The position numbers and the translations under genes were made by a program. A stretch of DNA of 64,000 nucleotides, from contig SPDT01000001.1 in NCBI GenBank assembly GCA_008477525.1, positions 5,084,001 through 5,148,000 on the forward strand. Reading direction: 5' to 3'. Shown here in pieces: positions 1 through 64,000 of the stretch (position 1 is the stretch's first letter; each line of letters opens with the position of its first letter). Under the pieces are notes generated by a model. That model had not been told where the DNA came from. It did no database searches and was given only the letters and a program-made list of their open reading frames with translations. Source of the stretch: Hypomyces perniciosus. Taxonomy: Eukaryota; Ascomycota; Sordariomycetes; Hypocreales; Hypocreaceae.

Positions 1-966
1 GAATGAGGACACCAAAATGATTCCGAAAGTAAGTTTTGCCAAGATGTCGTACCAGTTCTTGTCGTTAAAAGAAAATAGAATCGAAGAAGCTGCAGGAATG
101 TGAAGGGCCGTCCAGGATCCTGCAAACGATTGAAGATGTTGAACATTGCGCGTATCAAACATTCTGTCCATGGAGAGACCAGAACGCTTTTGCTATCTAA
201 AGTTCATTGCTTAAAATCCACGAGAACTTTGTCAAAGTCAAGCAAGCACATCAGAGGCGGGATTGGCTTTTTTGTCTGTATTTTGAACACATCACGCATT
301 GCTTTTTGAGGGCCTGGACTGCAAGCCACCATACTGTATCCATCCTCTGATTTGAGCGAATTGCCGTGTAGGAGGAGATCAGCCGATGGTGGTTTAGGTT
401 TGGGAATGAAAATGTCAGCTAATGGAAGTCCATGGCGCCCAACAGGCTTTGCTTCTGCTAGAACAGGGACTCCATCACAAACAAGTCTTTGACCCGACAG
501 CAGGAAGAATGATTTACCACATGGACTAGCTAACGCAACCACGACTACCCCTCAACCAACTGGCAAACTCGGAGGCCCCAAGTATGCTCACAGAACCTCG
601 ACTCTTACTGTCCCCCCAGCCAAGCAATCAACTCATTAAGAAATAGCAGCCCATTTTACTTGATCAATCTGTCGGTATCTTGGTTACGCGCTTCCGTGCT
701 AGATTAATAATGTTGGGGTCGAGCTGGCTAGGTATTTTCGTACCCGATTGGATGTACGGTGCGATGATCCCATCCCGGAATTCCGACATGACGGCCACGT
801 GGGGACTTGGTGGGTGACGGTTGACCTCGAGGGACCATTGCAGAATCTGTCTGACAAAAGGGTGGTATGTGATAACCTGAGCTCCTCAGTACTTGGCCCT
901 TAGCCGTGCTGACAGAATGTCAGTTGCGGGTGGATCATTCTCATCAAAGAGAAAGCTTGGTGTAAC
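1..966. other. No supported gene; weak minus-strand ORF
   Basis: I see no recognisable gene here. A 112-codon open frame on the minus strand (204-542) begins with GTG rather than ATG, and its product has no motif I know. It could be the last exon of a gene that starts elsewhere or a chance frame. No splice pattern joins it convincingly to the gene that follows. Confidence 0.35.
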
Positions 967-1869
967 CTAATCCATGCCGGAAACAGCATCGGCCACAAGC
1001 CTCACGCTCTTGAGCCTGTCTGGTCTGGCTCGGCTTGAGTCATCTGGCGAGTAGAATATGCAACGGATGCTGTTCAAGTGCTTCCGGAGATATAGCTGCC
1101 CGGGGTAGATGTCTAAAACACTGTGATCAAACCCCTCGACAATGCTCATGTTAGGGTGTGGCATGTCGTCCCCGTACTGCAAAAGGCCGGAAGGAGGCAA
1201 CGGAAGCGAGGTAATCAAATCACTAACATAAGTTAGTACATACTAAAACAGCAGGCCACTCACGACCTTGAGTGCCAGAATCCTACCTCCCAAGTGCGAC
1301 ATAATTTTGGCTTCCGGAAAATCCGGGTTGCCATCAAAACCAAGAACGCCGCCTCGGTATTCGACTTGGTCACCAGGGCTAAGGCCACCAAGCTGGCCCC
1401 AGTCTGCAGCTGGAGATGATAATGCCGCATCAGACATGTCGTCTGCCATATCGATTGTGCCATAATCTCCCAGGTCGTTGTCGTACTTTGTCAAAACTGC
1501 GTCTTCACCTTGCCCATATACTTTCACTATCCCCCGACATTGCTCAATACTTATGGGATATTCTCTGGCAAATCGAACTCCTTCCCGATCTAGGTGGGGT
1601 TGTGTCAACACTTTGATCGGGTCCCATTCCAAAAGTAGTCCGGCTAGTGTAGTATGATTGATCGGGATTACTGGTTCTCCTTGGGCAATAGGCGGATCTG
1701 GTTCTGCCTCTATTTCATCTTCAAGCATCATGGATTGTGTTGATAACGTCGCTTGATCTCGTATAGGGGCGTCCACATAGCAGTGATTAAAGGGATGTTC
1801 ATCCGGGGGGGCAAGCGGAGAATCAGGAGCGACTTTGAACTGTTCATCCTGAGTGGGATCTCGTTTACC
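967..1869 (-). CDS. Unrecognised protein, 5' partial
   Basis: This is a two-exon minus-strand reading frame. The upstream exon runs 1869-1264, entered by a CTTTCAG acceptor, so at least one 5' exon is missing from this model. A GTGAGT donor at 1263 and a TTTTGCAG acceptor give an 87-nt phase-0 intron, with a TACTAAC branch point inside it, and the last exon is 1176-967. The visible product is about 270 residues, acidic and proline-containing, without signal peptide or membrane segment. I do not recognise the family. The AT-rich stretch upstream of 1870 shows no obvious first exon, so the 5' end may have been lost. Confidence 0.45.
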
Positions 1870-2832
1870 CTGAAAGACAAAATATCTATATTATATACTG
1901 ATATAAAATAAAACTCGAATAATATATACTATCTATTTGCTCTTTATTATATGAATTTTCAATTTCGAATTGATAAGTATTTTCTTTTGGAATTTATACG
2001 TGAAGTTACTTAATGCAGGTCTAGCCAATCAGAATCTAGGTACACGAGGAATTGCTCACTTAACCTTTGAGATCCCTGTGGCATGTACAGCCGGGGCAAG
2101 TACCCGTGCTCCTTACATGCCACATCACCAAGCGTACAGGCCCCCCGCATGTAGATTTGCAATTGGCTACTCCGTACTCTAAACAAAATTGGTACCCGCC
2201 AGGTGCCTGCTGTCCTTAAAATCAGAGGCGTCCAATCGGAACACAGCTCCAGGACAGTGAACGAAGGTGAGCGCTAACTCCCTAACATCTGTGCGAGTAC
2301 GGAGTACAAGTCTCTTTGATGGTCGTACTTGTAGGCAGCACCGAGGTAAGCCCGGTCGTTTGTCCAATTAGGAAATCAGCTACGTAGTGAATAAGGATAC
2401 AGTATGCAACCGATTCTTACAAATCCATAAAGAGTTGTGTCGTCGGTCGACATCAACTACATCCACCACTTCGCGCACCGTAAATATAGCATAGCTGTGG
2501 GTGAACGGCTGTTGTTTGCAGTCAAGACCCGTGCTTCTTCAGCCACCACACCTTGTATGTCTCTCCCTCATACCCTACAGACTTCATAGACGCAAACCAT
2601 TTGTCCGTTAATCAAGGCAGATAAGTGAATGAAATTTAGTGATGCTATTAATTTAGGGCTGTCGTGGGAATCTACTCTGCAGATGTCAAGTTACTGTATA
2701 GAGAATGCGAGTGGAAATAAAAAATTGATATATTAGACCTTCTAAGTTCTCCAGTACGGTGGCTTGGACGCTTATAGGAGCTTAGCTAACACAGGCATCA
2801 AACAGATGTTGCAATTATAGACAACACGGCAC
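1870..2832. other. Non-coding gap before the nuclease-like gene
   Basis: There is no supported gene. The first 100 nt are strongly AT-rich. Two copies of the ACTCCGTA/TACGGAGT 8-mer lie near 2170 and 2297. The last 60 nt, next to the 3' end of the nuclease-like gene, reappear in diverged form at 35188-35262, which marks one edge of a segmental duplication. Confidence 0.5.
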
Positions 2833-4527
2833 TCATTTCTCCTTTCGCTGTTTCCCTGATCTGGACTTGTTCTTTCCTTCCTTCCTCCCACTGCCCTTGC
2901 TTGGTGGCGGTTGATGTATCGGCTCGACTCCAAGGGGGTCGTCGTCGTCACCGCCGGCGCCGAGGTTAACACCGGCAAGCATGTCAGCGATGTCAGACTG
3001 TGGTGGCTCGGTCATTGCCGCAAGTGGGTCCTCGGAGCTTTGCGAGTGGGACCGGAGGTGCTTTGTTCTCTGCTGAGTCAATGCGGCCGGAACATCCACA
3101 TCTGGGCCGGTAGACGTGATAGGATCACCAGAGTCGGCCGATGGATATCGAACATGTCTGACCTGCTTGCGGTTCCTATCTCTCTTCATCTTAACTTCGA
3201 TGGCTTCCGTCTGAGCCGGAGCTTTGCCTCTCGAACCAGATACCACCGTTCGGTTGTCATCTTCGTCGTCGTAATCTTCGTCGTCGTCCTCTTCTTTCTC
3301 ATAGTCATCCACAACCGTCTCTCCCTCTGAATAGTGACTGCATTGCGAGGTATCTTCGACAGTGCGGGCCCATGCAGCGGTATAGCTCTCTACATCAATC
3401 TGCGAAGCTGATTCCGGTACAGTGGTTGCATTGCTCCCGGAAGCCTCTCCGGCGGAATCTAGTTCCTCGTGTTTATCCTTTCTGCCAAGGACATCTTTCT
3501 TGGCACCGGAGGTATTATGGATATAGTGTCCTTCCATACAATGTCGCCAGGTATCCAGGCCGGGATATGAGTACTCGATGGAGTTGCCGCCATGCACTGC
3601 CATCTTAGCCAAGGCCCATAGGGCCAGCTTGATGGTGAGTTTTCCCTTCCCCGACGCGTTCCAAGAAACAACAGCGTATTCCGGGTCATGGAACGGCCAC
3701 TGTGATGGTTGGTTGTCCTGGAACAGATCACCGCTTGACGCCATGGATACATCAGGTTGGTTCCTGAAATTGGTGTTGACAAGCGCTCGTCTAGGACGCG
3801 AGGCAGCAATGCCTGGCTCAATGAGCCTTCGAGTAATCCTGAAGACTACAAGATTTCCGTCCGTGATGACAAAGCCGTACCGGGAACGGTGGTGAGTCAT
3901 GTACAAAAGGATTTGGTTCATGACTTTTTGCCATTCGTGGTAATCGTCCTCGTCGCCTCGCATATCGGGCCGCCATTTCTTGTCCAGCTTAGTGTCTCCC
4001 GGCACAAGGTTGGTAAAGAGACCATTGTCGTCCAGCCGCTGATCGGAAACTAGAGACCAGTCGGGCTTGAGTTGCTCGGATTCTACTCCGCAGCGAGTTC
4101 CTCGTCCATAATGAGACTTGACGTCTTGCTTATTCAGTGCATAGTTGACGATGGGAACTTCGAACCTACGCAGCAAGTCGTCGAAACATTCCTCGTTAAA
4201 AACTCTCAGATCTTCTGGCAACGGCTGTGGCTTCTCTGAACCTCGATAGGACCTATCAAGCTCGGCTTGGAAGATGCGAGTGATTGTTTGGTAGGTGAAG
4301 TCGCGCCATGGTCTCCAGTTTCCCACATCGATTATTTGCTTGGTCTTCGTATTGGGGCCTGAATTAACCAAGGAACTGTCGACGGCGACGTTCGGCTCGG
4401 TAAGGACTTCAAGAAGGGTTGGCATCTTGGATGAATGCGGGCAAGAACGAGCGCTTTCTAAAGTAAAGGTGATTTGTGGAATGATGAAGGGCATCTTGAA
4501 AAAGCTCGACGAGGAGATGCCTGCCAT
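2833..4527 (-). CDS. PD-(D/E)XK nuclease-like protein with charged C-terminal tail
   Basis: This single-exon gene encodes 564 residues from the ATG at 4527, chosen over the in-frame ATG at 4611 because its context (ATAAAATGGC) is better and the extra 28 residues look unconserved. Using the longer frame's numbering, KPDWSLV (Asp184) is followed by GDTKLDKKW (Asp206-x-Lys208), then a helix (EWQKVMNQILLYM) and a hydrophobic strand. That spacing matches the PD-(D/E)XK restriction-endonuclease fold. A long acidic segment with runs of E and D and a basic, lysine-rich C terminus follow; the latter could be a nuclear localisation signal. It is transcribed away from the FTA2-like kinase-fold gene across about 790 nt. 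Nuclease activity is inferred from motif spacing only; the protein could be a catalytically dead relative. Confidence 0.6.
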   Translation of the reverse strand: MAGISSSSFFKMPFIIPQITFTLESARSCPHSSKMPTLLEVLTEPNVAVDSSLVNSGPNTKTKQIIDVGNWRPWRDFTYQTITRIFQAELDRSYRGSEKPQPLPEDLRVFNEECFDDLLRRFEVPIVNYALNKQDVKSHYGRGTRCGVESEQLKPDWSLVSDQRLDDNGLFTNLVPGDTKLDKKWRPDMRGDEDDYHEWQKVMNQILLYMTHHRSRYGFVITDGNLVVFRITRRLIEPGIAASRPRRALVNTNFRNQPDVSMASSGDLFQDNQPSQWPFHDPEYAVVSWNASGKGKLTIKLALWALAKMAVHGGNSIEYSYPGLDTWRHCMEGHYIHNTSGAKKDVLGRKDKHEELDSAGEASGSNATTVPESASQIDVESYTAAWARTVEDTSQCSHYSEGETVVDDYEKEEDDDEDYDDEDDNRTVVSGSRGKAPAQTEAIEVKMKRDRNRKQVRHVRYPSADSGDPITSTGPDVDVPAALTQQRTKHLRSHSQSSEDPLAAMTEPPQSDIADMLAGVNLGAGGDDDDPLGVEPIHQPPPSKGSGRKEGKNKSRSGKQRKEK

Positions 4528-5318
4528 TTTATAGTCGTCCTGGTCAAGATCATGGGGGGCAGTCAGCACGAGGTTCACACACCAAATGGTGACCAAATGC
4601 AGGCGCTTCATGGATTTGCAGGGGAGCGTTCGAAGTTCGGACTACCGGCATGATTTGGGCGTTTGGCCCAACTTTGGACCCGTAGCCTGCAGCCCGCTCA
4701 GCTATGTTATAACCCATGTTTTCGTGAGCGGGCTTATCGTTTTGACCTTCTGACTAGGTACGTGAGCGCTGTGTCCTCAGGGAAGGGAAGAAATTGGGAA
4801 CACGAGTTATATAAGCAAATGACAATAACCGGCGGAGACTAGGAAGATTTGCGGAAATATAAGTAAGTTAGAGGAGTAACCTTAGAGATGCCTTGAGTGC
4901 GTGTATTCCATAAAGCTATCTGAGCATTACTATCCTGACTTTGAGGTAGAAATTAGGGAGCCATCGGTCCCGTGAATTCTGGCGGGAAGGTTCCCCGCAG
5001 GAGTTGGGCTCATGTACATTTCTCTGGATAATCCCAGAATCTTGCGCATCGTGCAAGGATGGTCAGGCGTCTTTTATTTTTTTTCATTTCCCTTTTTAAG
5101 CCGGGCTGTGCTTAGCTGGCTGGCAGTGGCAACGTTGAAACTCAAGTTCGCTATTCTGGAGTTACGAGTGCTGAGGTCTACGACTGTTGCCCTGGGGCGC
5201 GCCATACACGTGACAAGCCACTTTAACCGTCTACCTTTTATCCTCGCTCCCCCTTTTTTGGGGTTGTTTATTTCTTTATTTCTTATTCTTTCCCCTGACA
5301 CTCATCAACCACAACAAC
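4528..5318. promoter_or_regulatory. Shared divergent promoter region
   Basis: This gap separates the 5' ends of two divergent genes and must hold both promoters. Just before the rightward start codon there is a pyrimidine-rich run and a CAACAACATGG start context. I see no specific operator. A small plus-strand frame at 5012-5353 overlaps the next gene's start and I regard it as chance. Confidence 0.4.
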
Positions 5319-6222
5319 ATGGCTGGAACACCGCCAGAGCTCCTCCAGTATGAGAAACACCGTCTGAAAATGCTGTCAATGTGCTTCCTCGATAATGAGC
5401 CCATGATCGGACCCCCTAGATTTATGGGGAAAGATTTCCAGAAGCCACGACTTCGACGCTGCACCTTTGATTTAGACACCATCGCCTTTGAATCCCGACT
5501 TGGAGGCGGGGCTGATGGCTACGTCTGGAAAGTCAGGTTCGGCGACGAGGGCCCCTTTGCCCTGAAAGTGGTGAGTATCTACGCGTTGAGTTGCCTTTAC
5601 CTTCACTTATTATTTAATGCAGTTCTGGGACCAAGAGCCCCCCCAAGAGTTTGGCAGCTACTATGCCTTGCAGCGGGAGTGCCAAAATGGCGCTGTTCTT
5701 CAGATGATGCAAGCGTCTGTGGCGTCTGCTCCAGTTTTGGTGTACGACAGTCCCGAAGGAACAGAAGAAGTCACGGACAACTTTTTCTCGTTTTGCAAGG
5801 AGAATGACATCATTTCAGAGACCAATCTATCTGAGGGTATCAGGCTCATCTCGTCGATACCGCGCATGGCGAAATGTTATGGCTGGCTGAAGCTACACAG
5901 CGACCTGTGGGATAGGCTCCCTTTGAGGCTGCAGGCTCCGCGCCTGAAAATTGACAAGACTGAGAGGTACATGAAAAGCAACAAGGAATATGTTTCACTT
6001 ATTTATGAGCTGATCGAAGACGGTGAGAACGTACCGTCTGTTGTGGAGGAGGTGGCCGATTTCTTCTGGCACGCTGGTTTCGCCTATACCCCGACACCAC
6101 TGGCGCGAAATTGGAAAAGCAGTGTTTTGGTGGATCATGCAGACATTGTCCATCGTTGGGGTTTCGGGTGGAACGAGGGTTCCTACAAGAAGAGAAAGGC
6201 CAGCCAGATACTGCGGGAGTGA
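5319..6222 (+). CDS. FTA2-like / kinase-fold protein
   Basis: The two exons are 5319-5570 and 5623-6222, joined over a 52-nt intron (GTGAGT donor, TAATGCAG acceptor, phase 0), giving 283 residues. Residues about 60-85 hold a glycine-loop-like stretch (SRLGGGADGYVWKV) and an ALKV motif, where the Lys is the probable ATP-anchor equivalent. The C-terminal part has the SSVLVDHADIV segment that I associate with the fungal family annotated as 'kinetochore Sim4 complex subunit FTA2'. I see no HRD or DFG motif, so an active kinase is unlikely. In Eurotiales this family is widely expanded, and most members are probably not kinetochore proteins. The gene is divergent from the nuclease-like gene. Confidence 0.65.
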
Positions 6223-6762
6223 GAAGACGGTAGACATGCTTATATACTATATACTACATACTCTTACTAGCTAGAATAATGATAATGTTGCACGGTTTGA
6301 TTCATGTTGAGCCAAGTCACTGTGGTGTATCTTTTTACGGACCGCGTGAATCTCACTCGTTTGCGAAAATAGCATCTCTTACTCGACAACCAACTCGTGT
6401 ACCTGGCAATTCCGCCTTGCGCCATGCGATGTGCGTTTGTCACCAACATCACAACACTCCTCTCCGGCCATTGCCTATTTCGGTAATAGTGGTTGGCTGG
6501 TGAGCTGTAGGAAATGCGGGGAACTTGGGACAGTCTTGCATATACCTCCCAGAGGCCGAACATTGGAGGGGCGCAGTTTCATGCACCACCACATCACAAA
6601 CTTTGGACATGTGGCTGCATCCTGGTGAAGGCTCCAATTCTTTCCCTTTAAGAACGCCGTCGATAAACTAAATGGAACGGGGAGGCTCCCAAGTTGGACC
6701 CGGGTCTCGTTCTTCATCATTTGCCCAAATTTTGTCCCTATATCCCTAACGTCCCAGCAACC

Positions 6763-7679
6763 ATGGCTACCTGCGGTAGTATCTTGATAGCTGACATGGA
6801 ATCAGTCGTTGTAAACATCGAAGCCATGCCAGCCCAGTTTCACAGGCCCAGCTTTCGTCCCACCAGCCAGGAGGTTGATCGACTCCGTGAACTGGCTGCA
6901 AGAATACTTGACTCTGCTCAGTGCTTCCAGGAAAAGCTCATCGGCTGCGCACCAGGATGGGCACCCGAGGTCTTACAAAAATCCGATGACCACATATCGC
7001 GGGCCAGGTTGGCAATGCAAAGTGTTGCCCATGGCGATATCAACCAGCCAATCCTCAAGAGAAACCTAGTGGCCATCTTCCAAGGCCCCCTAGGCTCAAG
7101 CCTTGATTCCGCCAGACTCGAGAAGAAGAAGGCTAGACGAGCGCAAAAGTGCGCCATTATTCGTGGTCTGAAGCCTGCTGTAATTCTAGCGTGGGCAGTG
7201 TCCCTACCCCCAAGCACATGGGAGGATATGGACCAGCTGGTATTCAACATCGTTGTGAAGCACATGAGAGCGGAGGATTCGCTTACAGACATACCACCAG
7301 CACCAGCTATCCAAGAAATCATCCGAATCCTTGGGAAGGAAGAACCACTATGCAGAATTGCGTCGTACAGCGATTTCATACAAGGTAAGTTTCATGCATA
7401 CGAATGCCAATATACTGTAAATATAAAGCAGTGCTAAAGAAAGGCTCGGGCGCGCACACAGGCATCGAGCAACTCGTGTCCGATATGTCCAGCCACCACC
7501 ATCGTTTAAAAAGACGAAGGGTTGACGAAGGTTACACTGCGGGGGACTCAGCCCCGCAGGCGACGCGGTTTTTTTTCGGGCATGGAGGCCGAAGGACTGA
7601 TGGCGTCGGCACCAATACCAGCGCCGGCACCAGCGAACGAACTGCTCAAATCCGAAGTGCTCGACACCCAGAGTTGTAG
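6763..7679 (+). CDS. Unrecognised helical protein, 289 aa
   Basis: Exon 1 is 6763-7384 and exon 2 is 7432-7679, joined by a 47-nt intron with a GTAAGT donor and an AAGCAG acceptor (phase 1). I chose the ATG at 6763 (context CAACCATGG) over an in-frame ATG 69 nt upstream. The product is mostly predicted helix, with a basic patch (LEKKKARRAQK) in the middle and a low-complexity, basic C-terminal tail that includes KRRR, possibly a nuclear signal. No signal peptide or membrane span is visible. I do not recognise the family. Confidence 0.5.
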
Positions 7680-7957
7680 GTGGCTACCACTCCAGCATGC
7701 TAGTAGGTTGCTAATAGATGGATGTCTTGTAACACAGGTCCCCTTGTGCAGGTAGGTTACGATGTGCCAGATGAGAAGGCGGCGGAGTTGCTTGGTCTCC
7801 GCGCCGCTGGGGACGAAGAACTGCTGCCCATTGTGCTGGGCATCCCTATCAACGAGCTCCCGGCGTTTGTCTTCTTTAGCGTATCGCGAAAGGCCGCACT
7901 TCACTATATAGGTAGGGCAGGGTTGGTAGAACCGGGAAGAATATTGCACAATTTGTG

Positions 7958-8408
7958 CTAGCGCTTGGTAATGAGCTCGACCTCGATGACCATGGCTTCG
8001 AATTCGCTCCCCGCAGGAATGAGTCCCATATAGGCGCCCGTGCTTCTCACCTTCTCCCATACCGGGGGCTTCTTCACTTTCTTGCCATTAATTATGGTGT
8101 CCTCTTCTCTCGGCAGTACTCGTATGCATCCAAAAACCGGCTCTCGCGCTCGCGGTCGAAAGACGACGACGCGATCCGTCGAATGGCTCTCGAAGAGCCG
8201 GGCCGTGATACTTTCGGAATCGGTGGTTTCGCAATCAGATGCCGCAAAGGAGTCACCAAACTTGAAAGAGGCAATAGTCATCAGCAAAGCGTTCGTCCGT
8301 GGAAAGGGTTGGTTGGAAACGACAAACCTTGCTCGTGACATGCGCAAATAATTTCTCCTTGTCGTTCATGACAGCGTCTGGAAGAGACGCATAAAATTCG
8401 TTGTCCAT
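7958..8408 (-). CDS. Small unrecognised protein, 127 aa
   Basis: Exon 1 is 8408-8328 (27 codons), followed by a 67-nt intron (GTTTGT donor, CTGATGAC branch, TTTCAAG acceptor) and exon 2 at 8260-7958, both in phase 0. The ORF that starts upstream in the intron frame is not the true N terminus; the MDNEFYASLPDAV start gives a natural amphipathic opening. The rest is beta-rich, with a basic loop (IINGKKVKKPPVWEK) and an acidic end. I do not recognise it. Confidence 0.5.
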
Positions 8409-8802
8409 GCCACTGTGATGTGGAAGCCCTTGTCAGGCGGAGGCTGAGGCGGTCGAGGGCAAGGAAGTTGGCGCGGAGAGATGAGAGAGATGTCGTTAGG
8501 AAATTGCAAATTGCCTTGGATGAATAAGATGATCTCATCCCAGGTGGGGCCAAAGCCATTTTGACGCCTGACCCCCAATCCCACACCGCCAAGCAATATA
8601 TATACGGCGTGTCACTCAGTCGATTTTATTAATAAGTCAGGATTACGCCTAAAGGCCGGACTAATCCGATAGCTAATGTCATTGTGATCCGATCTGGAAC
8701 ACACAAGAGCTGTCAAACCAATAGACGCGTCGGTATCAATTCCGTCCACCACTTCGCACACCGCAAATAGAGCATAGCTCTGGATGAACGGTCCATGCGT
8801 CT

Positions 8803-9596
8803 TCAGCTACCACACCTTGTGTGCCCCCTCTCCCTCATACCCTCGCGGCCGGAATGATGATTGATGACCCTAATCGCCCATGGAACTTTTCCCTTCAATG
8901 AACATTTGCAAGCAGGGCAACTATTGTCATTTACGATATGCCTTTCCACACATCTTTGATGAAACACATGCCCTAGATATGCCATTATACGCGTCAACAA
9001 CCGCTACAAGACGAGGACCGAGAGCTTTAACTGACCACAAGAGAGGCACACAGCAGGTTTTTGGGAAAGAGCCAAGTAGCAGATGCTACAATCTTCATCT
9101 AACCCAAAAGTCTTCCTCCCAAGATGGTTTCCGTAACTCTGATGCCCTCGAATGTTACAGGAAAAGTCCTGCCTGCCCCAACGCCGGGCAGCTTTGGCAT
9201 TGCACGTCTGGCAGTACAGCTGCTATCCTTGTCAGAAAGATGGACCCACTGATCTAATTAAGACTCACTTACACAGCCACATTTTCGCAGGAAGGGTTGC
9301 TGATCAATTGGGCCGTTGCATCCTGCGCAGTAGAAATCTGAGTCCCGCCGTATACAACCACAGCTGGTTTTGGGCCAGAACTTGGCAGACGAACATGGTG
9401 TCGCATGAATGCCCATTTTTGTTGTCACGCCGATGGCTGCTTCGGTTCGTGGAGCTTCGTCCTGGCCTCCACTATCGCCCGTTAGATCAATAATTTCCGG
9501 AGCGACGAGAGGATCAGAACAAGTTAGGTCGACAATTTTCTGCTGATCAAATCGTTCATGCCTATGACGATGAGTTTCTCGGCTGAAACACTTCAT
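8803..9596 (-). CDS. RING-H2 protein with two SIM-like motifs (possible STUbL)
   Basis: The three exons are 9596-9273, 9222-9036 and 8972-8803; donors are GTAAGT and GTCAGT, and the second intron has a TTGAC branch. They encode 226 residues. Residues 21-25 (IVDLT) and 35-39 (IIDLT, then GD) are textbook SUMO-interaction motifs. Near residues 90-115 there is a first Cys-rich segment of CxxC type. A RING-H2 follows: C153, C156, C170, H172, H175, C178, C189, C192. Paired SIMs plus a RING is the layout of SUMO-targeted ubiquitin ligases such as RNF4 and Slx8. If active, it would attach ubiquitin to SUMOylated nuclear proteins. Start choice is uncertain because the frame is open upstream to 9737. 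The E3 role is inferred from motifs. Confidence 0.65.
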
Positions 9597-10563
9597 TCTA
9601 ATGGAAGACTTGTAAACTAGACGTAAAGAATAGTAATGGAGATCGTTCGGTTTGCAGGACAGTGAGCAAGAACACAGCGAGTCGCGGGTTACATAACAGA
9701 CAGTGATGGTGCTGACTCTAATAGGCGGAACCTCCACCTTGCCAGGAACAAGAACACGAGATGATTGCAGGCCATGGAACTAAGAGAAAAAAAACATGCA
9801 TTGTGTGCATTCTACCTAGTCCATTAGCTATCCTGGAAGCTGTAACGGATGAGTTATGGTGTGGGGTAGATGGCGAGCCTGAGTGTGGAGATAGTTGTAG
9901 ATGAACAGCTTTCTGCCCAGCTTATTAAGCACAGAACGGGTCAGATAATGTATGTAATGCGGGTTTCGTGGTCGTTGTCTGATACGGTGGTAAGGGACAT
10001 CTGATTGGTCGTCAACAGGCTCATAGACTGCTTCGGCAACCGCTTCAGCATCCGAAAAACATTGGAAGGATGGGCACTTCTACCCAGTTCGGCAAGATAT
10101 GGCTTACGATCGTACTTTTAGCCTTCCATCCACTGTGGCTAAAGGGGGGGGGTATGCTGGAGCGGGGGCGACGTTTGAGGGGTTCACGCAAGTCCAGGTC
10201 GAGACGTGGATAAACGGAAACGGCGTGGCGGGCTCAGGTACGAGGGATGGTGAGCACGAATACACGAATGCGTCTATGTCCAGGGTAATGAAGCGGAAGA
10301 TGACAAAAGTTACCCCTGTTTGGTACCCACAGGAGTTCTCAGCATAGCACCCTGATCTATCCAGAACAGCTGTATAATGCGGCGAGTATGTGTTGTTGCC
10401 CAAGCAATCTGGAGCTTTGAGAAAACAGGTGCATGAATGTATTATCTTTAGTCAATCCTTGAAGCATTTTTCTACCGTTCCATTGACCTCAACGACCAAG
10501 AAGAGAGGAATAACCAATTACGCAAACATTGACTCGAATTAGGCCATAAATCTAATAGTCAGG
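9597..10563. other. Gap without a supported gene
   Basis: No convincing gene is visible. Opposite-strand frames of 82 and 99 codons overlap near 10100-10400; neither has a signal peptide, splice support or a known motif. A run of nine G at about 10145 lies in this stretch. Confidence 0.4.
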
Positions 10564-11529
10564 CTATACAACAAGATGTATCGACTGATAATCATATCGC
10601 AAACACAGGACATCAGTGTAACCTCCTTGGCCACCATTATTGCCTATAACCATGGATATTATTAGCGCGAGCTCCCATCGGGTAGGCATTTTTGACCAAC
10701 ATCGTTGAAAATCCTCTATCATAACCTCAGAGCAGTTTGTCGAGGAGGTGGTAACGGACTGGCTGCTGCTCAACCGGCAATTTGGTATCCAGCCAACCGT
10801 ATAGCGATAGAATCCTCGACTGTCCACATATGTAATTGATATGCCATCATCTCTTGCGGTAAATACTCTTTCGTCGTATTGTTGGCAAAAGCGTACGGCA
10901 TAGTCCGCTTGGGCCTCACCATCTGTTGTTACCCAGTCTTTACGCTGGTGGCATTTCAAGCCCTGGAATACCCCGGGCGATCCTATCAACTCACTGCATG
11001 CGGTGGCGAGGGATGAAGAAGACTTATCTGGTGCTCTTGTCGTGCCGCCCTCAGTTGTGAATGTTCGAGTGGGAGGAACTCTCGTGGGTTGCTCTGGAGA
11101 TAAAGGATTTGATGTGGTCATTCGTGTTGTCTCACGCCGGGCAGTCGTTGAAGCGTGTGGAATGCTGGTGGATGATGAATTGGCTACTGTGTAACGTGGT
11201 GGTGTTACCTTTTCTTCGATGATTGTTGGGCAGCCTTGAGTCCTATTTAGCCGCAGTTCAAGGACGGTGCTGCCGGCGGATGTTATCCAGGTCGCCGGCG
11301 GTGCAGCGACACTGAATGGCACGGTGTATGCCTCGCCAGCCTGAACAAAATTCGTTGTGAGCCCAGGATTCAAATCTAGAATAGGCCGATATCCAGGGAG
11401 GCCAAGCCTATCAATAGCATCTAGCATAGTATCCCCGCAAGCAACTTTCCAGAGGCCTAGGCTAGCGTTAGCAACAGCATGGTATGCCCCTGTCAGACCA
11501 ATGTAAACTACGACATGTAATGGCCACAT
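10564..11529 (-). CDS. Secreted LysM-domain protein
   Basis: The N terminus (MWPLHVVVYIGLTGAYHAVA) looks like a signal peptide. Residues about 25-75 form a LysM-type module, with the WKVACGDTMLDAI opening and an NPGL...VQAGEAYTVPF closing segment. LysM modules bind chitin and related glycans; secreted fungal LysM proteins often mask chitin. A Ser/Thr-rich, probably O-glycosylated linker follows, then a Cys-containing C-terminal region. I propose a 57-nt intron at 10700-10644 (GCTAATAAT branch, TTATAG acceptor), which restores a compact CNNGGQGGYTDV end and gives 302 residues instead of 321. The 5' end of this gene is duplicated, without its body, near 35287. Confidence 0.65.
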   Translation of the reverse strand: MWPLHVVVYIGLTGAYHAVANASLGLWKVACGDTMLDAIDRLGLPGYRPILDLNPGLTTNFVQAGEAYTVPFSVAAPPATWITSAGSTVLELRLNRTQGCPTIIEEKVTPPRYTVANSSSTSIPHASTTARRETTRMTTSNPLSPEQPTRVPPTRTFTTEGGTTRAPDKSSSSLATACSELIGSPGVFQGLKCHQRKDWVTTDGEAQADYAVRFCQQYDERVFTARDDGISITYVDSRGFYRYTVGWIPNCRLSSSQSVTTSSTNCSEVMIEDFQRCWSKMPTRWELALIISMVIGNNGGQGGYTDVLCLRYDYQSIHLVV

Positions 11530-11856
11530 GGTGTTGGAGGAGGCTTAGTGACAACACCAGTCCTCCTTATTTAACGAATTGTTATCAGGTTGGCCAGAAA
11601 TTCACAGATGGCCTCCGACCAAATCCGGACGAAGTCGTCTTGGTTATGACGAACCTTATGACCAGGAGGTTTTGGCTGAGAAGGACTCTATAGTCTGGAA
11701 GGACAGAGTCGCTTCCGGTCCATGACGCTGTGAGTCTGGCTGGACAAAAATCTACGGTGGAGAGGGGTCACAAGTGAAGTGCGCACTATATAATGCAGAT
11801 AATTCTCGAAACTTGGCGGAGAGGTTCTGCCAGGACGGAAGCTAGGCAGAATTCAC

Positions 11857-12393
11857 ATGGCGACTCTAGGATATTCCATGGAAAACCCGCACCCGCACCC
11901 TCCCGCCGTTCAATGGATTATAGCCATCTGTCAAGAATATGGGAACTCGGAGCAGCACTTGCGATCCCTGGTGGATTTGAGGGACAAGGAGATCAACCGC
12001 CTTAAGCAGCAGGTACAGGAAGTCAACCGACAATTGAAAGATGAAGCTTCTTACCTCTGCATGCAAAAGCAAATGATCGAAACACAAAAAAGCTTGATTA
12101 CTTCTCTAAGAGGCGATCTGGCTGATTATGAAGGGGCGGCAGCAGAGGTTGGCCAGGCCGAGGATGTGAGCCAAACACCGCGGCTTCGGCCTAACCCATC
12201 ACTAGGTGATCCAGAACCTCCCGAGCTTGCCCTTCCTTCGCCGTTGTCAGATACATATTCCACCAACATCTTGCTGGCGACGAGAAGTGGGGTCAATGGG
12301 GAAACGAGTAATATAGACAATCAGGATACCAGGGAGGAGGACGGACAGATTTGTGACGCTTGCTTATTGTGCATGGAAGTAAGAGCTGAATAG
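11857..12393 (+). CDS. Small coiled-coil protein, copy 1
   Basis: This uninterrupted frame encodes 178 residues starting MATLGYS (context CACATGGC). Residues about 18-95 are a heptad-rich coiled coil (SEQHLRSLVDLRDKEINRL and on), followed by an acidic, proline-containing tail ending with a CDACLLC cysteine cluster. A paralogue lies at 35689-36204 and a more diverged relative at 44114-44590, so this is a local family. It sits between the LysM gene and a decayed BAH gene, and that whole block is duplicated. Its function is unknown; the coiled coil suggests self-association. Confidence 0.6.
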   Translation: MATLGYSMENPHPHPPAVQWIIAICQEYGNSEQHLRSLVDLRDKEINRLKQQVQEVNRQLKDEASYLCMQKQMIETQKSLITSLRGDLADYEGAAAEVGQAEDVSQTPRLRPNPSLGDPEPPELALPSPLSDTYSTNILLATRSGVNGETSNIDNQDTREEDGQICDACLLCMEVRAE

Positions 12394-12734
12394 TGTACGC
12401 TAAATTGATGTTACCATGGGACTCTTGATTTCGTCTGCTTGTCGTAATATTCGCCTAGCTCCTTCTTTCGTTTGGTGTATCAATTGAAGGTGGCGCAGTT
12501 GTGACTATGCCAGTCTGCCACTTGAGATATGGCTTGACCAGTCCCCACCAGAAAGCCTGCACCTTCTACCAATTCAAGTCTTGGTAGCTGAGCAGTATAA
12601 GTAGCAACTGACACCTACCAATGTTCATCCAGCAAGATACTTCTTTATCGCCCCCAAGTCGTCATCGGAGCCGATTCGGAGACTCTTGCTACGATAATCC
12701 CGAAGTGAGGTGCTCCGGTCGTCTTGCGTCTATA

Positions 12735-13520
12735 ATGAGCTCCCAGCTACAAAAGCGGAAACGTCCCGCTAACTCCCTGCCCGTTTAGGGTAAGCATACT
12801 TGACGATCCAGCAATTAAAAGGTGGAAGCTCGATACTTATCGGGCGAGAAACCGTGTTTGTTTCCAAGCCTGGCCCTTCGCTTCAAATGGTCATTTTAAA
12901 GAACACGAGACAATGGACCTGGCTTGCCATATAGTTGCGTACGGCAGGAATCGTGTGGAGTGGAAAGCCATAACACGATTTAGAAACGTCGATTGTAAGT
13001 AGGCCCGCCGTAAATATTCTGTTGGAGATTTTGTTTACATCACGAATGGCGCATCAATTAAGCGATGTGGAACAGAAACTCCCAGACAGTACAAGCCTCT
13101 CGCTGTCCGTTTTGACTGCTGGGTTGCTCGAATTGTGGAAATCAGAGCATCGGACAGCTATCACGTCTATGTGCTGGTGTACTGGATGTATTGGCCGGAT
13201 GAACTGCCCCGCAGCACATTTGATGGGGAAAAAAAGAGACCTGGCCATCGAGAAAATTATGATAAATACGAACTAATAGCATCTAACCACAGTAAGTTCC
13301 CTAACCCTAGACCTATCGATCCCGTTTGTTGATTATTAAGAGTTAGTTGGTATAATCAATGCTATCAGTGTTATTGGACATGTTGTTGTCGATTCAAGGA
13401 CAAAATCTAGTGGTGAAGAGTGCAGCAAAGGCTTGTTCTGGTGACGCGCGCTTGATTGTCTCACTGAAGCAAAAGGCGGGCTCATAACTGAGGTGACAGG
13501 GTTTGAGGAAGCATATAGAA
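12735..13520 (+). pseudogene. BAH-domain gene, decayed copy 1
   Basis: The frame at about 13018-13290 encodes a BAH-type module with SVGDFVYITNG, FDCWVARIVEIRASD, YWMYWPDELP and YELIASNH. BAH domains read chromatin and nucleosome surfaces. An upstream exon beginning MSSQLQKRKRPAN precedes a conserved GTAAGC donor, but a short deletion puts it out of frame. A TAG also separates the exon ending near 12990 from the BAH module. Downstream, after a GTAAGT intron, the next exon reads INAISVIGHV and then meets TGA where the sister copy at 36.4 kb has CGA. CGA-to-TGA is a RIP-type C-to-T change. I call it a pseudogene. Confidence 0.55.
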
Positions 13521-13734
13521 ATTGGGTACTCCGTAGTTATGAGTGGCGAAACTGGTGGAAAGGCTGATAAACAGAGAGTCAAGGGGTCAGGGTGCTGCAT
13601 GCTGGCGAGGGGACTGCCCGCAGCACAATGGCTGTGTTACGTATAGCGGGCTCGTGTAGTCAGCAGTCATCTCACTCTCTATAGGGATCAAATGGCACCT
13701 GAATTCCATCTCTATTCATCTCTCCAGCCGATGT

Positions 13735-13915
13735 CTTGTCTGAGGGACCATGTCCCCGATCACTGATAGTTTCCCGGCCAGCCAATTTATAGTGCTAGAA
13801 GAACGCGTCGCGTTCTTCTTCTCCACCCTTTTAGGTCCTCCTTGAGTTCCACATCGCAATCTCCTTCGGGTTATCTTTAACGGGCTTTTTCCACCAATCC
13901 ACGTTATCTAACAGG
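13735..13915 (+). mobile_element. MITE-like repeat 'P', copy A
   Basis: This element of about 180 bp is present three times in the window (also about 22322-22508, inverted, and about 26565-26735). The copies share a central 19-nt perfect palindrome, AAGAACGCGTCGCGTTCTT (13799-13817 here), flanked by a conserved ATAGTGCTAG arm and a CTTTTAGRTCCTC arm, and end with CCACCAATCCACG. Other copies end in a short TGTTGTC inverted repeat. No coding capacity is seen. Confidence 0.6.
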
Positions 13916-13926
13916 CTGGTACAGTA

Positions 13927-14358
13927 GAGGCCGAAACGAGTGTCCGCGATTTGCGTGTTTAGAAACTCTGCGGCCTGTTGTAGCCACTACTATACAATAA
14001 AGCCTGGCAGGTTGTTCTCTAACATTAGCCTAACAAAAGCCATTTGTGGCCTTTTAATGTTGTAAATTGGGATTTTGATCCTTCTTATTCTTAAAAGTCA
14101 GGAACAGCAACTTTAAAACACAGCACTTCTGGATCTGAAGGTTTTTCTATTAATAAAGAGTTTACAGCGGCTTTCGGCTGTTTCTTGCTATTCCCTATTA
14201 TATGATAATGACGAAATTGGTCTAAGGTAATACTAGGTAAACAGTAAGAAGGCACGATTGGGCTGTGTTTATAGAAGTATCGGCTACGGAAATCGGAGGC
14301 ATGGTCTGTGCTCAGAAACTTTCTATATTGACAAATCGCGGACACTCGTTTCGGCCTC
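13927..14358 (+). mobile_element. MITE-like element 'G' with ~45-bp terminal inverted repeats, copy 1
   Basis: The left end, GAGGCCGAAACGAGTGTCCG, is matched in inverted orientation by the right end; the similarity continues inward through an AGAAACT block to about 45 bp. The element is 432 bp and AT-rich inside, with no transposase. It lies 11 bp after repeat P copy A. A diverged, inverted copy is at about 24626-25056. I see no clear target-site duplication. Confidence 0.6.
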
Positions 14359-15584
14359 CAGCTAATAATCAGATCGGCTAGTTGAAACGGATCTGGTCTC
14401 CTCTATCGAAACCTGATTTCGCTCTGGATCCCAAAAGTGCATTCATTCAAGGCAAAAAGGCGACTTCTCGAAAAGAGGATAAACTGCAGGTATAATCTGC
14501 ATAGGGGATGAAAATTTTGCTAAAAAGGTAAATTAAAAATTAGATGAGCGATAAAAATAAAGAAGTGATTGAATATAAGAATACAATGATGGATGCCAAC
14601 CTAACTGCTGCCACTCATCACTTAGCCTTTCAGAGTGCATATCTCACCACTTTATATTTAAGCTCCAGCTACGGTTCGACTAGCACTTTGGCTACAGAGT
14701 ACAGTCGGTCTCAATTCCATTTGAATACAATTGGGAGCGAAATCGCCGTCCTCTTTACACTCTTTGAGAATTTCTAAGCACAGACCATCGGTACCTGCCG
14801 TATACATTTATATACATTGCCATTTCTAGACAGCCGGAACTAGCCCCAACTTACCCTATAGACCCTGGCCTATTCTGGATTTTTACAAGGTTATGGAGAG
14901 GAAGTAGCTTGAAGGTCTTCCAAAGTATATAGAGCCAGCAGCAAACCACGTGAATTGTAGACAGTGCCAAGGCTAACGCAAAATACAAAAATATTCTCCT
15001 TTAGTACGTATTCTTAAAATAAGCTACATATCAAGTCATATGCGTATTTATATGTTAATTTTCCCCACTAATATGCCTTAGGGCCACAGATAGCGATATT
15101 AAATTCCTAAAAGGCGAGCTTGTATTTTCAATTATAAGAGAGAATGAGATAGACTACGGAGTAAAATTTAGTGAATTCGTCTCTCTATACGAAATACGGA
15201 GTACAGGCCGGATAATTGCTCGCCACTGTGGTATGTGTAGGTAGCATAACTCTCCAATCAACACGCATATATGTATCACTCCCAAACTCTAAATTCTAAA
15301 GGTTTCTTATCAGATACTTAAGAGTAGCGACTCACGAAAGCAGGACGGCAGGAATACATCGGTCAATTCAGCATCATAATAGCGTAATATATAAACTCAT
15401 CATGCTGCAATCGCCACTCCCGTGCATCTAACAAGAGGTTGTAATAATAGATAAGACGTATAGGGTATAAATTAATCCAGGCCCCTTTAACCCTCCGTCG
15501 CAAAGTTATAACAGAAAGAAAAAAAAAGTTCAGGCTTATACACTTTAAAGACTAGGTGCTTACTTCTCTTACTTATACTTGTGG
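14359..15584. other. AT-rich gap downstream of the NLR
   Basis: No supported gene is present. An AT-rich tract around 14440-14530 resembles one near 51760-51840, so it is probably another dispersed repeat. A 77-codon frame at 14544-14777 has no motif. Two TACGGAGT 8-mers lie near 15157 and 15193. Confidence 0.4.
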
Positions 15585-18500
15585 TTATCGAAATTTATGT
15601 TGGAGCAGCTTGACGACGGCGTCATGCCCCCTAGAGGCGGCCCACCATAGCGGCGTCCGGCCGCCGTAGTTATCCTTAGCCTCGACGTCGGCGCCCTTGT
15701 CGAGTAGCAGCTTGACGACGGCGTCGTGCCCCCTAGAGGCGGCCCATAATAGCGGCGTCCGGCCGTCGTTATCCTTAGCCTCGGTGTCGGCGCCCTTATC
15801 GAGCAGCAGCTTGACGACGGCGTCATGCCCCCTAGAGGCGGCCCACCATAGCGGCGTCCGGCCTCCGTAGGTATCCTTAGCCTCGACGTCGGCGCCTTTC
15901 TCGAGCAGCAGCTTGACGACGGCGTCGTGGCCCTCGTAAGCGGCACACCATAGCGGCGTCCGGCCGCCGTAGTTATCCTTAGCCTCGACGTCGGCGCCCT
16001 TGTCGAGCAGCAGCTTGACGACGGCGTCGTGCCCCCTAGAGGCGGCCCACCATAGCGGCGTCCGGCCGTCGTTATCCTTAGCCTCGGTGTCAGCGCCCTT
16101 GTCGAGCAGCAGCTTGACGACGGCCTCGTGCCCCCTAGAGGTGGCCCATAATAGCGGCGTCTGCCCGAGGTCGTTATCCTTAGCCTCGACGTTGGCACCC
16201 TTATCGAGCAGCAGCTTGACGACGGCGTCGTGCCCCCCAGAGGCGGCCCACCATAGCGGCGTCCGCCCGCTATTATCCTTGGCCTCGACGTTGGCGCCCT
16301 TATCGAGCAGCAACTTGACGACGGCATCATGCCCCCTAGAGGCGGCCCATAATAGCGGCGTCTGCCTACCGTTATCCTTAGCCTCGATGTCGGCGCCTTT
16401 CTCGAGCAGCAGCTTGACGACGGCATCATGCCCCCTAGAGGCGGCCCACGATAGCGGCGTCTGCCTACCGTTATTCTGGGCCTCGACGTCGGCGCCTTTC
16501 TCGAGCAGCAGCTTGACGACGGCGTCGTGGCCCTCGTAAGCGGCACACCATAGTGGCGTGCGACTGTTCTTATCCTTGGCCTCGACGTCGGCGCCCTTGT
16601 CGAGCAGCAGCTTAACGACGGCGTCGTGCCCCCTAGAGGCGGCCCACCATAGTGGCGTGCGACTGTTCTTATCCTTGGCCTCGACGTCGGCGCCCTTGTC
16701 GAGCAGCAGCTTGACGACGGCGTCGTGGCCCTCGTAAGCGGCACACCATAGTGGCGTGCGACTGTTCTTATCCTTAGCCTCGACGTCGGCGCCCTTGTCG
16801 AGCAGCAGCTTCACGACGGCGTCGTGCCCCCTAGAGGCGGCCCATAATAGCGGCGTCTGACCGAAGCGGCTATCCTTGGCCTCGACGTCGGCGCCCTTGT
16901 CGAGCAGCAGCTTCACGACGGCACGATGGCCATAATGCGACGCTACCATGAGATCCGTAAAATTCTCAGCATTAACCAAACCTGTAGTCTGCCAATAGAT
17001 CCCAAACCATACCGAGTAGCTCTTCGAATCCGGATCACAAATTCTCAGAGCGGAGCGTACAATAGCAGCCTCATCGACAATACTGGCCTCGCGGAAGTGA
17101 GCACCCCAAGCTTTTGCTGCATAATCTAAAAAGGCCTTGCTATTGACAGAGTGGCGGCTTTCCCTGTCTGCACCTGTTGGAAGGCTAACGTCGGAGTTGA
17201 AAAAGTTCAGATAGAGCACGCAGAGCTCTGCAAGAACGGTATGTGCGTAGCGAGTCGTAATAGAGTGATGCCAGCCTAGCTTTGATGGGATAGTTGTGGG
17301 CGCAAGGAGAAACTCGCGGGCCGTTTGATGAAGGAAATAAATCTTGCCATCATAGATTGAGATGAATAACCCACACCAAGATCTGAGACGCAACTTGAAG
17401 TCCTTTTCATCCTCTAAGTCGAGGTCGTCAATACTCTGTAATGTATCGTCTATATTCACGGCAATATTCATTTCTGAAAGGCTCAGTGGTCGACTAGCGG
17501 CTAAAATGATACTCAAAGTCTTCCGAACCATCGGGTGCTCCTTAGAACGGGCAAGGATCTGCTCGTATGCCTCATTGATACTCCTTGGAAGTGTTGTAAT
17601 AGTGGACTCGACTCCCTTCAGTGTCTTTTTAAAGTCTTCTTTCTTCAAGTAGTCGAATACAAGGTATACCCACAGATAAGTGCGGTGGGGAGTCTCCTGT
17701 AGTCTTTTCTCTAGGTAGCTCATAATTTGGGGGGAGAGGCCCTTTTCCTCTGATAGCTGATTAATCCGATGTGTAATGACGCGATTCACCTCCTGGCTGA
17801 TAGCTTCCGACTCTTCCTCTCCCGGTATACGGATATTTGGAAAGGCATTTAATAGGCTGCGGAACTTGGACACGATCTGCTCATACGGGCGGCATGTTAG
17901 AAGGTACTTGAGCTTGCCATGACCCAACTGGTCGCGGCGGAATTGGCTCTCTATATTCCGCATCAGGTCCGCAAACTCGGATTCGGCACATTCATCTAGT
18001 GCATCAAGGACCATAATTACAGGTCCTGCCTGGGGATCCTTGATAGCATTTCGTAGAACCTTCCAGAGCGATTCTGTAGAGTTGATCAACCCTGGCCCAT
18101 CCCTGCGGACTTCTGTCATGGCATGTTCGATCAGGCACGGCTTCTGGGAGAAGAGCTGGTGAAGCAGTGCGCAAAGGGCTTGCCGGACGGTATTCTGGTC
18201 TTGGTCTTTGAAGAAGAAGTAGCAGATAGTTGCTGATCGTGGCAGGTCGTAGTCGACCATGTATTTGGCCAACACTGACTTTCCACAGCCAGGATCCGCT
18301 GATACCAGCAGAGGGCCGGAGTCCTGTTTCAACCATATATGGAAGTGCTCGTGCTTGAGGAACCACATACACGTGTCTTCAACCCTTTCTTCCACTCGGT
18401 CTTTATACCACTCGTATGTGGCGTCCCGATTGCCAGTCGTGAGGCGGAACAGCTGGTGACACTCTTCTTCTTTTTCGGATAGCCTCTTGTTGGCGAATTC

Positions 18501-19644
18501 TTTCTGGGCTTGGAGATGCTCCATTGCAATGTCCTGATGCTTCTTTGCAGTATCCCACTGCTCCTTTGCAATATCCCGATGTTCCTTTGCAATGTCTCGA
18601 TGCTCTGTACATAGAATTAATATGTATTAATAGTACGATTTAGAGACCCTCGGACTGACCAGACAGAATATCGCCGATCTTCTTCTCAGCTTCAACTTTA
18701 TTAGGGGGGATTCGGATAAGAAGATCTTTTGCGTAAGCAGCTGCCGCCATTGCTGCATACCCTTGCCACTCCTTACTCTTGTGCGAGTCTGAGTAGTCGC
18801 AAATACCGCGAATGACCAGACACGGAAAGTGGTTCATTAGCCCTGCCGCTTCCATTTCAAAACACAGAACATCCTTCTCCGCCGCAAGTCTATCCCTTAT
18901 TGTGGCGTCCTTCATCAACTGATTCGCCGAAGCGATTGTGCCGTAGTGTATGGCCGGGTTATCGTCGTTTTCTGTCCGTTCAGGTCGAGGTAGTAAGCTC
19001 GATGGATCATCACCGCAAAGAGCTGTACAGCCTATTTCATCGACCGAATGAATGAGTCCGCTTTTATATAGCCTGTCGCTGCTTGCGCCTGGTCGCTCGT
19101 ACTCCAGCCGTAATCTTTTGTTCTTCTGAAGAACATTGCCGATTGTCTCTTCAAGTTGATGTCCCTTCCTCTTGTACTGGGCCTTGATTCCGTTCACAGC
19201 AGTTCTTAAGACCGTTGGTGGCTGGTTCAAGAACTGTGTATGTTGGAAGCTCCGGTTTTGTATGGTTTTGCCAAAATCGTATTGGAACACGCCACCCTCC
19301 CCATCGCGAGGAGCACTAACAACAACGTCGCCTAGACGGATGTCGTGCTTCGTGCTTGGCGCACCACCGCCAATGCCCACCATCAGACCGATTCTGATAT
19401 TAGGAAAGCTATGTAGCATATCTCTTGCGACACTGGCTGCGGAAGCTATTCCATACTCGCCGTCAGGCAAGACAGCAATCACCACATTGTGCTTCCCAAT
19501 CTTGCCCAGCGTGTAATCATTATTGTCGTGGGGAGAGATATATTCGGGTGAATCGTGCTCTTCGTCAAGAAAGGCTTCTGCGGCGACGCGCTCCGTGCTG
19601 ATGGCGCAGATCCACCCAATAGTGTAGTCTTCGGGGTTCGACAT
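15585..19644 (-). CDS. NOD-like receptor: nucleoside phosphorylase-like - NACHT - ankyrin
   Basis: Exon 1 is 19644-18660 and exon 2 is 18604-15585, joined over a 55-nt intron (GTCAGT donor, TGTACAG acceptor, phase 1), giving 1334 residues. Residues 1-325 form a PNP/UDP-phosphorylase-like domain ([42 protein letters not shown]). A linker of five heptad-like units (HRDIAKE type) follows. The NACHT NTPase has Walker [10 protein letters not shown] (about 430-438) and Walker B LDALDE (about 528-533). The C terminus holds 13 ankyrin repeats plus a partial fourteenth. Fungal NLRs of this type act in non-self recognition and heterokaryon incompatibility; this one's ligand is unknown. Start ATG 19644 was preferred over 19692 because [11 protein letters not shown] is the usual family opening. 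Confidence 0.85.
15588..16962 (-). repeat. Near-identical ankyrin-coding tandem repeats
   Basis: Units of 99 or 102 bp, in frame, encode [24 protein letters not shown] ankyrin repeats. I count 13 full units and one partial. Neighbouring units differ mainly at two variable patches (WWAASRG/WCAAYEG and DNYGG/DKNS/DNGR). The array is much more GC-rich than its flanks and shows no RIP-like damage. Confidence 0.85.
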
Positions 19645-20305
19645 ATTCGTTTGCGGATCGAGGTCTTGTCGATGGCAACTTGGCTGGGTCAACTTGCGCT
19701 GATCTGGGACCGCGGAAGATTCGAATGGTGTGACTTGGAAGATATTAAACGCTCAGCCCCTCTCATAGATGGGAGAGATAAACGCAAAGAGACCTCAAAT
19801 GAGGAAATGAGGCTGGCTGTCGCGACCTCGCTGAGATTGGGCTGGAAGGAGGGCAAGGAGGGGTTAGGCAGGACCTTGGCTGCAGCTACTTGTCACGTCT
19901 GCCGATCCTGGTTTAATCCGAGAGAGCTCAGAAAGTTACAAATCAAATAGACAGCTTGTCGACGCCGCAGCCGACAGTCTCCTGCTGTGCGATCAGCCAT
20001 AGATCGGTGCTTGCCCAGGCATTGCTGGGGAGTTGAAGGCTCGGTGCCATGGTAATTGAGATAACTGATGGTAATAGGTATTCCTGCGATTGACAGCTAC
20101 AGTGTAGTTGGTACGTTGACTATGCTGCGCTTCGTCACGTGCTGGATTTCTACGAAATTTGTACCTGAGTCATGGCTAGGTGTAGCTCAAGTATCATGTG
20201 TGCATGGGCGGTAATCAGCACTGTGATTCACATGTCCATGCGCTTCAATTTTTAAAAGAGTTTATTTGGACAGGACGGCGGTTTCGCTCCCAACTGTACA
20301 TATCC
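19645..20305. promoter_or_regulatory. NLR upstream region / gap
   Basis: This gap lies between the NLR start and the decayed zinc-cluster gene. It should hold the NLR promoter. A plus-strand frame here is mostly antisense to the NLR first exon. I see no defined motif. Confidence 0.35.
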
Positions 20306-21206
20306 ATGCCTTCTACAACTCATCGTCGTGCTCGCCGCAGGTCAGTTGCTTCCTTTCTTGCACACCACAATGTCTAAATAAGGCGTTTGCTGAAACAAAT
20401 TATCACAGCCATGTTAAGTCACACACCGGTTGTGGCACTTGGTAGGTCAAGTATAAATTGCCCCTTTCCTTCTCCAATCTAATATTCGTCACAGTAAACG
20501 TCGACACATGCGATACGACGAGGTTTTTTCCTCAGTGGTCAGTGCCCGGTTTTTAAGTGCGAGTGGAACTGACAACCTATGTTGCCAACCTTCAGCGACA
20601 AATGCACTAAGCATAACGTCCGCTGTTCGTATAATGACAATAAACTCTTGGATGCAGACAGAATAACTGCGGATGAGCCCGATCTCCTGTGAACGCCTGA
20701 GATGAAGGCAGTCATTCACGAATGGCAGAGGACTGGGATCTTCCCCTTCCCGTCTTTGCAGGCTCATGTGCCTCCTATCCCGCGTTTATACTCAGCCGAG
20801 GAGTTGCGACTGATCTACCACGTCGCGAGCCTATATCACCGGCTCGTCAATACCAGTCAATTCGCCTTATGGGCCAGTAATATTCCCACAAGTTTCATTT
20901 CTCCGAGCTCCCTACCCAATGGCATTGTCAACACCACGAACTAGGCTGCTTACCATTAGTGCTACGACGCCATACGTCATGCAAGCGTTACTCGCTCTCT
21001 CCGCCACGCATATCGGCCTTTACAATAACTGTCCCCAAGTCGGTGGAATGGCTTTCAAGCGCAGCAGTGCCGCTGTAAGCGGCTTACGCGAGGCTCTCGG
21101 CCGTTTCTCTTGCGAGACTTCTGATACCGTCTTGGTGGAACCGATCACGCTTCTGTACTTTCCTTCCGCACGACAACGCGAAACCAGACATATCCTTCCC
21201 CCTCCT
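20306..21206 (+). pseudogene. Zn2Cys6 transcription factor, decayed copy
   Basis: This copy matches the gene at 52074 exon by exon. It carries damage: the third zinc-cluster Cys is Tyr (TAC at 20514), one extra T shifts the frame just after it, and a Trp codon is TGA at 20690-20692. The TGG-to-TGA and TGC-to-TAC changes are G-to-A, as expected of repeat-induced point mutation or a similar process. The later frames (LYSAEELRLIYHVASLYHRL; SATHIGLYNNC) still read as the fungal-specific regulator middle region. The 3' part is joined directly to downstream sequence, with a piece of the sister copy missing. Confidence 0.75.
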
Positions 21207-21421
21207 TAATCACCGTTGCTTGAAGCCCCCGAGAATAGGAAATTTTGATGCCGGAGTGGGATCGTGTAAATGAGGCTTGCGGTTGTTAGATCCAAGATAC
21301 GAATATATGAGTCACGCAACCTGTTAAACTGACGCAATCATCCATTGTGAATTGTAGCTTATATAGGCTAGGTCATTTCCCACTGACAGATGATTGGCGT
21401 CAGCAGCTGGTGAACAGTTGA

Positions 21422-21751
21422 CTATCTTTCTGTCACCACTATCCCACATAAAAAACCCCTGAGTTGATTGATTTCATTTTGGTACAAATCCCTCTGTTGT
21501 GTGAGATGTTCAAGTTGCTGCTGTACCTGTTGTAGCTTTGCTTCAGTTTCGGCAATCTTCCCCAGTACCGCTTGCCTATTGCGATAGCGTCTGGACGCCC
21601 CAGCACCACGCCCTCGGCCCTCGGCTGCTTCCCTCCATGCCCGTGAACGGTCTATGGGAATCAAAATCGGTGCCTCGTTTCCTGGCAGAGACATATTAAG
21701 TTTTTTTGCTTCCATTCCATTGAATACCTGCATGGTTGGCTCCTTGGTCAT
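21422..21751 (-). pseudogene. bZIP-like protein, N-terminally truncated copy
   Basis: This 109-codon frame carries a basic region (ASRRYRNRQAVL) followed by heptads (AKLQQVQQQLEHLTQQRDL), typical of the short fungal bZIP-like proteins that have a VPVD/IPID...R lead-in. Its partner at 53489-54073 extends much further upstream, so this copy has lost its N terminus. It lies tail-to-tail with the zinc-cluster pseudogene, as in the second block. It may still give a DNA-binding, dimerising peptide, but I treat it as a fragment. Confidence 0.55.
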
Positions 21752-21986
21752 GCTCGAAAAGAACCCACGCAGCTACTTTCCATGTACTCAACGCGTCTCC
21801 AAGCTGTGGTAGGGCTCAAGACTTCATCGGGAATTCCAGGGACTTCACTATTCGGCGTTACTATTAGCTGGTTAAGTGCTTGTTAAATGGTTACTAACAA
21901 TCGACAAATTTCTCTATTCCGAACCAAGCCTTGATACTCTGCGACTGTCTCAACAGTAAGATAGGTGGCGAACCACAGTCCCATCT

Positions 21987-22208
21987 TCACCTCTTATCAA
22001 GCACGACTTCATCACGGCCCACCGAAATGTTTCCACAACCAAGACTGTTATTCTCCCTCTGTAGCACGATAGGACCTCCCTCGCCACTGTACTTCACCTC
22101 CATTGAAAGGCTGCCAATGCAAGCAAGAAGCGACCTATGTAGCAAGATATGTGCGGTCTTGTCGTCCTCCCGAGTACGGATGAACGGTTGCGGCGGCATG
22201 TTGTCCAT
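21987..22208 (-). pseudogene. Fragment related to the acidic protein at 25228
   Basis: The 73-codon frame aligns with the C-terminal part of the 179-residue protein at 25228-25767: shared DKT.HI..HR.LL, CIGSLSMEV/CLDSLSIKV, IVLQR/IMLQR and VDRDG-like steps. The acidic N-terminal half is absent. It is probably a broken paralogue. Confidence 0.5.
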
Positions 22209-22321
22209 CAGATAGCTGATTGCGCTGTAATGTATGACGATTATCCAAGGCCGATGTTTTCACACTCATGTTAGCGTATAGGGGCAGTCAATAGCGATCA
22301 GCGCTATATTATTGATTGATA

Positions 22322-22508
22322 TGATGTTGTCGGATAGCGTGGATTGGTGGGAAATGGCCGTAGAAGGAAACACGAAGGAAATTGCCATGTGGAACACAAG
22401 GAGGATCTAAGAGAGTGAAGAAGAAGAACGCGACGCGTTCTTCTAGCACTATAAAATGGCTGGCCGGAAAACTATCAGTGATGGAGACATGGTTCCTAAG
22501 ACAACAGA
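22322..22508 (-). mobile_element. MITE-like repeat 'P', copy B
   Basis: This is the inverted copy of the repeat at 13735-13915. The palindrome is at 22424-22442. The termini begin TGTTGTCGGATAGC and TGTTGTCTTAGG, so a 7-bp TGTTGTC inverted repeat ends the element. Two overlapping ORFs of 70 and 81 codons here are by-products of the element. Confidence 0.6.
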
Positions 22509-22741
22509 AAGGAGAACGCAATGAAGAAGCAATTGAGGTGCTATTCGACCCCTATTCGCGTGTGATGACTGCTGACTACACGATCCTCGATACGCGACAG
22601 ATGTATTCTTTCGATCGTAATTTGTGATAAACACTGAGGATCATGCGGTGCTTCCCTAGATTTTCAAGTATATAGATATCAAAGTCCATCGTTCCACTCG
22701 TTCGGTTCATCCACCAGGCGTTCAATACTAAGCACTAAAAG

Positions 22742-24016
22742 TCAATTCTCCTGTGACACTAGAGTCTCCTCAATAAGCAGAACTCCGATAAGCATCAAGT
22801 CCCAATCGTCAGGCATATCCAAGAGGCCAACAGACCCTGGCCGGGGGAGAGCGTAAATTATATCATCCCAACGGTTTTCATCCCATAGAGTTGCGCCCCA
22901 GAGATTAAAGTGTCCACCCAACAAAGTCGACTCATGCCGGATCAGGTCAGATAGTTGCGGATCACCACCAAGCACCTCAATCTGCCTGTCTTCGAATCTC
23001 CTCCATGATTGGAAATTCCCCTGGTCGTCTTTCCAGAATGGCCGGTAGCGTTGAAAGTGCTCCCTCCATTTCCGGGACCAGCTATTACGTAGTGCTTGAG
23101 AAAGAATTGCGTCAAAGGCGAAGCCACGCTCATATAATTTAGGTAGCTCTTGTGATTTGGTAACCTCTTTCAACCTAGACGGACCAATCAAGCAAAGTGC
23201 ACGGTGAATACCATCAAGACCGGAAACCAAAATGCAGAAGAGCGATTGATCGTCTACTACTTGGTCACAGGCTATTATGTTAGTATTAGCTGCTAAGCGG
23301 ATAGATACAACTGTGAGAAACCTACTGATACCATAGAATGCTCTTCGAAAATATGCCTTAATTCCGACGACTTGAAATAACTCCCACGGCGCCATCAGAC
23401 GCTCGACAATGCACTGGTGAAACTCGTTTCGGAAACGGTCGAAATGGTATGCATTATGGTGTGGTCTGGTAGCCAAGTTTTGACAGAGGGAAGAAAGAAT
23501 ATTAAAAAGATAAATCGCCTGATGAACTCGGATGCGCTCCGACAGAGATGGCTTAGGGAAACGGACGGCGTTCCATAATGGGAATAATTTTTGCTTTTCT
23601 CCATAGGAACAATCTCCAATCACTAGCCTACATAGCTCCGCAACCTTCTTCTCTGTACGAGAAATTAGTAGAGCCTCTCGCAGTGAAACAGTAACGGTTT
23701 CTGCGTCATCACGGCGGCGGCGAAGCCTGTCAAGGTACAACGTAATATCGCTAAAGTCGTTAATAAATTCAAAGTTGGGTAAGGAATGATTCCCGTTGAG
23801 AAAAATGAAGTTCACGATTGCGTGGGCGTAGGTTTCGTGAGGAAGCTCATTCTTAAGGACAGAAGTTGTGATCAGTTTCTTATAACATGAAAAGGCTTTG
23901 TAGAACAAAGGATGAGCTAGAACCGCATTTTCCAAAGAGTTGACATCTGGCAAGAACTCAAGGAGTTTGCAGACAAGGTCAATTGGAACAGCAGTGACCG
24001 AAGCCTTTAACCGCAT
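22742..24016 (-). CDS. F-box-like protein
   Basis: Exon 1 is 24016-23326 and exon 2 is 23271-22742, separated by a 54-nt intron with GTAGGT donor, TACTAAC branch and AATAG acceptor, giving 406 residues. Residues about 8-50 form an F-box-like helix set (AVPIDLVCKLLEFLPDVNSL, then AHPLFYKAF). F-box proteins link substrates to SCF ubiquitin ligases. The remainder is helical without a known module. The frame is open upstream to 24295, but that part encodes transposon-end sequence repeated nearby, so I start at the ATG in the innermost repeat. That ATG (CAAAATGCGG) lies in the repeat itself. Confidence 0.6.
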   Translation of the reverse strand: MRLKASVTAVPIDLVCKLLEFLPDVNSLENAVLAHPLFYKAFSCYKKLITTSVLKNELPHETYAHAIVNFIFLNGNHSLPNFEFINDFSDITLYLDRLRRRRDDAETVTVSLREALLISRTEKKVAELCRLVIGDCSYGEKQKLFPLWNAVRFPKPSLSERIRVHQAIYLFNILSSLCQNLATRPHHNAYHFDRFRNEFHQCIVERLMAPWELFQVVGIKAYFRRAFYGISRFLTVVSIRLAANTNIIACDQVVDDQSLFCILVSGLDGIHRALCLIGPSRLKEVTKSQELPKLYERGFAFDAILSQALRNSWSRKWREHFQRYRPFWKDDQGNFQSWRRFEDRQIEVLGGDPQLSDLIRHESTLLGGHFNLWGATLWDENRWDDIIYALPRPGSVGLLDMPDDWDLMLIGVLLIEETLVSQEN

Positions 24017-24240
24017 TTTGTATGTATGGAGTTTCTCCGGGCAAGGACCATGTTCTAGCCCGCTGTAATAAGAATTTATGTATGTATGATTGAGGGCGGC
24101 GTACTTCTTCATGTATGCCAGCATAAGATGGAACAACATGGTTATACGAAGTACTCCGTACAGGTGACTGAAATCAGTCCGCATTTTGTACGTATAGATT
24201 TTCTCCGGGCACCGACCATGCCTTAACCCACTGTGGATGG
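24011..24240. repeat. Two solo ends of element 'G'
   Basis: Two imperfect copies of a CCGCATTTTG...CTCCGGGCA...GACCATG block lie about 166 bp apart (from 24012 and 24178). The same block forms the inner part of the left terminus of element G at about 24632. They look like solo ends or nested fragments directly upstream of the F-box gene. Confidence 0.55.
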
Positions 24241-24625
24241 CAATTGCATGAGATTGACTAATACAAGTATAAGAGTACTCCATATGTAATTCCACAACAT
24301 GGGTCGAGCATTAAACGGAACAAAACCATAACGGTACCCAATATGAGAGGGACCAGAAACGGTTGAATGCTTCTTAGAGGGGAATGGCAAGTTTAGGATT
24401 TTACGCCTCGGCATATGGATATATCGGGTACAGTGCGTATTGCTGTCTATTTACACGTGGAACTTTAGAAGCACTCAACTGGAATCCTAAAATGGTTTAT
24501 AAAGTTGATGCCCAAAGTATCCGAACGTCAGCCATTTTACACCAACACATTCAAATTCAGAATATACATACATACATATAAGAACACTCCACCAAGAGCA
24601 TATTTGATACACTAGAGTGCGAAAT

Positions 24626-25056
24626 GAGTGTCCGCATTTTGCATCTATAGAAAGTTTCTGGGCACAGACCATGGCTCTGGCTTCTGTAGCCTATACTTCT
24701 ATAAACACAGCCTAACCGTGCTTTGTTACATAATGTTTACCTAACATTACATAAGAACAATTTCGCCATTGCTATATAGAGGGGAGCGGCAAGAAACTGC
24801 CGAAAGTCGCTCTAGGCTTTTTATCAATAGAAAAACCTTTAGATCCAGAAGTGTTGTATTTTAAAGTTGCTGTTCTTGACTTTGAAGAATAAGAAAGATC
24901 AAAATCTCAATTTATAACATTAAAAAGCCACAAATGGCTTTTGTTAGGCTAACGTTAGAGAACAACCTGCCAAGCTTTATTGTATAGTAGTGGCTACAGC
25001 AGGCAGTCTGGTCCGTGCCCAGAGAGTTTCTAAACACGCAAATCGCGGACACTGGA
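24626..25056 (-). mobile_element. MITE-like element 'G', copy 2
   Basis: This diverged, inverted relative of the element at 13927-14358 has terminal GAGTGTCCGC / GCGGACACT sequences and a longer inner match (AGAAA..TTCTGGGCAC.GACCA). Internal landmarks such as the CTAACGTTAGAGAACAACCTG block are shared. No coding capacity is seen. Confidence 0.6.
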
Positions 25057-25227
25057 TGTGGCTCATGTATGTAGATACTTAAACGGTCGTTAATAAAAAA
25101 AATAAAAAGAAGTGCGTATGTATGTATGTACATAAATACGATTCAAAGAGCTTACCATTTGAAGTGTTTAACTTAGGGTGCAACTTAGTGGGTTGCACCA
25201 TTACACAACATTTCGCAAGTCTCAGCT

Positions 25228-25767
25228 ATGTTCGGTGACCCTGAAGACTTAATTGATTGGGGTAGCGACCCTGAGCCAACTTTTTGTGGCCACCATGGCG
25301 CTGGTGTCATCTCTGCCGAATACACAGCACACGACACAAACAATGACACGGAGAGTAGCACCCACCGACGCGACACTAGCGATAGCACTATCAGTCCGGA
25401 TGATAATGCGACAAGTCGAGACAAAGTTCTTCGAAATCGAGAAGTGTCTGTGTCAGCTTTGGAATTAGTGCTACATTTAAAATCTGGGCCAGACCTTATG
25501 TTCAACCGCGGTACCCATTACAAGCTTTGGGTGGACAAGACTTCGCATATCTGGCCACATAGATTGCTTTTAGTTTGTCTTGATAGCCTTTCAATTAAGG
25601 TAAGGTGCAGTGGGAAAGATGATTTTATCATGCTACAAAGGAAGGACAACACTTGGCTAGGCTATAACACTTTTGAGAATCTGTCGGTGGACCGAGACGG
25701 AGCCTCACGCTTAATAATAGGTGAAGATGCAACTGCATACTTAACACCTATCCCGCCACCACGATGA
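25228..25767 (+). CDS. Unrecognised acidic protein, 179 aa
   Basis: This uninterrupted frame starts MFGDPEDLIDWGSDPEP. The first 75 residues are acidic, rich in Ser, Thr and Asp. The second half is a compact, probably beta-rich region (LVLHLKSGPDLMFN, HRLLLVCLDSLSIKVRCSG). A truncated relative is at 21987-22208. No known domain is visible to me. Confidence 0.5.
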   Translation: MFGDPEDLIDWGSDPEPTFCGHHGAGVISAEYTAHDTNNDTESSTHRRDTSDSTISPDDNATSRDKVLRNREVSVSALELVLHLKSGPDLMFNRGTHYKLWVDKTSHIWPHRLLLVCLDSLSIKVRCSGKDDFIMLQRKDNTWLGYNTFENLSVDRDGASRLIIGEDATAYLTPIPPPR

Positions 25768-25864
25768 TGGTTACGGGCTAGTTTGTACTAGAGGAGTGGT
25801 ATGAATAAGGAAAAGAGGTGTAATTGGATATATCATTGCATTTTTTATTACATATTATTACAGC

Positions 25865-25965
25865 TAGCTGTCGGATAAGGTATATAACATCATTTAAGCT
25901 ACCACTGTAATACATAACAGAGTAGGCCTATACTTTTGCCGTAGTGATGAAATCTGACACTAGCT
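25865..25965 (+). repeat. Dispersed repeat 'T', copy 1
   Basis: A stretch opening GGATAAGGTATATAACAT and passing through AGGCCTA.ACTTTTGC recurs in the same orientation at about 55420-55505. It is non-coding and AT-rich, and its type is unknown. Confidence 0.5.
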
Positions 25966-26564
25966 ATACATACATAATCACCTTGGACTTGGCGGGATTG
26001 TTCTGGGATGCCATATGTGTTCAGCAAGAGTCAGCTATTCGGCATTCCTGACCCAGTACGGCATGAAAATGGCTAGTATGCGGTCTACGGGCTGACTCCA
26101 TGTTATTTTCAATATGAATCATGTCGCTTGACCTGTATGTATCTACGGAGCAGGGCTGGGCTTGGTATGTACTCTATGTCTACTGTCTCACTAAATGATG
26201 AGGGGCAATAAATCAAATGGGGTCCCATATACTCCGTATATATATATACCTGCTCACAGCTTTTTAGTCAACTCTAGAAAATCGAGAATATGGCGGGTTT
26301 GCGCACTGAATCCCTCGCCACCTATAACGTCAGGAACATTGCTAGAGAGAATGAAAGAGGAAATCAATTTTGCTCTTAACAATAGATCAAGCTAGAACTT
26401 GCAGACTTCGCTTGTTCATTGCTTATAAGGCCAGTACAGTTAAGAGCGCCCAGATGAGGCGCGTGTTGTTGCGTATCTAGCTACGTGTGGTCAGTGGTCA
26501 TCACACACGAAGATGGGTCAAAATAAAACCTCCATTGCTTCTTTATTTTAGCTTTCTCTTCTGT

Positions 26565-26735
26565 TGTCTGAGGAACCTGTGTTGATCACAGATAGTTTTC
26601 CAGCCAGCCATCTTATAGTGCTAGAAGAACGCGTCGCGTTCTTTTCTACTCTTTTAGATCCTCGTGTTCCACAAAGCAACTTCCTTCGTGTTTCCTTCCG
26701 CCACTAATTTCCACCAATCCACGCTATCCGACACG
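26565..26735 (+). mobile_element. MITE-like repeat 'P', copy C
   Basis: This copy has the same orientation as copy A; its palindrome is at 26625-26643. It begins TGTTGTCTGAGGAACC and ends CCACCAATCCACGCTATCCGACA. It is immediately followed by a GTCGTTAATAAAAAA tract that also occurs near 25090, close to element G copy 2. Confidence 0.6.
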
Positions 26736-26848
26736 TGTAATTAGATACTTAGCGGTCGTTAATAAAAAAAAAAGATAAAAACAGTTAAGAGCGCAATAAA
26801 ATTTTGATGCACCAAAATTTAAAGCTGAGTATTTATTTGGCTCGCTTG

Positions 26849-27478
26849 TTAAGATGTCATGGCGTATGTAACGCGCTCCGTCGGTGCAAGATCGCTTATT
26901 CCGATGCATCTTATCTCTAATGAGCTTTCAGTACTACTTGTGGCTGAGCTGAAGCGTTGGTAATTCTGTCTCCGGTGTCTATATTGTGTGGCGACGATAA
27001 ATATGGCGACAGCACACACAACACCGAGACCAACAATACCTATAGCAATAGCAGTCGTCTTCCGCTTAGGAAATTTTCTCTCTTCGGGGTTGACCACATC
27101 ACCGCTCCTCCCTGATTCCGACGATCCAGACGCTGTTAAAGTTTGACCTACAAATGTGAAAGGAATAGTGGATCTCTCCATTACAATTGTCGATGGAAGC
27201 GAATTAGTGATATAACTTATCACCTTGGTTGATTCAATGATAACAATCGAATATGTTGAGCCAATCGAACTACCAGGCAAATTCATTGCCATCACTAGTA
27301 CCAACAGAAAAATTTGGAGGCACCTGACGATAGAATTGCTCAAGTCCCAGCAGTCAGACGTTGAGTGAGGCAGGTATGTACGCAAGTATTTTAAATTATT
27401 GCAACTCTTGCCACATAAAACCAGTAGATGCATTGAGCCGAAGTCTGTTACGACTGATAGATAAATACATAGATACAT
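26849..27478 (-). CDS. Single-pass membrane protein, unrecognised
   Basis: The reliable part has a hydrophobic leader (CLQIFLLVLVMAMNLPGSS), a Ser/Thr-rich outer segment of about 65 residues, one transmembrane helix (AIAIGIVGLGVVCAVAIFIV) and a short basic/Ser-rich inner tail beginning RHRRQNYQRF. That is the layout of small type I surface proteins or WSC/mid2-like sensors, without their Cys-rich head. The first 60 codons of the open frame do not look like a natural start, so a 5' intron or a later start is likely. Confidence 0.4.
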   Translation of the reverse strand: MYLCIYLSVVTDFGSMHLLVLCGKSCNNLKYLRTYLPHSTSDCWDLSNSIVRCLQIFLLVLVMAMNLPGSSIGSTYSIVIIESTKVISYITNSLPSTIVMERSTIPFTFVGQTLTASGSSESGRSGDVVNPEERKFPKRKTTAIAIGIVGLGVVCAVAIFIVATQYRHRRQNYQRFSSATSSTESSLEIRCIGISDLAPTERVTYAMTS

Positions 27479-27804
27479 AGTTTTGGCCTACCGCTGAAAT
27501 AGTCGTATCGAAACCAGTGACTTGGTGAGGCTACTCCGGCCATTAGTGGAACTCACTCGTAACAGCCAATTTTGATTTCTAATATTTCTCTATCAAGTTT
27601 GAGTCGCCAGATGCGTTGCCCTTTCGGCTCAGCTGCCGGGCGTTAATAAATTGTCTGCCTGATTCCACAGAGAAGTGATCTCGCAGGAAAGAGCAGAAAT
27701 TGGACAATGGAAGTGCTTTACGGAGATTAGGACAAAATTTGGGGATTTTTTATGTAAAATATTAATAGTGCACTTTTTGACTTATATTTGGGACGTAATA
27801 AAGT

Positions 27805-28182
27805 ACTGTCCTAGGAAACTATACTGTCCTAGGAAACTATACTGTCCTAGGAAGCTACACTGTCCCAGGAAACTATACTGTCCTAGGAAATAGTGCTGTC
27901 CTAGGAAGCTACACTGTCCCAGGAAACTATACTGTCCTAGGAAGCTACACTGTCCCAGGAAACTATACTGTCCTAGGAAACTATACTGTCCTAGGAAGCT
28001 ACACTGTCCCAGGAAACTATACTGTCCCAGGAAACTATACTGTCCTAGGAAACTATACTGTCCTAGGAAGCTACACTGTCCCAGGAAACTATACTGTCCT
28101 AGGAAATAGTGCTGTCCTAGGAAGCTACATTGTCCCAGGAAACTATACTGTCCTAGGAAACTGTCCTGTCCTGGGAAACATT
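27805..28182. repeat. 18-bp minisatellite, about 20 units
   Basis: The unit is ACTGTCCTAGGAAACTAT, with recurring variants (CCCAGG, GAAGCTAC, GAAATAGT, initial G). I count 20 clear units and a degenerate twenty-first. Because 18 is a multiple of three, the minus strand stays open and would encode an FLGQ[YCH]S hexapeptide repeat, which I regard as a consequence of the repeat. Each unit has a CCTAGG palindrome or its CCCAGG variant. The array ends exactly where cyclin homology begins. Confidence 0.9.
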
Positions 28183-28717
28183 CAAGCAATTCCACCCTGG
28201 AGGAAACGCGTCGCTTATCCTAGCCACCAAGTACCTTCACGACTGTCCGCCCAAGAACAAACACTGGGTTTCCGAAAACTTGTTGATCGATTTCAGTAAA
28301 GACGAAGTCAACTCGATGGAGAAGCAGCTTATATGTATACTTGAGTGGAATCTGAGTATTACGGAATACGATTTATACGCGGAGTTGGAGCCTTTTCTAG
28401 AACCACTAAGAGCGCGCATTACCGAGAGCCAAATGACACAGAGGGGGACAGAGAGAAGAACAAAGGCAACGAGGCCGGCAAGCTCGCAGGCATATTGGGG
28501 GCACTCAAAATCAGCACAGCCGCTCTTTAAGCGACTTCTCGCATACCCTGAGAGCTGCACTAGGCTACTTTCCAGCCGACGGCAGAATGCAGCACCATGG
28601 AGGCGGGGAGGGAATCACAATGATGGTAGTCGCCATGCGTTAAGCAGCCACTACAGAAAGAAATCTTGTACTACTCATATGCACCCGAACTACGACATGG
28701 CCACCGGCTCAGAGTAA
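28181..28717 (+). pseudogene. Cyclin (Pcl-type) fragment lacking its N terminus
   Basis: The frame encodes the second half of a cyclin box: NASLILATKYLHDC, then NKHWVSENLLIDFSKDEVN, then MEKQLICILEWNLSITEYD. This matches fungal Pho85-type or G1 cyclins, where the helix after 'LILASKFL' contacts the kinase. A stop lies in frame inside the adjoining minisatellite and no upstream exon with the first cyclin helices is visible. The C-terminal tail is unstructured and basic. It is probably non-functional unless spliced to an unseen exon. Confidence 0.6.
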
Positions 28718-29543
28718 TATTTAGCTCTACCTCTGCGTAACTTTATTCTTGACAAGATCCACATCCCAAACTCCCTCCAATCAGATAGTTTACTATGCTA
28801 CACGTGGCAGCGCTACAGACGAGGTATTGCTCACAATATAGCATCGCGGTTTATTGTTCTACAATTCTTATATTAATAGTAGTGCGACGTGTATATATCG
28901 GTAAAAGCTTCCATGCTGGGAGATGCGCCGTGTGAAGAGATAACATTGTACCCCGCTAAGTCGACGACGATGTGGTCCCGGGTAGGCGTACGCCAGTTTG
29001 ATGCATCAACATCACGGCGAATGCAAGGAGCATATGCCACAAACTCAGGCAGCAACGGCGAAATACTGACAAGCGGCCGACCGGGTTGCCATAATGGTTA
29101 TTGGTAGATTTTTGCTGAGAGAAATCGATGATATTAACTACCATTATCAAGGAACGCCTCCCAGTTGGCCTGAAGTCACTGGGCGGGAGATGCTAAGGTT
29201 AAATGACTAATTGGTTCAGTCTCGCCAAGATAAAAATGATGGGTTAGTCACTGTTAGCAACTCGCAGCTTCTCAGTCAAACACCACCCCGTCAACCTCTG
29301 GTGAAAGCCAAGGCCAATTAGAATGATGACGGCTTCTATTTTCGGTAATCATGGCACCAAGTGGAGACAGAGCATTCCCAGCATTCAAGGGTGATCTCCA
29401 TGTGGCATCATGCGACTGATCGTTGAGCTTAAATGTACTCCGTACACGGTGAGAAAGATGATGGCAGAGCCGTTGATTCCTGTCCTAATGATGCATCATT
29501 GCTACTCGTTGTAAATTGATGCCTAGTACATAATAGCACTGCT
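28718..29543. other. Gap without a supported gene
   Basis: Short overlapping frames of 60-72 codons on both strands (28873-29150) have no motif. An ACTCCGTA 8-mer sits at about 29435. Confidence 0.4.
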
Positions 29544-30256
29544 TTAGCAATTCTCAAAGGAGTTTCGTTTAATCGCCTCACAGAGTTCATCTCGTAGTGC
29601 TGATAACGAGGTTGGGATGGAGTCCAGAGCATGCAAGCACCTGCCCAGGAGAATTTGGTTGGCAGCGAACTGGTCCGCCGTCTCTCGACATTCCTGGGCG
29701 AGTCGCTCACAGTCACTCAGAGCTACCTCTAGCTCCCTTCTCAATCGTTCCTTCTCAGCTTCATCCACTTCCAGTCTTTGCTGCATCACTAGTAGCTGCT
29801 GCCACAACACCTCAGCCTTATCATATGGTTTCTGCACATCGACCGTCTCTGCTGTTGAATTTTCGGCGGAGTCTGATTGTGGGGCCAGGAACTTGCTGAC
29901 TTTGGAAGGCGCAATTGCCTCAAAACTTACGCCTAGTCCAGAGCAGATCTCCATATACGCTGAGAGTTTCTGCTCACCCAGGTTCTTTGAGAATAGGTGC
30001 GCCGCCTCAGGCCTATACAACCAGCAGTACCCGTCTTTAGCGGTGTTGGTCAAGCGGACCCTGGCTGGCTTCACGACCACATCAGTTTTCTGTCCTAGGT
30101 TGCGTTAACATTTGATGTGACTCGCCGCCGCCGTCTTTCTCTGTTGTGGATGCCTCTCTTACTGATGTGCTCTGCAAGTATCTCTCGACAATGTTTCTTT
30201 AGTTCTCTGCGGTTACGCTCGCCCGGTCTACCGGTCGTAGGATTTGGTGTGTCCAT
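29544..30256 (-). CDS. Coiled-coil protein, 214 aa
   Basis: Exon 1 (30256-30163) starts MDTPNPTTGRPGERNRRELK. It is joined over a 68-nt intron (GTAAGA donor, TTAAC branch, CCTAG acceptor, phase 1) to exon 2 (30094-29544). The open frame alone begins at a GTG, so the intron gives the only natural ATG. The protein has a basic head, a globular middle (DGYCWLYRPEAAHLFSKNLG) and a coiled coil at about residues 120-185 (LLVMQQRLEVDEAEKERL and on). I do not recognise a family. Confidence 0.55.
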
Positions 30257-30687
30257 CGTGGGTGGGGTAGAAGCCGGGCCGTCTTGCCATGTGCCACCTT
30301 TCTACAGAGCATGATTGACAGTAACCCATTGGCAGCGTTTCCATCCAGCGAAACATCTTCCCAGTTTTCTAATTTTTATGCTTTCTCTTGCCAGCAGAGC
30401 CGAACTCGACAGCTTCAGTGAGTCGCGAAGTGGACTTTGTGGTTGACAGGGAGATTATGGCAGGCAACAAATCGGGAAAAGCGCCGACACTACGGAGTAC
30501 GATGGGATGGTTTGGATGAGATGGCCATTTCTTGATCAGCCACAGCAACACACACTGCAATGGGTACAGAATACATAGCATTTTATTGGCTTTGAACCAA
30601 ACTGCAACGGCACGAGGCTCGCGAAAATAGGGTGACTAGGGCTGAAAGGAATTGGTATTTCTGCCCATTGCACTGCTGTTCCCCTTC

Positions 30688-31364
30688 TTATGCGCTTGGC
30701 AACGGCGGAAAGATACTGGGGTCGACGGTGTCCTGTCCTGCGACGGGGTACATATCCACCAACCTCTCAACCATATTTCTGATCTCTTGCATTCTCTCCT
30801 TACACCTGGAAACCAAGTTAGACGCTGGCTGGTAGTGGATCAAGGCTACTTACTCTTTCTTAAACTCCCATAACTCGCCAATCCTAATTGGGAAGATCAT
30901 CAGGCGGATGGGTACGTGACAAACGCGGTGGGATAACTTACGATCGATTGATGCTGTCTATGCTTTTTCCGTCAATGTCAGTGCTGCTGCATGCGTCTAA
31001 CAATATTTTATTATGACCTACTCCGCGGCAATGTGCCCGATCATTTGATGGATCTTGGCTATCTCATTAAGCACGTCATCATCAGCAGCCCTGCACGCAA
31101 TTAGTCACTGCAGCACGAAGGGGAGTGTAGGTATTACATCCTATTGGTCATGTTATGGGCACTGGTAAACGAGTGCGGAACGAGACGCGACTCAGATTGA
31201 GCCGTAAAGTCGCCAGATCCATGGGGCGGCTCGAATTGTATCTGCCGAGGCACCATACCGCTCCCTTGTGGCCTTCTGCCTAGAGGCAACGGTGTTATCC
31301 GTGGTCTTCGATTCCACGGCAGTGTCCTCCTGGATAGCAACTCTTGGCTCTCATAGGGGTACAT
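30688..31364 (-). CDS. Five-exon small protein with helical C terminus, 162 aa
   Basis: The exons are 31364-31138, 31090-31022, 30986-30942, 30883-30854 and 30805-30688. All four introns are phase 2 with GT...AG ends; the last three donors are GTAGGT, GTAAGT and GTAAGT. One exon is only 30 nt and one intron only 35 nt (38 nt with the next CAG), which is unusually short, so the middle is provisional. The product has a basic, disordered N-terminal half and a helical, probably coiled-coil C-terminal half (INRSIGELWEFKKECKERMQ). I do not recognise it. Confidence 0.45.
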
Positions 31365-31815
31365 GATGAATGATGATTCACGGATAAGTGCAATGAGTGT
31401 TTCTGGATGCTGAAAGGCTCATAGACTTTATAAATGTAGCCGGGCGTATGCAGTATACATAATTGGGGTTGCGCATCAACCAGAGTAAAAGGTAGAAACC
31501 CATTGGCATGGGAAAGACTGAATGTCTGTAACAGGCCGAATTCAACTACAGACCCTGAAAACAAACGACATTCCATGATGTTGCTGGATGCAACATGTTC
31601 ACTGTTGGGAGTTTGGGAGGGGCAGTAGGCCACAAATCCATAATTGGACGTTATGCACTTTTCGTCCAACAAGCACCTAAGGCGGACTTTACGGAGTACC
31701 CAATTTCGGATTCCTCTCGGCCATTTTTGGTCCGCCAACCGTTTATGCCATCGAACGCCTAACGCCATGACACATAGATGACAGGTCCAAAAATGCCCAA
31801 GCGGCGTCCTGCGGG

Positions 31816-32198
31816 ATGAATGCTACTGTTGGTTGGTCTATGAATTGCCCAGCCACCGCTCTTAGTCAACAGATCTTGTATCTGTATGAGGCATTACGTA
31901 CCCAAAACTCACCAACGCTCAATGGCAACTTGTGGACGACAGTGCGTAAACAATTAGAAATGGAAAATATGAAAGGTAGGGGGGGGGGTATGTTTACGAG
32001 TTTTCACACGGCATCGTTTTTGGACGTCGTTGCGTGCCTTTAGAAGTTGAAATCAACTGCTCAGGGAGCAATATGAAGAAGCCCACGGGGCCGTCCAGTT
32101 GGCGAAATAGAGACTCTATCATTGACGCATTCTCACTGCATTCTCACTACGCTCTTGAACTGGCAGAAAAAAGTCAGGCGGGACTCGAGCAATTTTAG
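31816..32198 (+). CDS. Small unrecognised protein, 104 aa
   Basis: Exon 1 is 31816-31975 and exon 2 is 32044-32198, over a 68-nt intron with a GTAGGG donor and a CTTTTAG acceptor. The run of G after the donor is unusual. The product has an N-terminal helix (SQQILYLYEALRTQ) and a second helix near the end (HYALELAEKSQAGLEQF). It ends 8 nt before the start of the MADS-like gene on the same strand, so the two might belong to one transcript with a splice form I cannot resolve. Confidence 0.35.
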
Positions 32199-32206
32199 AC
32201 CCAGGC

Positions 32207-33234
32207 ATGGATCATGCGTATAAACATAATACCAAAGAGAAAGCTAAGGCCCGTAAAAGCGGGCCTAGCGTCCTCAGTAAAGCAAAAGAATTGGGCGTTT
32301 TGGCACATACCTTTGCCTTGGCTGTCTATTGGGACCCGACGCACCTATGCTATCGCACCGTGGTCCATGTTCCAGAGGGGGAGATTGCTCCGGATGTGAA
32401 CAGTCTGGTTAGTGCTCCGTACCACCACTGGACATGTGCTCCATTCACTATGGCTGATATGGCTGATGGCAACGGCAGATAGCAGACGAGTTGTCTGGGA
32501 TGACAATTCAACAGTCCGAGCGACAAAGCTACCGAGCTACCCGGCCTCGTCACGCAGGGAGGCTGCTGAGACGAAGCGCGCGGCGACGGTCACAGCAATC
32601 GCCACAGCGACCTTCAGGGCGAGAAATCATAGACCCATATGCATTGACTGATGCAAGTGCGGATGAAGCATCGTTGGACAGCGGGAACGAATCGGATGCT
32701 GCCGCTACCACCGGGCGCCCCATCTCAAGTCCTGTCGTCGAGGCCAAAGCCAAGGCCGCGCCACTGCCAGGGTCCAATGATGCACAAGAGCCAAGCAGTA
32801 GTAGCCAAGAAGAGTTTGGTCCGATCAGCCTCTCGCAAGGCTTCGCTCAGCCATCCCAAATTTGTGATGCCATGGTAAACAGCGATGGACAGGTTGATGG
32901 CGATGAGATGTTTTGGGCGGATTTTGATGCCAGCTTCGCCACGGATGCGGTAGAGAATAGCATATCTAGCAGCCAATACTCGGGAGGAGGGCTAGGGCTA
33001 GAAACTAGCGCCATTACATTCACAAGGTTCCCAGCGCAGAGGGTCATGCCATCTATCACAGTTCCTAGCATAGCCTGGCGAAGAGCCGCGCGGGAGGCTC
33101 TCAAGGCTTGGAGGATGTTCGATGGTCCATCACCACGGCCGGTGTTGGCAGCGCCATCAATGCTGTTTTCTTTATCAAAAGATCCCAAGCTGAGGGCTTT
33201 TGCAGGAGCTTCAACTGGAAGAAGGTATATGTAG
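32207..33234 (+). CDS. MADS-box-like regulator (tentative)
   Basis: Exon 1 is 32207-32407, followed by a 71-nt intron (GTTAGT donor, CTGAT branch, ACGGCAG acceptor, phase 0), and exon 2 is 32479-33234; total 318 residues. Residues about 10-65 resemble a degenerate SRF/MADS-box: a basic stretch (KEKAKARKSGPSVLSKAKEL) followed by a hydrophobic strand pair (TFALAVYWDP, YRTVVHVPEG). Fungal genomes carry many such short MADS-like genes. The rest is an arginine-rich patch and a long, disordered, acidic/serine-rich tail, compatible with an activation region. DNA binding is inferred. Confidence 0.4.
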
Positions 33235-33452
33235 TATGTGGGGTACTTTCACAGAATACATGTGCGGATATCCTCTAACCTCTTCCACTACCTAAATTAA
33301 CATATTTCTGGATTGTGCACAATAGTATAGAGTTTACTAGCAGCGCCACGACTGTCGAGGTGAATGAAGCGATATGAAACGACAAGGCGATGATATCTTA
33401 GCCGTGTCGTTGAACCCTCGACAGCCTCACACTAATCTGCAGTGCGGAAGTG

Positions 33453-34659
33453 TTAACGCGCAACAGCTGTAGAGCGGCGGCCATGGCAATAGTCTCTCGG
33501 TACTGTCAGCCCAGCTATCCAGACGAGATCACATAGTATTTCCTTTGGCCATCTGAGTTCTTTGTTCCAGATGCCCGTGAGTAGCGTTTTCTAGAACCGT
33601 CAGATCAAAGATCGGCCGCCATTGGTGGCGACACAAGACGGGTAAGCACTAACCTGACGCAACTCCACGGCCCCAGTAGACGATGTAATAGATGACAAGA
33701 AGTCTAAAATATCCGAATCACCCCAGCGTTCCATATTCTCTACGCCGACTTTCCCACCGTCCAAAGTATATTTTTGCATTAGCTTCATCGTGATGTTGCC
33801 AACCTCCACCATGTCTTTGGCTCTGGTCTCCGATGAGGCATTGACGTACAGCAGCATGGGGTTCGCTTCGGCCACTGGTCAGTTCAGCTGCAGAGTCGCA
33901 AGGCATGGTATGCAGCCTCTAATAAGAATAGCAATATTAATGATAACAATACTAGCACGCACCGATCTTCACATCACCTTCCTCGTTGAGAAGGACGTTA
34001 TTGCAGGTGAGTGAGCCGTGAGCAAATCCGTTATTTTCGAGATATGCGAGACCATCCAGGACCTATTCGCATCAGTGCATTGTTGTCGTGGACCCTACCT
34101 TGGCGAGTGTGGTGGTGGCATAGCATACCTGTCCCATAATCGTCCCTATTTCCTTGCTATTGGGATATCGGGGGCATCTCACAACGTGATCTAAGGATAT
34201 GCGTATCTCCTCAAAGACAACACAAAGAGCGGCATCCTCGGCAAATGCCTCGATGGCGGTGACGATATTCACATGTCTCAGCTCACGAAGCTGGGAGAGT
34301 CTCTCGGTTTCTCTATCTCTAGGAAACGGCTTGATGTTAACATACTTTAGCAAGTATTTCCTTCTCGCCAAAAATACTTCCTCTCCAAGGTCCAGAAAGG
34401 TGAGAAGCATCTTGTACTGTTTCCAGGGGGATCCTTGATGAACCTGGAGCATTTTACCAGAAGACTTATCAACAGACGTCGGCTTTGCAACTATGCCAGT
34501 CTCGGTTTGGTCGATGCTTCCCTTCTTTTTCCTCAATTTTTTTGGTACAACCTCATCATCGTGGTGTGTCTGCCTGGTAACAGACTGGTGCGCCCTCATT
34601 GCATTAAGCTCTTGGAGGCTGATGAACATTTGAGTCTCGCGGTCACCACCCCTGGCCAT
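33453..34659 (-). CDS. Protein kinase-like pseudokinase, 329 aa
   Basis: The four exons are 34659-34129, 34062-33963, 33874-33654 and 33590-33453, with consistent phases (0, 1, 0). The N-lobe has a YLLKYVNIKPF strand, whose first Lys is a candidate ATP contact, and RELRHVNIVTAIEAF. The hinge reads CVVFEEI. The catalytic loop is HGSLTCNNVLL, with Ser in place of Asp in HRD, and the strand after it (DVKIVAEANPM) has no DFG. The C-lobe ends in WNKELRWPKEI. Fungi have a large family of such HGS-type kinase-like proteins. The missing catalytic Asp and DFG argue for a non-catalytic, binding role. Confidence 0.65.
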
Positions 34660-35187
34660 TATGTCTGCCGGCTAATGAGGTTGGTAACTGACTGCCAATG
34701 CCAACGAAGAGCTACACAATGACGGCCATGATGGGAAACATTAATCTATATCTATATCCGCGTCATTACTGTCTATTAAAGGATGGAATAACATTACCAG
34801 CTCAATTTCATTGATCCTCATATTGCCGTAATTTTCTCCATTTTCCTGCTGCTTGCACATGGCACATGTAGACTTTTTGGCTGTGAGCACTCCTAATCCA
34901 CTTGTTAGCTTCACAAGCCTTCCCCACAGGGGACCGGCCGCACTGGAAAGTAATGAAGACCTTTCTTTGATCTGAAATGTATATTCCATAAAGTAGTCCC
35001 AGAAACGATGGGTATTAAGCTATTTGGCAAGCCCAGAAACACCACTAGCGTGAATCTTACAATGTGATTTGCAAGGCGTGTTTCTGGCACGCTTCCAAAA
35101 TTAATCGGTAAGCAGGATATGTGTCCAAGCTACCCTATGGAGGATGTGAGAAGAACTAGCACTTGCATGGCTTGAATGCTGGTAGAA
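34660..35187. other. Gap without a supported gene
   Basis: An 82-codon minus frame (34741-34989) contains two CxxC-like pairs but no natural splice context. Nothing else is evident. Confidence 0.35.
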
Positions 35188-35688
35188 GCTTAGCTAATAT
35201 AGGCATCAAACAGATATTGCAATCATTGATGACGCGGGACTCTTATTTATGTATCCGTTGGATCACGTGGATTGGTGGAAAAAGGCCCAGGCTAGCATTA
35301 GCAACAGTACGGTATGCCTCTGCCAGTCCAATGTAAACCACGACATGTAATGGCTTCATGATGTTGAAGGAGGCTTAATGACAACACTAGTCCTCCCTAT
35401 GTGACGAGTTGTTAAGAAGCTGGCCAGAGATACACAACCGGCCGAAGCCGCGTTGGTTATGACAAACGTTATGGTGGGAAATTTTAGTAACAGAGGACTC
35501 TGTCGTGCTGCTGTTCTTATCTCCTGATCAAAGGACAGAGCCGCTTTTGGACCATGACAGCGTGAGGCTAACTGGACAAAAACCTGCGGCAGAGAGGGGT
35601 TACAAGCAAAGTGCGCACCATATAATGCAGATAATTCTCAAAACTTAGCAGAGAGGCTCTGCCGAGATAGAAGCTAAGAAGAACTCAC

Positions 35689-36204
35689 ATGGCGACTCTA
35701 GGATATTCCAGAGAAACCCCGCACCCGCAGCCTCTCGCTGTCCAATGGATTATAGCCATTTGTCAAGAGTATGAGAACTCAGAGCAGCACTTGCGATCCC
35801 TCGTGGATTTAAGAAACAAGGAGATCAACCACCTTAAGCAGCAGGTACAGGAAGCCGATCGCCGATTGAAGGACGAAGCTTCTTACCTCTGCATGCAACA
35901 AGACCTGATCAGTTCTCTAAGAGGCGATCTAGCTAATTGTGAAGGGGCAGCGGCAGAGGTTGGCCGGGTCGAGGGCATGAATCAAACACCCCGGCTTCGA
36001 CCCAATCAATCATTAGATGATACAGAATCTCCTGAGTTTGCTCTTTTATCGGCGTTGTCAGATACATATTCTATCAACGCCTTGCAGGCGACGAGAAGTG
36101 GAGTCAATGGGGAAACGAGAAACATAGACAATCAGGATACGAAGGACGAGGACAGACAGATTTGCGACTCCTGCTTATTGTGTATGGAAGCAAGAGCTGA
36201 ATAG
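35689..36204 (+). CDS. Small coiled-coil protein, copy 2
   Basis: This 171-residue paralogue of the protein at 11857 has the same start (MATLGYS), the same coiled coil and the same C-terminal CDSCLLCME cluster. It lacks seven residues in the coiled coil (the KQMIETQ segment of copy 1), a clean in-frame deletion of one heptad. The frame has stayed open although neighbouring BAH and LysM sequences are broken, which hints at selection or at recent duplication. Confidence 0.6.
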   Translation: MATLGYSRETPHPQPLAVQWIIAICQEYENSEQHLRSLVDLRNKEINHLKQQVQEADRRLKDEASYLCMQQDLISSLRGDLANCEGAAAEVGRVEGMNQTPRLRPNQSLDDTESPEFALLSALSDTYSINALQATRSGVNGETRNIDNQDTKDEDRQICDSCLLCMEARAE

Positions 36205-36355
36205 ATTACACTAAGTTGATGTGGCTACGGGAGTCTTGACTTTGTCTACTTGTCATAAGACCCGCTTGGCGACGTGTTTCGTTCAGTGTAATAATTGAAG
36301 ACGGCACGGAATCGTGACTCCATCTTGAAATGTAGCTTGCTGTCGCGCATTCATC

Positions 36356-37200
36356 ATGAGCTCCCTGTCAAAAACGCGGAAGCGGTCCGCCAACCGATAT
36401 GCCCGCTGCCCGTTTAGGGTAAGAATGCTCGCTAACTCGGTAATTAAAAGGGAAGCTCGATATTTGTCCAGCAAGAAACAGTATTTGTTTCCAGGCCTGG
36501 CCATTCGCTTCAAATAGTCATGTTAAGCAACACAACATAATAGACCTGGCTTATAATGTGGTTGCGTATGGTAGGAATCGTGTGGAGTGGAAAGCGATAA
36601 AACCTTATAAAAAATTCGTTCATGAGTAGGCCCGTCGAATGAAAGAAAAGGAAAAAAAACAGTTGTGGATACCGCAGCTTCTTATAGAAAGTGCTAATAA
36701 TTATTTACAGTGAATTGCTATAAATACTTCGTTGGGGATTTCGTTTACATTAGAAATGGGGTCAAAAATTGAGCGATATTCAACAGCAACTGCTAGACAG
36801 GACACGCCTCCTGCTATCCCATTTGACTGCTGGGTTGCTCGTATCGCGGAAATCAGAGCATCAGATAGGCATCATGTCCATGTTCTGGTGTTCTGGGTGT
36901 ATTGGCCGGATGAGCCACCCCGCGGCGCAGTTGGTGGGGGAAAAGGGAGACCTGGTCATCGAGAACATTATCATAAACACGAACTCATAGCGTCTAACCA
37001 CTGTAGGTTCCCTAACTCTAGACTTATCCGTCCGTTCGTTGATTAATGACCGAGTGTTAGTGGATGTAATCAATGCTATTAGCGTCATTGGCCATGTTCT
37101 TGTCGATCAAAGGACAGAATCTAGTGAAGAGTGCAACAGTGGCTTGTTCTGGCGACGCGCGCTCGATTGTCGAACGTCAAAGCTTTTGTCTCACTGAAGC
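36356..37200 (+). pseudogene. BAH-domain gene, decayed copy 2
   Basis: The first exon (MSSLSKTRKRSANRYARCPF) is intact here and ends at a GTAAGA donor. A later exon carries the VVAYGRNRVEWKAI segment. The BAH module reads FVGDFVYIRNG, then a one-base shift relative to copy 1 leads to TGA; the other frame continues FDCWVARIAEIRASD, FWVYWPDEPP and HELIASNH. After the GTAGGT intron the INAISVIGHV exon has CGA where copy 1 has TGA. The frameshift suggests this copy is also broken unless an unseen splice corrects it. Confidence 0.5.
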
Positions 37201-37610
37201 AAAAGATGAGTGCACGACTGAGATAGCAGATTTGAGGAAGGACGTATCTGTGTATTGGGCAGTTACCATGTTACTCAACCTACGCGGGGCAGGGTCAATA
37301 TTAACACTGTATAAGGCCTGCTTGGCTGACCATTGAATGCTGTTCCTTCGCTATACTTCTAAGCTATATCCGGTGCTACAAACGCTCAAACAGCTTATGG
37401 AGAACAGTAGGAGGAGCTGAAAACAGAGATTTGTTAGATACTGCAAACTGGTGAAGAGACTGTCCGCTAGGAGAGCATATTATAATATGTATCACCTGTC
37501 TATCTAGTGTGGAAGGAAAGGAGACCTGTAGTTTGCTCATCTGTCTTGGTGTATTCTGACTTAAACACCCACAATTCTGATTGTAGCCATGGAGGCTGAT
37601 TAAATAATTG

Positions 37611-38939
37611 TTATTGTTGATGCGGTTGCAATTGCAGCTGCACTATCAGGCTTTGCTGCGGCTTCCCGAACTTGGTGCTGTGAACCTGCAGAGTCACTTG
37701 TATGGGATTATAGTATACCGGCCACTGGCTTATGCCAGCTGGATCAGTCGATTCAGAAAAGTCAATTAGATCTGGCTCGGGGTCTTTGTTCACACAGGAC
37801 TTCAAAGATGACTTGGGGACGTCGGGGCTCATCGCCTCGGCTGACTTGGATAAAATACTGCTGGAACCCGTCACCTTCTCTGTCAAATACCGTTTTCGAC
37901 GGGTCTCAAAGTCGGACTCCATAAGGTAGTCCTCTAACAGGCGTCCAAGATCCACGGGGACGCGCTCAAGCGCCGGCATCTCGACGCCAGTGTAGTACTC
38001 GTACAATCGCGCAATGTCGAGATACTGTATGATGCACTCTGTCTGCCCCACGAACGTGTTGTAGATATCCACAGCTCTTTTAGCGTTTGGCTTTGACAAT
38101 TCAAAGAAGTGCTCTGTGATAGAGAGCAGGTGAGACGATAGGTGTGTGAGGGAAGGCTGGGGAGTGTTACGCACCTAGGATGTGAATGAGTCTCTGGTTG
38201 AGAGCCTGGAATAACTCGAGGAGGTCCAAGACAAGCAGTCGGAATACGGCAATCGAAATCTCGTTACCAGGGTCTGTCTCCAGGATCTGAAGCGGTGGAA
38301 GTGTCAGCAACGATGGTTGGCAGTGGGGCTTCAATAGCGCATCTCACGTTGCACTCAACCAGCGCGGAGAGCTGTTCCTGGACCAACTCTGTTCCCTCAA
38401 AAAGCCTTTTATTAATGGAAGCATTCTCGAGCCTCAATTCGGGCTCACGAACCCAATCGATTCCCGTGTCGCAGTACGACAGTGTGCGTTGGGCCAGATA
38501 GTTGGCATAACGCTGAATGATTGCGCCATACGGTTGAGCTATTGCTTACTCGTGGTTAGCGGTCTTATTACTTTGCCAATATAATTGAGGGGGATATACT
38601 GGTCAAGAAGTGACACGGGCACAGTATTTTCACGTGTGTGGAGAGAAATGATACTGTCACGCCGGGCGAGCCCTCCCGGATCATGAGGTGAACCTCCATC
38701 AGCCTTCTCAGGATAACGGTCCATTTCGGGTCACTTAGGCGGCATGTCAAGGTGCGGAATACTTTGCCGATTCCCGTATCACTAGCATGGGCAGCAATGA
38801 GAATGCGCTTGATGTATGCTGCCTCGGGTGGCTCGTTCTATCGCGATGTTTATGGTTACCCAGTTGAGAAGCGGACACTGGTCAGATATCTTGCACGAAC
38901 CTTGTTTCTGATGATTGGCCTTTCTAGAGAGCTCAACAT
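37611..38939 (-). CDS. ANTH-domain (AP180/CALM-like) protein, short form
   Basis: The five exons are 38939-38901, 38837-38634, 38512-38348, 38286-38175 and 38113-37611, with consistent phases, giving 340 residues. The ANTH signature is clear: AYIKRILIAAHASDTGIGKV, KWTVILRRLMEVHLMIREG, then IAVFRLLVLDLLELFQALNQ, AVDIYNTFVGQTE and VPVDLGRLLEDYLM. AP180 proteins bind phosphoinositides and clathrin during endocytosis. Full-length fungal AP180 is much longer; this one stops soon after a DLIDF clathrin/adaptor-type motif and lacks NPF repeats. The intron at 38633-38513 removes about 15 residues usually conserved in the domain, so either the splice is different or the copy is degenerate. Confidence 0.65.
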
Positions 38940-39715
38940 GATGCGGGCTTAAGTGTGGGAACTGGCAGCTCTGGGCGAAAAGGTCAGACTGTCTCGGCGG
39001 AAAAGACGCTGAGGGAGCACTTATTATGGTATCGAAACAATAAGAACAACAGACTCTTGTGCGGATATCCGAATCATTAGACTTTGGATGGGCAGATACT
39101 GGACGATGGCCAAGAGCGGACATGCTGAACGTGAAACCATGGATCGGCATGGCTGCATGATGCGATTTTGGCCTTGCCTTTGTCTAGCTAATAGAAGGTT
39201 TCGCAAAACTTTGATGATTTTTATGATCTGACTAGTGACTGACACTAAGAATCTGAGGGTGAAATCTAGTCCTTGATGTCTGGTTCGGATATGTAAAGCA
39301 TTCTAAAGAATAGACACATTGCTAAGGAGAAGCATCGGATTCATCTGGGCGGACTGGGTATGGAGGTCTCTTGTAGACCTCTCTGATTATGTATACCATA
39401 AAAGCCTTAGTATGTACATGTACACTGCAATGAATGTAGAAATAGATATGTACTTCGTAGTAAAAGTTTATTTATAATATCCTGGGACCTTATAGAGTAT
39501 GTAGGAAGCATAGCGAATAATATTTATTGCTTTTTTAGACTTAAATCTAGTCATGATTTCAGTGGTAGCGTCGTAACGTGCACGGATGAAAATCATGTAA
39601 TTTGATGAAATACAAGGACATGATCGCATGCACGGTTCAGTTCGGTTGTATTTTGTCAAATTACCAGCGACCCTTAGTACAGTAGGAATCAAGACGCGAT
39701 CTCAATGCATATGAC

Positions 39716-41014
39716 CTAGACTGAATCCTTCAAGTGGCTAAAGTCGAACACCTCATATTGCTCTAAGCAATCATCATATATCTTGCCCCTGTAGAAAAGA
39801 AAGATCCGCCCGTTGATATCCCATACCAGCTCACTATTGACATTTGCGTGACAACGAGGTTGCTTAACAAGCTCGCAGCCAGACTTTGACCACATCGTTA
39901 AGTAAGTTTTTGTGACTCCGGCAATAAAGCAGTCGAGAAAAATCTCGACATGAGCATCATTATCAGTGACAAAGCTGCCTTTTTCATGCCCGTCATGAGC
40001 TCCGAGGATGTAGAATTGACCTTCATAGCCAATCAGATGTGTATTGTCTGGAAATGCGAGCCACTTGTCATGAGGCAAGAGCCTCCGAGCGAACTTGCCC
40101 TGTATCTCGCATGGAAGAAGATTGCCATCTGGAGCGTAACATCTGACATCGTTACCTGACGTAACTGCCACTATGCCACCTTTTGTTTGGATATGGCGGT
40201 GACGAGGAGCTTCAAAGTGAGCAATGCATGTATGGGTTTTGAGGTTCCATAATTTGACATCGTAGTCGCTGTACGTCAAAATACGGTCGAGGTCGTTGGT
40301 GGGGGCGTACTCTATCACACCATGGTGCTCCAAAGTGAATAGCTTTGACAGCCCTTGGCTGTCTCGGACTTCTATAGTGCCTGCGGAGGTGCCGCTGCGG
40401 TGTAGACATAGCGTGTAGTGATTGTGTGCGATCCACTTCTTCGAGGGACGGGCATCAACACCGTCATCGGCGGCCGTTTCTAGATGTTGCACAAGCGACC
40501 AATTTCCGACCCTTCGGATAACAAGCTTATCCTTCTCCCATCCCATACATAGCGATCCATTTGCACAATGGCTGTCGATTATCATCGATGGCTGCGAGTT
40601 GCATACAAGGCGCAAATAGCCATCTTCAAGCAGGTAAATTTCATCACAATTGTCATTGATAGACCGTATTACCAACGTTAATCTTGGACTGAGGCGGTAG
40701 ACAATGTCGACTATCGAAGTAGAGTGTCTTATATCTCTCTCGTAGCTTGCCGCATGTTTGCGTCGGGTAATGCTCTCAATCGTATGGAGTAAGTGTGCAT
40801 AAGTTCTTCGCCCATCGTGAAGGGAATTGGGCTCATATGCATATTCATGGCCTACCAGCAGTCCAATTTGCCGCTGCCAAACTGGATTTCTGATGGATGA
40901 CCACGTAAACTTGCTGATTGCCGAGGCTCGAAGAAGGTCCTTGCCCTCGAGACAAGACACAATCCGCTCTCTTAACTCTAAGGTGTGGAAGACTTCGATT
41001 GAAGGAGGAGACAT
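39716..41014 (-). CDS. F-box protein with WD-like repeats
   Basis: This single exon encodes 432 residues from the ATG at 41014 (an in-frame ATG at 41044 is possible). Residues about 7-50 are an F-box (VFHTLELRERIVSCLEGKDL, then AISKFTWSSIRNPVWQRQIG). The remainder is a run of beta-rich blades with WD40-like steps (SYDVKLWN-type: YSDYDVKLWNLKTHTCIAHF). The layout is that of a substrate receptor for an SCF ubiquitin ligase. The frame is uninterrupted and appears intact. Confidence 0.65.
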   Translation of the reverse strand: MSPPSIEVFHTLELRERIVSCLEGKDLLRASAISKFTWSSIRNPVWQRQIGLLVGHEYAYEPNSLHDGRRTYAHLLHTIESITRRKHAASYERDIRHSTSIVDIVYRLSPRLTLVIRSINDNCDEIYLLEDGYLRLVCNSQPSMIIDSHCANGSLCMGWEKDKLVIRRVGNWSLVQHLETAADDGVDARPSKKWIAHNHYTLCLHRSGTSAGTIEVRDSQGLSKLFTLEHHGVIEYAPTNDLDRILTYSDYDVKLWNLKTHTCIAHFEAPRHRHIQTKGGIVAVTSGNDVRCYAPDGNLLPCEIQGKFARRLLPHDKWLAFPDNTHLIGYEGQFYILGAHDGHEKGSFVTDNDAHVEIFLDCFIAGVTKTYLTMWSKSGCELVKQPRCHANVNSELVWDINGRIFLFYRGKIYDDCLEQYEVFDFSHLKDSV

Positions 41015-41993
41015 ATGAAGACGAGAGTGGATTGATAAGCACAAGGGGCGGCACCTCTAGCGGGTGGTGTTAGTTGAAGGTTGAAACGGTTTGTGGGATA
41101 AATGCCTAATTTACTTGGGAATAGTCTAGGTGTCAGCGAAACTCGTGTCTAGTTATAAAGGTGGAAGAGAGTTAATTCACAATATGTCCGTACGGTTCTG
41201 TTTTTCAGAGAGTGAATTGAGGAAAGCCGATTTTGCATATGACCATGAGGGTTGACTGTTCACGAGCGCGGGCTGCGAAAACGATCAGTCTCAGAGAGCC
41301 AGGCGAGCTTAAAATACGGGACCCGGAGGGGCTTATAAAAGCAAATCCGGCCTCAGGCAGCCACCAACTCAGCTCACGTTACGGATTCGCGTTCGATGCG
41401 CGAAGGAGGCGTGTACAGCACAATGGGGTCAATATATTAGGGATCAGCAAGAATTACTGATTGATGTGCGTATTCATTGTGTTGAGACTATCTCGTGTTT
41501 TTCCGAGGGCTTCTCCTCCATGACGATGATGAGAAGCTTTCTAATTCGAAACTTGGTACAGTATGTACAATATGATATGTATGTATGCAATTCCAGAGAA
41601 GGCAGGGGAAACCCGAGGATTTCCCGGGAAAGCTTAAAAGAAGTACATAGCGTACCGTAATACATAGTGGATGGAAGATGCATTATTTCAATGTGTAAGC
41701 AATTTGTTGAGCTTTCCATTGGGTTTTTTTTACCGTGTATAAAATATAGGAGCAAGCAAGTGATGCCCTACGCCCCAACCCTTAGCTTCTAGGACGCTCA
41801 CTCTGGATCGCTCAAATATCTGGTGCCCTTGAGTTTCCAATACATAACAACTCAGACATGTATAGCATAAGTAGTATAAGTAGGCCATGATCACTCAGGA
41901 AATCCGCGTAAAATGCTATAAAATTTCTAGCAGCTCAGATTGCTTGCACGCCGGAAACGCCTCTCGTCAAAGACCGCCCAATTATCCATTACA
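41015..41993. other. Gap without a supported gene
   Basis: Small frames on both strands around 41470-41750 have no motif. A short inverted TATGTA/TACATA-rich stretch is near 41560-41590. Confidence 0.4.
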
Positions 41994-42618
41994 TTATTCC
42001 CTTCTTCTCACCAACTTCCGAAGAGTTGGAATGGACGACGTCCTATGAATATGGAACGTGAACAATAATCCGGCAATGAAAAGTGTGGCAGTAAGAGCTG
42101 CAGACAACCGGGCGTCATAGATGGTAGGAATATTGATTGGAATCATCGTGATGACTGAATTCAATAGCAATGGACTATAAGCTGTCATCAGTATATGCTT
42201 CAGTCTGACCCTCACTCCTCACCTACAACAGGATACGGTAGATCATCCAGATGCAGTTACGCTTCAGGAACCACAAAAGCCATGAGAATGCAGCTACTAA
42301 GATAAGACCGAGGAGAAAAGCGCACGAAAAGGCTGGTGCGCTTTTGGCCAACTTTATGGCAGCCTTCATCGCTGAGCCCGCCGTTATGAGAACATATGAC
42401 CGGCGGAAATGAGCATACACCCGAGACAACGAAACATTATTCCTCAGGAAAAACCAGGACAGAAGGGTTGTTAAGAATAATGGTTGTGTTCCCGAGTCCC
42501 CTCTGTTGGTTTCCAGCATCTCTGCGTATTTGTCCAGAAGTTGTTGGTACTGCGCTTCATCTTGGCTGCGCTGAGACTGAGCTGTGTTTTTCCGCTGGCG
42601 ACTGGTGGGACTGGTCAT
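41994..42618 (-). CDS. Small membrane protein, unrecognised
   Basis: I join two frames: exon 1 42618-42237 and exon 2 42181-41994, over a 55-nt intron with an ACTGATGAC branch and GACAG acceptor; the donor GTATCC is weak. The 189-residue product has a charged N terminus with a short helix (EAQYQQLLDKYAEML) and four hydrophobic segments, including FLLGLILVAAFSWLLWFL and ATLFIAGLLFTFHIH. It could equally be read as two shorter peptides if the splice is wrong. I do not recognise it. Confidence 0.4.
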
Positions 42619-43276
42619 CTTTGTTTGGTCAAGGCAATGGATTTCATGCAGGACGAGGCGGGGTTAAGTACTTTATCAGGGGATGGAGTTGTTGCCATGA
42701 AAGGTGATTTTTGGCTAAATTCGATTCAAGGTCAGAATGAAAACTGGACGTTGGGAAGATGTTATGACTCCTCGCCTATTTAGGGTAGGCCACTATTAGC
42801 CTCATGCCTTCAATCGCAGTTTCTTTCTTTCCAGGTGCTTAACGCAGCCAGACCCCCGGTGCTAAGTATCGTGGTAGCGATGTGTAGGCTGGCCAGCATG
42901 GAGTGGTCTCGAGCGTGCTCATTAATTACGGCATATGTCTGACCAGGACAGGAGACCTGTGTTTGTCTAGCACCTTTCCGAAATTGCGCGTAACTAGGGA
43001 CAAACAAACCAATTGAGCGCAGTAGCACCTCCTTGCTTCATGGACTGTCAACGTGCGAGCGGCCGTCAATAACTGTTCTGAAAATTTACCTCAGATTCCT
43101 GCTTCGCTGTAATTTTGTCCAGATCTGATCTCTATCCGGTTGTCCGCCTTTTGCCTACGATGAAGCTTGCTAAAAAGTGCGGACGCCGAACCTCGCGCAC
43201 CTCCGCTGTGATATAAGCTATTTATCCTGTAGGCACATGCATCATATGATCCACGGGACCATGAAGACGAAATAGC

Positions 43277-43687
43277 ATGAGAAAGTCACGTCTAAAAAAA
43301 CGCATTCTATTTTGGCTAAGACGAGAGAAGAGTCGGCGCCAAGATCAGGGTCACTACAATTCTCCAGTGACCAACAGAGAGCACTCCCCTCTTCACCAAG
43401 AGAATAAGCAGAAGAAAATTAGGCAAACGGACGGCGTCTTTCAGAATCATGTTGTAAACATGACTCGAGAAGTAGGGTGGATTCGATTAGACCTTGCTCA
43501 CTTCCAATACTTGTCCAACGAAGTGCTTACATCTCTCGTTCCACTGATCCAAACGCACTGTGATGGGCTGTTGTTAGCTGTTCAACAATGTAACATGAGA
43601 ATTGAGCAATTAAATCAAGTATGGGAACCGGAAAACGACTTTCATTTAGCAGCAAAGATAAAGACGGTGATGCAGGATTCAGGATAG
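43277..43687 (+). CDS. Small basic helical protein
   Basis: A 136-codon frame opens with a strongly basic head (MRKSRLKKRILFWLRREKSR) and continues as predicted helices (LDLAHFQYLSNEVLTSLVPL and on). No known domain, signal peptide or intron is visible. It could be real or a remnant. Confidence 0.35.
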   Translation: MRKSRLKKRILFWLRREKSRRQDQGHYNSPVTNREHSPLHQENKQKKIRQTDGVFQNHVVNMTREVGWIRLDLAHFQYLSNEVLTSLVPLIQTHCDGLLLAVQQCNMRIEQLNQVWEPENDFHLAAKIKTVMQDSG

Positions 43688-44113
43688 AAGCCTTATGGTT
43701 ACATACCAATCTACTAGACGTAATTTATTTAATCTGTTGCTGCAAGCATATGTCTATCTTGTTAATCCGGTTTCCCCAAAGTCGGGACCTTACTGCTCTG
43801 TGCCTACAGCCTTGTAAGTATGAATTTTGCTAAGATATATAGTTGTGCGGCATAGTATTACACCCACCTACTCGAGCCGTCGAATGAGATTGATGTTTGG
43901 GCAACTGAACCGGTTTCCCTCTACAACTGCTAAGTATGCAGTATAGAATACCATTCCAGCGAGGACGATTGTGGACTTTATGCTGGAGTGCTCCTAGAAC
44001 TGTCGTCTATCTTGGTGATTACATAATTACGGTGCCTACAGGCCACTTGAAACATATATCGGGTAGGACTGCCCATGAAAGCTGTACCAAGCCAGCTTAA
44101 AACACAAACCGTA

Positions 44114-44590
44114 ATGGCTTCACCAAACTCGCATGCGGCAAGCTGGTTCGCCAGATTTTTTCACGAGTACAGCCTTTCCATTGAACAGTGGCGTGGCCTG
44201 GTGGAAAGAAAGACCTTAGAATGCGACGAACTAAGACAAAGAATACAAGACGTCGAAAGTCAGAGGAATGCAATTGCGGCAAGCCGAGAAACGCAAGACC
44301 GCGTCATTGAAGGACTACGGGGCCTGATCAGTTCGCTTGAGAATGACCTGCAACGCCATAGGAACCCCACTCCTGCGGTGTATAATGTCTTTGCCCCGAC
44401 AGCGCCCCCACCTCGGCCACAGACACCGTGGCCACCAGAGCTGATGCTCAGCTGTACTTCCTCGAACTTCACTTCACCTGCTTCTCATACTTCAGTGGGC
44501 CACATTGAAGATACGGAGTCGCCAAAGAAGAGTGAGAGCGGGCCAGAATCTGAGGGGTCGTTCAAGAGGCAGCGTATGGGAGAGTCGTGA
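44114..44590 (+). CDS. Small coiled-coil protein, diverged relative
   Basis: This frame gives 158 residues from the ATG at 44114 (an upstream in-frame ATG at 44075 is less likely because MASPNSHAASW aligns with the MATLGYS start of the other two). It shares the layout of the proteins at 11857 and 35689: a short head with an aromatic W, a helix ending EYS.S.EQ, a coiled coil with RGLISSLENDL (compare RGDLADYE), a proline-rich region and an acidic/basic tail. The tail here ends KRQRMGES instead of a cysteine cluster. Confidence 0.5.
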   Translation: MASPNSHAASWFARFFHEYSLSIEQWRGLVERKTLECDELRQRIQDVESQRNAIAASRETQDRVIEGLRGLISSLENDLQRHRNPTPAVYNVFAPTAPPPRPQTPWPPELMLSCTSSNFTSPASHTSVGHIEDTESPKKSESGPESEGSFKRQRMGES

Positions 44591-46068
44591 TATTGCTCCA
44601 TGAATGATTGCAAGTAGGTGGCCATTTTCCATTAATAGACCGAAAGCTTACTAAGGATTCAGAATTTACATTTCATATAGCAGTGCTATTACTGAGTGAC
44701 AGCAACTAGGATTGGGCAGGCATTCACCAGACTAAACATTCTTGTGCGAAAGAGTAGTTTTAGGGACCTTTTTCCTGATTGGTAGCAATTCCTGTCTTGA
44801 ATTTACTAGCTGCAATAGACTGGTTATTTTTTTTTTACATTTATATAAAGCACTCCGTAGTTGCATGGTAATTACGTGCCGGCGTTCCAATCCTTATCAG
44901 TCGGTCAACGTGCGGCATGTATGCCAAGTCACGTTGAAGAATTTCCAAGTATTCATCCAGCTTGCCTACCTCTACATAGCCTGACCATGCACTGTGCTGC
45001 ATTGGGACAGAAACATTTTATCGCCTGAGAACATGCCTGAGATGAAGTCATTAGGTACTTCTGTCCTGGCTGTAAACGATTGGCGCGTCTAGGCGAATAT
45101 CGACAGGGTCACCTAAAATTTCCATCTCACGTATTAGCTATCTGCTCCTCCTCCATTCATTATCTTACATCTGGCTAGAGAAATAAGGCGCTCCCTCGCA
45201 CCTATCATACCAAGAGCTACGAAATCTGTTTGTAATGGTTAATTAACCCAGCCGCAGAAGCTAGCGTCTAACAAAAAGGACATTACCTTAGAAACGCGTG
45301 CTTTCAACTCAACATGGCTACAAGTAGGAAGAAAAGAATTACAAGCAGTCCGAGAGATTGACCCTGTTGGGCTGATGAGTTGTCGATGGTCGGAAGGGGG
45401 GTTTCCGGTGATACGTTCATGACAGATATGCTCGGGCCAGTAGCAGATGCAGGATGTCTTTGTCCAGTTGAGCCCACAATCGTGTTCAGCAAGGTCGTGT
45501 TGTATATGGAACGATGTTGAACTAAAGTTCTAATGCTACTTTAGTTCTGAGCAATACTAGAGATTGTGAGAATTTTACACCGAGTTATGACTAGGAAAAT
45601 GTTTGCAATGGTCATTTATTTTTGTCTGATGTGAATCCATTACTTCTATAGGCAATACGAGTTTGTCCAGCTGTGTAAGTTTTGCAAACACTCCATTATA
45701 TATTTTCCTAAAATATTAATCGTTACTGTCCGCAGACAGTTATGTATGGAATCAACAAGCAAGTTGTTCTTTTGTCCACAACTTGCTGCGTCCGTGTAGC
45801 ACAACATCTACTTGACACTCACAATCTCTGTCTTGCTGCCATTCATATCTTCACTGATCCATATCTTATATATATAAAGTACACCCTTCCACGCAAGAGT
45901 CAGGAGGAACTAGAACTGTTGCAAGAAAGAACCTGTTTTAGGTCATTCATCTTGTGTATCACACCATCCAGACAAGGATATAATTACACAAATTCTAGTT
46001 TCGCAGCGGCCTGCTCCAAAATCCACTGTACCCAAAAGGACGTAGAATATCTATATTGAATTATTTCG
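44591..46068. other. Long gap, possible surface-protein 3' exon
   Basis: No complete gene is recognised. The minus frame 45304-45492 ends with SSAQQGQSLGLLVILFFLLV, which looks like a GPI-anchor signal preceded by a Ser/Thr-rich stretch; a matching signal-peptide exon is not visible upstream. The plus frame 45742-46059 has no motif. Confidence 0.35.
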
Positions 46069-46497
46069 ATGATGGAAATCATCAAGCCTGAAAATTCCTA
46101 CCGAGGATACCTAGTTCAAGCGGCTTGGTCACCTCAGGTCACTGTAATTGAAGTGCTGTTTTCGGTCAAGATATCGCCGTGGATCATCCACGGGGTCAGG
46201 GCAGCCAACATGGACAGGCTACTATGGGACTGGCCCAAAGCTGAAAGCTTGTTGTGGGTTTTCGATGATGGACAAGGCCTCAAAATATGGCAGGGTATCC
46301 AACAGGGTCCTCGTATTGTTGAAGACCAACTGCAGTTTGAAATCGAAGCGGTCATTGGTGAATATCAGTCCGCAACGGGCAATGTATTCCTGGGGATTAA
46401 GTGGAAGGGCCACGATTGCCCGACATGGGAGCTGGAAGATGATCTGCTCCGATGCGCTAACGTTCCAAGTGATCACGAAGCAATTTTCCTCTCATGA
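46069..46497 (+). CDS. Small chromodomain protein
   Basis: The frame encodes 142 residues. The C-terminal 45 residues form a chromodomain-like module: QFEIEAVIGEYQSATGN, then FLGIKWKGHDCPTWELEDDL, with the aromatic cage positions F/W/W. Chromodomains bind methyl-lysine on histones; in fungi they also occur at the ends of retrotransposon integrases. The N-terminal part (WDWPKAESLLWVFDDG) is unrecognised. It may be a stand-alone reader, or a fragment with an unseen 5' exon. Confidence 0.5.
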   Translation: MMEIIKPENSYRGYLVQAAWSPQVTVIEVLFSVKISPWIIHGVRAANMDRLLWDWPKAESLLWVFDDGQGLKIWQGIQQGPRIVEDQLQFEIEAVIGEYQSATGNVFLGIKWKGHDCPTWELEDDLLRCANVPSDHEAIFLS

Positions 46498-46597
46498 TGT
46501 TTGAAGAGCAGTAAGCATGCCCGATATAGGGTAATGACGTACTAGAAGAAAATTGATGATTAATTAAGTGAAGTGGATTGACTCTATCTGCATTGAG

Positions 46598-48422
46598 CTA
46601 TGGTTGGTAATCTAATTCCTCCAACTTAAATCCCCGCTGCAAATAACTGCGAACTACCCGACGCAGATTGTCTCTCATCGCTCCCTCAGCAGAAACTATA
46701 AGAATAAGCCATCATGAATAAGCAATTAATGTGACCAGGGCCACTCACCAAGGACCAGCGTTCTATTGCTATTCCAACCTACGAACGCATTACAGTCTTT
46801 CTCTTTCACCATTGTTGGGGATGCGGACTCCTCTTCCCGGATCACCGACAATTTCTTCGGTGCTGACTGCGTGACGTTGCCAGTCGCTTCGCTCTTGACG
46901 ATGGAGTCGACGTTGGGTTTACCGGGATATATGGTAAAGCGGTGATTTTGACTGCTCTCTTTCTCCATGTCGGCCCCGTTATAGATAGATATGTATAGCA
47001 TCTATTCTTATGAGTTAACATGAACCAGTCTTGTCAGGAACAAACTCACATAGCTTTCACTCATGTGATCCTCATGAAGTAAGCTATCGATGGCTGGCTT
47101 GACCGCTTGGCGTAGATCTAGGAGCATTAGAACTGGCAAATGGGAGGTTGGCGTACATCCTACCAAGATCGTATACTTGCCATACCAAGTGAATTCTTTT
47201 GGTATGACTGTTGCGACCTTTGTGCCCGTAAACCAACTTCCTCAGATACGGGAGCATAGACGCTATGCCAAACCCTGTTGCAAAGAGGAGAACACACTCG
47301 AACTCACAAACAGGTGCGCAATATCCATGAGGGCCACTAAAGAAAGCCCTCGGTGCTGCGTGTTGGGATGACTTAGCCTCTGCATGGCGAAGTAGCTTAC
47401 GTGTAAAGCCCCTTCGTGGCTTTATGAAGAGTTTAATTTCACTTTGCGGAACGGGTGACCACGAGGTTATAACAAACGGGTGGCTTGATAGGAGAGACAC
47501 AGATGGGACCCATAGGTTAAGGTACTGGCCCGCATCGACTGCCAAGGATCGGGACACATAGATCGTGGCTTCAATAATGCCATGGCTATGAGTGATCTTG
47601 ATGCGCGAGCAAGGACCTCCTAATTTCCGATTCCGATAGAAAATGAATGCAGCGTATAAAACCGCCAACGCGCAAAAGGCTACTGCAAAGATATAAAGAG
47701 CGATCCAGCGATAGCCGTGAATTGACTTGAGATGATTTACAGTGCAAAAGACAACGGCTACGGCTAGCGCCTGATGAAGGCGGAGAAAAAGCTCGTAACA
47801 GCGCCTTCGTAGGATTGGGATGAATAAGAGGATGAGAAGTACCATTATTCCAGCCCCCTGTACTCCGTAGGTGTCCATTAAATGCGCAATCCATCAAAAG
47901 GGTTCAAATCAGCCAAGTTGTACGTACCGCTATAGCATAAAAGTCCGTGGAAGGCTTCTCTGCAGCGTTGAAGGCGTGCTGCGTCATAGCAAGCACGCCG
48001 TGAAAGATGACATGGCTCACTGCCATAACTCCACAAGACCGATGTATTTGTCGAATTGCCGTTAGCGGCAGACCAAAGAGGTCAGCAAGGAAGCTCAAGT
48101 GAGTCGCGAGATATAGCGGACCCATGTTGACAAGCGACATGGTCCCGGCTCGCGAGGCAGCTTGCGATACCGAGTCAACCCCGTAGAAAAGACAGACGAC
48201 GTTGCCTCCGAGATAGATCAGATGAACTAGAACAAAGGCTATTGTCCAGGGCCCGATTAGAGCATGGCGATTAATCAGAAATCGATAACCTAACGACTTG
48301 GAAGGGAGAATTATTAAGGCCCTTGAGAAAGTCACGATATGTGGGATAATGTTTCTGATAAGGAAAAGCTCAAGCAAGATGCCGCACAGACAAATCGCAT
48401 ATATTTCCGTTGGATTTATCAT
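46598..48422 (-). CDS. Ferric reductase (FRE-type flavocytochrome)
   Basis: The five exons are 48422-47928, 47857-47164, 47117-47050, 47001-46749 and 46695-46598; all introns (46-70 nt) have GT...AG ends and matching phases, giving 535 residues. The N-terminal half has about six membrane helices with the heme-ligand pattern (NRHALIGPWTIAFVLVHL; HRSCGVMAVSHVIFHG; LRLHQALA). The FAD-binding motif is HPFVITSW, and an NADPH-binding stretch follows (LLFATGFGIASMLPYL). The C terminus (RFTIYPGKPN; VVRSYLQRGFKLEELDYQP) is typical of the family. These enzymes reduce extracellular Fe3+ or Cu2+ before uptake. The usual signal peptide and long outer loop are not evident. The gene looks intact. FRE genes are a recurrent Starship cargo. 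Confidence 0.85.
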
Positions 48423-48858
48423 TATGCACCTACCTCACTTTCTCACCATACAGGAAACCTGAGCTGTAGCAGAGAACAAGGCCAAGCTGTTTTCTCAAAT
48501 ACTTGAATCTTCATTCGGCCGGACTAAGGACGATAGTAGACAGAGGGAGGCGGAAGGGGCAGAAAAAGGTAAGGCAAGAAGTGGATCAACTACCCCACAG
48601 ATTATTAGTATGTATAAGATTCCCGGCGCTGGCCTTTGATCAAAAGAATGAAGTGAAAAGCAGCAAAAGCCATCTTCTTATTGGCCAAAAATTAAACGAG
48701 CCTATAATAACAGTGCTTTTTTTTTGTGTTTTTTTTTTTTAATTTGGTTGATTTGATCAAACAGTAGCGCTGAACATTCCCAAATTGCGGGTGTAGAGGA
48801 CCGGGATGGTATTCCCTGTTTTGACTAATTGCTTTATCTTGTCAAAATACACTCTTTG
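48423..48858. other. Gap with a T-rich tract before the DUF3723 gene
   Basis: A TTTTTTTTTGTG(T)13-like tract near 48718-48740 is the only clear feature. The missing 5' part of the DUF3723 gene would be expected here, but I cannot find it in any frame. Confidence 0.4.
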
Positions 48859-50711
48859 ATGCGTCCAGCAGACACAGGATGTTCTTCGGATGCCTCTATC
48901 TACTGGGCTATTCGCCAAGAAGATAGAAAAGGCAAATTGCTCGGCGATCTGGCATTGGAATCTCACCAACACAACCTTTCCTCCGACCATGCGCGAAGAT
49001 GCATACGATCACTGTTAAGAAACGAGACGCTGAAGGTGGCATTTGACCCCGTGTTAAGCGTACCTGGTCTGCGGGACGGCATGAGGATCAGCACTCTCCA
49101 CAAGCTCTGTAGCGCAAAATGCGATGAGGTAAATGGCCCACCCGCCCCTTTTAGCCCGTGTTCGGCGGTGTAACCAGACACTAGGAGGCAGCAGCATATC
49201 TTGCTCACATCATCGATATATGGTTCAAGATAGCTTTACAAAGCAAAGATGCTATGGCTAAGATAACTGCCGAGGACATCGAGGCTCTAGAGCTTCGCTG
49301 CCCGAAGTTCTGCCCTCGGGATGCGGCGGAGATCCAAAAGATAATCAATCAAGGTCGCATATTCAGAGCATTCAGCCAAGAGGAGCGTGTCGCAATGAAA
49401 GCCGAAATCCTTTCCGTAGATTGCGTGATCCCTTCTTTGTACACCTTCTTCCACGACGTACACCTCCTCGAGACTTGCGCCGCGAGCATGAAGCATATTA
49501 TCACACCTGGCAACAAGACCATTCGCACGGCACTCAGAGACAGTTTCATGCCGATGGGGCAACGAGCAGAGCCAGAAGTGGAACAGGATGTGGCCCTCAA
49601 TTTCGAAAATGCCATGGAGTCGTTGTGGATTTTCGTCTTGCAAAATTTTCAACGAATGCCACGACCATCTGAGAGAACATACAGGAGACTTCTCGCTACG
49701 TATTTGGTAGAGAAACCACACGAAGAAACACTCTTGCAATTCGCCAAGTTCGCCCAGAAGTTAGGCTTCCAGACTCCTGAAATCGAATATCTAACGCAGG
49801 CGACAGTCGCTCACAACAACGAACATCGTACTGACCCCCCGTCTCCGACCAGCAGTCAGCAGCTGCCGACAGGACTGCTTCAAAGCACTGCTCTAGTGGA
49901 CTTCTTAGCTGCGAGGAGCTCTACCGGATCTGCCGAGAAGTCTGCCGAGGAGTATGTCAAGGCCTTGAGGCGACGATGTGGCCGCCCAAAACATGAGTCA
50001 TATCAACGGGACCGGACATTCCTCACCAAAGAGATTCTACACTTTGATTTCAGTCTATTCAATATCCAGGGTCCAGATATTGCGCCATTTTTTGTCCTGA
50101 GGTCCCAGTACCTTGCCTTCTTCGCGAGCTCTGGAGTGCTATCCGATTACTTATCGGCATATGAATCATCAGATACTGATGCTGAGGTTGCTGAGGTTGC
50201 TGCGGCTGTTGAGGCTACTGAGACTGCTGAGACCGCTGAGACCGCTGAGGCCGCAAGACCGCTGAACCTTGGAGAAAGCATAATGAGATCAAGGAACTAC
50301 TCTGAAGAAGCTGTTTCTGTATTATCTCTTACTACGGAAGATGATGAGGTCGTAGTCCACGAATTGGCAGTAGAGAATCTAGTGGATACTACGCCCATAT
50401 CGGAAGACCAAGCACAAACAGTAGTGCCCCATTCTATTTACATCATGTTCAAGGCGTTTCGAGAAGGCCGTTTTGAGGAATTCAAGCAAGCCGATGCGAG
50501 CAATCCAACCACTGTGGCGGAGACGGCACGGGGATTAATGAGAGACCATAAGATGAAATTGTTCTCTACTGACCTGCGGCCTCTTATGCCAGAGGAGTGT
50601 TTGGACTCGGCAACGGTGTCTGGTGTAAATGCAATTGTTCTCCTACCCGAAAACGAAGTTGAGATCTCGGATAAGTTGCGGAAAGCAATTTCTCAACTGT
50701 GTCAGAGATAG
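48859..50711 (+). CDS. DUF3723 family protein, probably N-terminally truncated
   Basis: Exon 1 is 48859-49128 and exon 2 is 49185-50711, over a 56-nt intron (GTAAAT donor, ACACTAG acceptor, phase 0), giving 598 residues. DUF3723 landmarks are PGLRDGMRISTLHKL, CDE at the splice, LELRCPKFCPRDAAEI and LSVDCVIPSLYTFFHD. A low-complexity EVAEVAAAVEATETAET stretch sits in the middle. Known members are longer and begin with an N-terminal region (HGHHR-type) that is absent here, so the 5' end may be lost. DUF3723 is a fungal-specific family of unknown biochemistry, recurrent in Starships and in subtelomeric or accessory DNA. Confidence 0.75.
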
Positions 50712-51928
50712 CGATTTTACCAAAGGCCCTGCCGTGCTTGGGTGGTCTGAACAATAAAATAATGGTTGTTTATAGTCGCAGGTCAAATTTCGAAGACAAC
50801 TGCGTGTACCCACTGGCTTGGACTTGTATGCCTCCACTTTTTTGTCCTGGTCTAAGTGCTTGTCTTATGCCTCCCGCTAGTCGATCCTCTTAGATAGAAG
50901 CGTTCACTGCGGACGTCTCGCCACTCTACCAGATCTAAGCATCTAGCAATCTCGTCCGGTCTCTTTAGCAGTGTCCTCCACGCGAGCTACACAATGGCTA
51001 GCCCTCTCCAGGCAACGCAATGTAGGTCCAAGCCGTTTTAAAAACAGTATGGCAAGAAACAAAGACATGTGGCCCACACTGTAGACGCTCGGCTATTCAC
51101 CCCTAGTCCCTAGAATCGACCGGACATCCAGCAGCTGGGAAACTGAGACGATACAGTGGCTTATGAATGAGGCAGCCCCAAATGGTCTGACTTGTGCTGA
51201 GATTGGAAATCAGGGAATTTCATCGACGACTACTCGCTGTCCCATGCCTATCATCGTGAATCGTGCCATTACAAGCAATTGTGCGGTAAACTATCGCCTT
51301 TGGTCCTCAATCCCAGCTTTTTAACCCAGAGAATCTAACAAAGGGTCTAACATCGGATTACGGTTCACAGGGCGGCCCTAATGATACAACACAAGGTGGT
51401 TACAACAGTACGATGGGTCCAATACTTACACTGCGGGTTATAAAACTGCCTAATAATATGTACTTCGCTATCCATAACTTTTACGGAGCACTTTATGCCA
51501 TCCCCTTTATCATTGAATCATATGGGTGTGCTCTCTTCAACCCGTTTATTTTGAGTTTACCTTGTAGTCTAATTCTGCCACTTACCATCTATCCGTTTCC
51601 AATGACCGACAGCGTCTAAAAGTAGGTAATAAAAATTTCACCTCACCTTTGGCTTGGCGCGCCGCTGATAACTAAATTGGCCAGTTAAGACGAAGTATCC
51701 ATCCTGTCCACATTGTCAAAATTGGATCTGGCGCTTAGGGCCCAACTTTGCCGTTATTAAAGGCAGAAAAGGCAACTTTTAGACTAAGAGAATAAATTGC
51801 GGGTATGATGGTCATAAGAGCTAAATTTAAAAGAAAAGAATGAAATGAATGAAAAGGAATTTATATGTATATACATACATCTGTACATATTAACTCAAAC
51901 ATTTTTGCTAGTTCTGAGCATAATACTT
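50712..51928. other. Gap with dispersed-repeat traces
   Basis: No gene is supported. The stretch about 51740-51850 resembles 14440-14530 (AAAGGCAGAAAAGGCAAC..., then a GGGTATGATGGTC-like part), suggesting another old dispersed repeat. Confidence 0.4.
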
Positions 51929-52066
51929 CAATGGAACGGAGACTAACTGATAGGTGCTCCTGTTCTCAGTAGTTAAAGTGCCTAATATTTAAGCTCTAGC
52001 TAGGGCCCAAATTCCACTCTAGCTACTGAGAACAAGAGCAACTGTCAGTTAGTCTCCGTTTCATTG
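51929..52066. mobile_element. Foldback/MITE-like inverted repeat just upstream of the zinc-cluster gene
   Basis: Two 52-bp arms (51929-51980 and 52015-52066) are inverted repeats with about seven mismatches; the outer ends read CAATGGAACGGAGACTAACT. The loop is 34 nt. The right arm ends 7 nt before the zinc-cluster start codon. The decayed copy at 20306 lacks this structure, so it was probably inserted after the duplication. Confidence 0.75.
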
Positions 52067-52073
52067 AGCCATC

Positions 52074-53060
52074 ATGCCTACCACAACTCGTCGTGGTGCT
52101 CGCCGCAGGTTAGTTGCTTCTTTCCTTCAACACAAAATGTCTATGTAATATTTGCTGACCAAATTATCGCAGCCATGTCAAGTCACGCACCGGCTGTGGT
52201 ACCTGGTATATCAAGTCCAAATCACTCCGCACCTTCTCCAGCTTAATCTGTGTCACAGTAAGCGTCGACACTTGCGATGCGATGAGGCCTTTCCTCAGTG
52301 GTCAGTACCTAGTTTTTTAGGCGCAGGCGGAAGTGGACTGATAACCTATTTTGCCAACCTTTAGCGGTAAATGCACTACGCATAACGTCCGCTGTCCATA
52401 TAATGACAGTAAGCTCTCGGATACACATCGAACAAATGCAGATGAACCCGACCTCCTGTGGACGCCCAAGATCAGAGCAGCCATTAATAGATGGCAGAGA
52501 ACTGCGGTCTTCCCCTTCCCGTTTCTGGAGGCTCATGTGCCTCCTATGTCACGTTTATATTCAGTCGAGGAGTTACGGCTCATCTATCACATTGCAACCT
52601 TATATCACAGGCTTGTCCACACAGGTCAATTTGCCTTATGGGTCAGCAACATTCCCACGTAAGTTTTATTTATACCGGGTTCCTTATTTAACGTTACATA
52701 CTACTAACTCCATGTACTAGCCTTCTTACTATCGGTGCTACAACGCCATACGTCATGCATGCGCTGCTTGCTCTCTCCGCTACGCATATCGGCCTCTACA
52801 ACAACTGTCCCCGCGTCGGTGGAATGGCCCTCAAGCACAGCAGCGCCGCCATAAGTGGCTTATGTGATGCCATCAGCTCCTTCTCTCGCGACACTTCCGA
52901 TGCTATCCTGGCGGCAGCTCTTGTACTCTCCTGGCAGGCGACAGATAGGTGAGCTCTAGATACCGGCGACTGCCAACAATCGCTAGCTTATAACGTCCAT
53001 AGTTCAATCAGGGAGTCGCATGTACGAGGTGCTTGTACGGTAGGAAACACCCTGAAATAA
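52074..53060 (+). CDS. Zn2Cys6 transcription factor, C-terminally short
   Basis: The six exons are 52074-52108, 52173-52205, 52259-52300, 52365-52658, 52721-52948 and 53003-53060; every phase matches, giving 229 residues. The zinc cluster spans three splice junctions and is perfect: C-x2-C-x6-C-x6-C-x2-C-x6-C (CGTCKRRHLRC, DEAFPQ, CGKCTTHNVRC). The middle region (LYSVEELRLIYHIATLYHRL; LLALSATHIGLYNNC) belongs to the fungal regulator family seen in many Eurotiales. Relatives run about 350-400 residues; here the last exon diverges and stops after GNTLK, so the ligand/activation part is missing. It may act as a DNA-binding decoy, or it may be a recent pseudogene. Confidence 0.7.
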
Positions 53061-53488
53061 AGCTACCCGGTGTGGCGGAATGTAGCTAAAGCAGGCAGGC
53101 TCAGATCATTGAGATTATGTACAGATGGCGGAACCAATCACGCTTCTGTGCTTTCCTTCCGCACGACAACACAAAACCAGATATATCCTTCCCTCTCCTT
53201 AATCACCCTTACTTGGAGCCGCTGAGAGTAGAAGAATCATTGCTGGAATGGGATTGTGTAAATGAGGCTTGCGATTGTTGGATCTAAGATACGATGATAT
53301 GAGCCACGAAACCTGTTAAACTGACGCAATCATCCATTTCATATTAAATACGTACGTACCAAAATGACAAGGACCGAAACGAAAGGGGCGATTGGCACCT
53401 ATGTGAAAAAGCGCAGGCCTACGCAGTGATATTCATTTCCCTTCCATAACTGCCTGTCATCGGCATTAACGGCTCCTGAGACAGCTGA

Positions 53489-54073
53489 CTATCTCTCCAC
53501 CACCAATACCCGACACAAAAAATCCCTGAGTCGGCCGATTTCATCTTGGTATAAATCCCTCAGCTGTGCAAGATGCTCAAGTTACTGCAGTACCTGTTGC
53601 AGCTTTTCTTTATTTTCGGTAATCTCGACCAGTACCGCTCGCCTATTGCGATAGCGTGTCGACACCCTAGCACCACGCCGTCGTTTCTGGTCCATTTCCC
53701 TCGATGCCTTTGAACGGTCTATCGGAACCTGAATTGGTGCCTCATTTCCTGGCAGAAGCATATAGAGATATTTCATTCCTTTCAATGCCTGTAGTTGACT
53801 GTAAAGGTCACCCAGCTGGGAGTCCGGTCTCGTTAGAGTAACTGTTTGATCGCGATTTTCGGATACCGTTCCCAGAGGTTGGTGAATCCCAAGAGGTCCA
53901 GTTCGTCCTGCCTGATAGTGGTCGTAGTAAGGGCAGAAATTTTGAATAGGCTGAACATGGGAGGATCGGCTGGACAGTGCAGGTTCGCCGACACTTGCAA
54001 TTAGTTGCCCATATGCTGTGTGGTCTGGTGCTGTCCACTGTGGCGCGGGATTGAGCAGAGAATTGATCTTCAT
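53489..54073 (-). pseudogene. bZIP-like protein with premature stop
   Basis: The frame from 54073 encodes a 60-residue lead, the IQVPIDRSKASRE segment and the basic region (RVSTRYRNRRAVLVEI). It then meets TAA at 53584-53582 where the sister copy reads CAA (Gln). The frame continues after that stop (LEHLAQLRDLYQDEIGRLRD) to the same C-terminal end as copy 1. CAA-to-TAA is C-to-T, RIP-type. The leucine-zipper part is therefore lost unless the stop is bypassed. Confidence 0.65.
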
Positions 54074-54709
54074 GTTGAGAGTGCCTTTTCTATACTAGCA
54101 CTTATGAAGTGTGCTTTAACCGCAGGGAGACGGAGCAGAATCTGGCTCTTGAGCAAGAGTTGGACTTGGCCGGGTTGTGAATAGGGAAAATAGAAAGTGG
54201 CAGGAAGAAACGGAATGAAGGGCAAAGGCCAACGTGCGTCAAAAAGCTCTAAAGTGCAAGCATATGCTGGAAACAGTTGCTCATCCTGGTCTCATTTCTC
54301 CGTCGTCAGCTAGCTTCCAGACATGGGAGAGCAATAGAGCCCTTTATATAGATACAGACCGGAAGATGATTAGACAAGTTCTCGCCGAGCCGGCAATGGC
54401 CCCGCTAGGGAGCACCTTTACTCCATCGGTAACCAAGGTGTTTAGTGGTAGCTTGACTGTTAAGATTACCACCCTGATGATCGGGTTGAATTACTAATAG
54501 CTCATCGTCCGAGTTTAGGAGGGCAACGCCACACCCAACGCGCGGAGCTACCTGAACAGTAATCTGCAACGTAACGAGAATATCTAGGTCATTAGTGGCA
54601 TTCGGTCGTGACAGCCTGATTGGGATGGCCATGCCTATATGACTTGTCTATTCTCTGTAATTAAAACAAAACGACATCTCCGCCGCGGACAATAAATTAG
54701 ACTGGCATT

Positions 54710-55072
54710 ATGGAGATGCCACGGATCCGACTACCCGACAATGTCCGACGCATTACGAAAGGTCAACGTCGAATCTTTGTTACAGCAAAAGCTGATCAGA
54801 TAATCCAATGTGCCAATGACGACCGGGCAAAGAAACTCGAAGCTCGAATGGCCGGGAAGAAAAGCCAACAAACCAGTACAAGATTCGCAGTGAGCGTTGA
54901 GAAAGCCGAAGCCACAATCCGGTTAGCATCCTCATTCTTAGCTGCCCTTGCCAGCCAGGAGAACGCAGTTTTACTTGGGGTGCAAGAGAGAAATAGGAAC
55001 GTACATAGAGCTCAAGAGAGCCTGCAGAAGTGTAAAAAGGAAACAATAGAAGTATTGAGTACCTTTCTATAG
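54710..55072 (+). CDS. Small basic helical protein, 120 aa
   Basis: An uninterrupted frame opens MEMPRIRLPDNVRRITKGQR and continues as charged helices, with a probable coiled coil near the end (NVHRAQESLQKCKKETIEVL). No domain is recognised. A minus-strand frame at 54405-54632 (VTLQITVQVAPRVGCGVALL) might be a first exon of another small gene, but no splice partner is visible. Confidence 0.4.
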   Translation: MEMPRIRLPDNVRRITKGQRRIFVTAKADQIIQCANDDRAKKLEARMAGKKSQQTSTRFAVSVEKAEATIRLASSFLAALASQENAVLLGVQERNRNVHRAQESLQKCKKETIEVLSTFL

Positions 55073-55937
55073 AGGGAAAAATAACAGGCCAGAAAAAGGA
55101 TAGTCGACATTGGTTATGGTCTTTTAGTTTTCTCAGGTTAAAGTTTTGACAACAGTGACTCACTTTAGTTATGTTCATAAAATGTAGGGTTACCTACCGA
55201 AATCCGTTATACAAGATTTTATAATGCCTTTTTGCTGTTGAGCATCATGATTACTCAAGTTATAGTGGTGCTGGTGTTTATGGTGAAGAAGAGAAGTTGT
55301 AGGTGATCTCATAAACTACAGAGTACCGCTAGAAGAAATGTTACTGTTACTACTGGCTGGGTGGTTCTACTCTTTTTTCATTTGGGTCTTTCTCTTGCAG
55401 CTAAAGGGTAAAAGATGTTGGATAAGGTATATAACATTATTTAAACTACTACTGTGAAACACAGCAGGCCTACACTTTTGCTATAGCAGTTAATTTGACA
55501 AGAGAACGATATATATAGGTATATAGATATTTATAAACAAACCCCCCCAAAACACATCATTCTTGATATATCAAAGCCGCTAAGAAAGGTAGTCATTAAA
55601 TGTGTGCTTTACGCCCCTTGGTTCTCCTGACGCCCTAGCCGCCGCTGCAGTATTTGTTCCCAACTATGTAAGCAGAGGTTGCTTTGTCCATGTTGCTTAC
55701 CCTAGACCCTCGCATCGTGTCGGTGGCTACTCTTATTCACCGGCCGGCATCTATCCTCAATTACATTTATAACCTAGCAAATATGGCCTGCTTGGCCGAT
55801 CCATTTTCGCACATTTTTCAAGGTTCTCGGTAGTTAGAGCTAGGCAAGGTGCATATTTTCTTCTCTAGAGCGTGATGTGGGATAAGGAATGGATAACAGT
55901 GGTTAATGTCGCGTGCTGGCATAGCCAAATTTCCAAA
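55073..55937. repeat. Gap containing dispersed repeat 'T', copy 2
   Basis: About 55420-55505 matches 25865-25965 in the same orientation (GATAAGGTATATAACATTATTT..., AGGCCTACACTTTTGC). The rest of the gap holds no supported gene. Confidence 0.45.
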
Positions 55938-58900
55938 TCACTGCAACCTTTGACGCTTCAGCGGCTGCTTCATTGTATCATCTACGCGCGTCCGCTTCCG
56001 GTGGTCACTTGTGCCAAAGTATGCATCAAGTTTTTGCTGTCTAATTAGCCGTTCAAGAGTAAAAGGCGAACCACTAATGTGGCAGATAGATGACGGGCCT
56101 TCTTGTAGACTGATTTCAAGCTGGTGTTGTCGGCTCGGTAAATGAAATGCTACCCTTTGACGAAAGTTCCCGACATCATTTATCATCACATGAGGAGACA
56201 CTTGAAAATTATCAGGCAGTGTTCGCCCTTGGCATCTGAAAGAAGCACAGGCATGATGTAGCTGACGCATGAACGCATCGAATTCTGCTGTTCCCGCTCG
56301 CAGGCGACATAGAATGTAGCCTACGCCTTCGTAAATGCCAGATACGAGCTGGGGTGGATGAGCCGGGTCTAACTCGAAAAGGAACAGCTCGGCCCGGATG
56401 CATTTCGCGAGCTTTTCCATGGCGACTGATCCAAGTGCGGCCTCTCGCGCGATTCTACTGATTTCGCCCATACCCTCTACGTCGTCCAAGGCAGGTTGCT
56501 TGGCCTTGACCTCGATGTCGAACCGGAAAAACTCCCCGCGGCCGCCCAATTTTTGGTGGGCCATCAACTGTTTCCAAGCATCACTAGAGTCGCCCTGTTT
56601 CCAAAAAGCACGGGACAGTCGGGCCGGAAATGAGTCTTTCCACAAAGCGCGCCTCGGTGCATCGCTATCATGACTTGGCGAAGTTGCGCCTGTCCCCAGC
56701 GACACCACAATGCTTGGTTCCGTCGCGGCTGGAAAGATGGCCGCTGCTTCTTTGAGTGCAATTGAGGCAGGATTGTTGAATGTCAGACCGCCGTCTTGGA
56801 AGGTCCCCACACCTTCAATGCGATGCGGAGTAAAGTAGCTTTTGCCAACCCTGCTTAATATCAGGATGCCTAACGGACGAGCTTATAATCGACTTACTAT
56901 GGCGCTGCAGTACAACAGCGAAGACTGCTTTGACTTAGTACGCTGCTATATGCCTGAGGACGAGGGGGGGTTCTCTGAAGCTTAACATACATTTCCCAGA
57001 GAGGTACATTGTGGATTCCAGTGCTGGAGTCGAGAACGCTGTAGTCTGGACGTGGTCAGGCTTGTGTTCATCGTCCTTTATGCGGTTATGCTTACTGCTA
57101 TTGTCACGGCGCTCCCCGGCTCCGTTGTAGTTAGTCACGACGAAGGTGCTTGTGTCGTCTGTGCTAGTGAGCGTCACGCCGAGCAATGTGCCCATCTCAC
57201 TTGCTTCCTTGGAGTCTACGATGGCGCGGTCCCGACCGTAAACGTCTTGCTGTATCATCTCTAGCCTTTCGGCCGAATACTTACTGTCTACCAACAACGA
57301 GATTACGAACTGAACGGCTGGCGATATGATGGGGAGATGCCCGAACAAACGTATGAAGAGTCGAAACAGCTGGCGCTTCTCGAACGCTAACTTTGATGAT
57401 AACTCAAAATACTCGATACATTTCTCGATGGGCCAGCCATTAATGTAAAGCGCACAAGCAGTCATGGCACCTGTCATGGCGGTCAGCTTGCGTTCGTCAG
57501 AGAACACAGGATCGGATATCTCGAGTCACCAGAGCTTGTTCCGTATACGATATCGAAATTTCGCTGCACCGGATACGGCAGTGCAACGGCGTATTGCAAG
57601 ACCTGGAGAAATTCCAAGGGGGCTCGCCCTCGAGTTCCCCCGCCGTCAATGCTCAGCACGCGAGCTGTTGCGGTGTCTGGTTTGACACGGATACGTAGGT
57701 TGCCTGTGTCGAACCCACAAAGGATGCATTTGTCGACGCAGAGCAGCCAAGCGTCATCTGGACTCGGACAGTGGAAGATCCTGACGCATATCTGGCATAT
57801 CCAATGCCCGCATGGGAGGCGGTATTGGGGCCTGCGCCGCAGACAGCTGAGGCATGACTCTTCCGATAGCGGGAAGATGCTATGCCTGCATAGATGGGCC
57901 AGGTTCTGTAGATGTAAATCCTTTGACGATTGAAGTTCTTTATATCGATGGAATTGCTTGGTAACTTCGTCTTGGATTATGGGGATTAGGTCGAATGGGA
58001 GTCTCGGAAGATTAGACGCCTCTCGGTACGTCTCCAGGTCTTTGCTCACTTGCATGCATGCGTCGTGATAGAATGTGTGAAAAACATCCTGGGGTTTGAA
58101 AGCTAGCAGACAATTCAGCTTTAAGTACGCCTAAGAGGTTGCAAGTCATGATTGTCATGCTTACAGTGCATTCCGGGGGGGTACTGGTCTAAAATGAAAC
58201 TGGAGGCTATGAGTGGGATTGCAAAGCTTTTCAACAAAGCAGCATCATCAATTAGCTTTAGAAAGCCCACAAGGTGCGCTGAAAGGTCCGGGGCAGCGGG
58301 GTTCTTCGCTCTCGAAATTTTGATGAAATCAAACGGCTCCCATGGCGACTTGACGGCGCTCTCCGGGGCGGCAAGGAGGAATTCCGCGGTATGGCGTGCC
58401 GAAAAGAGCAAGCCTGAGTCAAGTCGGTCGTGTTGGACGAGATCCAAGGACCTGAGAAGCTCTTTACGGAGAGGCTGGCACATCTTCGATTGCACTCTCT
58501 TTGATCTCAATCCACGAGTGTTATTGTAGATGGTTACGACGCGGATGCGCCGAAAATGATCCCCAAGCGACACAGCGTTGATGGCACTCAGCATCGGCTT
58601 TTTCTGTCCTCTCGCTACGACAAGAACCAATGCGGGGCGAATTGGCGTCGTCGATGACTGACCCTTGTCGGCCCATGCCGTCAGGCGGCGTATAGCGCTG
58701 TCGATGCCTCCAATGTCCCCAACAAACATACAGACGACATCTGCGAATGGAGAAAGTAGCCTATGGTAGATGTGGTCGGACGCCTCTACCGCTTTTGCTA
58801 TCGATTTTTCCTCCAAAAAAGGTTGATCAGCCGTCTCATGGCAATGTTGCAGCTTACACGATCTAGGTAGTCTATTATGGGAGGGTATATCACCATCGCC

Positions 58901-59170
58901 GACGATGATCGGTCTTTTGGCTCGAAGGTGTGAAACTTGTAGATGGTATTCTCCATGGCATTTTCGACCCGCCAGATGACCGTATTCTAGACCGAGAGTG
59001 GAGAAAGCAAGAGACTTGGTCTGGTTGCCGATCAAAATGATGACACCGACAGGTTCGTCTACATTTTGAATGTCTTTGAGAAGCTGGCGTGGCCGGTCCG
59101 ATGTTTCAAGAATGATTTGGTGATTTTTCTTCCACAGCCTTAGCCACCCAGTATGGCTGCAATTGCTCAT
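55938..59170 (-). CDS. Patatin-like phospholipase with internal zinc-finger segment
   Basis: The six exons are 59170-58165, 58102-57530, 57470-57096, 57045-56991, 56924-56898 (27 nt) and 56838-55938; all phases agree, giving 978 residues. Residues 1-335 are an N-terminal region of the large fungal PLP type (FADVVCMFVGDIGGIDSAIR). Next comes a Cys/His cluster resembling RING or B-box (CLSCL, CGHWICQIC, CILCG). The patatin core has the DGGGTRG oxyanion motif, the GTSSG nucleophile elbow split by an intron, AAPYYF and the catalytic DGG (TFQDGGL). Patatins are Ser/Asp-dyad lipid acyl hydrolases. No truncation is seen. In fungi, patatin domains occur in NLR-type and allorecognition proteins, and PLPs are recurrent Starship cargo. 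Confidence 0.85.
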
Positions 59171-60034
59171 GATGCTTATGGCCTTCAGGTTAGGTATGTG
59201 GGTGTCTTGATGATCTTATATGTCAGTGGCACGGCCTATTTCAGACTAAATGTTTATCTTTCGACAACTTATGGACTAGATACAGCGAGTAGCGTAGGCA
59301 GCCACTTCTGGCCGAGTTGTTTCATCAAGGTACTGTGTGGGCGGTGGTATATATGTGTGGGAATCGTGCCATACTGTAGTATGGCGTTGCCATACCATAC
59401 ATACATCAGGACATCATTCTTTACAGCACCGCAGATTGATTGCAATATATACAGATATGTATGTATATAGATATGGAATATGAGTTTTATTAGTGGAGTG
59501 GCCTGGATTTATGTACATTGTTTGTCTTATACTCCGCACTCGCCGCGTGTAGTGTTGCCCTATAATATGGCCGTTACTATGAACCGGTAGGGATTAATAG
59601 TCGGAACGACGCACTAATAGTATACGTCATTTATGCATAAGAATCCATAGCTCAGATCAACAACCGTGATCCAAGGCGAGCCAAAGGAGCAATAATCCAA
59701 TCGTGATCACGGAGTTCAGTCAATGTATATAGATGTCCTAAGCTTCCACCCATTAGCATAAATACAAGCTGGCTTTTATCAGTACACATTTAATCGAACT
59801 GCTTGTTCCACTAAATATAAATAGTGACTTGATTACAGTACGGAGTACTCAACTACCCTAATCTCCTGCCAATGTTAACCCTAACCCTACAATTTATCCC
59901 TGAAGAGACCCATAGGATTGTCGCACTGCGATACCAACAACTGTTAACTCACATCTATATTAACAACGATGCTGCCATAGTTCTTATTTAAAAGTTCTGT
60001 GGAAATATAGTATGGTATGTATATTGCTAGACGA
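59171..60034. other. Gap without a supported gene
   Basis: It is AT-rich. A TTAACCCTAACCCTAC run at about 59876 resembles two telomere units; it is too short to call an internal telomere. A TACGGAGT 8-mer is near 59842. Confidence 0.4.
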
Positions 60035-60499
60035 CTACGGGGAAAACTTTCGCTTTTTGCTCATATTCATGTCTGTCCAACCTTGTGATGTATTTGACAT
60101 GAGATTTTCGATGCGGCTATTCAGGAGCATGATTGTCTGGTCTTTCTCGCGCTGAGACAATGTCATTTTCTGAGCTTCTGCCCAAGAAAAGCCCAACAAA
60201 CAGTTTTGAGTGTCAATGGTTTGATCTCGCTCCTTTAGTTCTTGCACCTTTTCTACAAGAGCCTCTTTGTGTTGGTTGATGTCAAATTCCAACATCTCCC
60301 GTTTTAGTGACTCTTCATCCAGCAGTCGCACAAGCTCGTCATTGAGCCTCTGTTTTTCTTGGAGATCATTTTCTAATTGGTGTATCCGCTCATGTAAGTG
60401 TAGGTAGTGTAACTCATCGACGGAAGCAACACTGCTTGACATACTGGGAATTGAGAGAGCGTTAGTAGCGTCCGGACAGCGCAACGAGCTTTCAGTCAA
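60035..60499 (-). CDS. Small coiled-coil protein, 154 aa
   Basis: This single frame starts MTESSLRCPDATNALSIPSM. Residues about 28-100 are a strong coiled coil (HERIHQLENDLQEKQRLNDE and on), a second helix follows, and the protein ends in a basic KKRKFSP signal. The layout resembles the coiled-coil family at 11857, but I see no clear sequence similarity. Function unknown. Confidence 0.5.
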   Translation of the reverse strand: MTESSLRCPDATNALSIPSMSSSVASVDELHYLHLHERIHQLENDLQEKQRLNDELVRLLDEESLKREMLEFDINQHKEALVEKVQELKERDQTIDTQNCLLGFSWAEAQKMTLSQREKDQTIMLLNSRIENLMSNTSQGWTDMNMSKKRKFSP

Positions 60500-60816
60500 G
60501 AGAAAGAACTAATTCCAAGGCTGCCGACTTCCTTGATGCTTATATCGTTGTGAGCAAACTGAAAGCTATTGATAGCGTCTCTTTGTGCTATTTTGGCCCC
60601 ACAGCCAGAAGTGATAATGCTTCTTGACGTGCCTTATCATACATACAGTAACCTCAAGCATAGGTGTCAATAATAGATAATATAGTCATATTACGAAAAG
60701 CACAAAAGACACATGCGGTAGCCACTGATGCTGGAAACAGAACAGCAACACGGTAGATACAGAATCATAAGAGACTCGGCATCTGTTCATCCTTGCTATC
60801 TAGATCGGCTCAGCGT

Positions 60817-61621
60817 CTACAGGCCGCACCACAAGCATGCCAACGAGACCACAGCATGTGCAAAGGCGGAAACAATATTCCCTTTTGCCCCAGCGTATGC
60901 GTCGCCGCGGCTAATTGAGTCCTGTTTCCCAAGCGCGGTTGCGAATCCCGTAATCATCGTAATGAATACAGCAAATACTAGGAACAAGAAAAATCCCAGC
61001 AGACTAAGTCCCGCTGAAACAAAGCGAGCTCTAGGGAAAAAGTACACAGATGCATATGCAGAAGTGGATGTTAGGTTACAGGCCAGCGCAGACCCCAGTA
61101 GAATCTCAAGCAAGGGTGTGTGGCTTAACAGGCGGTTGAATAGCCTGATAGGCGGCACTACAGAATCTATGCTCCGCAAGGCATCTTGTGATTTTGCTCG
61201 CAAGCTTATGCAATCCGAATGTCCGTCGTATATGATGCAGTCGTACTTTGTACCGATAGAGCGTCCCTTTGGGATACTCTTAAGAGCTTGGCTGGCGATA
61301 GTTTCCACAGATGCTACAGCGCTGATTACGGGGCTAGGGACAAGGTTTCCGAGGCTCGTTGCTTTGCCGCCAATGTTCTGAAGTGCACCAGGAAGGTCGC
61401 GGCGAAACAGATTTAGATTGAACTTGACGAAAAAGCGTTAACTTTGTCGGTAAAAGAGAGATACAGTACATAGATGGATATGGTATACAAACCAGAAACT
61501 TAACAATTCCCTCTTTTTTATTATCAGGATTTGAAAGTATCCTGCATGAGAAATACAGAATCACGGCCGTTGGTATGAGATGTAGAGCAACGAAAAGCAA
61601 AAATTTGTAAAGTCTTTTCAT
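60817..61621 (-). CDS. Four-pass membrane protein, SUR7/PalI-like (tentative)
   Basis: Exon 1 is 61621-61493 and exon 2 is 61422-60817, over a 70-nt intron (GTTTGT donor, GTTAACG branch, CGTCAAG acceptor, phase 0), giving 244 residues. An N-terminal helix (FLLFVALHLIPTAVILYFSC) is followed by an outer segment of about 100 residues containing a C..YDGHSDC pair. Three helices close together follow (LLEILLGSALACNLTS, LSLLGFFLFLVFAVFITMIT, FAHAVVSLACLWC). One helix plus loop plus three helices is the topology of fungal SUR7/PalI and claudin-like proteins of the plasma membrane. An in-frame ATG at 61660 is an alternative start. Confidence 0.5.
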
Positions 61622-62567
61622 AGTGTAGTGATCTAACCGTGAAGTCGGTAAAGCTTTCATTATAGCCCCTTCACGAAATCCACGAACGAGTTATTTATAG
61701 TATTTATAATTTTTGCAATTGCTAACTAATCTTTTATAATGGCAAAGTTCACAAATGCACATCGGGATGTAGCGTTGCGAAAAGACAAGTATAAGGACGC
61801 AGGCTGGCCTAAAATCACCCAATCTTGAAATACACTCAACCAATGAGCATTCAGCGTTGTATGCCGTTTGTAGTAGTAGACATGAAATTGCGCAAGGATC
61901 TTATTGGAAAACGAAAAAAAAAACAGGCTGCAGGGGTGGTGACGAATGAGAAAGAGACTATCGACTATAAGACGGCGAAACTAGCTTCAAGGTTTAAACT
62001 ACCGGTATCTCGTGTGTTTCTTTGAGCTTTGGCAGCATGATGCGGTCGTAGATTATGTATGTATATGAATCAGAATTAAATAGATTACGGCATACCTGTT
62101 GGCAGAAATTCCTATGCTACTAAAATAGAGGGCGGAGAATCAGCAAAGATCTAAGAACCTATATCTATATGTAGTCATTTATATTTTGCTATAAATTGCA
62201 TAAATAAATCCACTTTCAAGAACTGGAAATTAAAAATAATATTTACCTCCATCAACACATTCTATTCCTAACGCACGTATGCATATATCAGATGGCATTG
62301 GCCCTTGAAGAAGCAGAGCAAATGCCAATTTCTTGGATACAGGCCGCTGCAAGCACCGATCGCATACATTATTCCTTCCCACCCATATTCCAAGAAAATC
62401 CTTCACCCTCCATTATCACAATTATCCACAATGACTTCGTTTTGCCTCATTGCAATGGTCACCGTCTGGAGGTCTCACCCACAATCGGCAAACAGCACGT
62501 CGTAGCCCACGTTCGGCCAATTCCGCTACCCTATAGAGCTGAGCCGGAAATGGCTTCCATAGGTTGA
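61622..62567. other. Gap upstream of LINE remains
   Basis: It is AT-rich with no supported gene. The 91-codon frame 62292-62567 is in the same frame as the following RNase H region and separated from it only by TGA. Its sequence does not look like reverse transcriptase, so it may be flanking DNA joined to a 5'-truncated element. Confidence 0.4.
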
Positions 62568-63323
62568 GAACTCCTCACCACAGGCCACGGTCGATTAGGC
62601 CAAGCAGAGGTATATGACGCTGAGATTAGAGGAGCAATGGAAGGACTCCAAGTCGCTATCAGTCTTGACCTCGGCCAACCGATATATATCTGTATCGACA
62701 GTACGGCAGCCTTATCCAGCTTATTAGGAGTCCCCTCCGACTCCTCACAGGCCGAGGCGCTCACCTTCCAACAACTGGCACGGGACCACAAGGCGACCCT
62801 TAAATGGTCCCCCGGCCATATGAATATCTTAGGGAACGAGATGGCAGACCAGCAGGCGAAGCTGGGAGCCAGCCTCCCCCCCACTAACTCCCCCCCGACT
62901 CTTTCAGCAATTAAGAGGGCCACCAGGAAAAAGCCAGCAACTGAGTTCGCTACCTGGTGGACCACATCTGCCCCCGACCACTACAAACCTCTGCAACTCC
63001 AAGCGAGTGTAAAGTGCCCCCCTGAGCTACAACTAACCCGCCCACTACTACACAGACTCCTAGCGGCCCGTACAGGCCACGGCGACTTCGCTGCTTACCA
63101 CCAGCGACTCCAGCATGAAGACGCGCTCCTCCACTGCTCCTGCGGCAAAGAGAAAACGCCCACTCATATCCTATTCTGCCGAAAGGTCCCAGTAAGCAGA
63201 CGGATCAGACTAGGACCTAGACCCCAGGAGTCAATCAACAAGCTCCTTGGCGAAGACTTTATGAGGTTTGTCAAGCTAGTCGAATCCTCTGGGTTCTTTA
63301 CGAAGACCTGCCGACAGCGCTAG
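62568..63323 (+). pseudogene. LINE (Tad1-like) RNase H and 3' end, 5'-truncated
   Basis: The frame begins after a TGA and encodes part of an RNase H domain: AEVYDAEIRGAMEGLQVAI (catalytic Glu), ICIDSTAAL (Asp) and LKWSPGHMNILGNEMADQQA (His/Asp). A zinc-knuckle-like C terminus follows (CSCGKEKTPTHILF). This is the end of ORF2 of Tad1-type LINEs. The first RNase H strand, the reverse transcriptase and the endonuclease are absent, as usual for 5'-truncated insertions. GC content is much higher than the flanks. The downstream 350 nt look like the element's 3' UTR. Confidence 0.75.
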
Positions 63324-63679
63324 GACTCCACTCCCATTCACAACCTTTTCCTTTCTTCAGGCAGGCCACTAGTCCTGCCACTCCCTCCCTTGACTCACTT
63401 TTCTCTGTTAGTATCATACTCTGCATGGAAGCAGAAGCCAACTATAACGAAGGGCCGGCGAGCCCGGTGGGAATATAAGGGGCTTACACCCACAGAGGGA
63501 GGATCCGCTGACGGACCTCCCCCCCATCAAATACAGGTGCTGCAGAGCTGAGATTTGTTGGATAACGGCCCCTAGGAATGGGACATAATGTGTAATTAAC
63601 GAGGGCCCTGGGCCCCAGCTTAGTTTCCCTATAGAGCCGTAGCTAGCCGTTAGCCCAGCACGTCCTTTGCCCCAGCAGG

Positions 63680-63946
63680 GGATCGGCCGCGTATGCGGTG
63701 GACGCTAAATACTACTACTACATACTACTACTTGCCCTAGGGCACGAAGATACCTGTAAAGCTGCTAATAGGAAGTGGATTATTCGCCATGACCAAGTTA
63801 CCCGTGCATTCTATAAAACCCTTTCTAGCCAGGCTAACTTGGATGCTGAATTCGAACCTTCCTTGAGCTCTATTACTCCTGATACTAGCTTGAGGGCTGA
63901 TTTTGCTATTACCCTAGGAACTAGCTGCTACTATTATGACGTTTAA
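63680..63946 (+). pseudogene. Second retroelement fragment
   Basis: After a TACTACTAC simple repeat, an open frame encodes WIIRHDQVTRAFYKTL and LRADFAITLGTSCYYYDV. It resembles the C-terminal 'RHD..., RAD...YYYDV' tail of some eukaryotic non-LTR polyproteins. A TAA interrupts the frame where CAA (Gln) would continue (VMAINKVSAKEDPYSTFT follows), a C-to-T change. The element continues beyond the window. Confidence 0.45.
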
Positions 63947-64000
63947 GTGATGGCTATTAACAAGGTATCAGCAAAAGAAGACCCATACAGCACATTTACA

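Follow-up and report, generated by a model that had tools for sequence, protein, structure and literature searches.

A probable Starship interior in Hypomyces perniciosus with an upstream captain and a recurrent FRE-DUF3723-PLP cassette

Introduction

Hephaestus-family Starships target the sequence TTAC(N7)A (PMC12153272). NLR, PLP, FRE, and DUF3723 genes are listed as conserved Starship accessory families (PMC12506042), although possession of these genes is not diagnostic by itself, as DUF3723, FRE, and PLP are absent from the Starships of Gaeumannomyces (PMC12134995). Starship regions in Verticillium reach up to 625 kb (PMC12289983).

The locus described here is a 64,000-nucleotide stretch of the Hypomyces perniciosus genome (C3:5084001-5148000), referred to as the window, together with its surroundings on the same contig. 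Like Hephaestus Starships, the element has a captain at its 5’ edge, an insertion at TTAC(N7)A, and a large cargo; the likeness is one of target site, captain position, and cargo. It is unlike Hephaestus in that the host site is a dispersed RIP-mutated repeat, the size is possibly more than 332 kb, and the 3’ end was not found (PMC12153272). The Sanctuary Starship of Bipolaris sorokiniana likewise combines a YR captain with accessory FREs, NLRs, and PLPs. Sanctuary is 170-196 kbp in length and has direct-repeat bounds and empty sites, whereas the present 3’ end was not found in the searched sequence and the trio of FRE, DUF3723, and PLP occurs six times as a block of fixed layout (PMC12506042). 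Large size, inner TEs that mostly lack a RIP signature, and segmental duplications between Starship regions are shared with Verticillium, where the larger elements typically have several YR genes; here there is one DUF3435 gene from the boundary to the contig end (PMC12289983). One gene block in several elements with differing surroundings resembles the cargo swapping reported between Starships, where the cargo is a formaldehyde-resistance cluster moving across species rather than an auxiliary trio within one genome (PMC11623301). The element at the window is most likely a further Starship of established type.

Captain and Target Site

An earlier note, made from the window alone, saw no DUF3435 frame in it, and none of the 34 DUF3435 matches found genome-wide by profile search falls within C3:5084001-5148000. 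The note had also named the lack of any captain within about 500 kb as part of what would speak against its reading. A captain of the DUF3435 tyrosine-recombinase family, with open exons, is present 53 kb to the left of the window, on the + strand at C3:5030531-5031835, and reads towards the window. All three of its exon matches are free of stops. They contain ARPTSILRIRF, YNLRYNAANEF, and HANSNPFQRHYLGR, which we take to be the catalytic boxes. All 16 aligned sequences, among them 15 of 95 relatives, keep the tyrosine in HANSNPFQRHYLGR. Compared with solved structures, the captain sequence profile gave nothing significant (best E 0.03). No second DUF3435 match was found by profile search from C3:5031835 to the contig end.

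The element has a sharp 5’ boundary at C3:~5029338. The captain match starts 1.2 kb inside this boundary, with a 217-aa frame before the first DUF3435 match, and the window occupies the region 54.7-118.7 kb to the right. In 500-bp intervals, the composite RIP index is positive in 30 out of 30 to the left of the boundary and in 66 out of 497 to the right. Two positive-RIP runs of 2 kb (5098839-5100838 and 5253339-5255338) were considered as possible older boundaries and rejected, as both fall on NLR ankyrin arrays.

The boundary splits a RIP-mutated repeat at TTACTTAAATAA, a site in agreement with the TTAC(N7)A target reported for Hephaestus. Copies of the repeat without the insertion read ATTATTTACTTAAATAATATC; the filled site, seen on the left side only, is ATTATTTAC joined to TACCTTAAACAATGAG. 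TTAC(N7)A is kept in eight of ten uninterrupted copies, the other two having TTAT and GTAT. The empty sites compared here are thus repeat copies elsewhere in one genome rather than the corresponding locus of a second strain. Genome-wide, the uninterrupted target site has 84 matches.

Six intact copies of the element 5’ end exist in the genome, preceded by TTAC in five and by ATAC in one. The five copies other than that of the window element sit after differing flanks, which indicates that the element family has moved.

Window Genes and the FRE-DUF3723-PLP Cassette

A profile scan of 30 of the 43 open reading frames of the window confirmed the four gene types that the note had named (NLR, FRE, DUF3723, and PLP) at about the places it gave. 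Their coordinates are listed in Table 1.

Table 1. Features of the 64,000-nucleotide window (positions counted from its first nucleotide).
Feature	Position	Strand	Remarks
Whole window	1-64000		47.7% GC; 12 of 128 500-bp intervals have a positive composite RIP index
NLR gene	15588-19752	-	PNP_UDP_1 frame 18643-19752; NPHP3_N and ankyrin 15588-18626
Cargo segment	27303-32000		Repeated elsewhere in genome; right end is the query end
Ferric reductase (FRE)	~46598-48422	-	Several exons; Pfam matches and C terminus by eye
DUF3723 gene (type B)	48886-50708	+	Matched exons 48886-49128 and 49185-50708
Patatin-like phospholipase (PLP)	55941-59215	-	Four frames; motifs GGGxRG, GxSxG, DGG
FRE-DUF3723-PLP cassette	46598-59215		One of six genome copies

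The NPHP3_N region of the NLR is a STAND/NACHT-like NTPase accompanied by 14 Ank matches in the Pfam scan, and the ankyrin array consists of about 13 head-to-tail units of 99 bp (15604-16922). Two paralogues, at C3:5044840-5047837 and C3:5254599-5258202, share both its strand and its frame layout, the PNP_UDP_1 frame having been scanned in the first of the two only. OrsD/DEAD helicase frames and repeat-rich NLRs also occur near the window.

The FRE has Pfam matches to Ferric_reduct, FAD_binding_8, and the first third of NAD_binding_6; its later exons and C terminus, to which Pfam gave no separate match, were assigned by eye from the frames. The Pfam patatin match of the PLP is 25.4 bits, under the cut-off of 27.7, and covers profile positions 1-37 only; the motifs SIDGGGTRG, YGTSSG, and DGG are all found in the frames. 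FRE and PLP are putatively intact, judged by their open frames. A Cys/His cluster precedes the PLP domain. A RING-like identity for this cluster was tried and fell far under threshold (E about 2).

The second exon of the DUF3723 gene scores 185.7 bits against the Pfam profile. Profile positions 1-102 are without a match, and an additional 5’ exon may therefore exist. The last ~90 residues are predicted to form a beta-grasp-like (ubiquitin/PB1-like) domain. The DUF3723 sequence profile had nothing significant among solved structures (best E 0.016), and the whole-exon model, which is poor, had no match in a viral structure library at E ≤ 0.001.

The cassette is approximately 12.6 kb in length and has a fixed layout in its six copies, with 2008-2024 bp between FRE and DUF3723 and 8349-8687 bp between DUF3723 and PLP. 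In the two C12 cassettes, the FRE point was moved by 9 bases since the match begins at profile position 4. The FRE-DUF3723 part is 97-98% identical across copies. Matches returned for long queries are incomplete, one such search having missed cassette copies that another search found at 97-98%. A trio that occurs six times with steady spacing is more than chance and makes FRE, DUF3723, and PLP a single linked block. Independent arrival is thereby rejected for these three families. The earlier note had counted the four families as four signs of a Starship; all four are present, but three of them are one cassette. The available parts of the Starship literature examined (PMC12134995, PMC12289983, PMC12153272, PMC11623449, PMC11623301, PMC10175614, and PMC12506042; the founding survey lies outside this scope) do not describe a fixed FRE-DUF3723-PLP cassette. 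An in-phase upstream captain of this captain family is present on the same contig for only two of the six cassettes, which counts against reading the window as a Starship interior.

The cargo segment has a copy at C12:321130-325907 (94%), partial copies at C12:84368-88206 (97%) and C3:5336630-5340448 (96%), and fragments at C3:4644353-4648057 (93-95%). The C12 and C3:5336630 copies are each 14-22 kb from another FRE-DUF3723-PLP cassette. No captain of the family was found beside these nearest copies, which also counts against a Starship interior.

Extent of the Element and Alternative Origins

Between the captain and the window lies the segment C3:5068467-5074000, of which copies with 98-99% identity follow the near-identical captains of C3:4420 and C7:1333 in the same orientation. 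The query stopped at C3:5074000, 10 kb short of the window. These last 10 kb are assigned to the element because no boundary is visible and the cargo is common to a second captain region: that of the C3:4420 captain also carries NLR-like segments, an FRE-DUF3723 block (97%), and a PLP. Against this, the order of the cargo is not collinear between the two regions. RIP index, repeat-continuation, and DUF3435 searches showed no boundary between captain and window.

An unlikely alternative is that the captain's element ended before the window, its 3’ end having decayed or recombined away, and that the window is pieced together from remains of other Starships and from segmental duplications with the same gene set, as a mosaic. 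Blocks of the window are indeed reordered at C3:4.42-4.65 Mb, C12:84-326 kb, C3:5303-5340 kb, C8:2.58-2.72 Mb, and C9, and the remaining four cassettes have no in-phase captain of the family on their own contig. One captain copy is also split as if by an inversion of 2.23 Mb, and recombination between element copies is therefore possible. Against a mosaic, no RIP-mutated flank, second captain, or repeat continuation lies between captain and window, and the 98-99% block common to the two other captain regions stops only 10 kb short of the window, where the query itself ends.

The local searches for a 3’ end covered 264 kb, to C3:5278000, short of the last 83 kb (C3:5278001-5360688) of the contig, which ends 332 kb from the boundary. 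These 264 kb yielded neither a 3’ end nor a direct-repeat partner or terminal inverted repeat, and the 21-base 5’ end, searched in reverse complement with up to 5 substitutions allowed, had no match. The right halves of the ten uninterrupted repeat copies had no blastn match from the boundary to C3:5278000. A genome-wide pattern gave 79 matches to right halves of the target repeat, 77 of them in an intact junction and none on C3 to the right of the boundary. The two unpaired right halves, at C5:1185553 and C16:221788, could be the 3’ flanks of some insertion. One blastn match did fall inside the element: bases 1812-2407 of one of the ten uninterrupted copies (L040) match C3:5196239-5196833 at 92%. 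These bases belong to an additional stretch in the left half of that copy and do not continue the target site.

An assembly chimera, in which near-identical Starship copies were misjoined and captain and window perhaps belong to different elements, is improbable. It is true that the distances of three near-identical captain copies from contig ends are 6, 49, and 332 kb, that no telomere repeat is present in the last 600 bases of C3, and that the cassette copies are 97-98% identical. The assembly has only 23 contigs, however, which suggests long reads, and no second place with an equal arrangement was found among the stretches searched. Least credible of all is a subtelomeric accessory region of the ordinary kind, with many NLR and related genes and no tie to Starships: the window is within 332 kb of a contig end and has the helicase frames and repeat-rich NLRs nearby, but such a region does not account for the captain, the sharp boundary, the empty-site match, and 5’ ends at multiple sites.

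Discussion

The window is read here, with a probability of roughly three in four, as lying inside a giant Starship or inside a nest that such a Starship founded. The earlier note had taken the window to be either the inside of a Starship or nested Starship remains, and this is supported by the captain 53 kb upstream in the right orientation, the sharp 5’ boundary, and the empty-site match. The Starship features found are an inward-reading 5’ captain, a 5’ boundary with an empty site, an element end at multiple sites, and auxiliary genes; the site TTAC(N7)A is that of the Hephaestus family. The whole analysis is of one genome.

Under the giant-Starship reading, the captain would recombine the element end with TTAC sites, and the whole element would move by cut and paste. 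It would extend at least to the right edge of the window (119 kb) and perhaps past the contig end (332 kb). Cargo would be reshuffled among several captain regions, with FRE-DUF3723-PLP carried inside them as one fixed cassette.

More speculative, and doubtful as it stands, is the idea that FRE, DUF3723, and PLP, commonly treated as separate recurrent passengers of Starships, are a co-inherited functional module copied between Starships as a unit. DUF3723 would then have a ubiquitin-like/PB1-like adaptor domain at its end and cooperate with the phospholipase and the reductase, for example in a self/non-self or element-maintenance system.

This genome is a natural setting in which to study Starship targeting, with one repeat insertion, 84 matches to the uninterrupted site, and six intact ends. 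The role of Starship accessory genes is called unclear in PMC12506042, and the six-copy fixed cassette suggests studying FRE, DUF3723, and PLP jointly rather than singly.

The captain and the left end

The DUF3435 (PF11917) profile has 34 matches in the genome (44.0 Mb, 23 contigs). None falls within the window (C3:5084001-5148000, where C3 is a contig), as the earlier note had claimed, and the search beyond it found a captain, the DUF3435 tyrosine recombinase of a Starship, 53 kb away. The captain is composed of three stop-free exon matches (C3:5030531-5031835, + strand), in which conserved Arg and Tyr stretches were seen. For the captain and the window's DUF3723 gene, the named relatives include those from Hirsutella, Metarhizium, Tolypocladium, Clonostachys, Ilyonectria, Colletotrichum, Trichoderma, and Drechmeria, which suggests a sordariomycete host, probably from the Hypocreales. 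At C8:2074039-2076853, a region related (77%) to that of the captain spans a degenerate captain relative with 24 stops in its DUF3435 frames (C8:2075248-2076543) and is probably a Starship killed by RIP.

When captain loci were compared, similarity started at a single point, upstream of which the sequences differed. The left 144 bp of a 1001-bp query over this boundary match a dispersed repeat, and its right part matches the other captain loci (among 40 of 95 candidates scored). Uninterrupted copies of this target repeat read ...TTATTTACTTAAATAATATC..., and the C3 copy reads ...TTATTTAC, followed by TACCTTAAACAATGAGAC. The boundary fits insertion into a TTAC(N7)A site, which is the target published for Hephaestus (PMC12153272). 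Of the ten uninterrupted copies that were compared, eight keep the motif, and TTAT and GTAT replace TTAC in the other two. TTAC precedes five of the six intact 5' ends (see table), and ATAC precedes one. The composite RIP index is positive in 30 of 30 500-bp windows left of the boundary (GC 34.5%), in 66 of 497 from the boundary to C3:5278000 (GC 47.9%), and in 12 of 128 in the window. A Starship 5' end with its captain at this distance from the window is well supported and very likely.

A further copy of the element end (C3:4420388) is missing its first 665 bases. Bases 2-664 lie reversed at C3:2190619 (stretch C3:2189957-2190619), a split at 664/666. This is what would be expected of a 2.23-Mb inversion with a breakpoint in the element end, or of a scaffolding error.

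Positions of intact 5' ends and cassette copies
Feature	Location	Remark
5' end	C3:5029338	boundary left of the window
5' end	C8:4180178	
5' end	C7:1333856	
5' end	C5:1592478	
5' end	C4:678660	
5' end	C8:1155703	
Cassette	C3:5131-5142 kb	window copy
Cassette	C3:4600-4610 kb	
Cassette	C8:2705-2716 kb	
Cassette	C12:108-119 kb	
Cassette	C12:297-307 kb	
Cassette	C3:5304-5314 kb	

Gene families in the window

Of the 43 window frames of at least 150 amino acids, 30 were scanned against Pfam; these scans, together with genome scans, bore out the four gene types previously named: NLR, ferric reductase (FRE), DUF3723, and patatin-like phospholipase (PLP). The NLR matches PNP_UDP_1, NPHP3_N, and ankyrin profiles. 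A 16-base gap separates its PNP_UDP_1 and NTPase frames; because two NLR paralogues of the region share this gap, it probably reflects a conserved intron rather than a break. In the ankyrin array (window 15604-16922), a 99-bp unit with 86% matches is repeated about 13 times. The window NLR has 14 Ank matches and the paralogues at C3:5044840 and C3:5254599 have 2 and 7, so array length is variable. The PLP frames contain SIDGGGTRG, YGTSSG, and DGG, the motifs expected of a patatin, and the PLP Pfam match is 25.4 bits, under the curated cut-off of 27.7. Read by eye, the FRE frames reach a plausible C terminus. An 18-bp tandem repeat of about 21 copies (window 27804-28179) adjoins a Cyclin_N frame.

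Sequence shared with other captain loci

The stretch between captain and window was searched genome-wide using a 10-kb query, C3:5064001-5074000. Among the 39 of 161 candidates scored, C3:5068467-5074000 is also present at C3:4535858 (99%) and C7:1356375 (98%), in the same orientation and behind the near-identical captains C3:4420 and C7:1333 (contig:kb). The third near-identical captain copy, C8:4180178, lies 6 kb from its contig end, too short to show this block. C3:5064001-5068019 is also present, reversed, at C3:4446826 (98%). Parts of C3:5069733-5072573 have 74-80% relatives behind three captains that are less closely related, C4:678660, C8:1155703, and C16:57720, and also at C3:129675 (77%) and C12:29743 (75%), with no listed DUF3435 captain near either. 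This stretch (L014:5733-8573) holds two frames, and the one scanned has no Pfam match; in all, its relatives lie behind five other captains (C3:4420, C7:1333, C4:678, C8:1155, and C16:57) and at the two places that are captain-free nearby.

The order is changed behind the C3:4420 captain, where NLR-like segments, FRE-DUF3723 (97%), and PLP occur together with fragments of the window's 27-32 and 57-59 kb segments. This sharing ties the window cargo to this captain lineage; with no 3' end recognised in either element, it falls short of proving one unit.

Extent of the element

The right halves of the ten uninterrupted repeat copies, meaning the part beyond the insertion point, have no match from the boundary to C3:5278000. 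The genome has 79 right-half matches, none of them on C3 to the right of the boundary. The pattern is imperfectly sensitive, with 7 of 84 intact junctions having no right-half match. The telomere repeat was not found in the last 600 bases of the C3 contig, which ends at 5361288. An AT-rich segment inside the element (C3:5196239-5196833) matches (92%) an extra segment within L040, one uninterrupted target-repeat copy; the element and this copy may share a small transposon. At C3:5188278-5204931 (L020, L021), 40-57 kb right of the window, frames matching OrsD, DEAD, and Helicase_C resemble telomere-linked helicase genes. A 1244-amino-acid frame (C3:5221084-5224815, - strand; L023:3084-6815) has 31 DUF7104 matches, with ankyrin matches near the frame end.

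It is likely (probability about 0.75) that the window lies inside this captain's element or a nest thereof; the earlier note had proposed a Starship interior or a nest of Starship remains. A single uninterrupted element and a nest have about even odds. The element is a new member of an already known kind, the Starships.

The six-copy cassette

Six blocks with common gene order and orientation take in, by genome scan, all six window-type DUF3723 genes, 6 of 12 patatin matches, and 6 of 19 NAD_binding_6 matches. Across the six copies, the spacing from FRE to DUF3723 is 2008-2024 bp and that from DUF3723 to PLP 8349-8687 bp. A 4.4-kb FRE and DUF3723 query has 12 genome matches. Six cover its full length: the window's own copy and five others at 97-98%. 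Two on C4 are partial, one at 84% over 1.65 kb and the other at 96% over 0.48 kb, and the remaining four are below 150 bases. The window copy, the one examined for RIP, is not RIP-mutated, whereas the old repeat in the same genome is; the copies may thus be recent or have been spared RIP.

Only the window copy (101 kb) and the C3:4600 copy (180 kb) have an in-phase upstream captain of this family. On the side where a captain would be expected, the contig stops after 108 kb for the C12:108 copy and after 47 kb for the C3:5304 copy. On C3 (5131-5314 kb), two cassettes face opposite ways at a distance of 183 kb, and two on C12 (108-307 kb) do so at 199 kb; the inverted layouts of the two contigs are similar. 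The fixed FRE-DUF3723-PLP trio, present in six copies, is the part of greatest interest.
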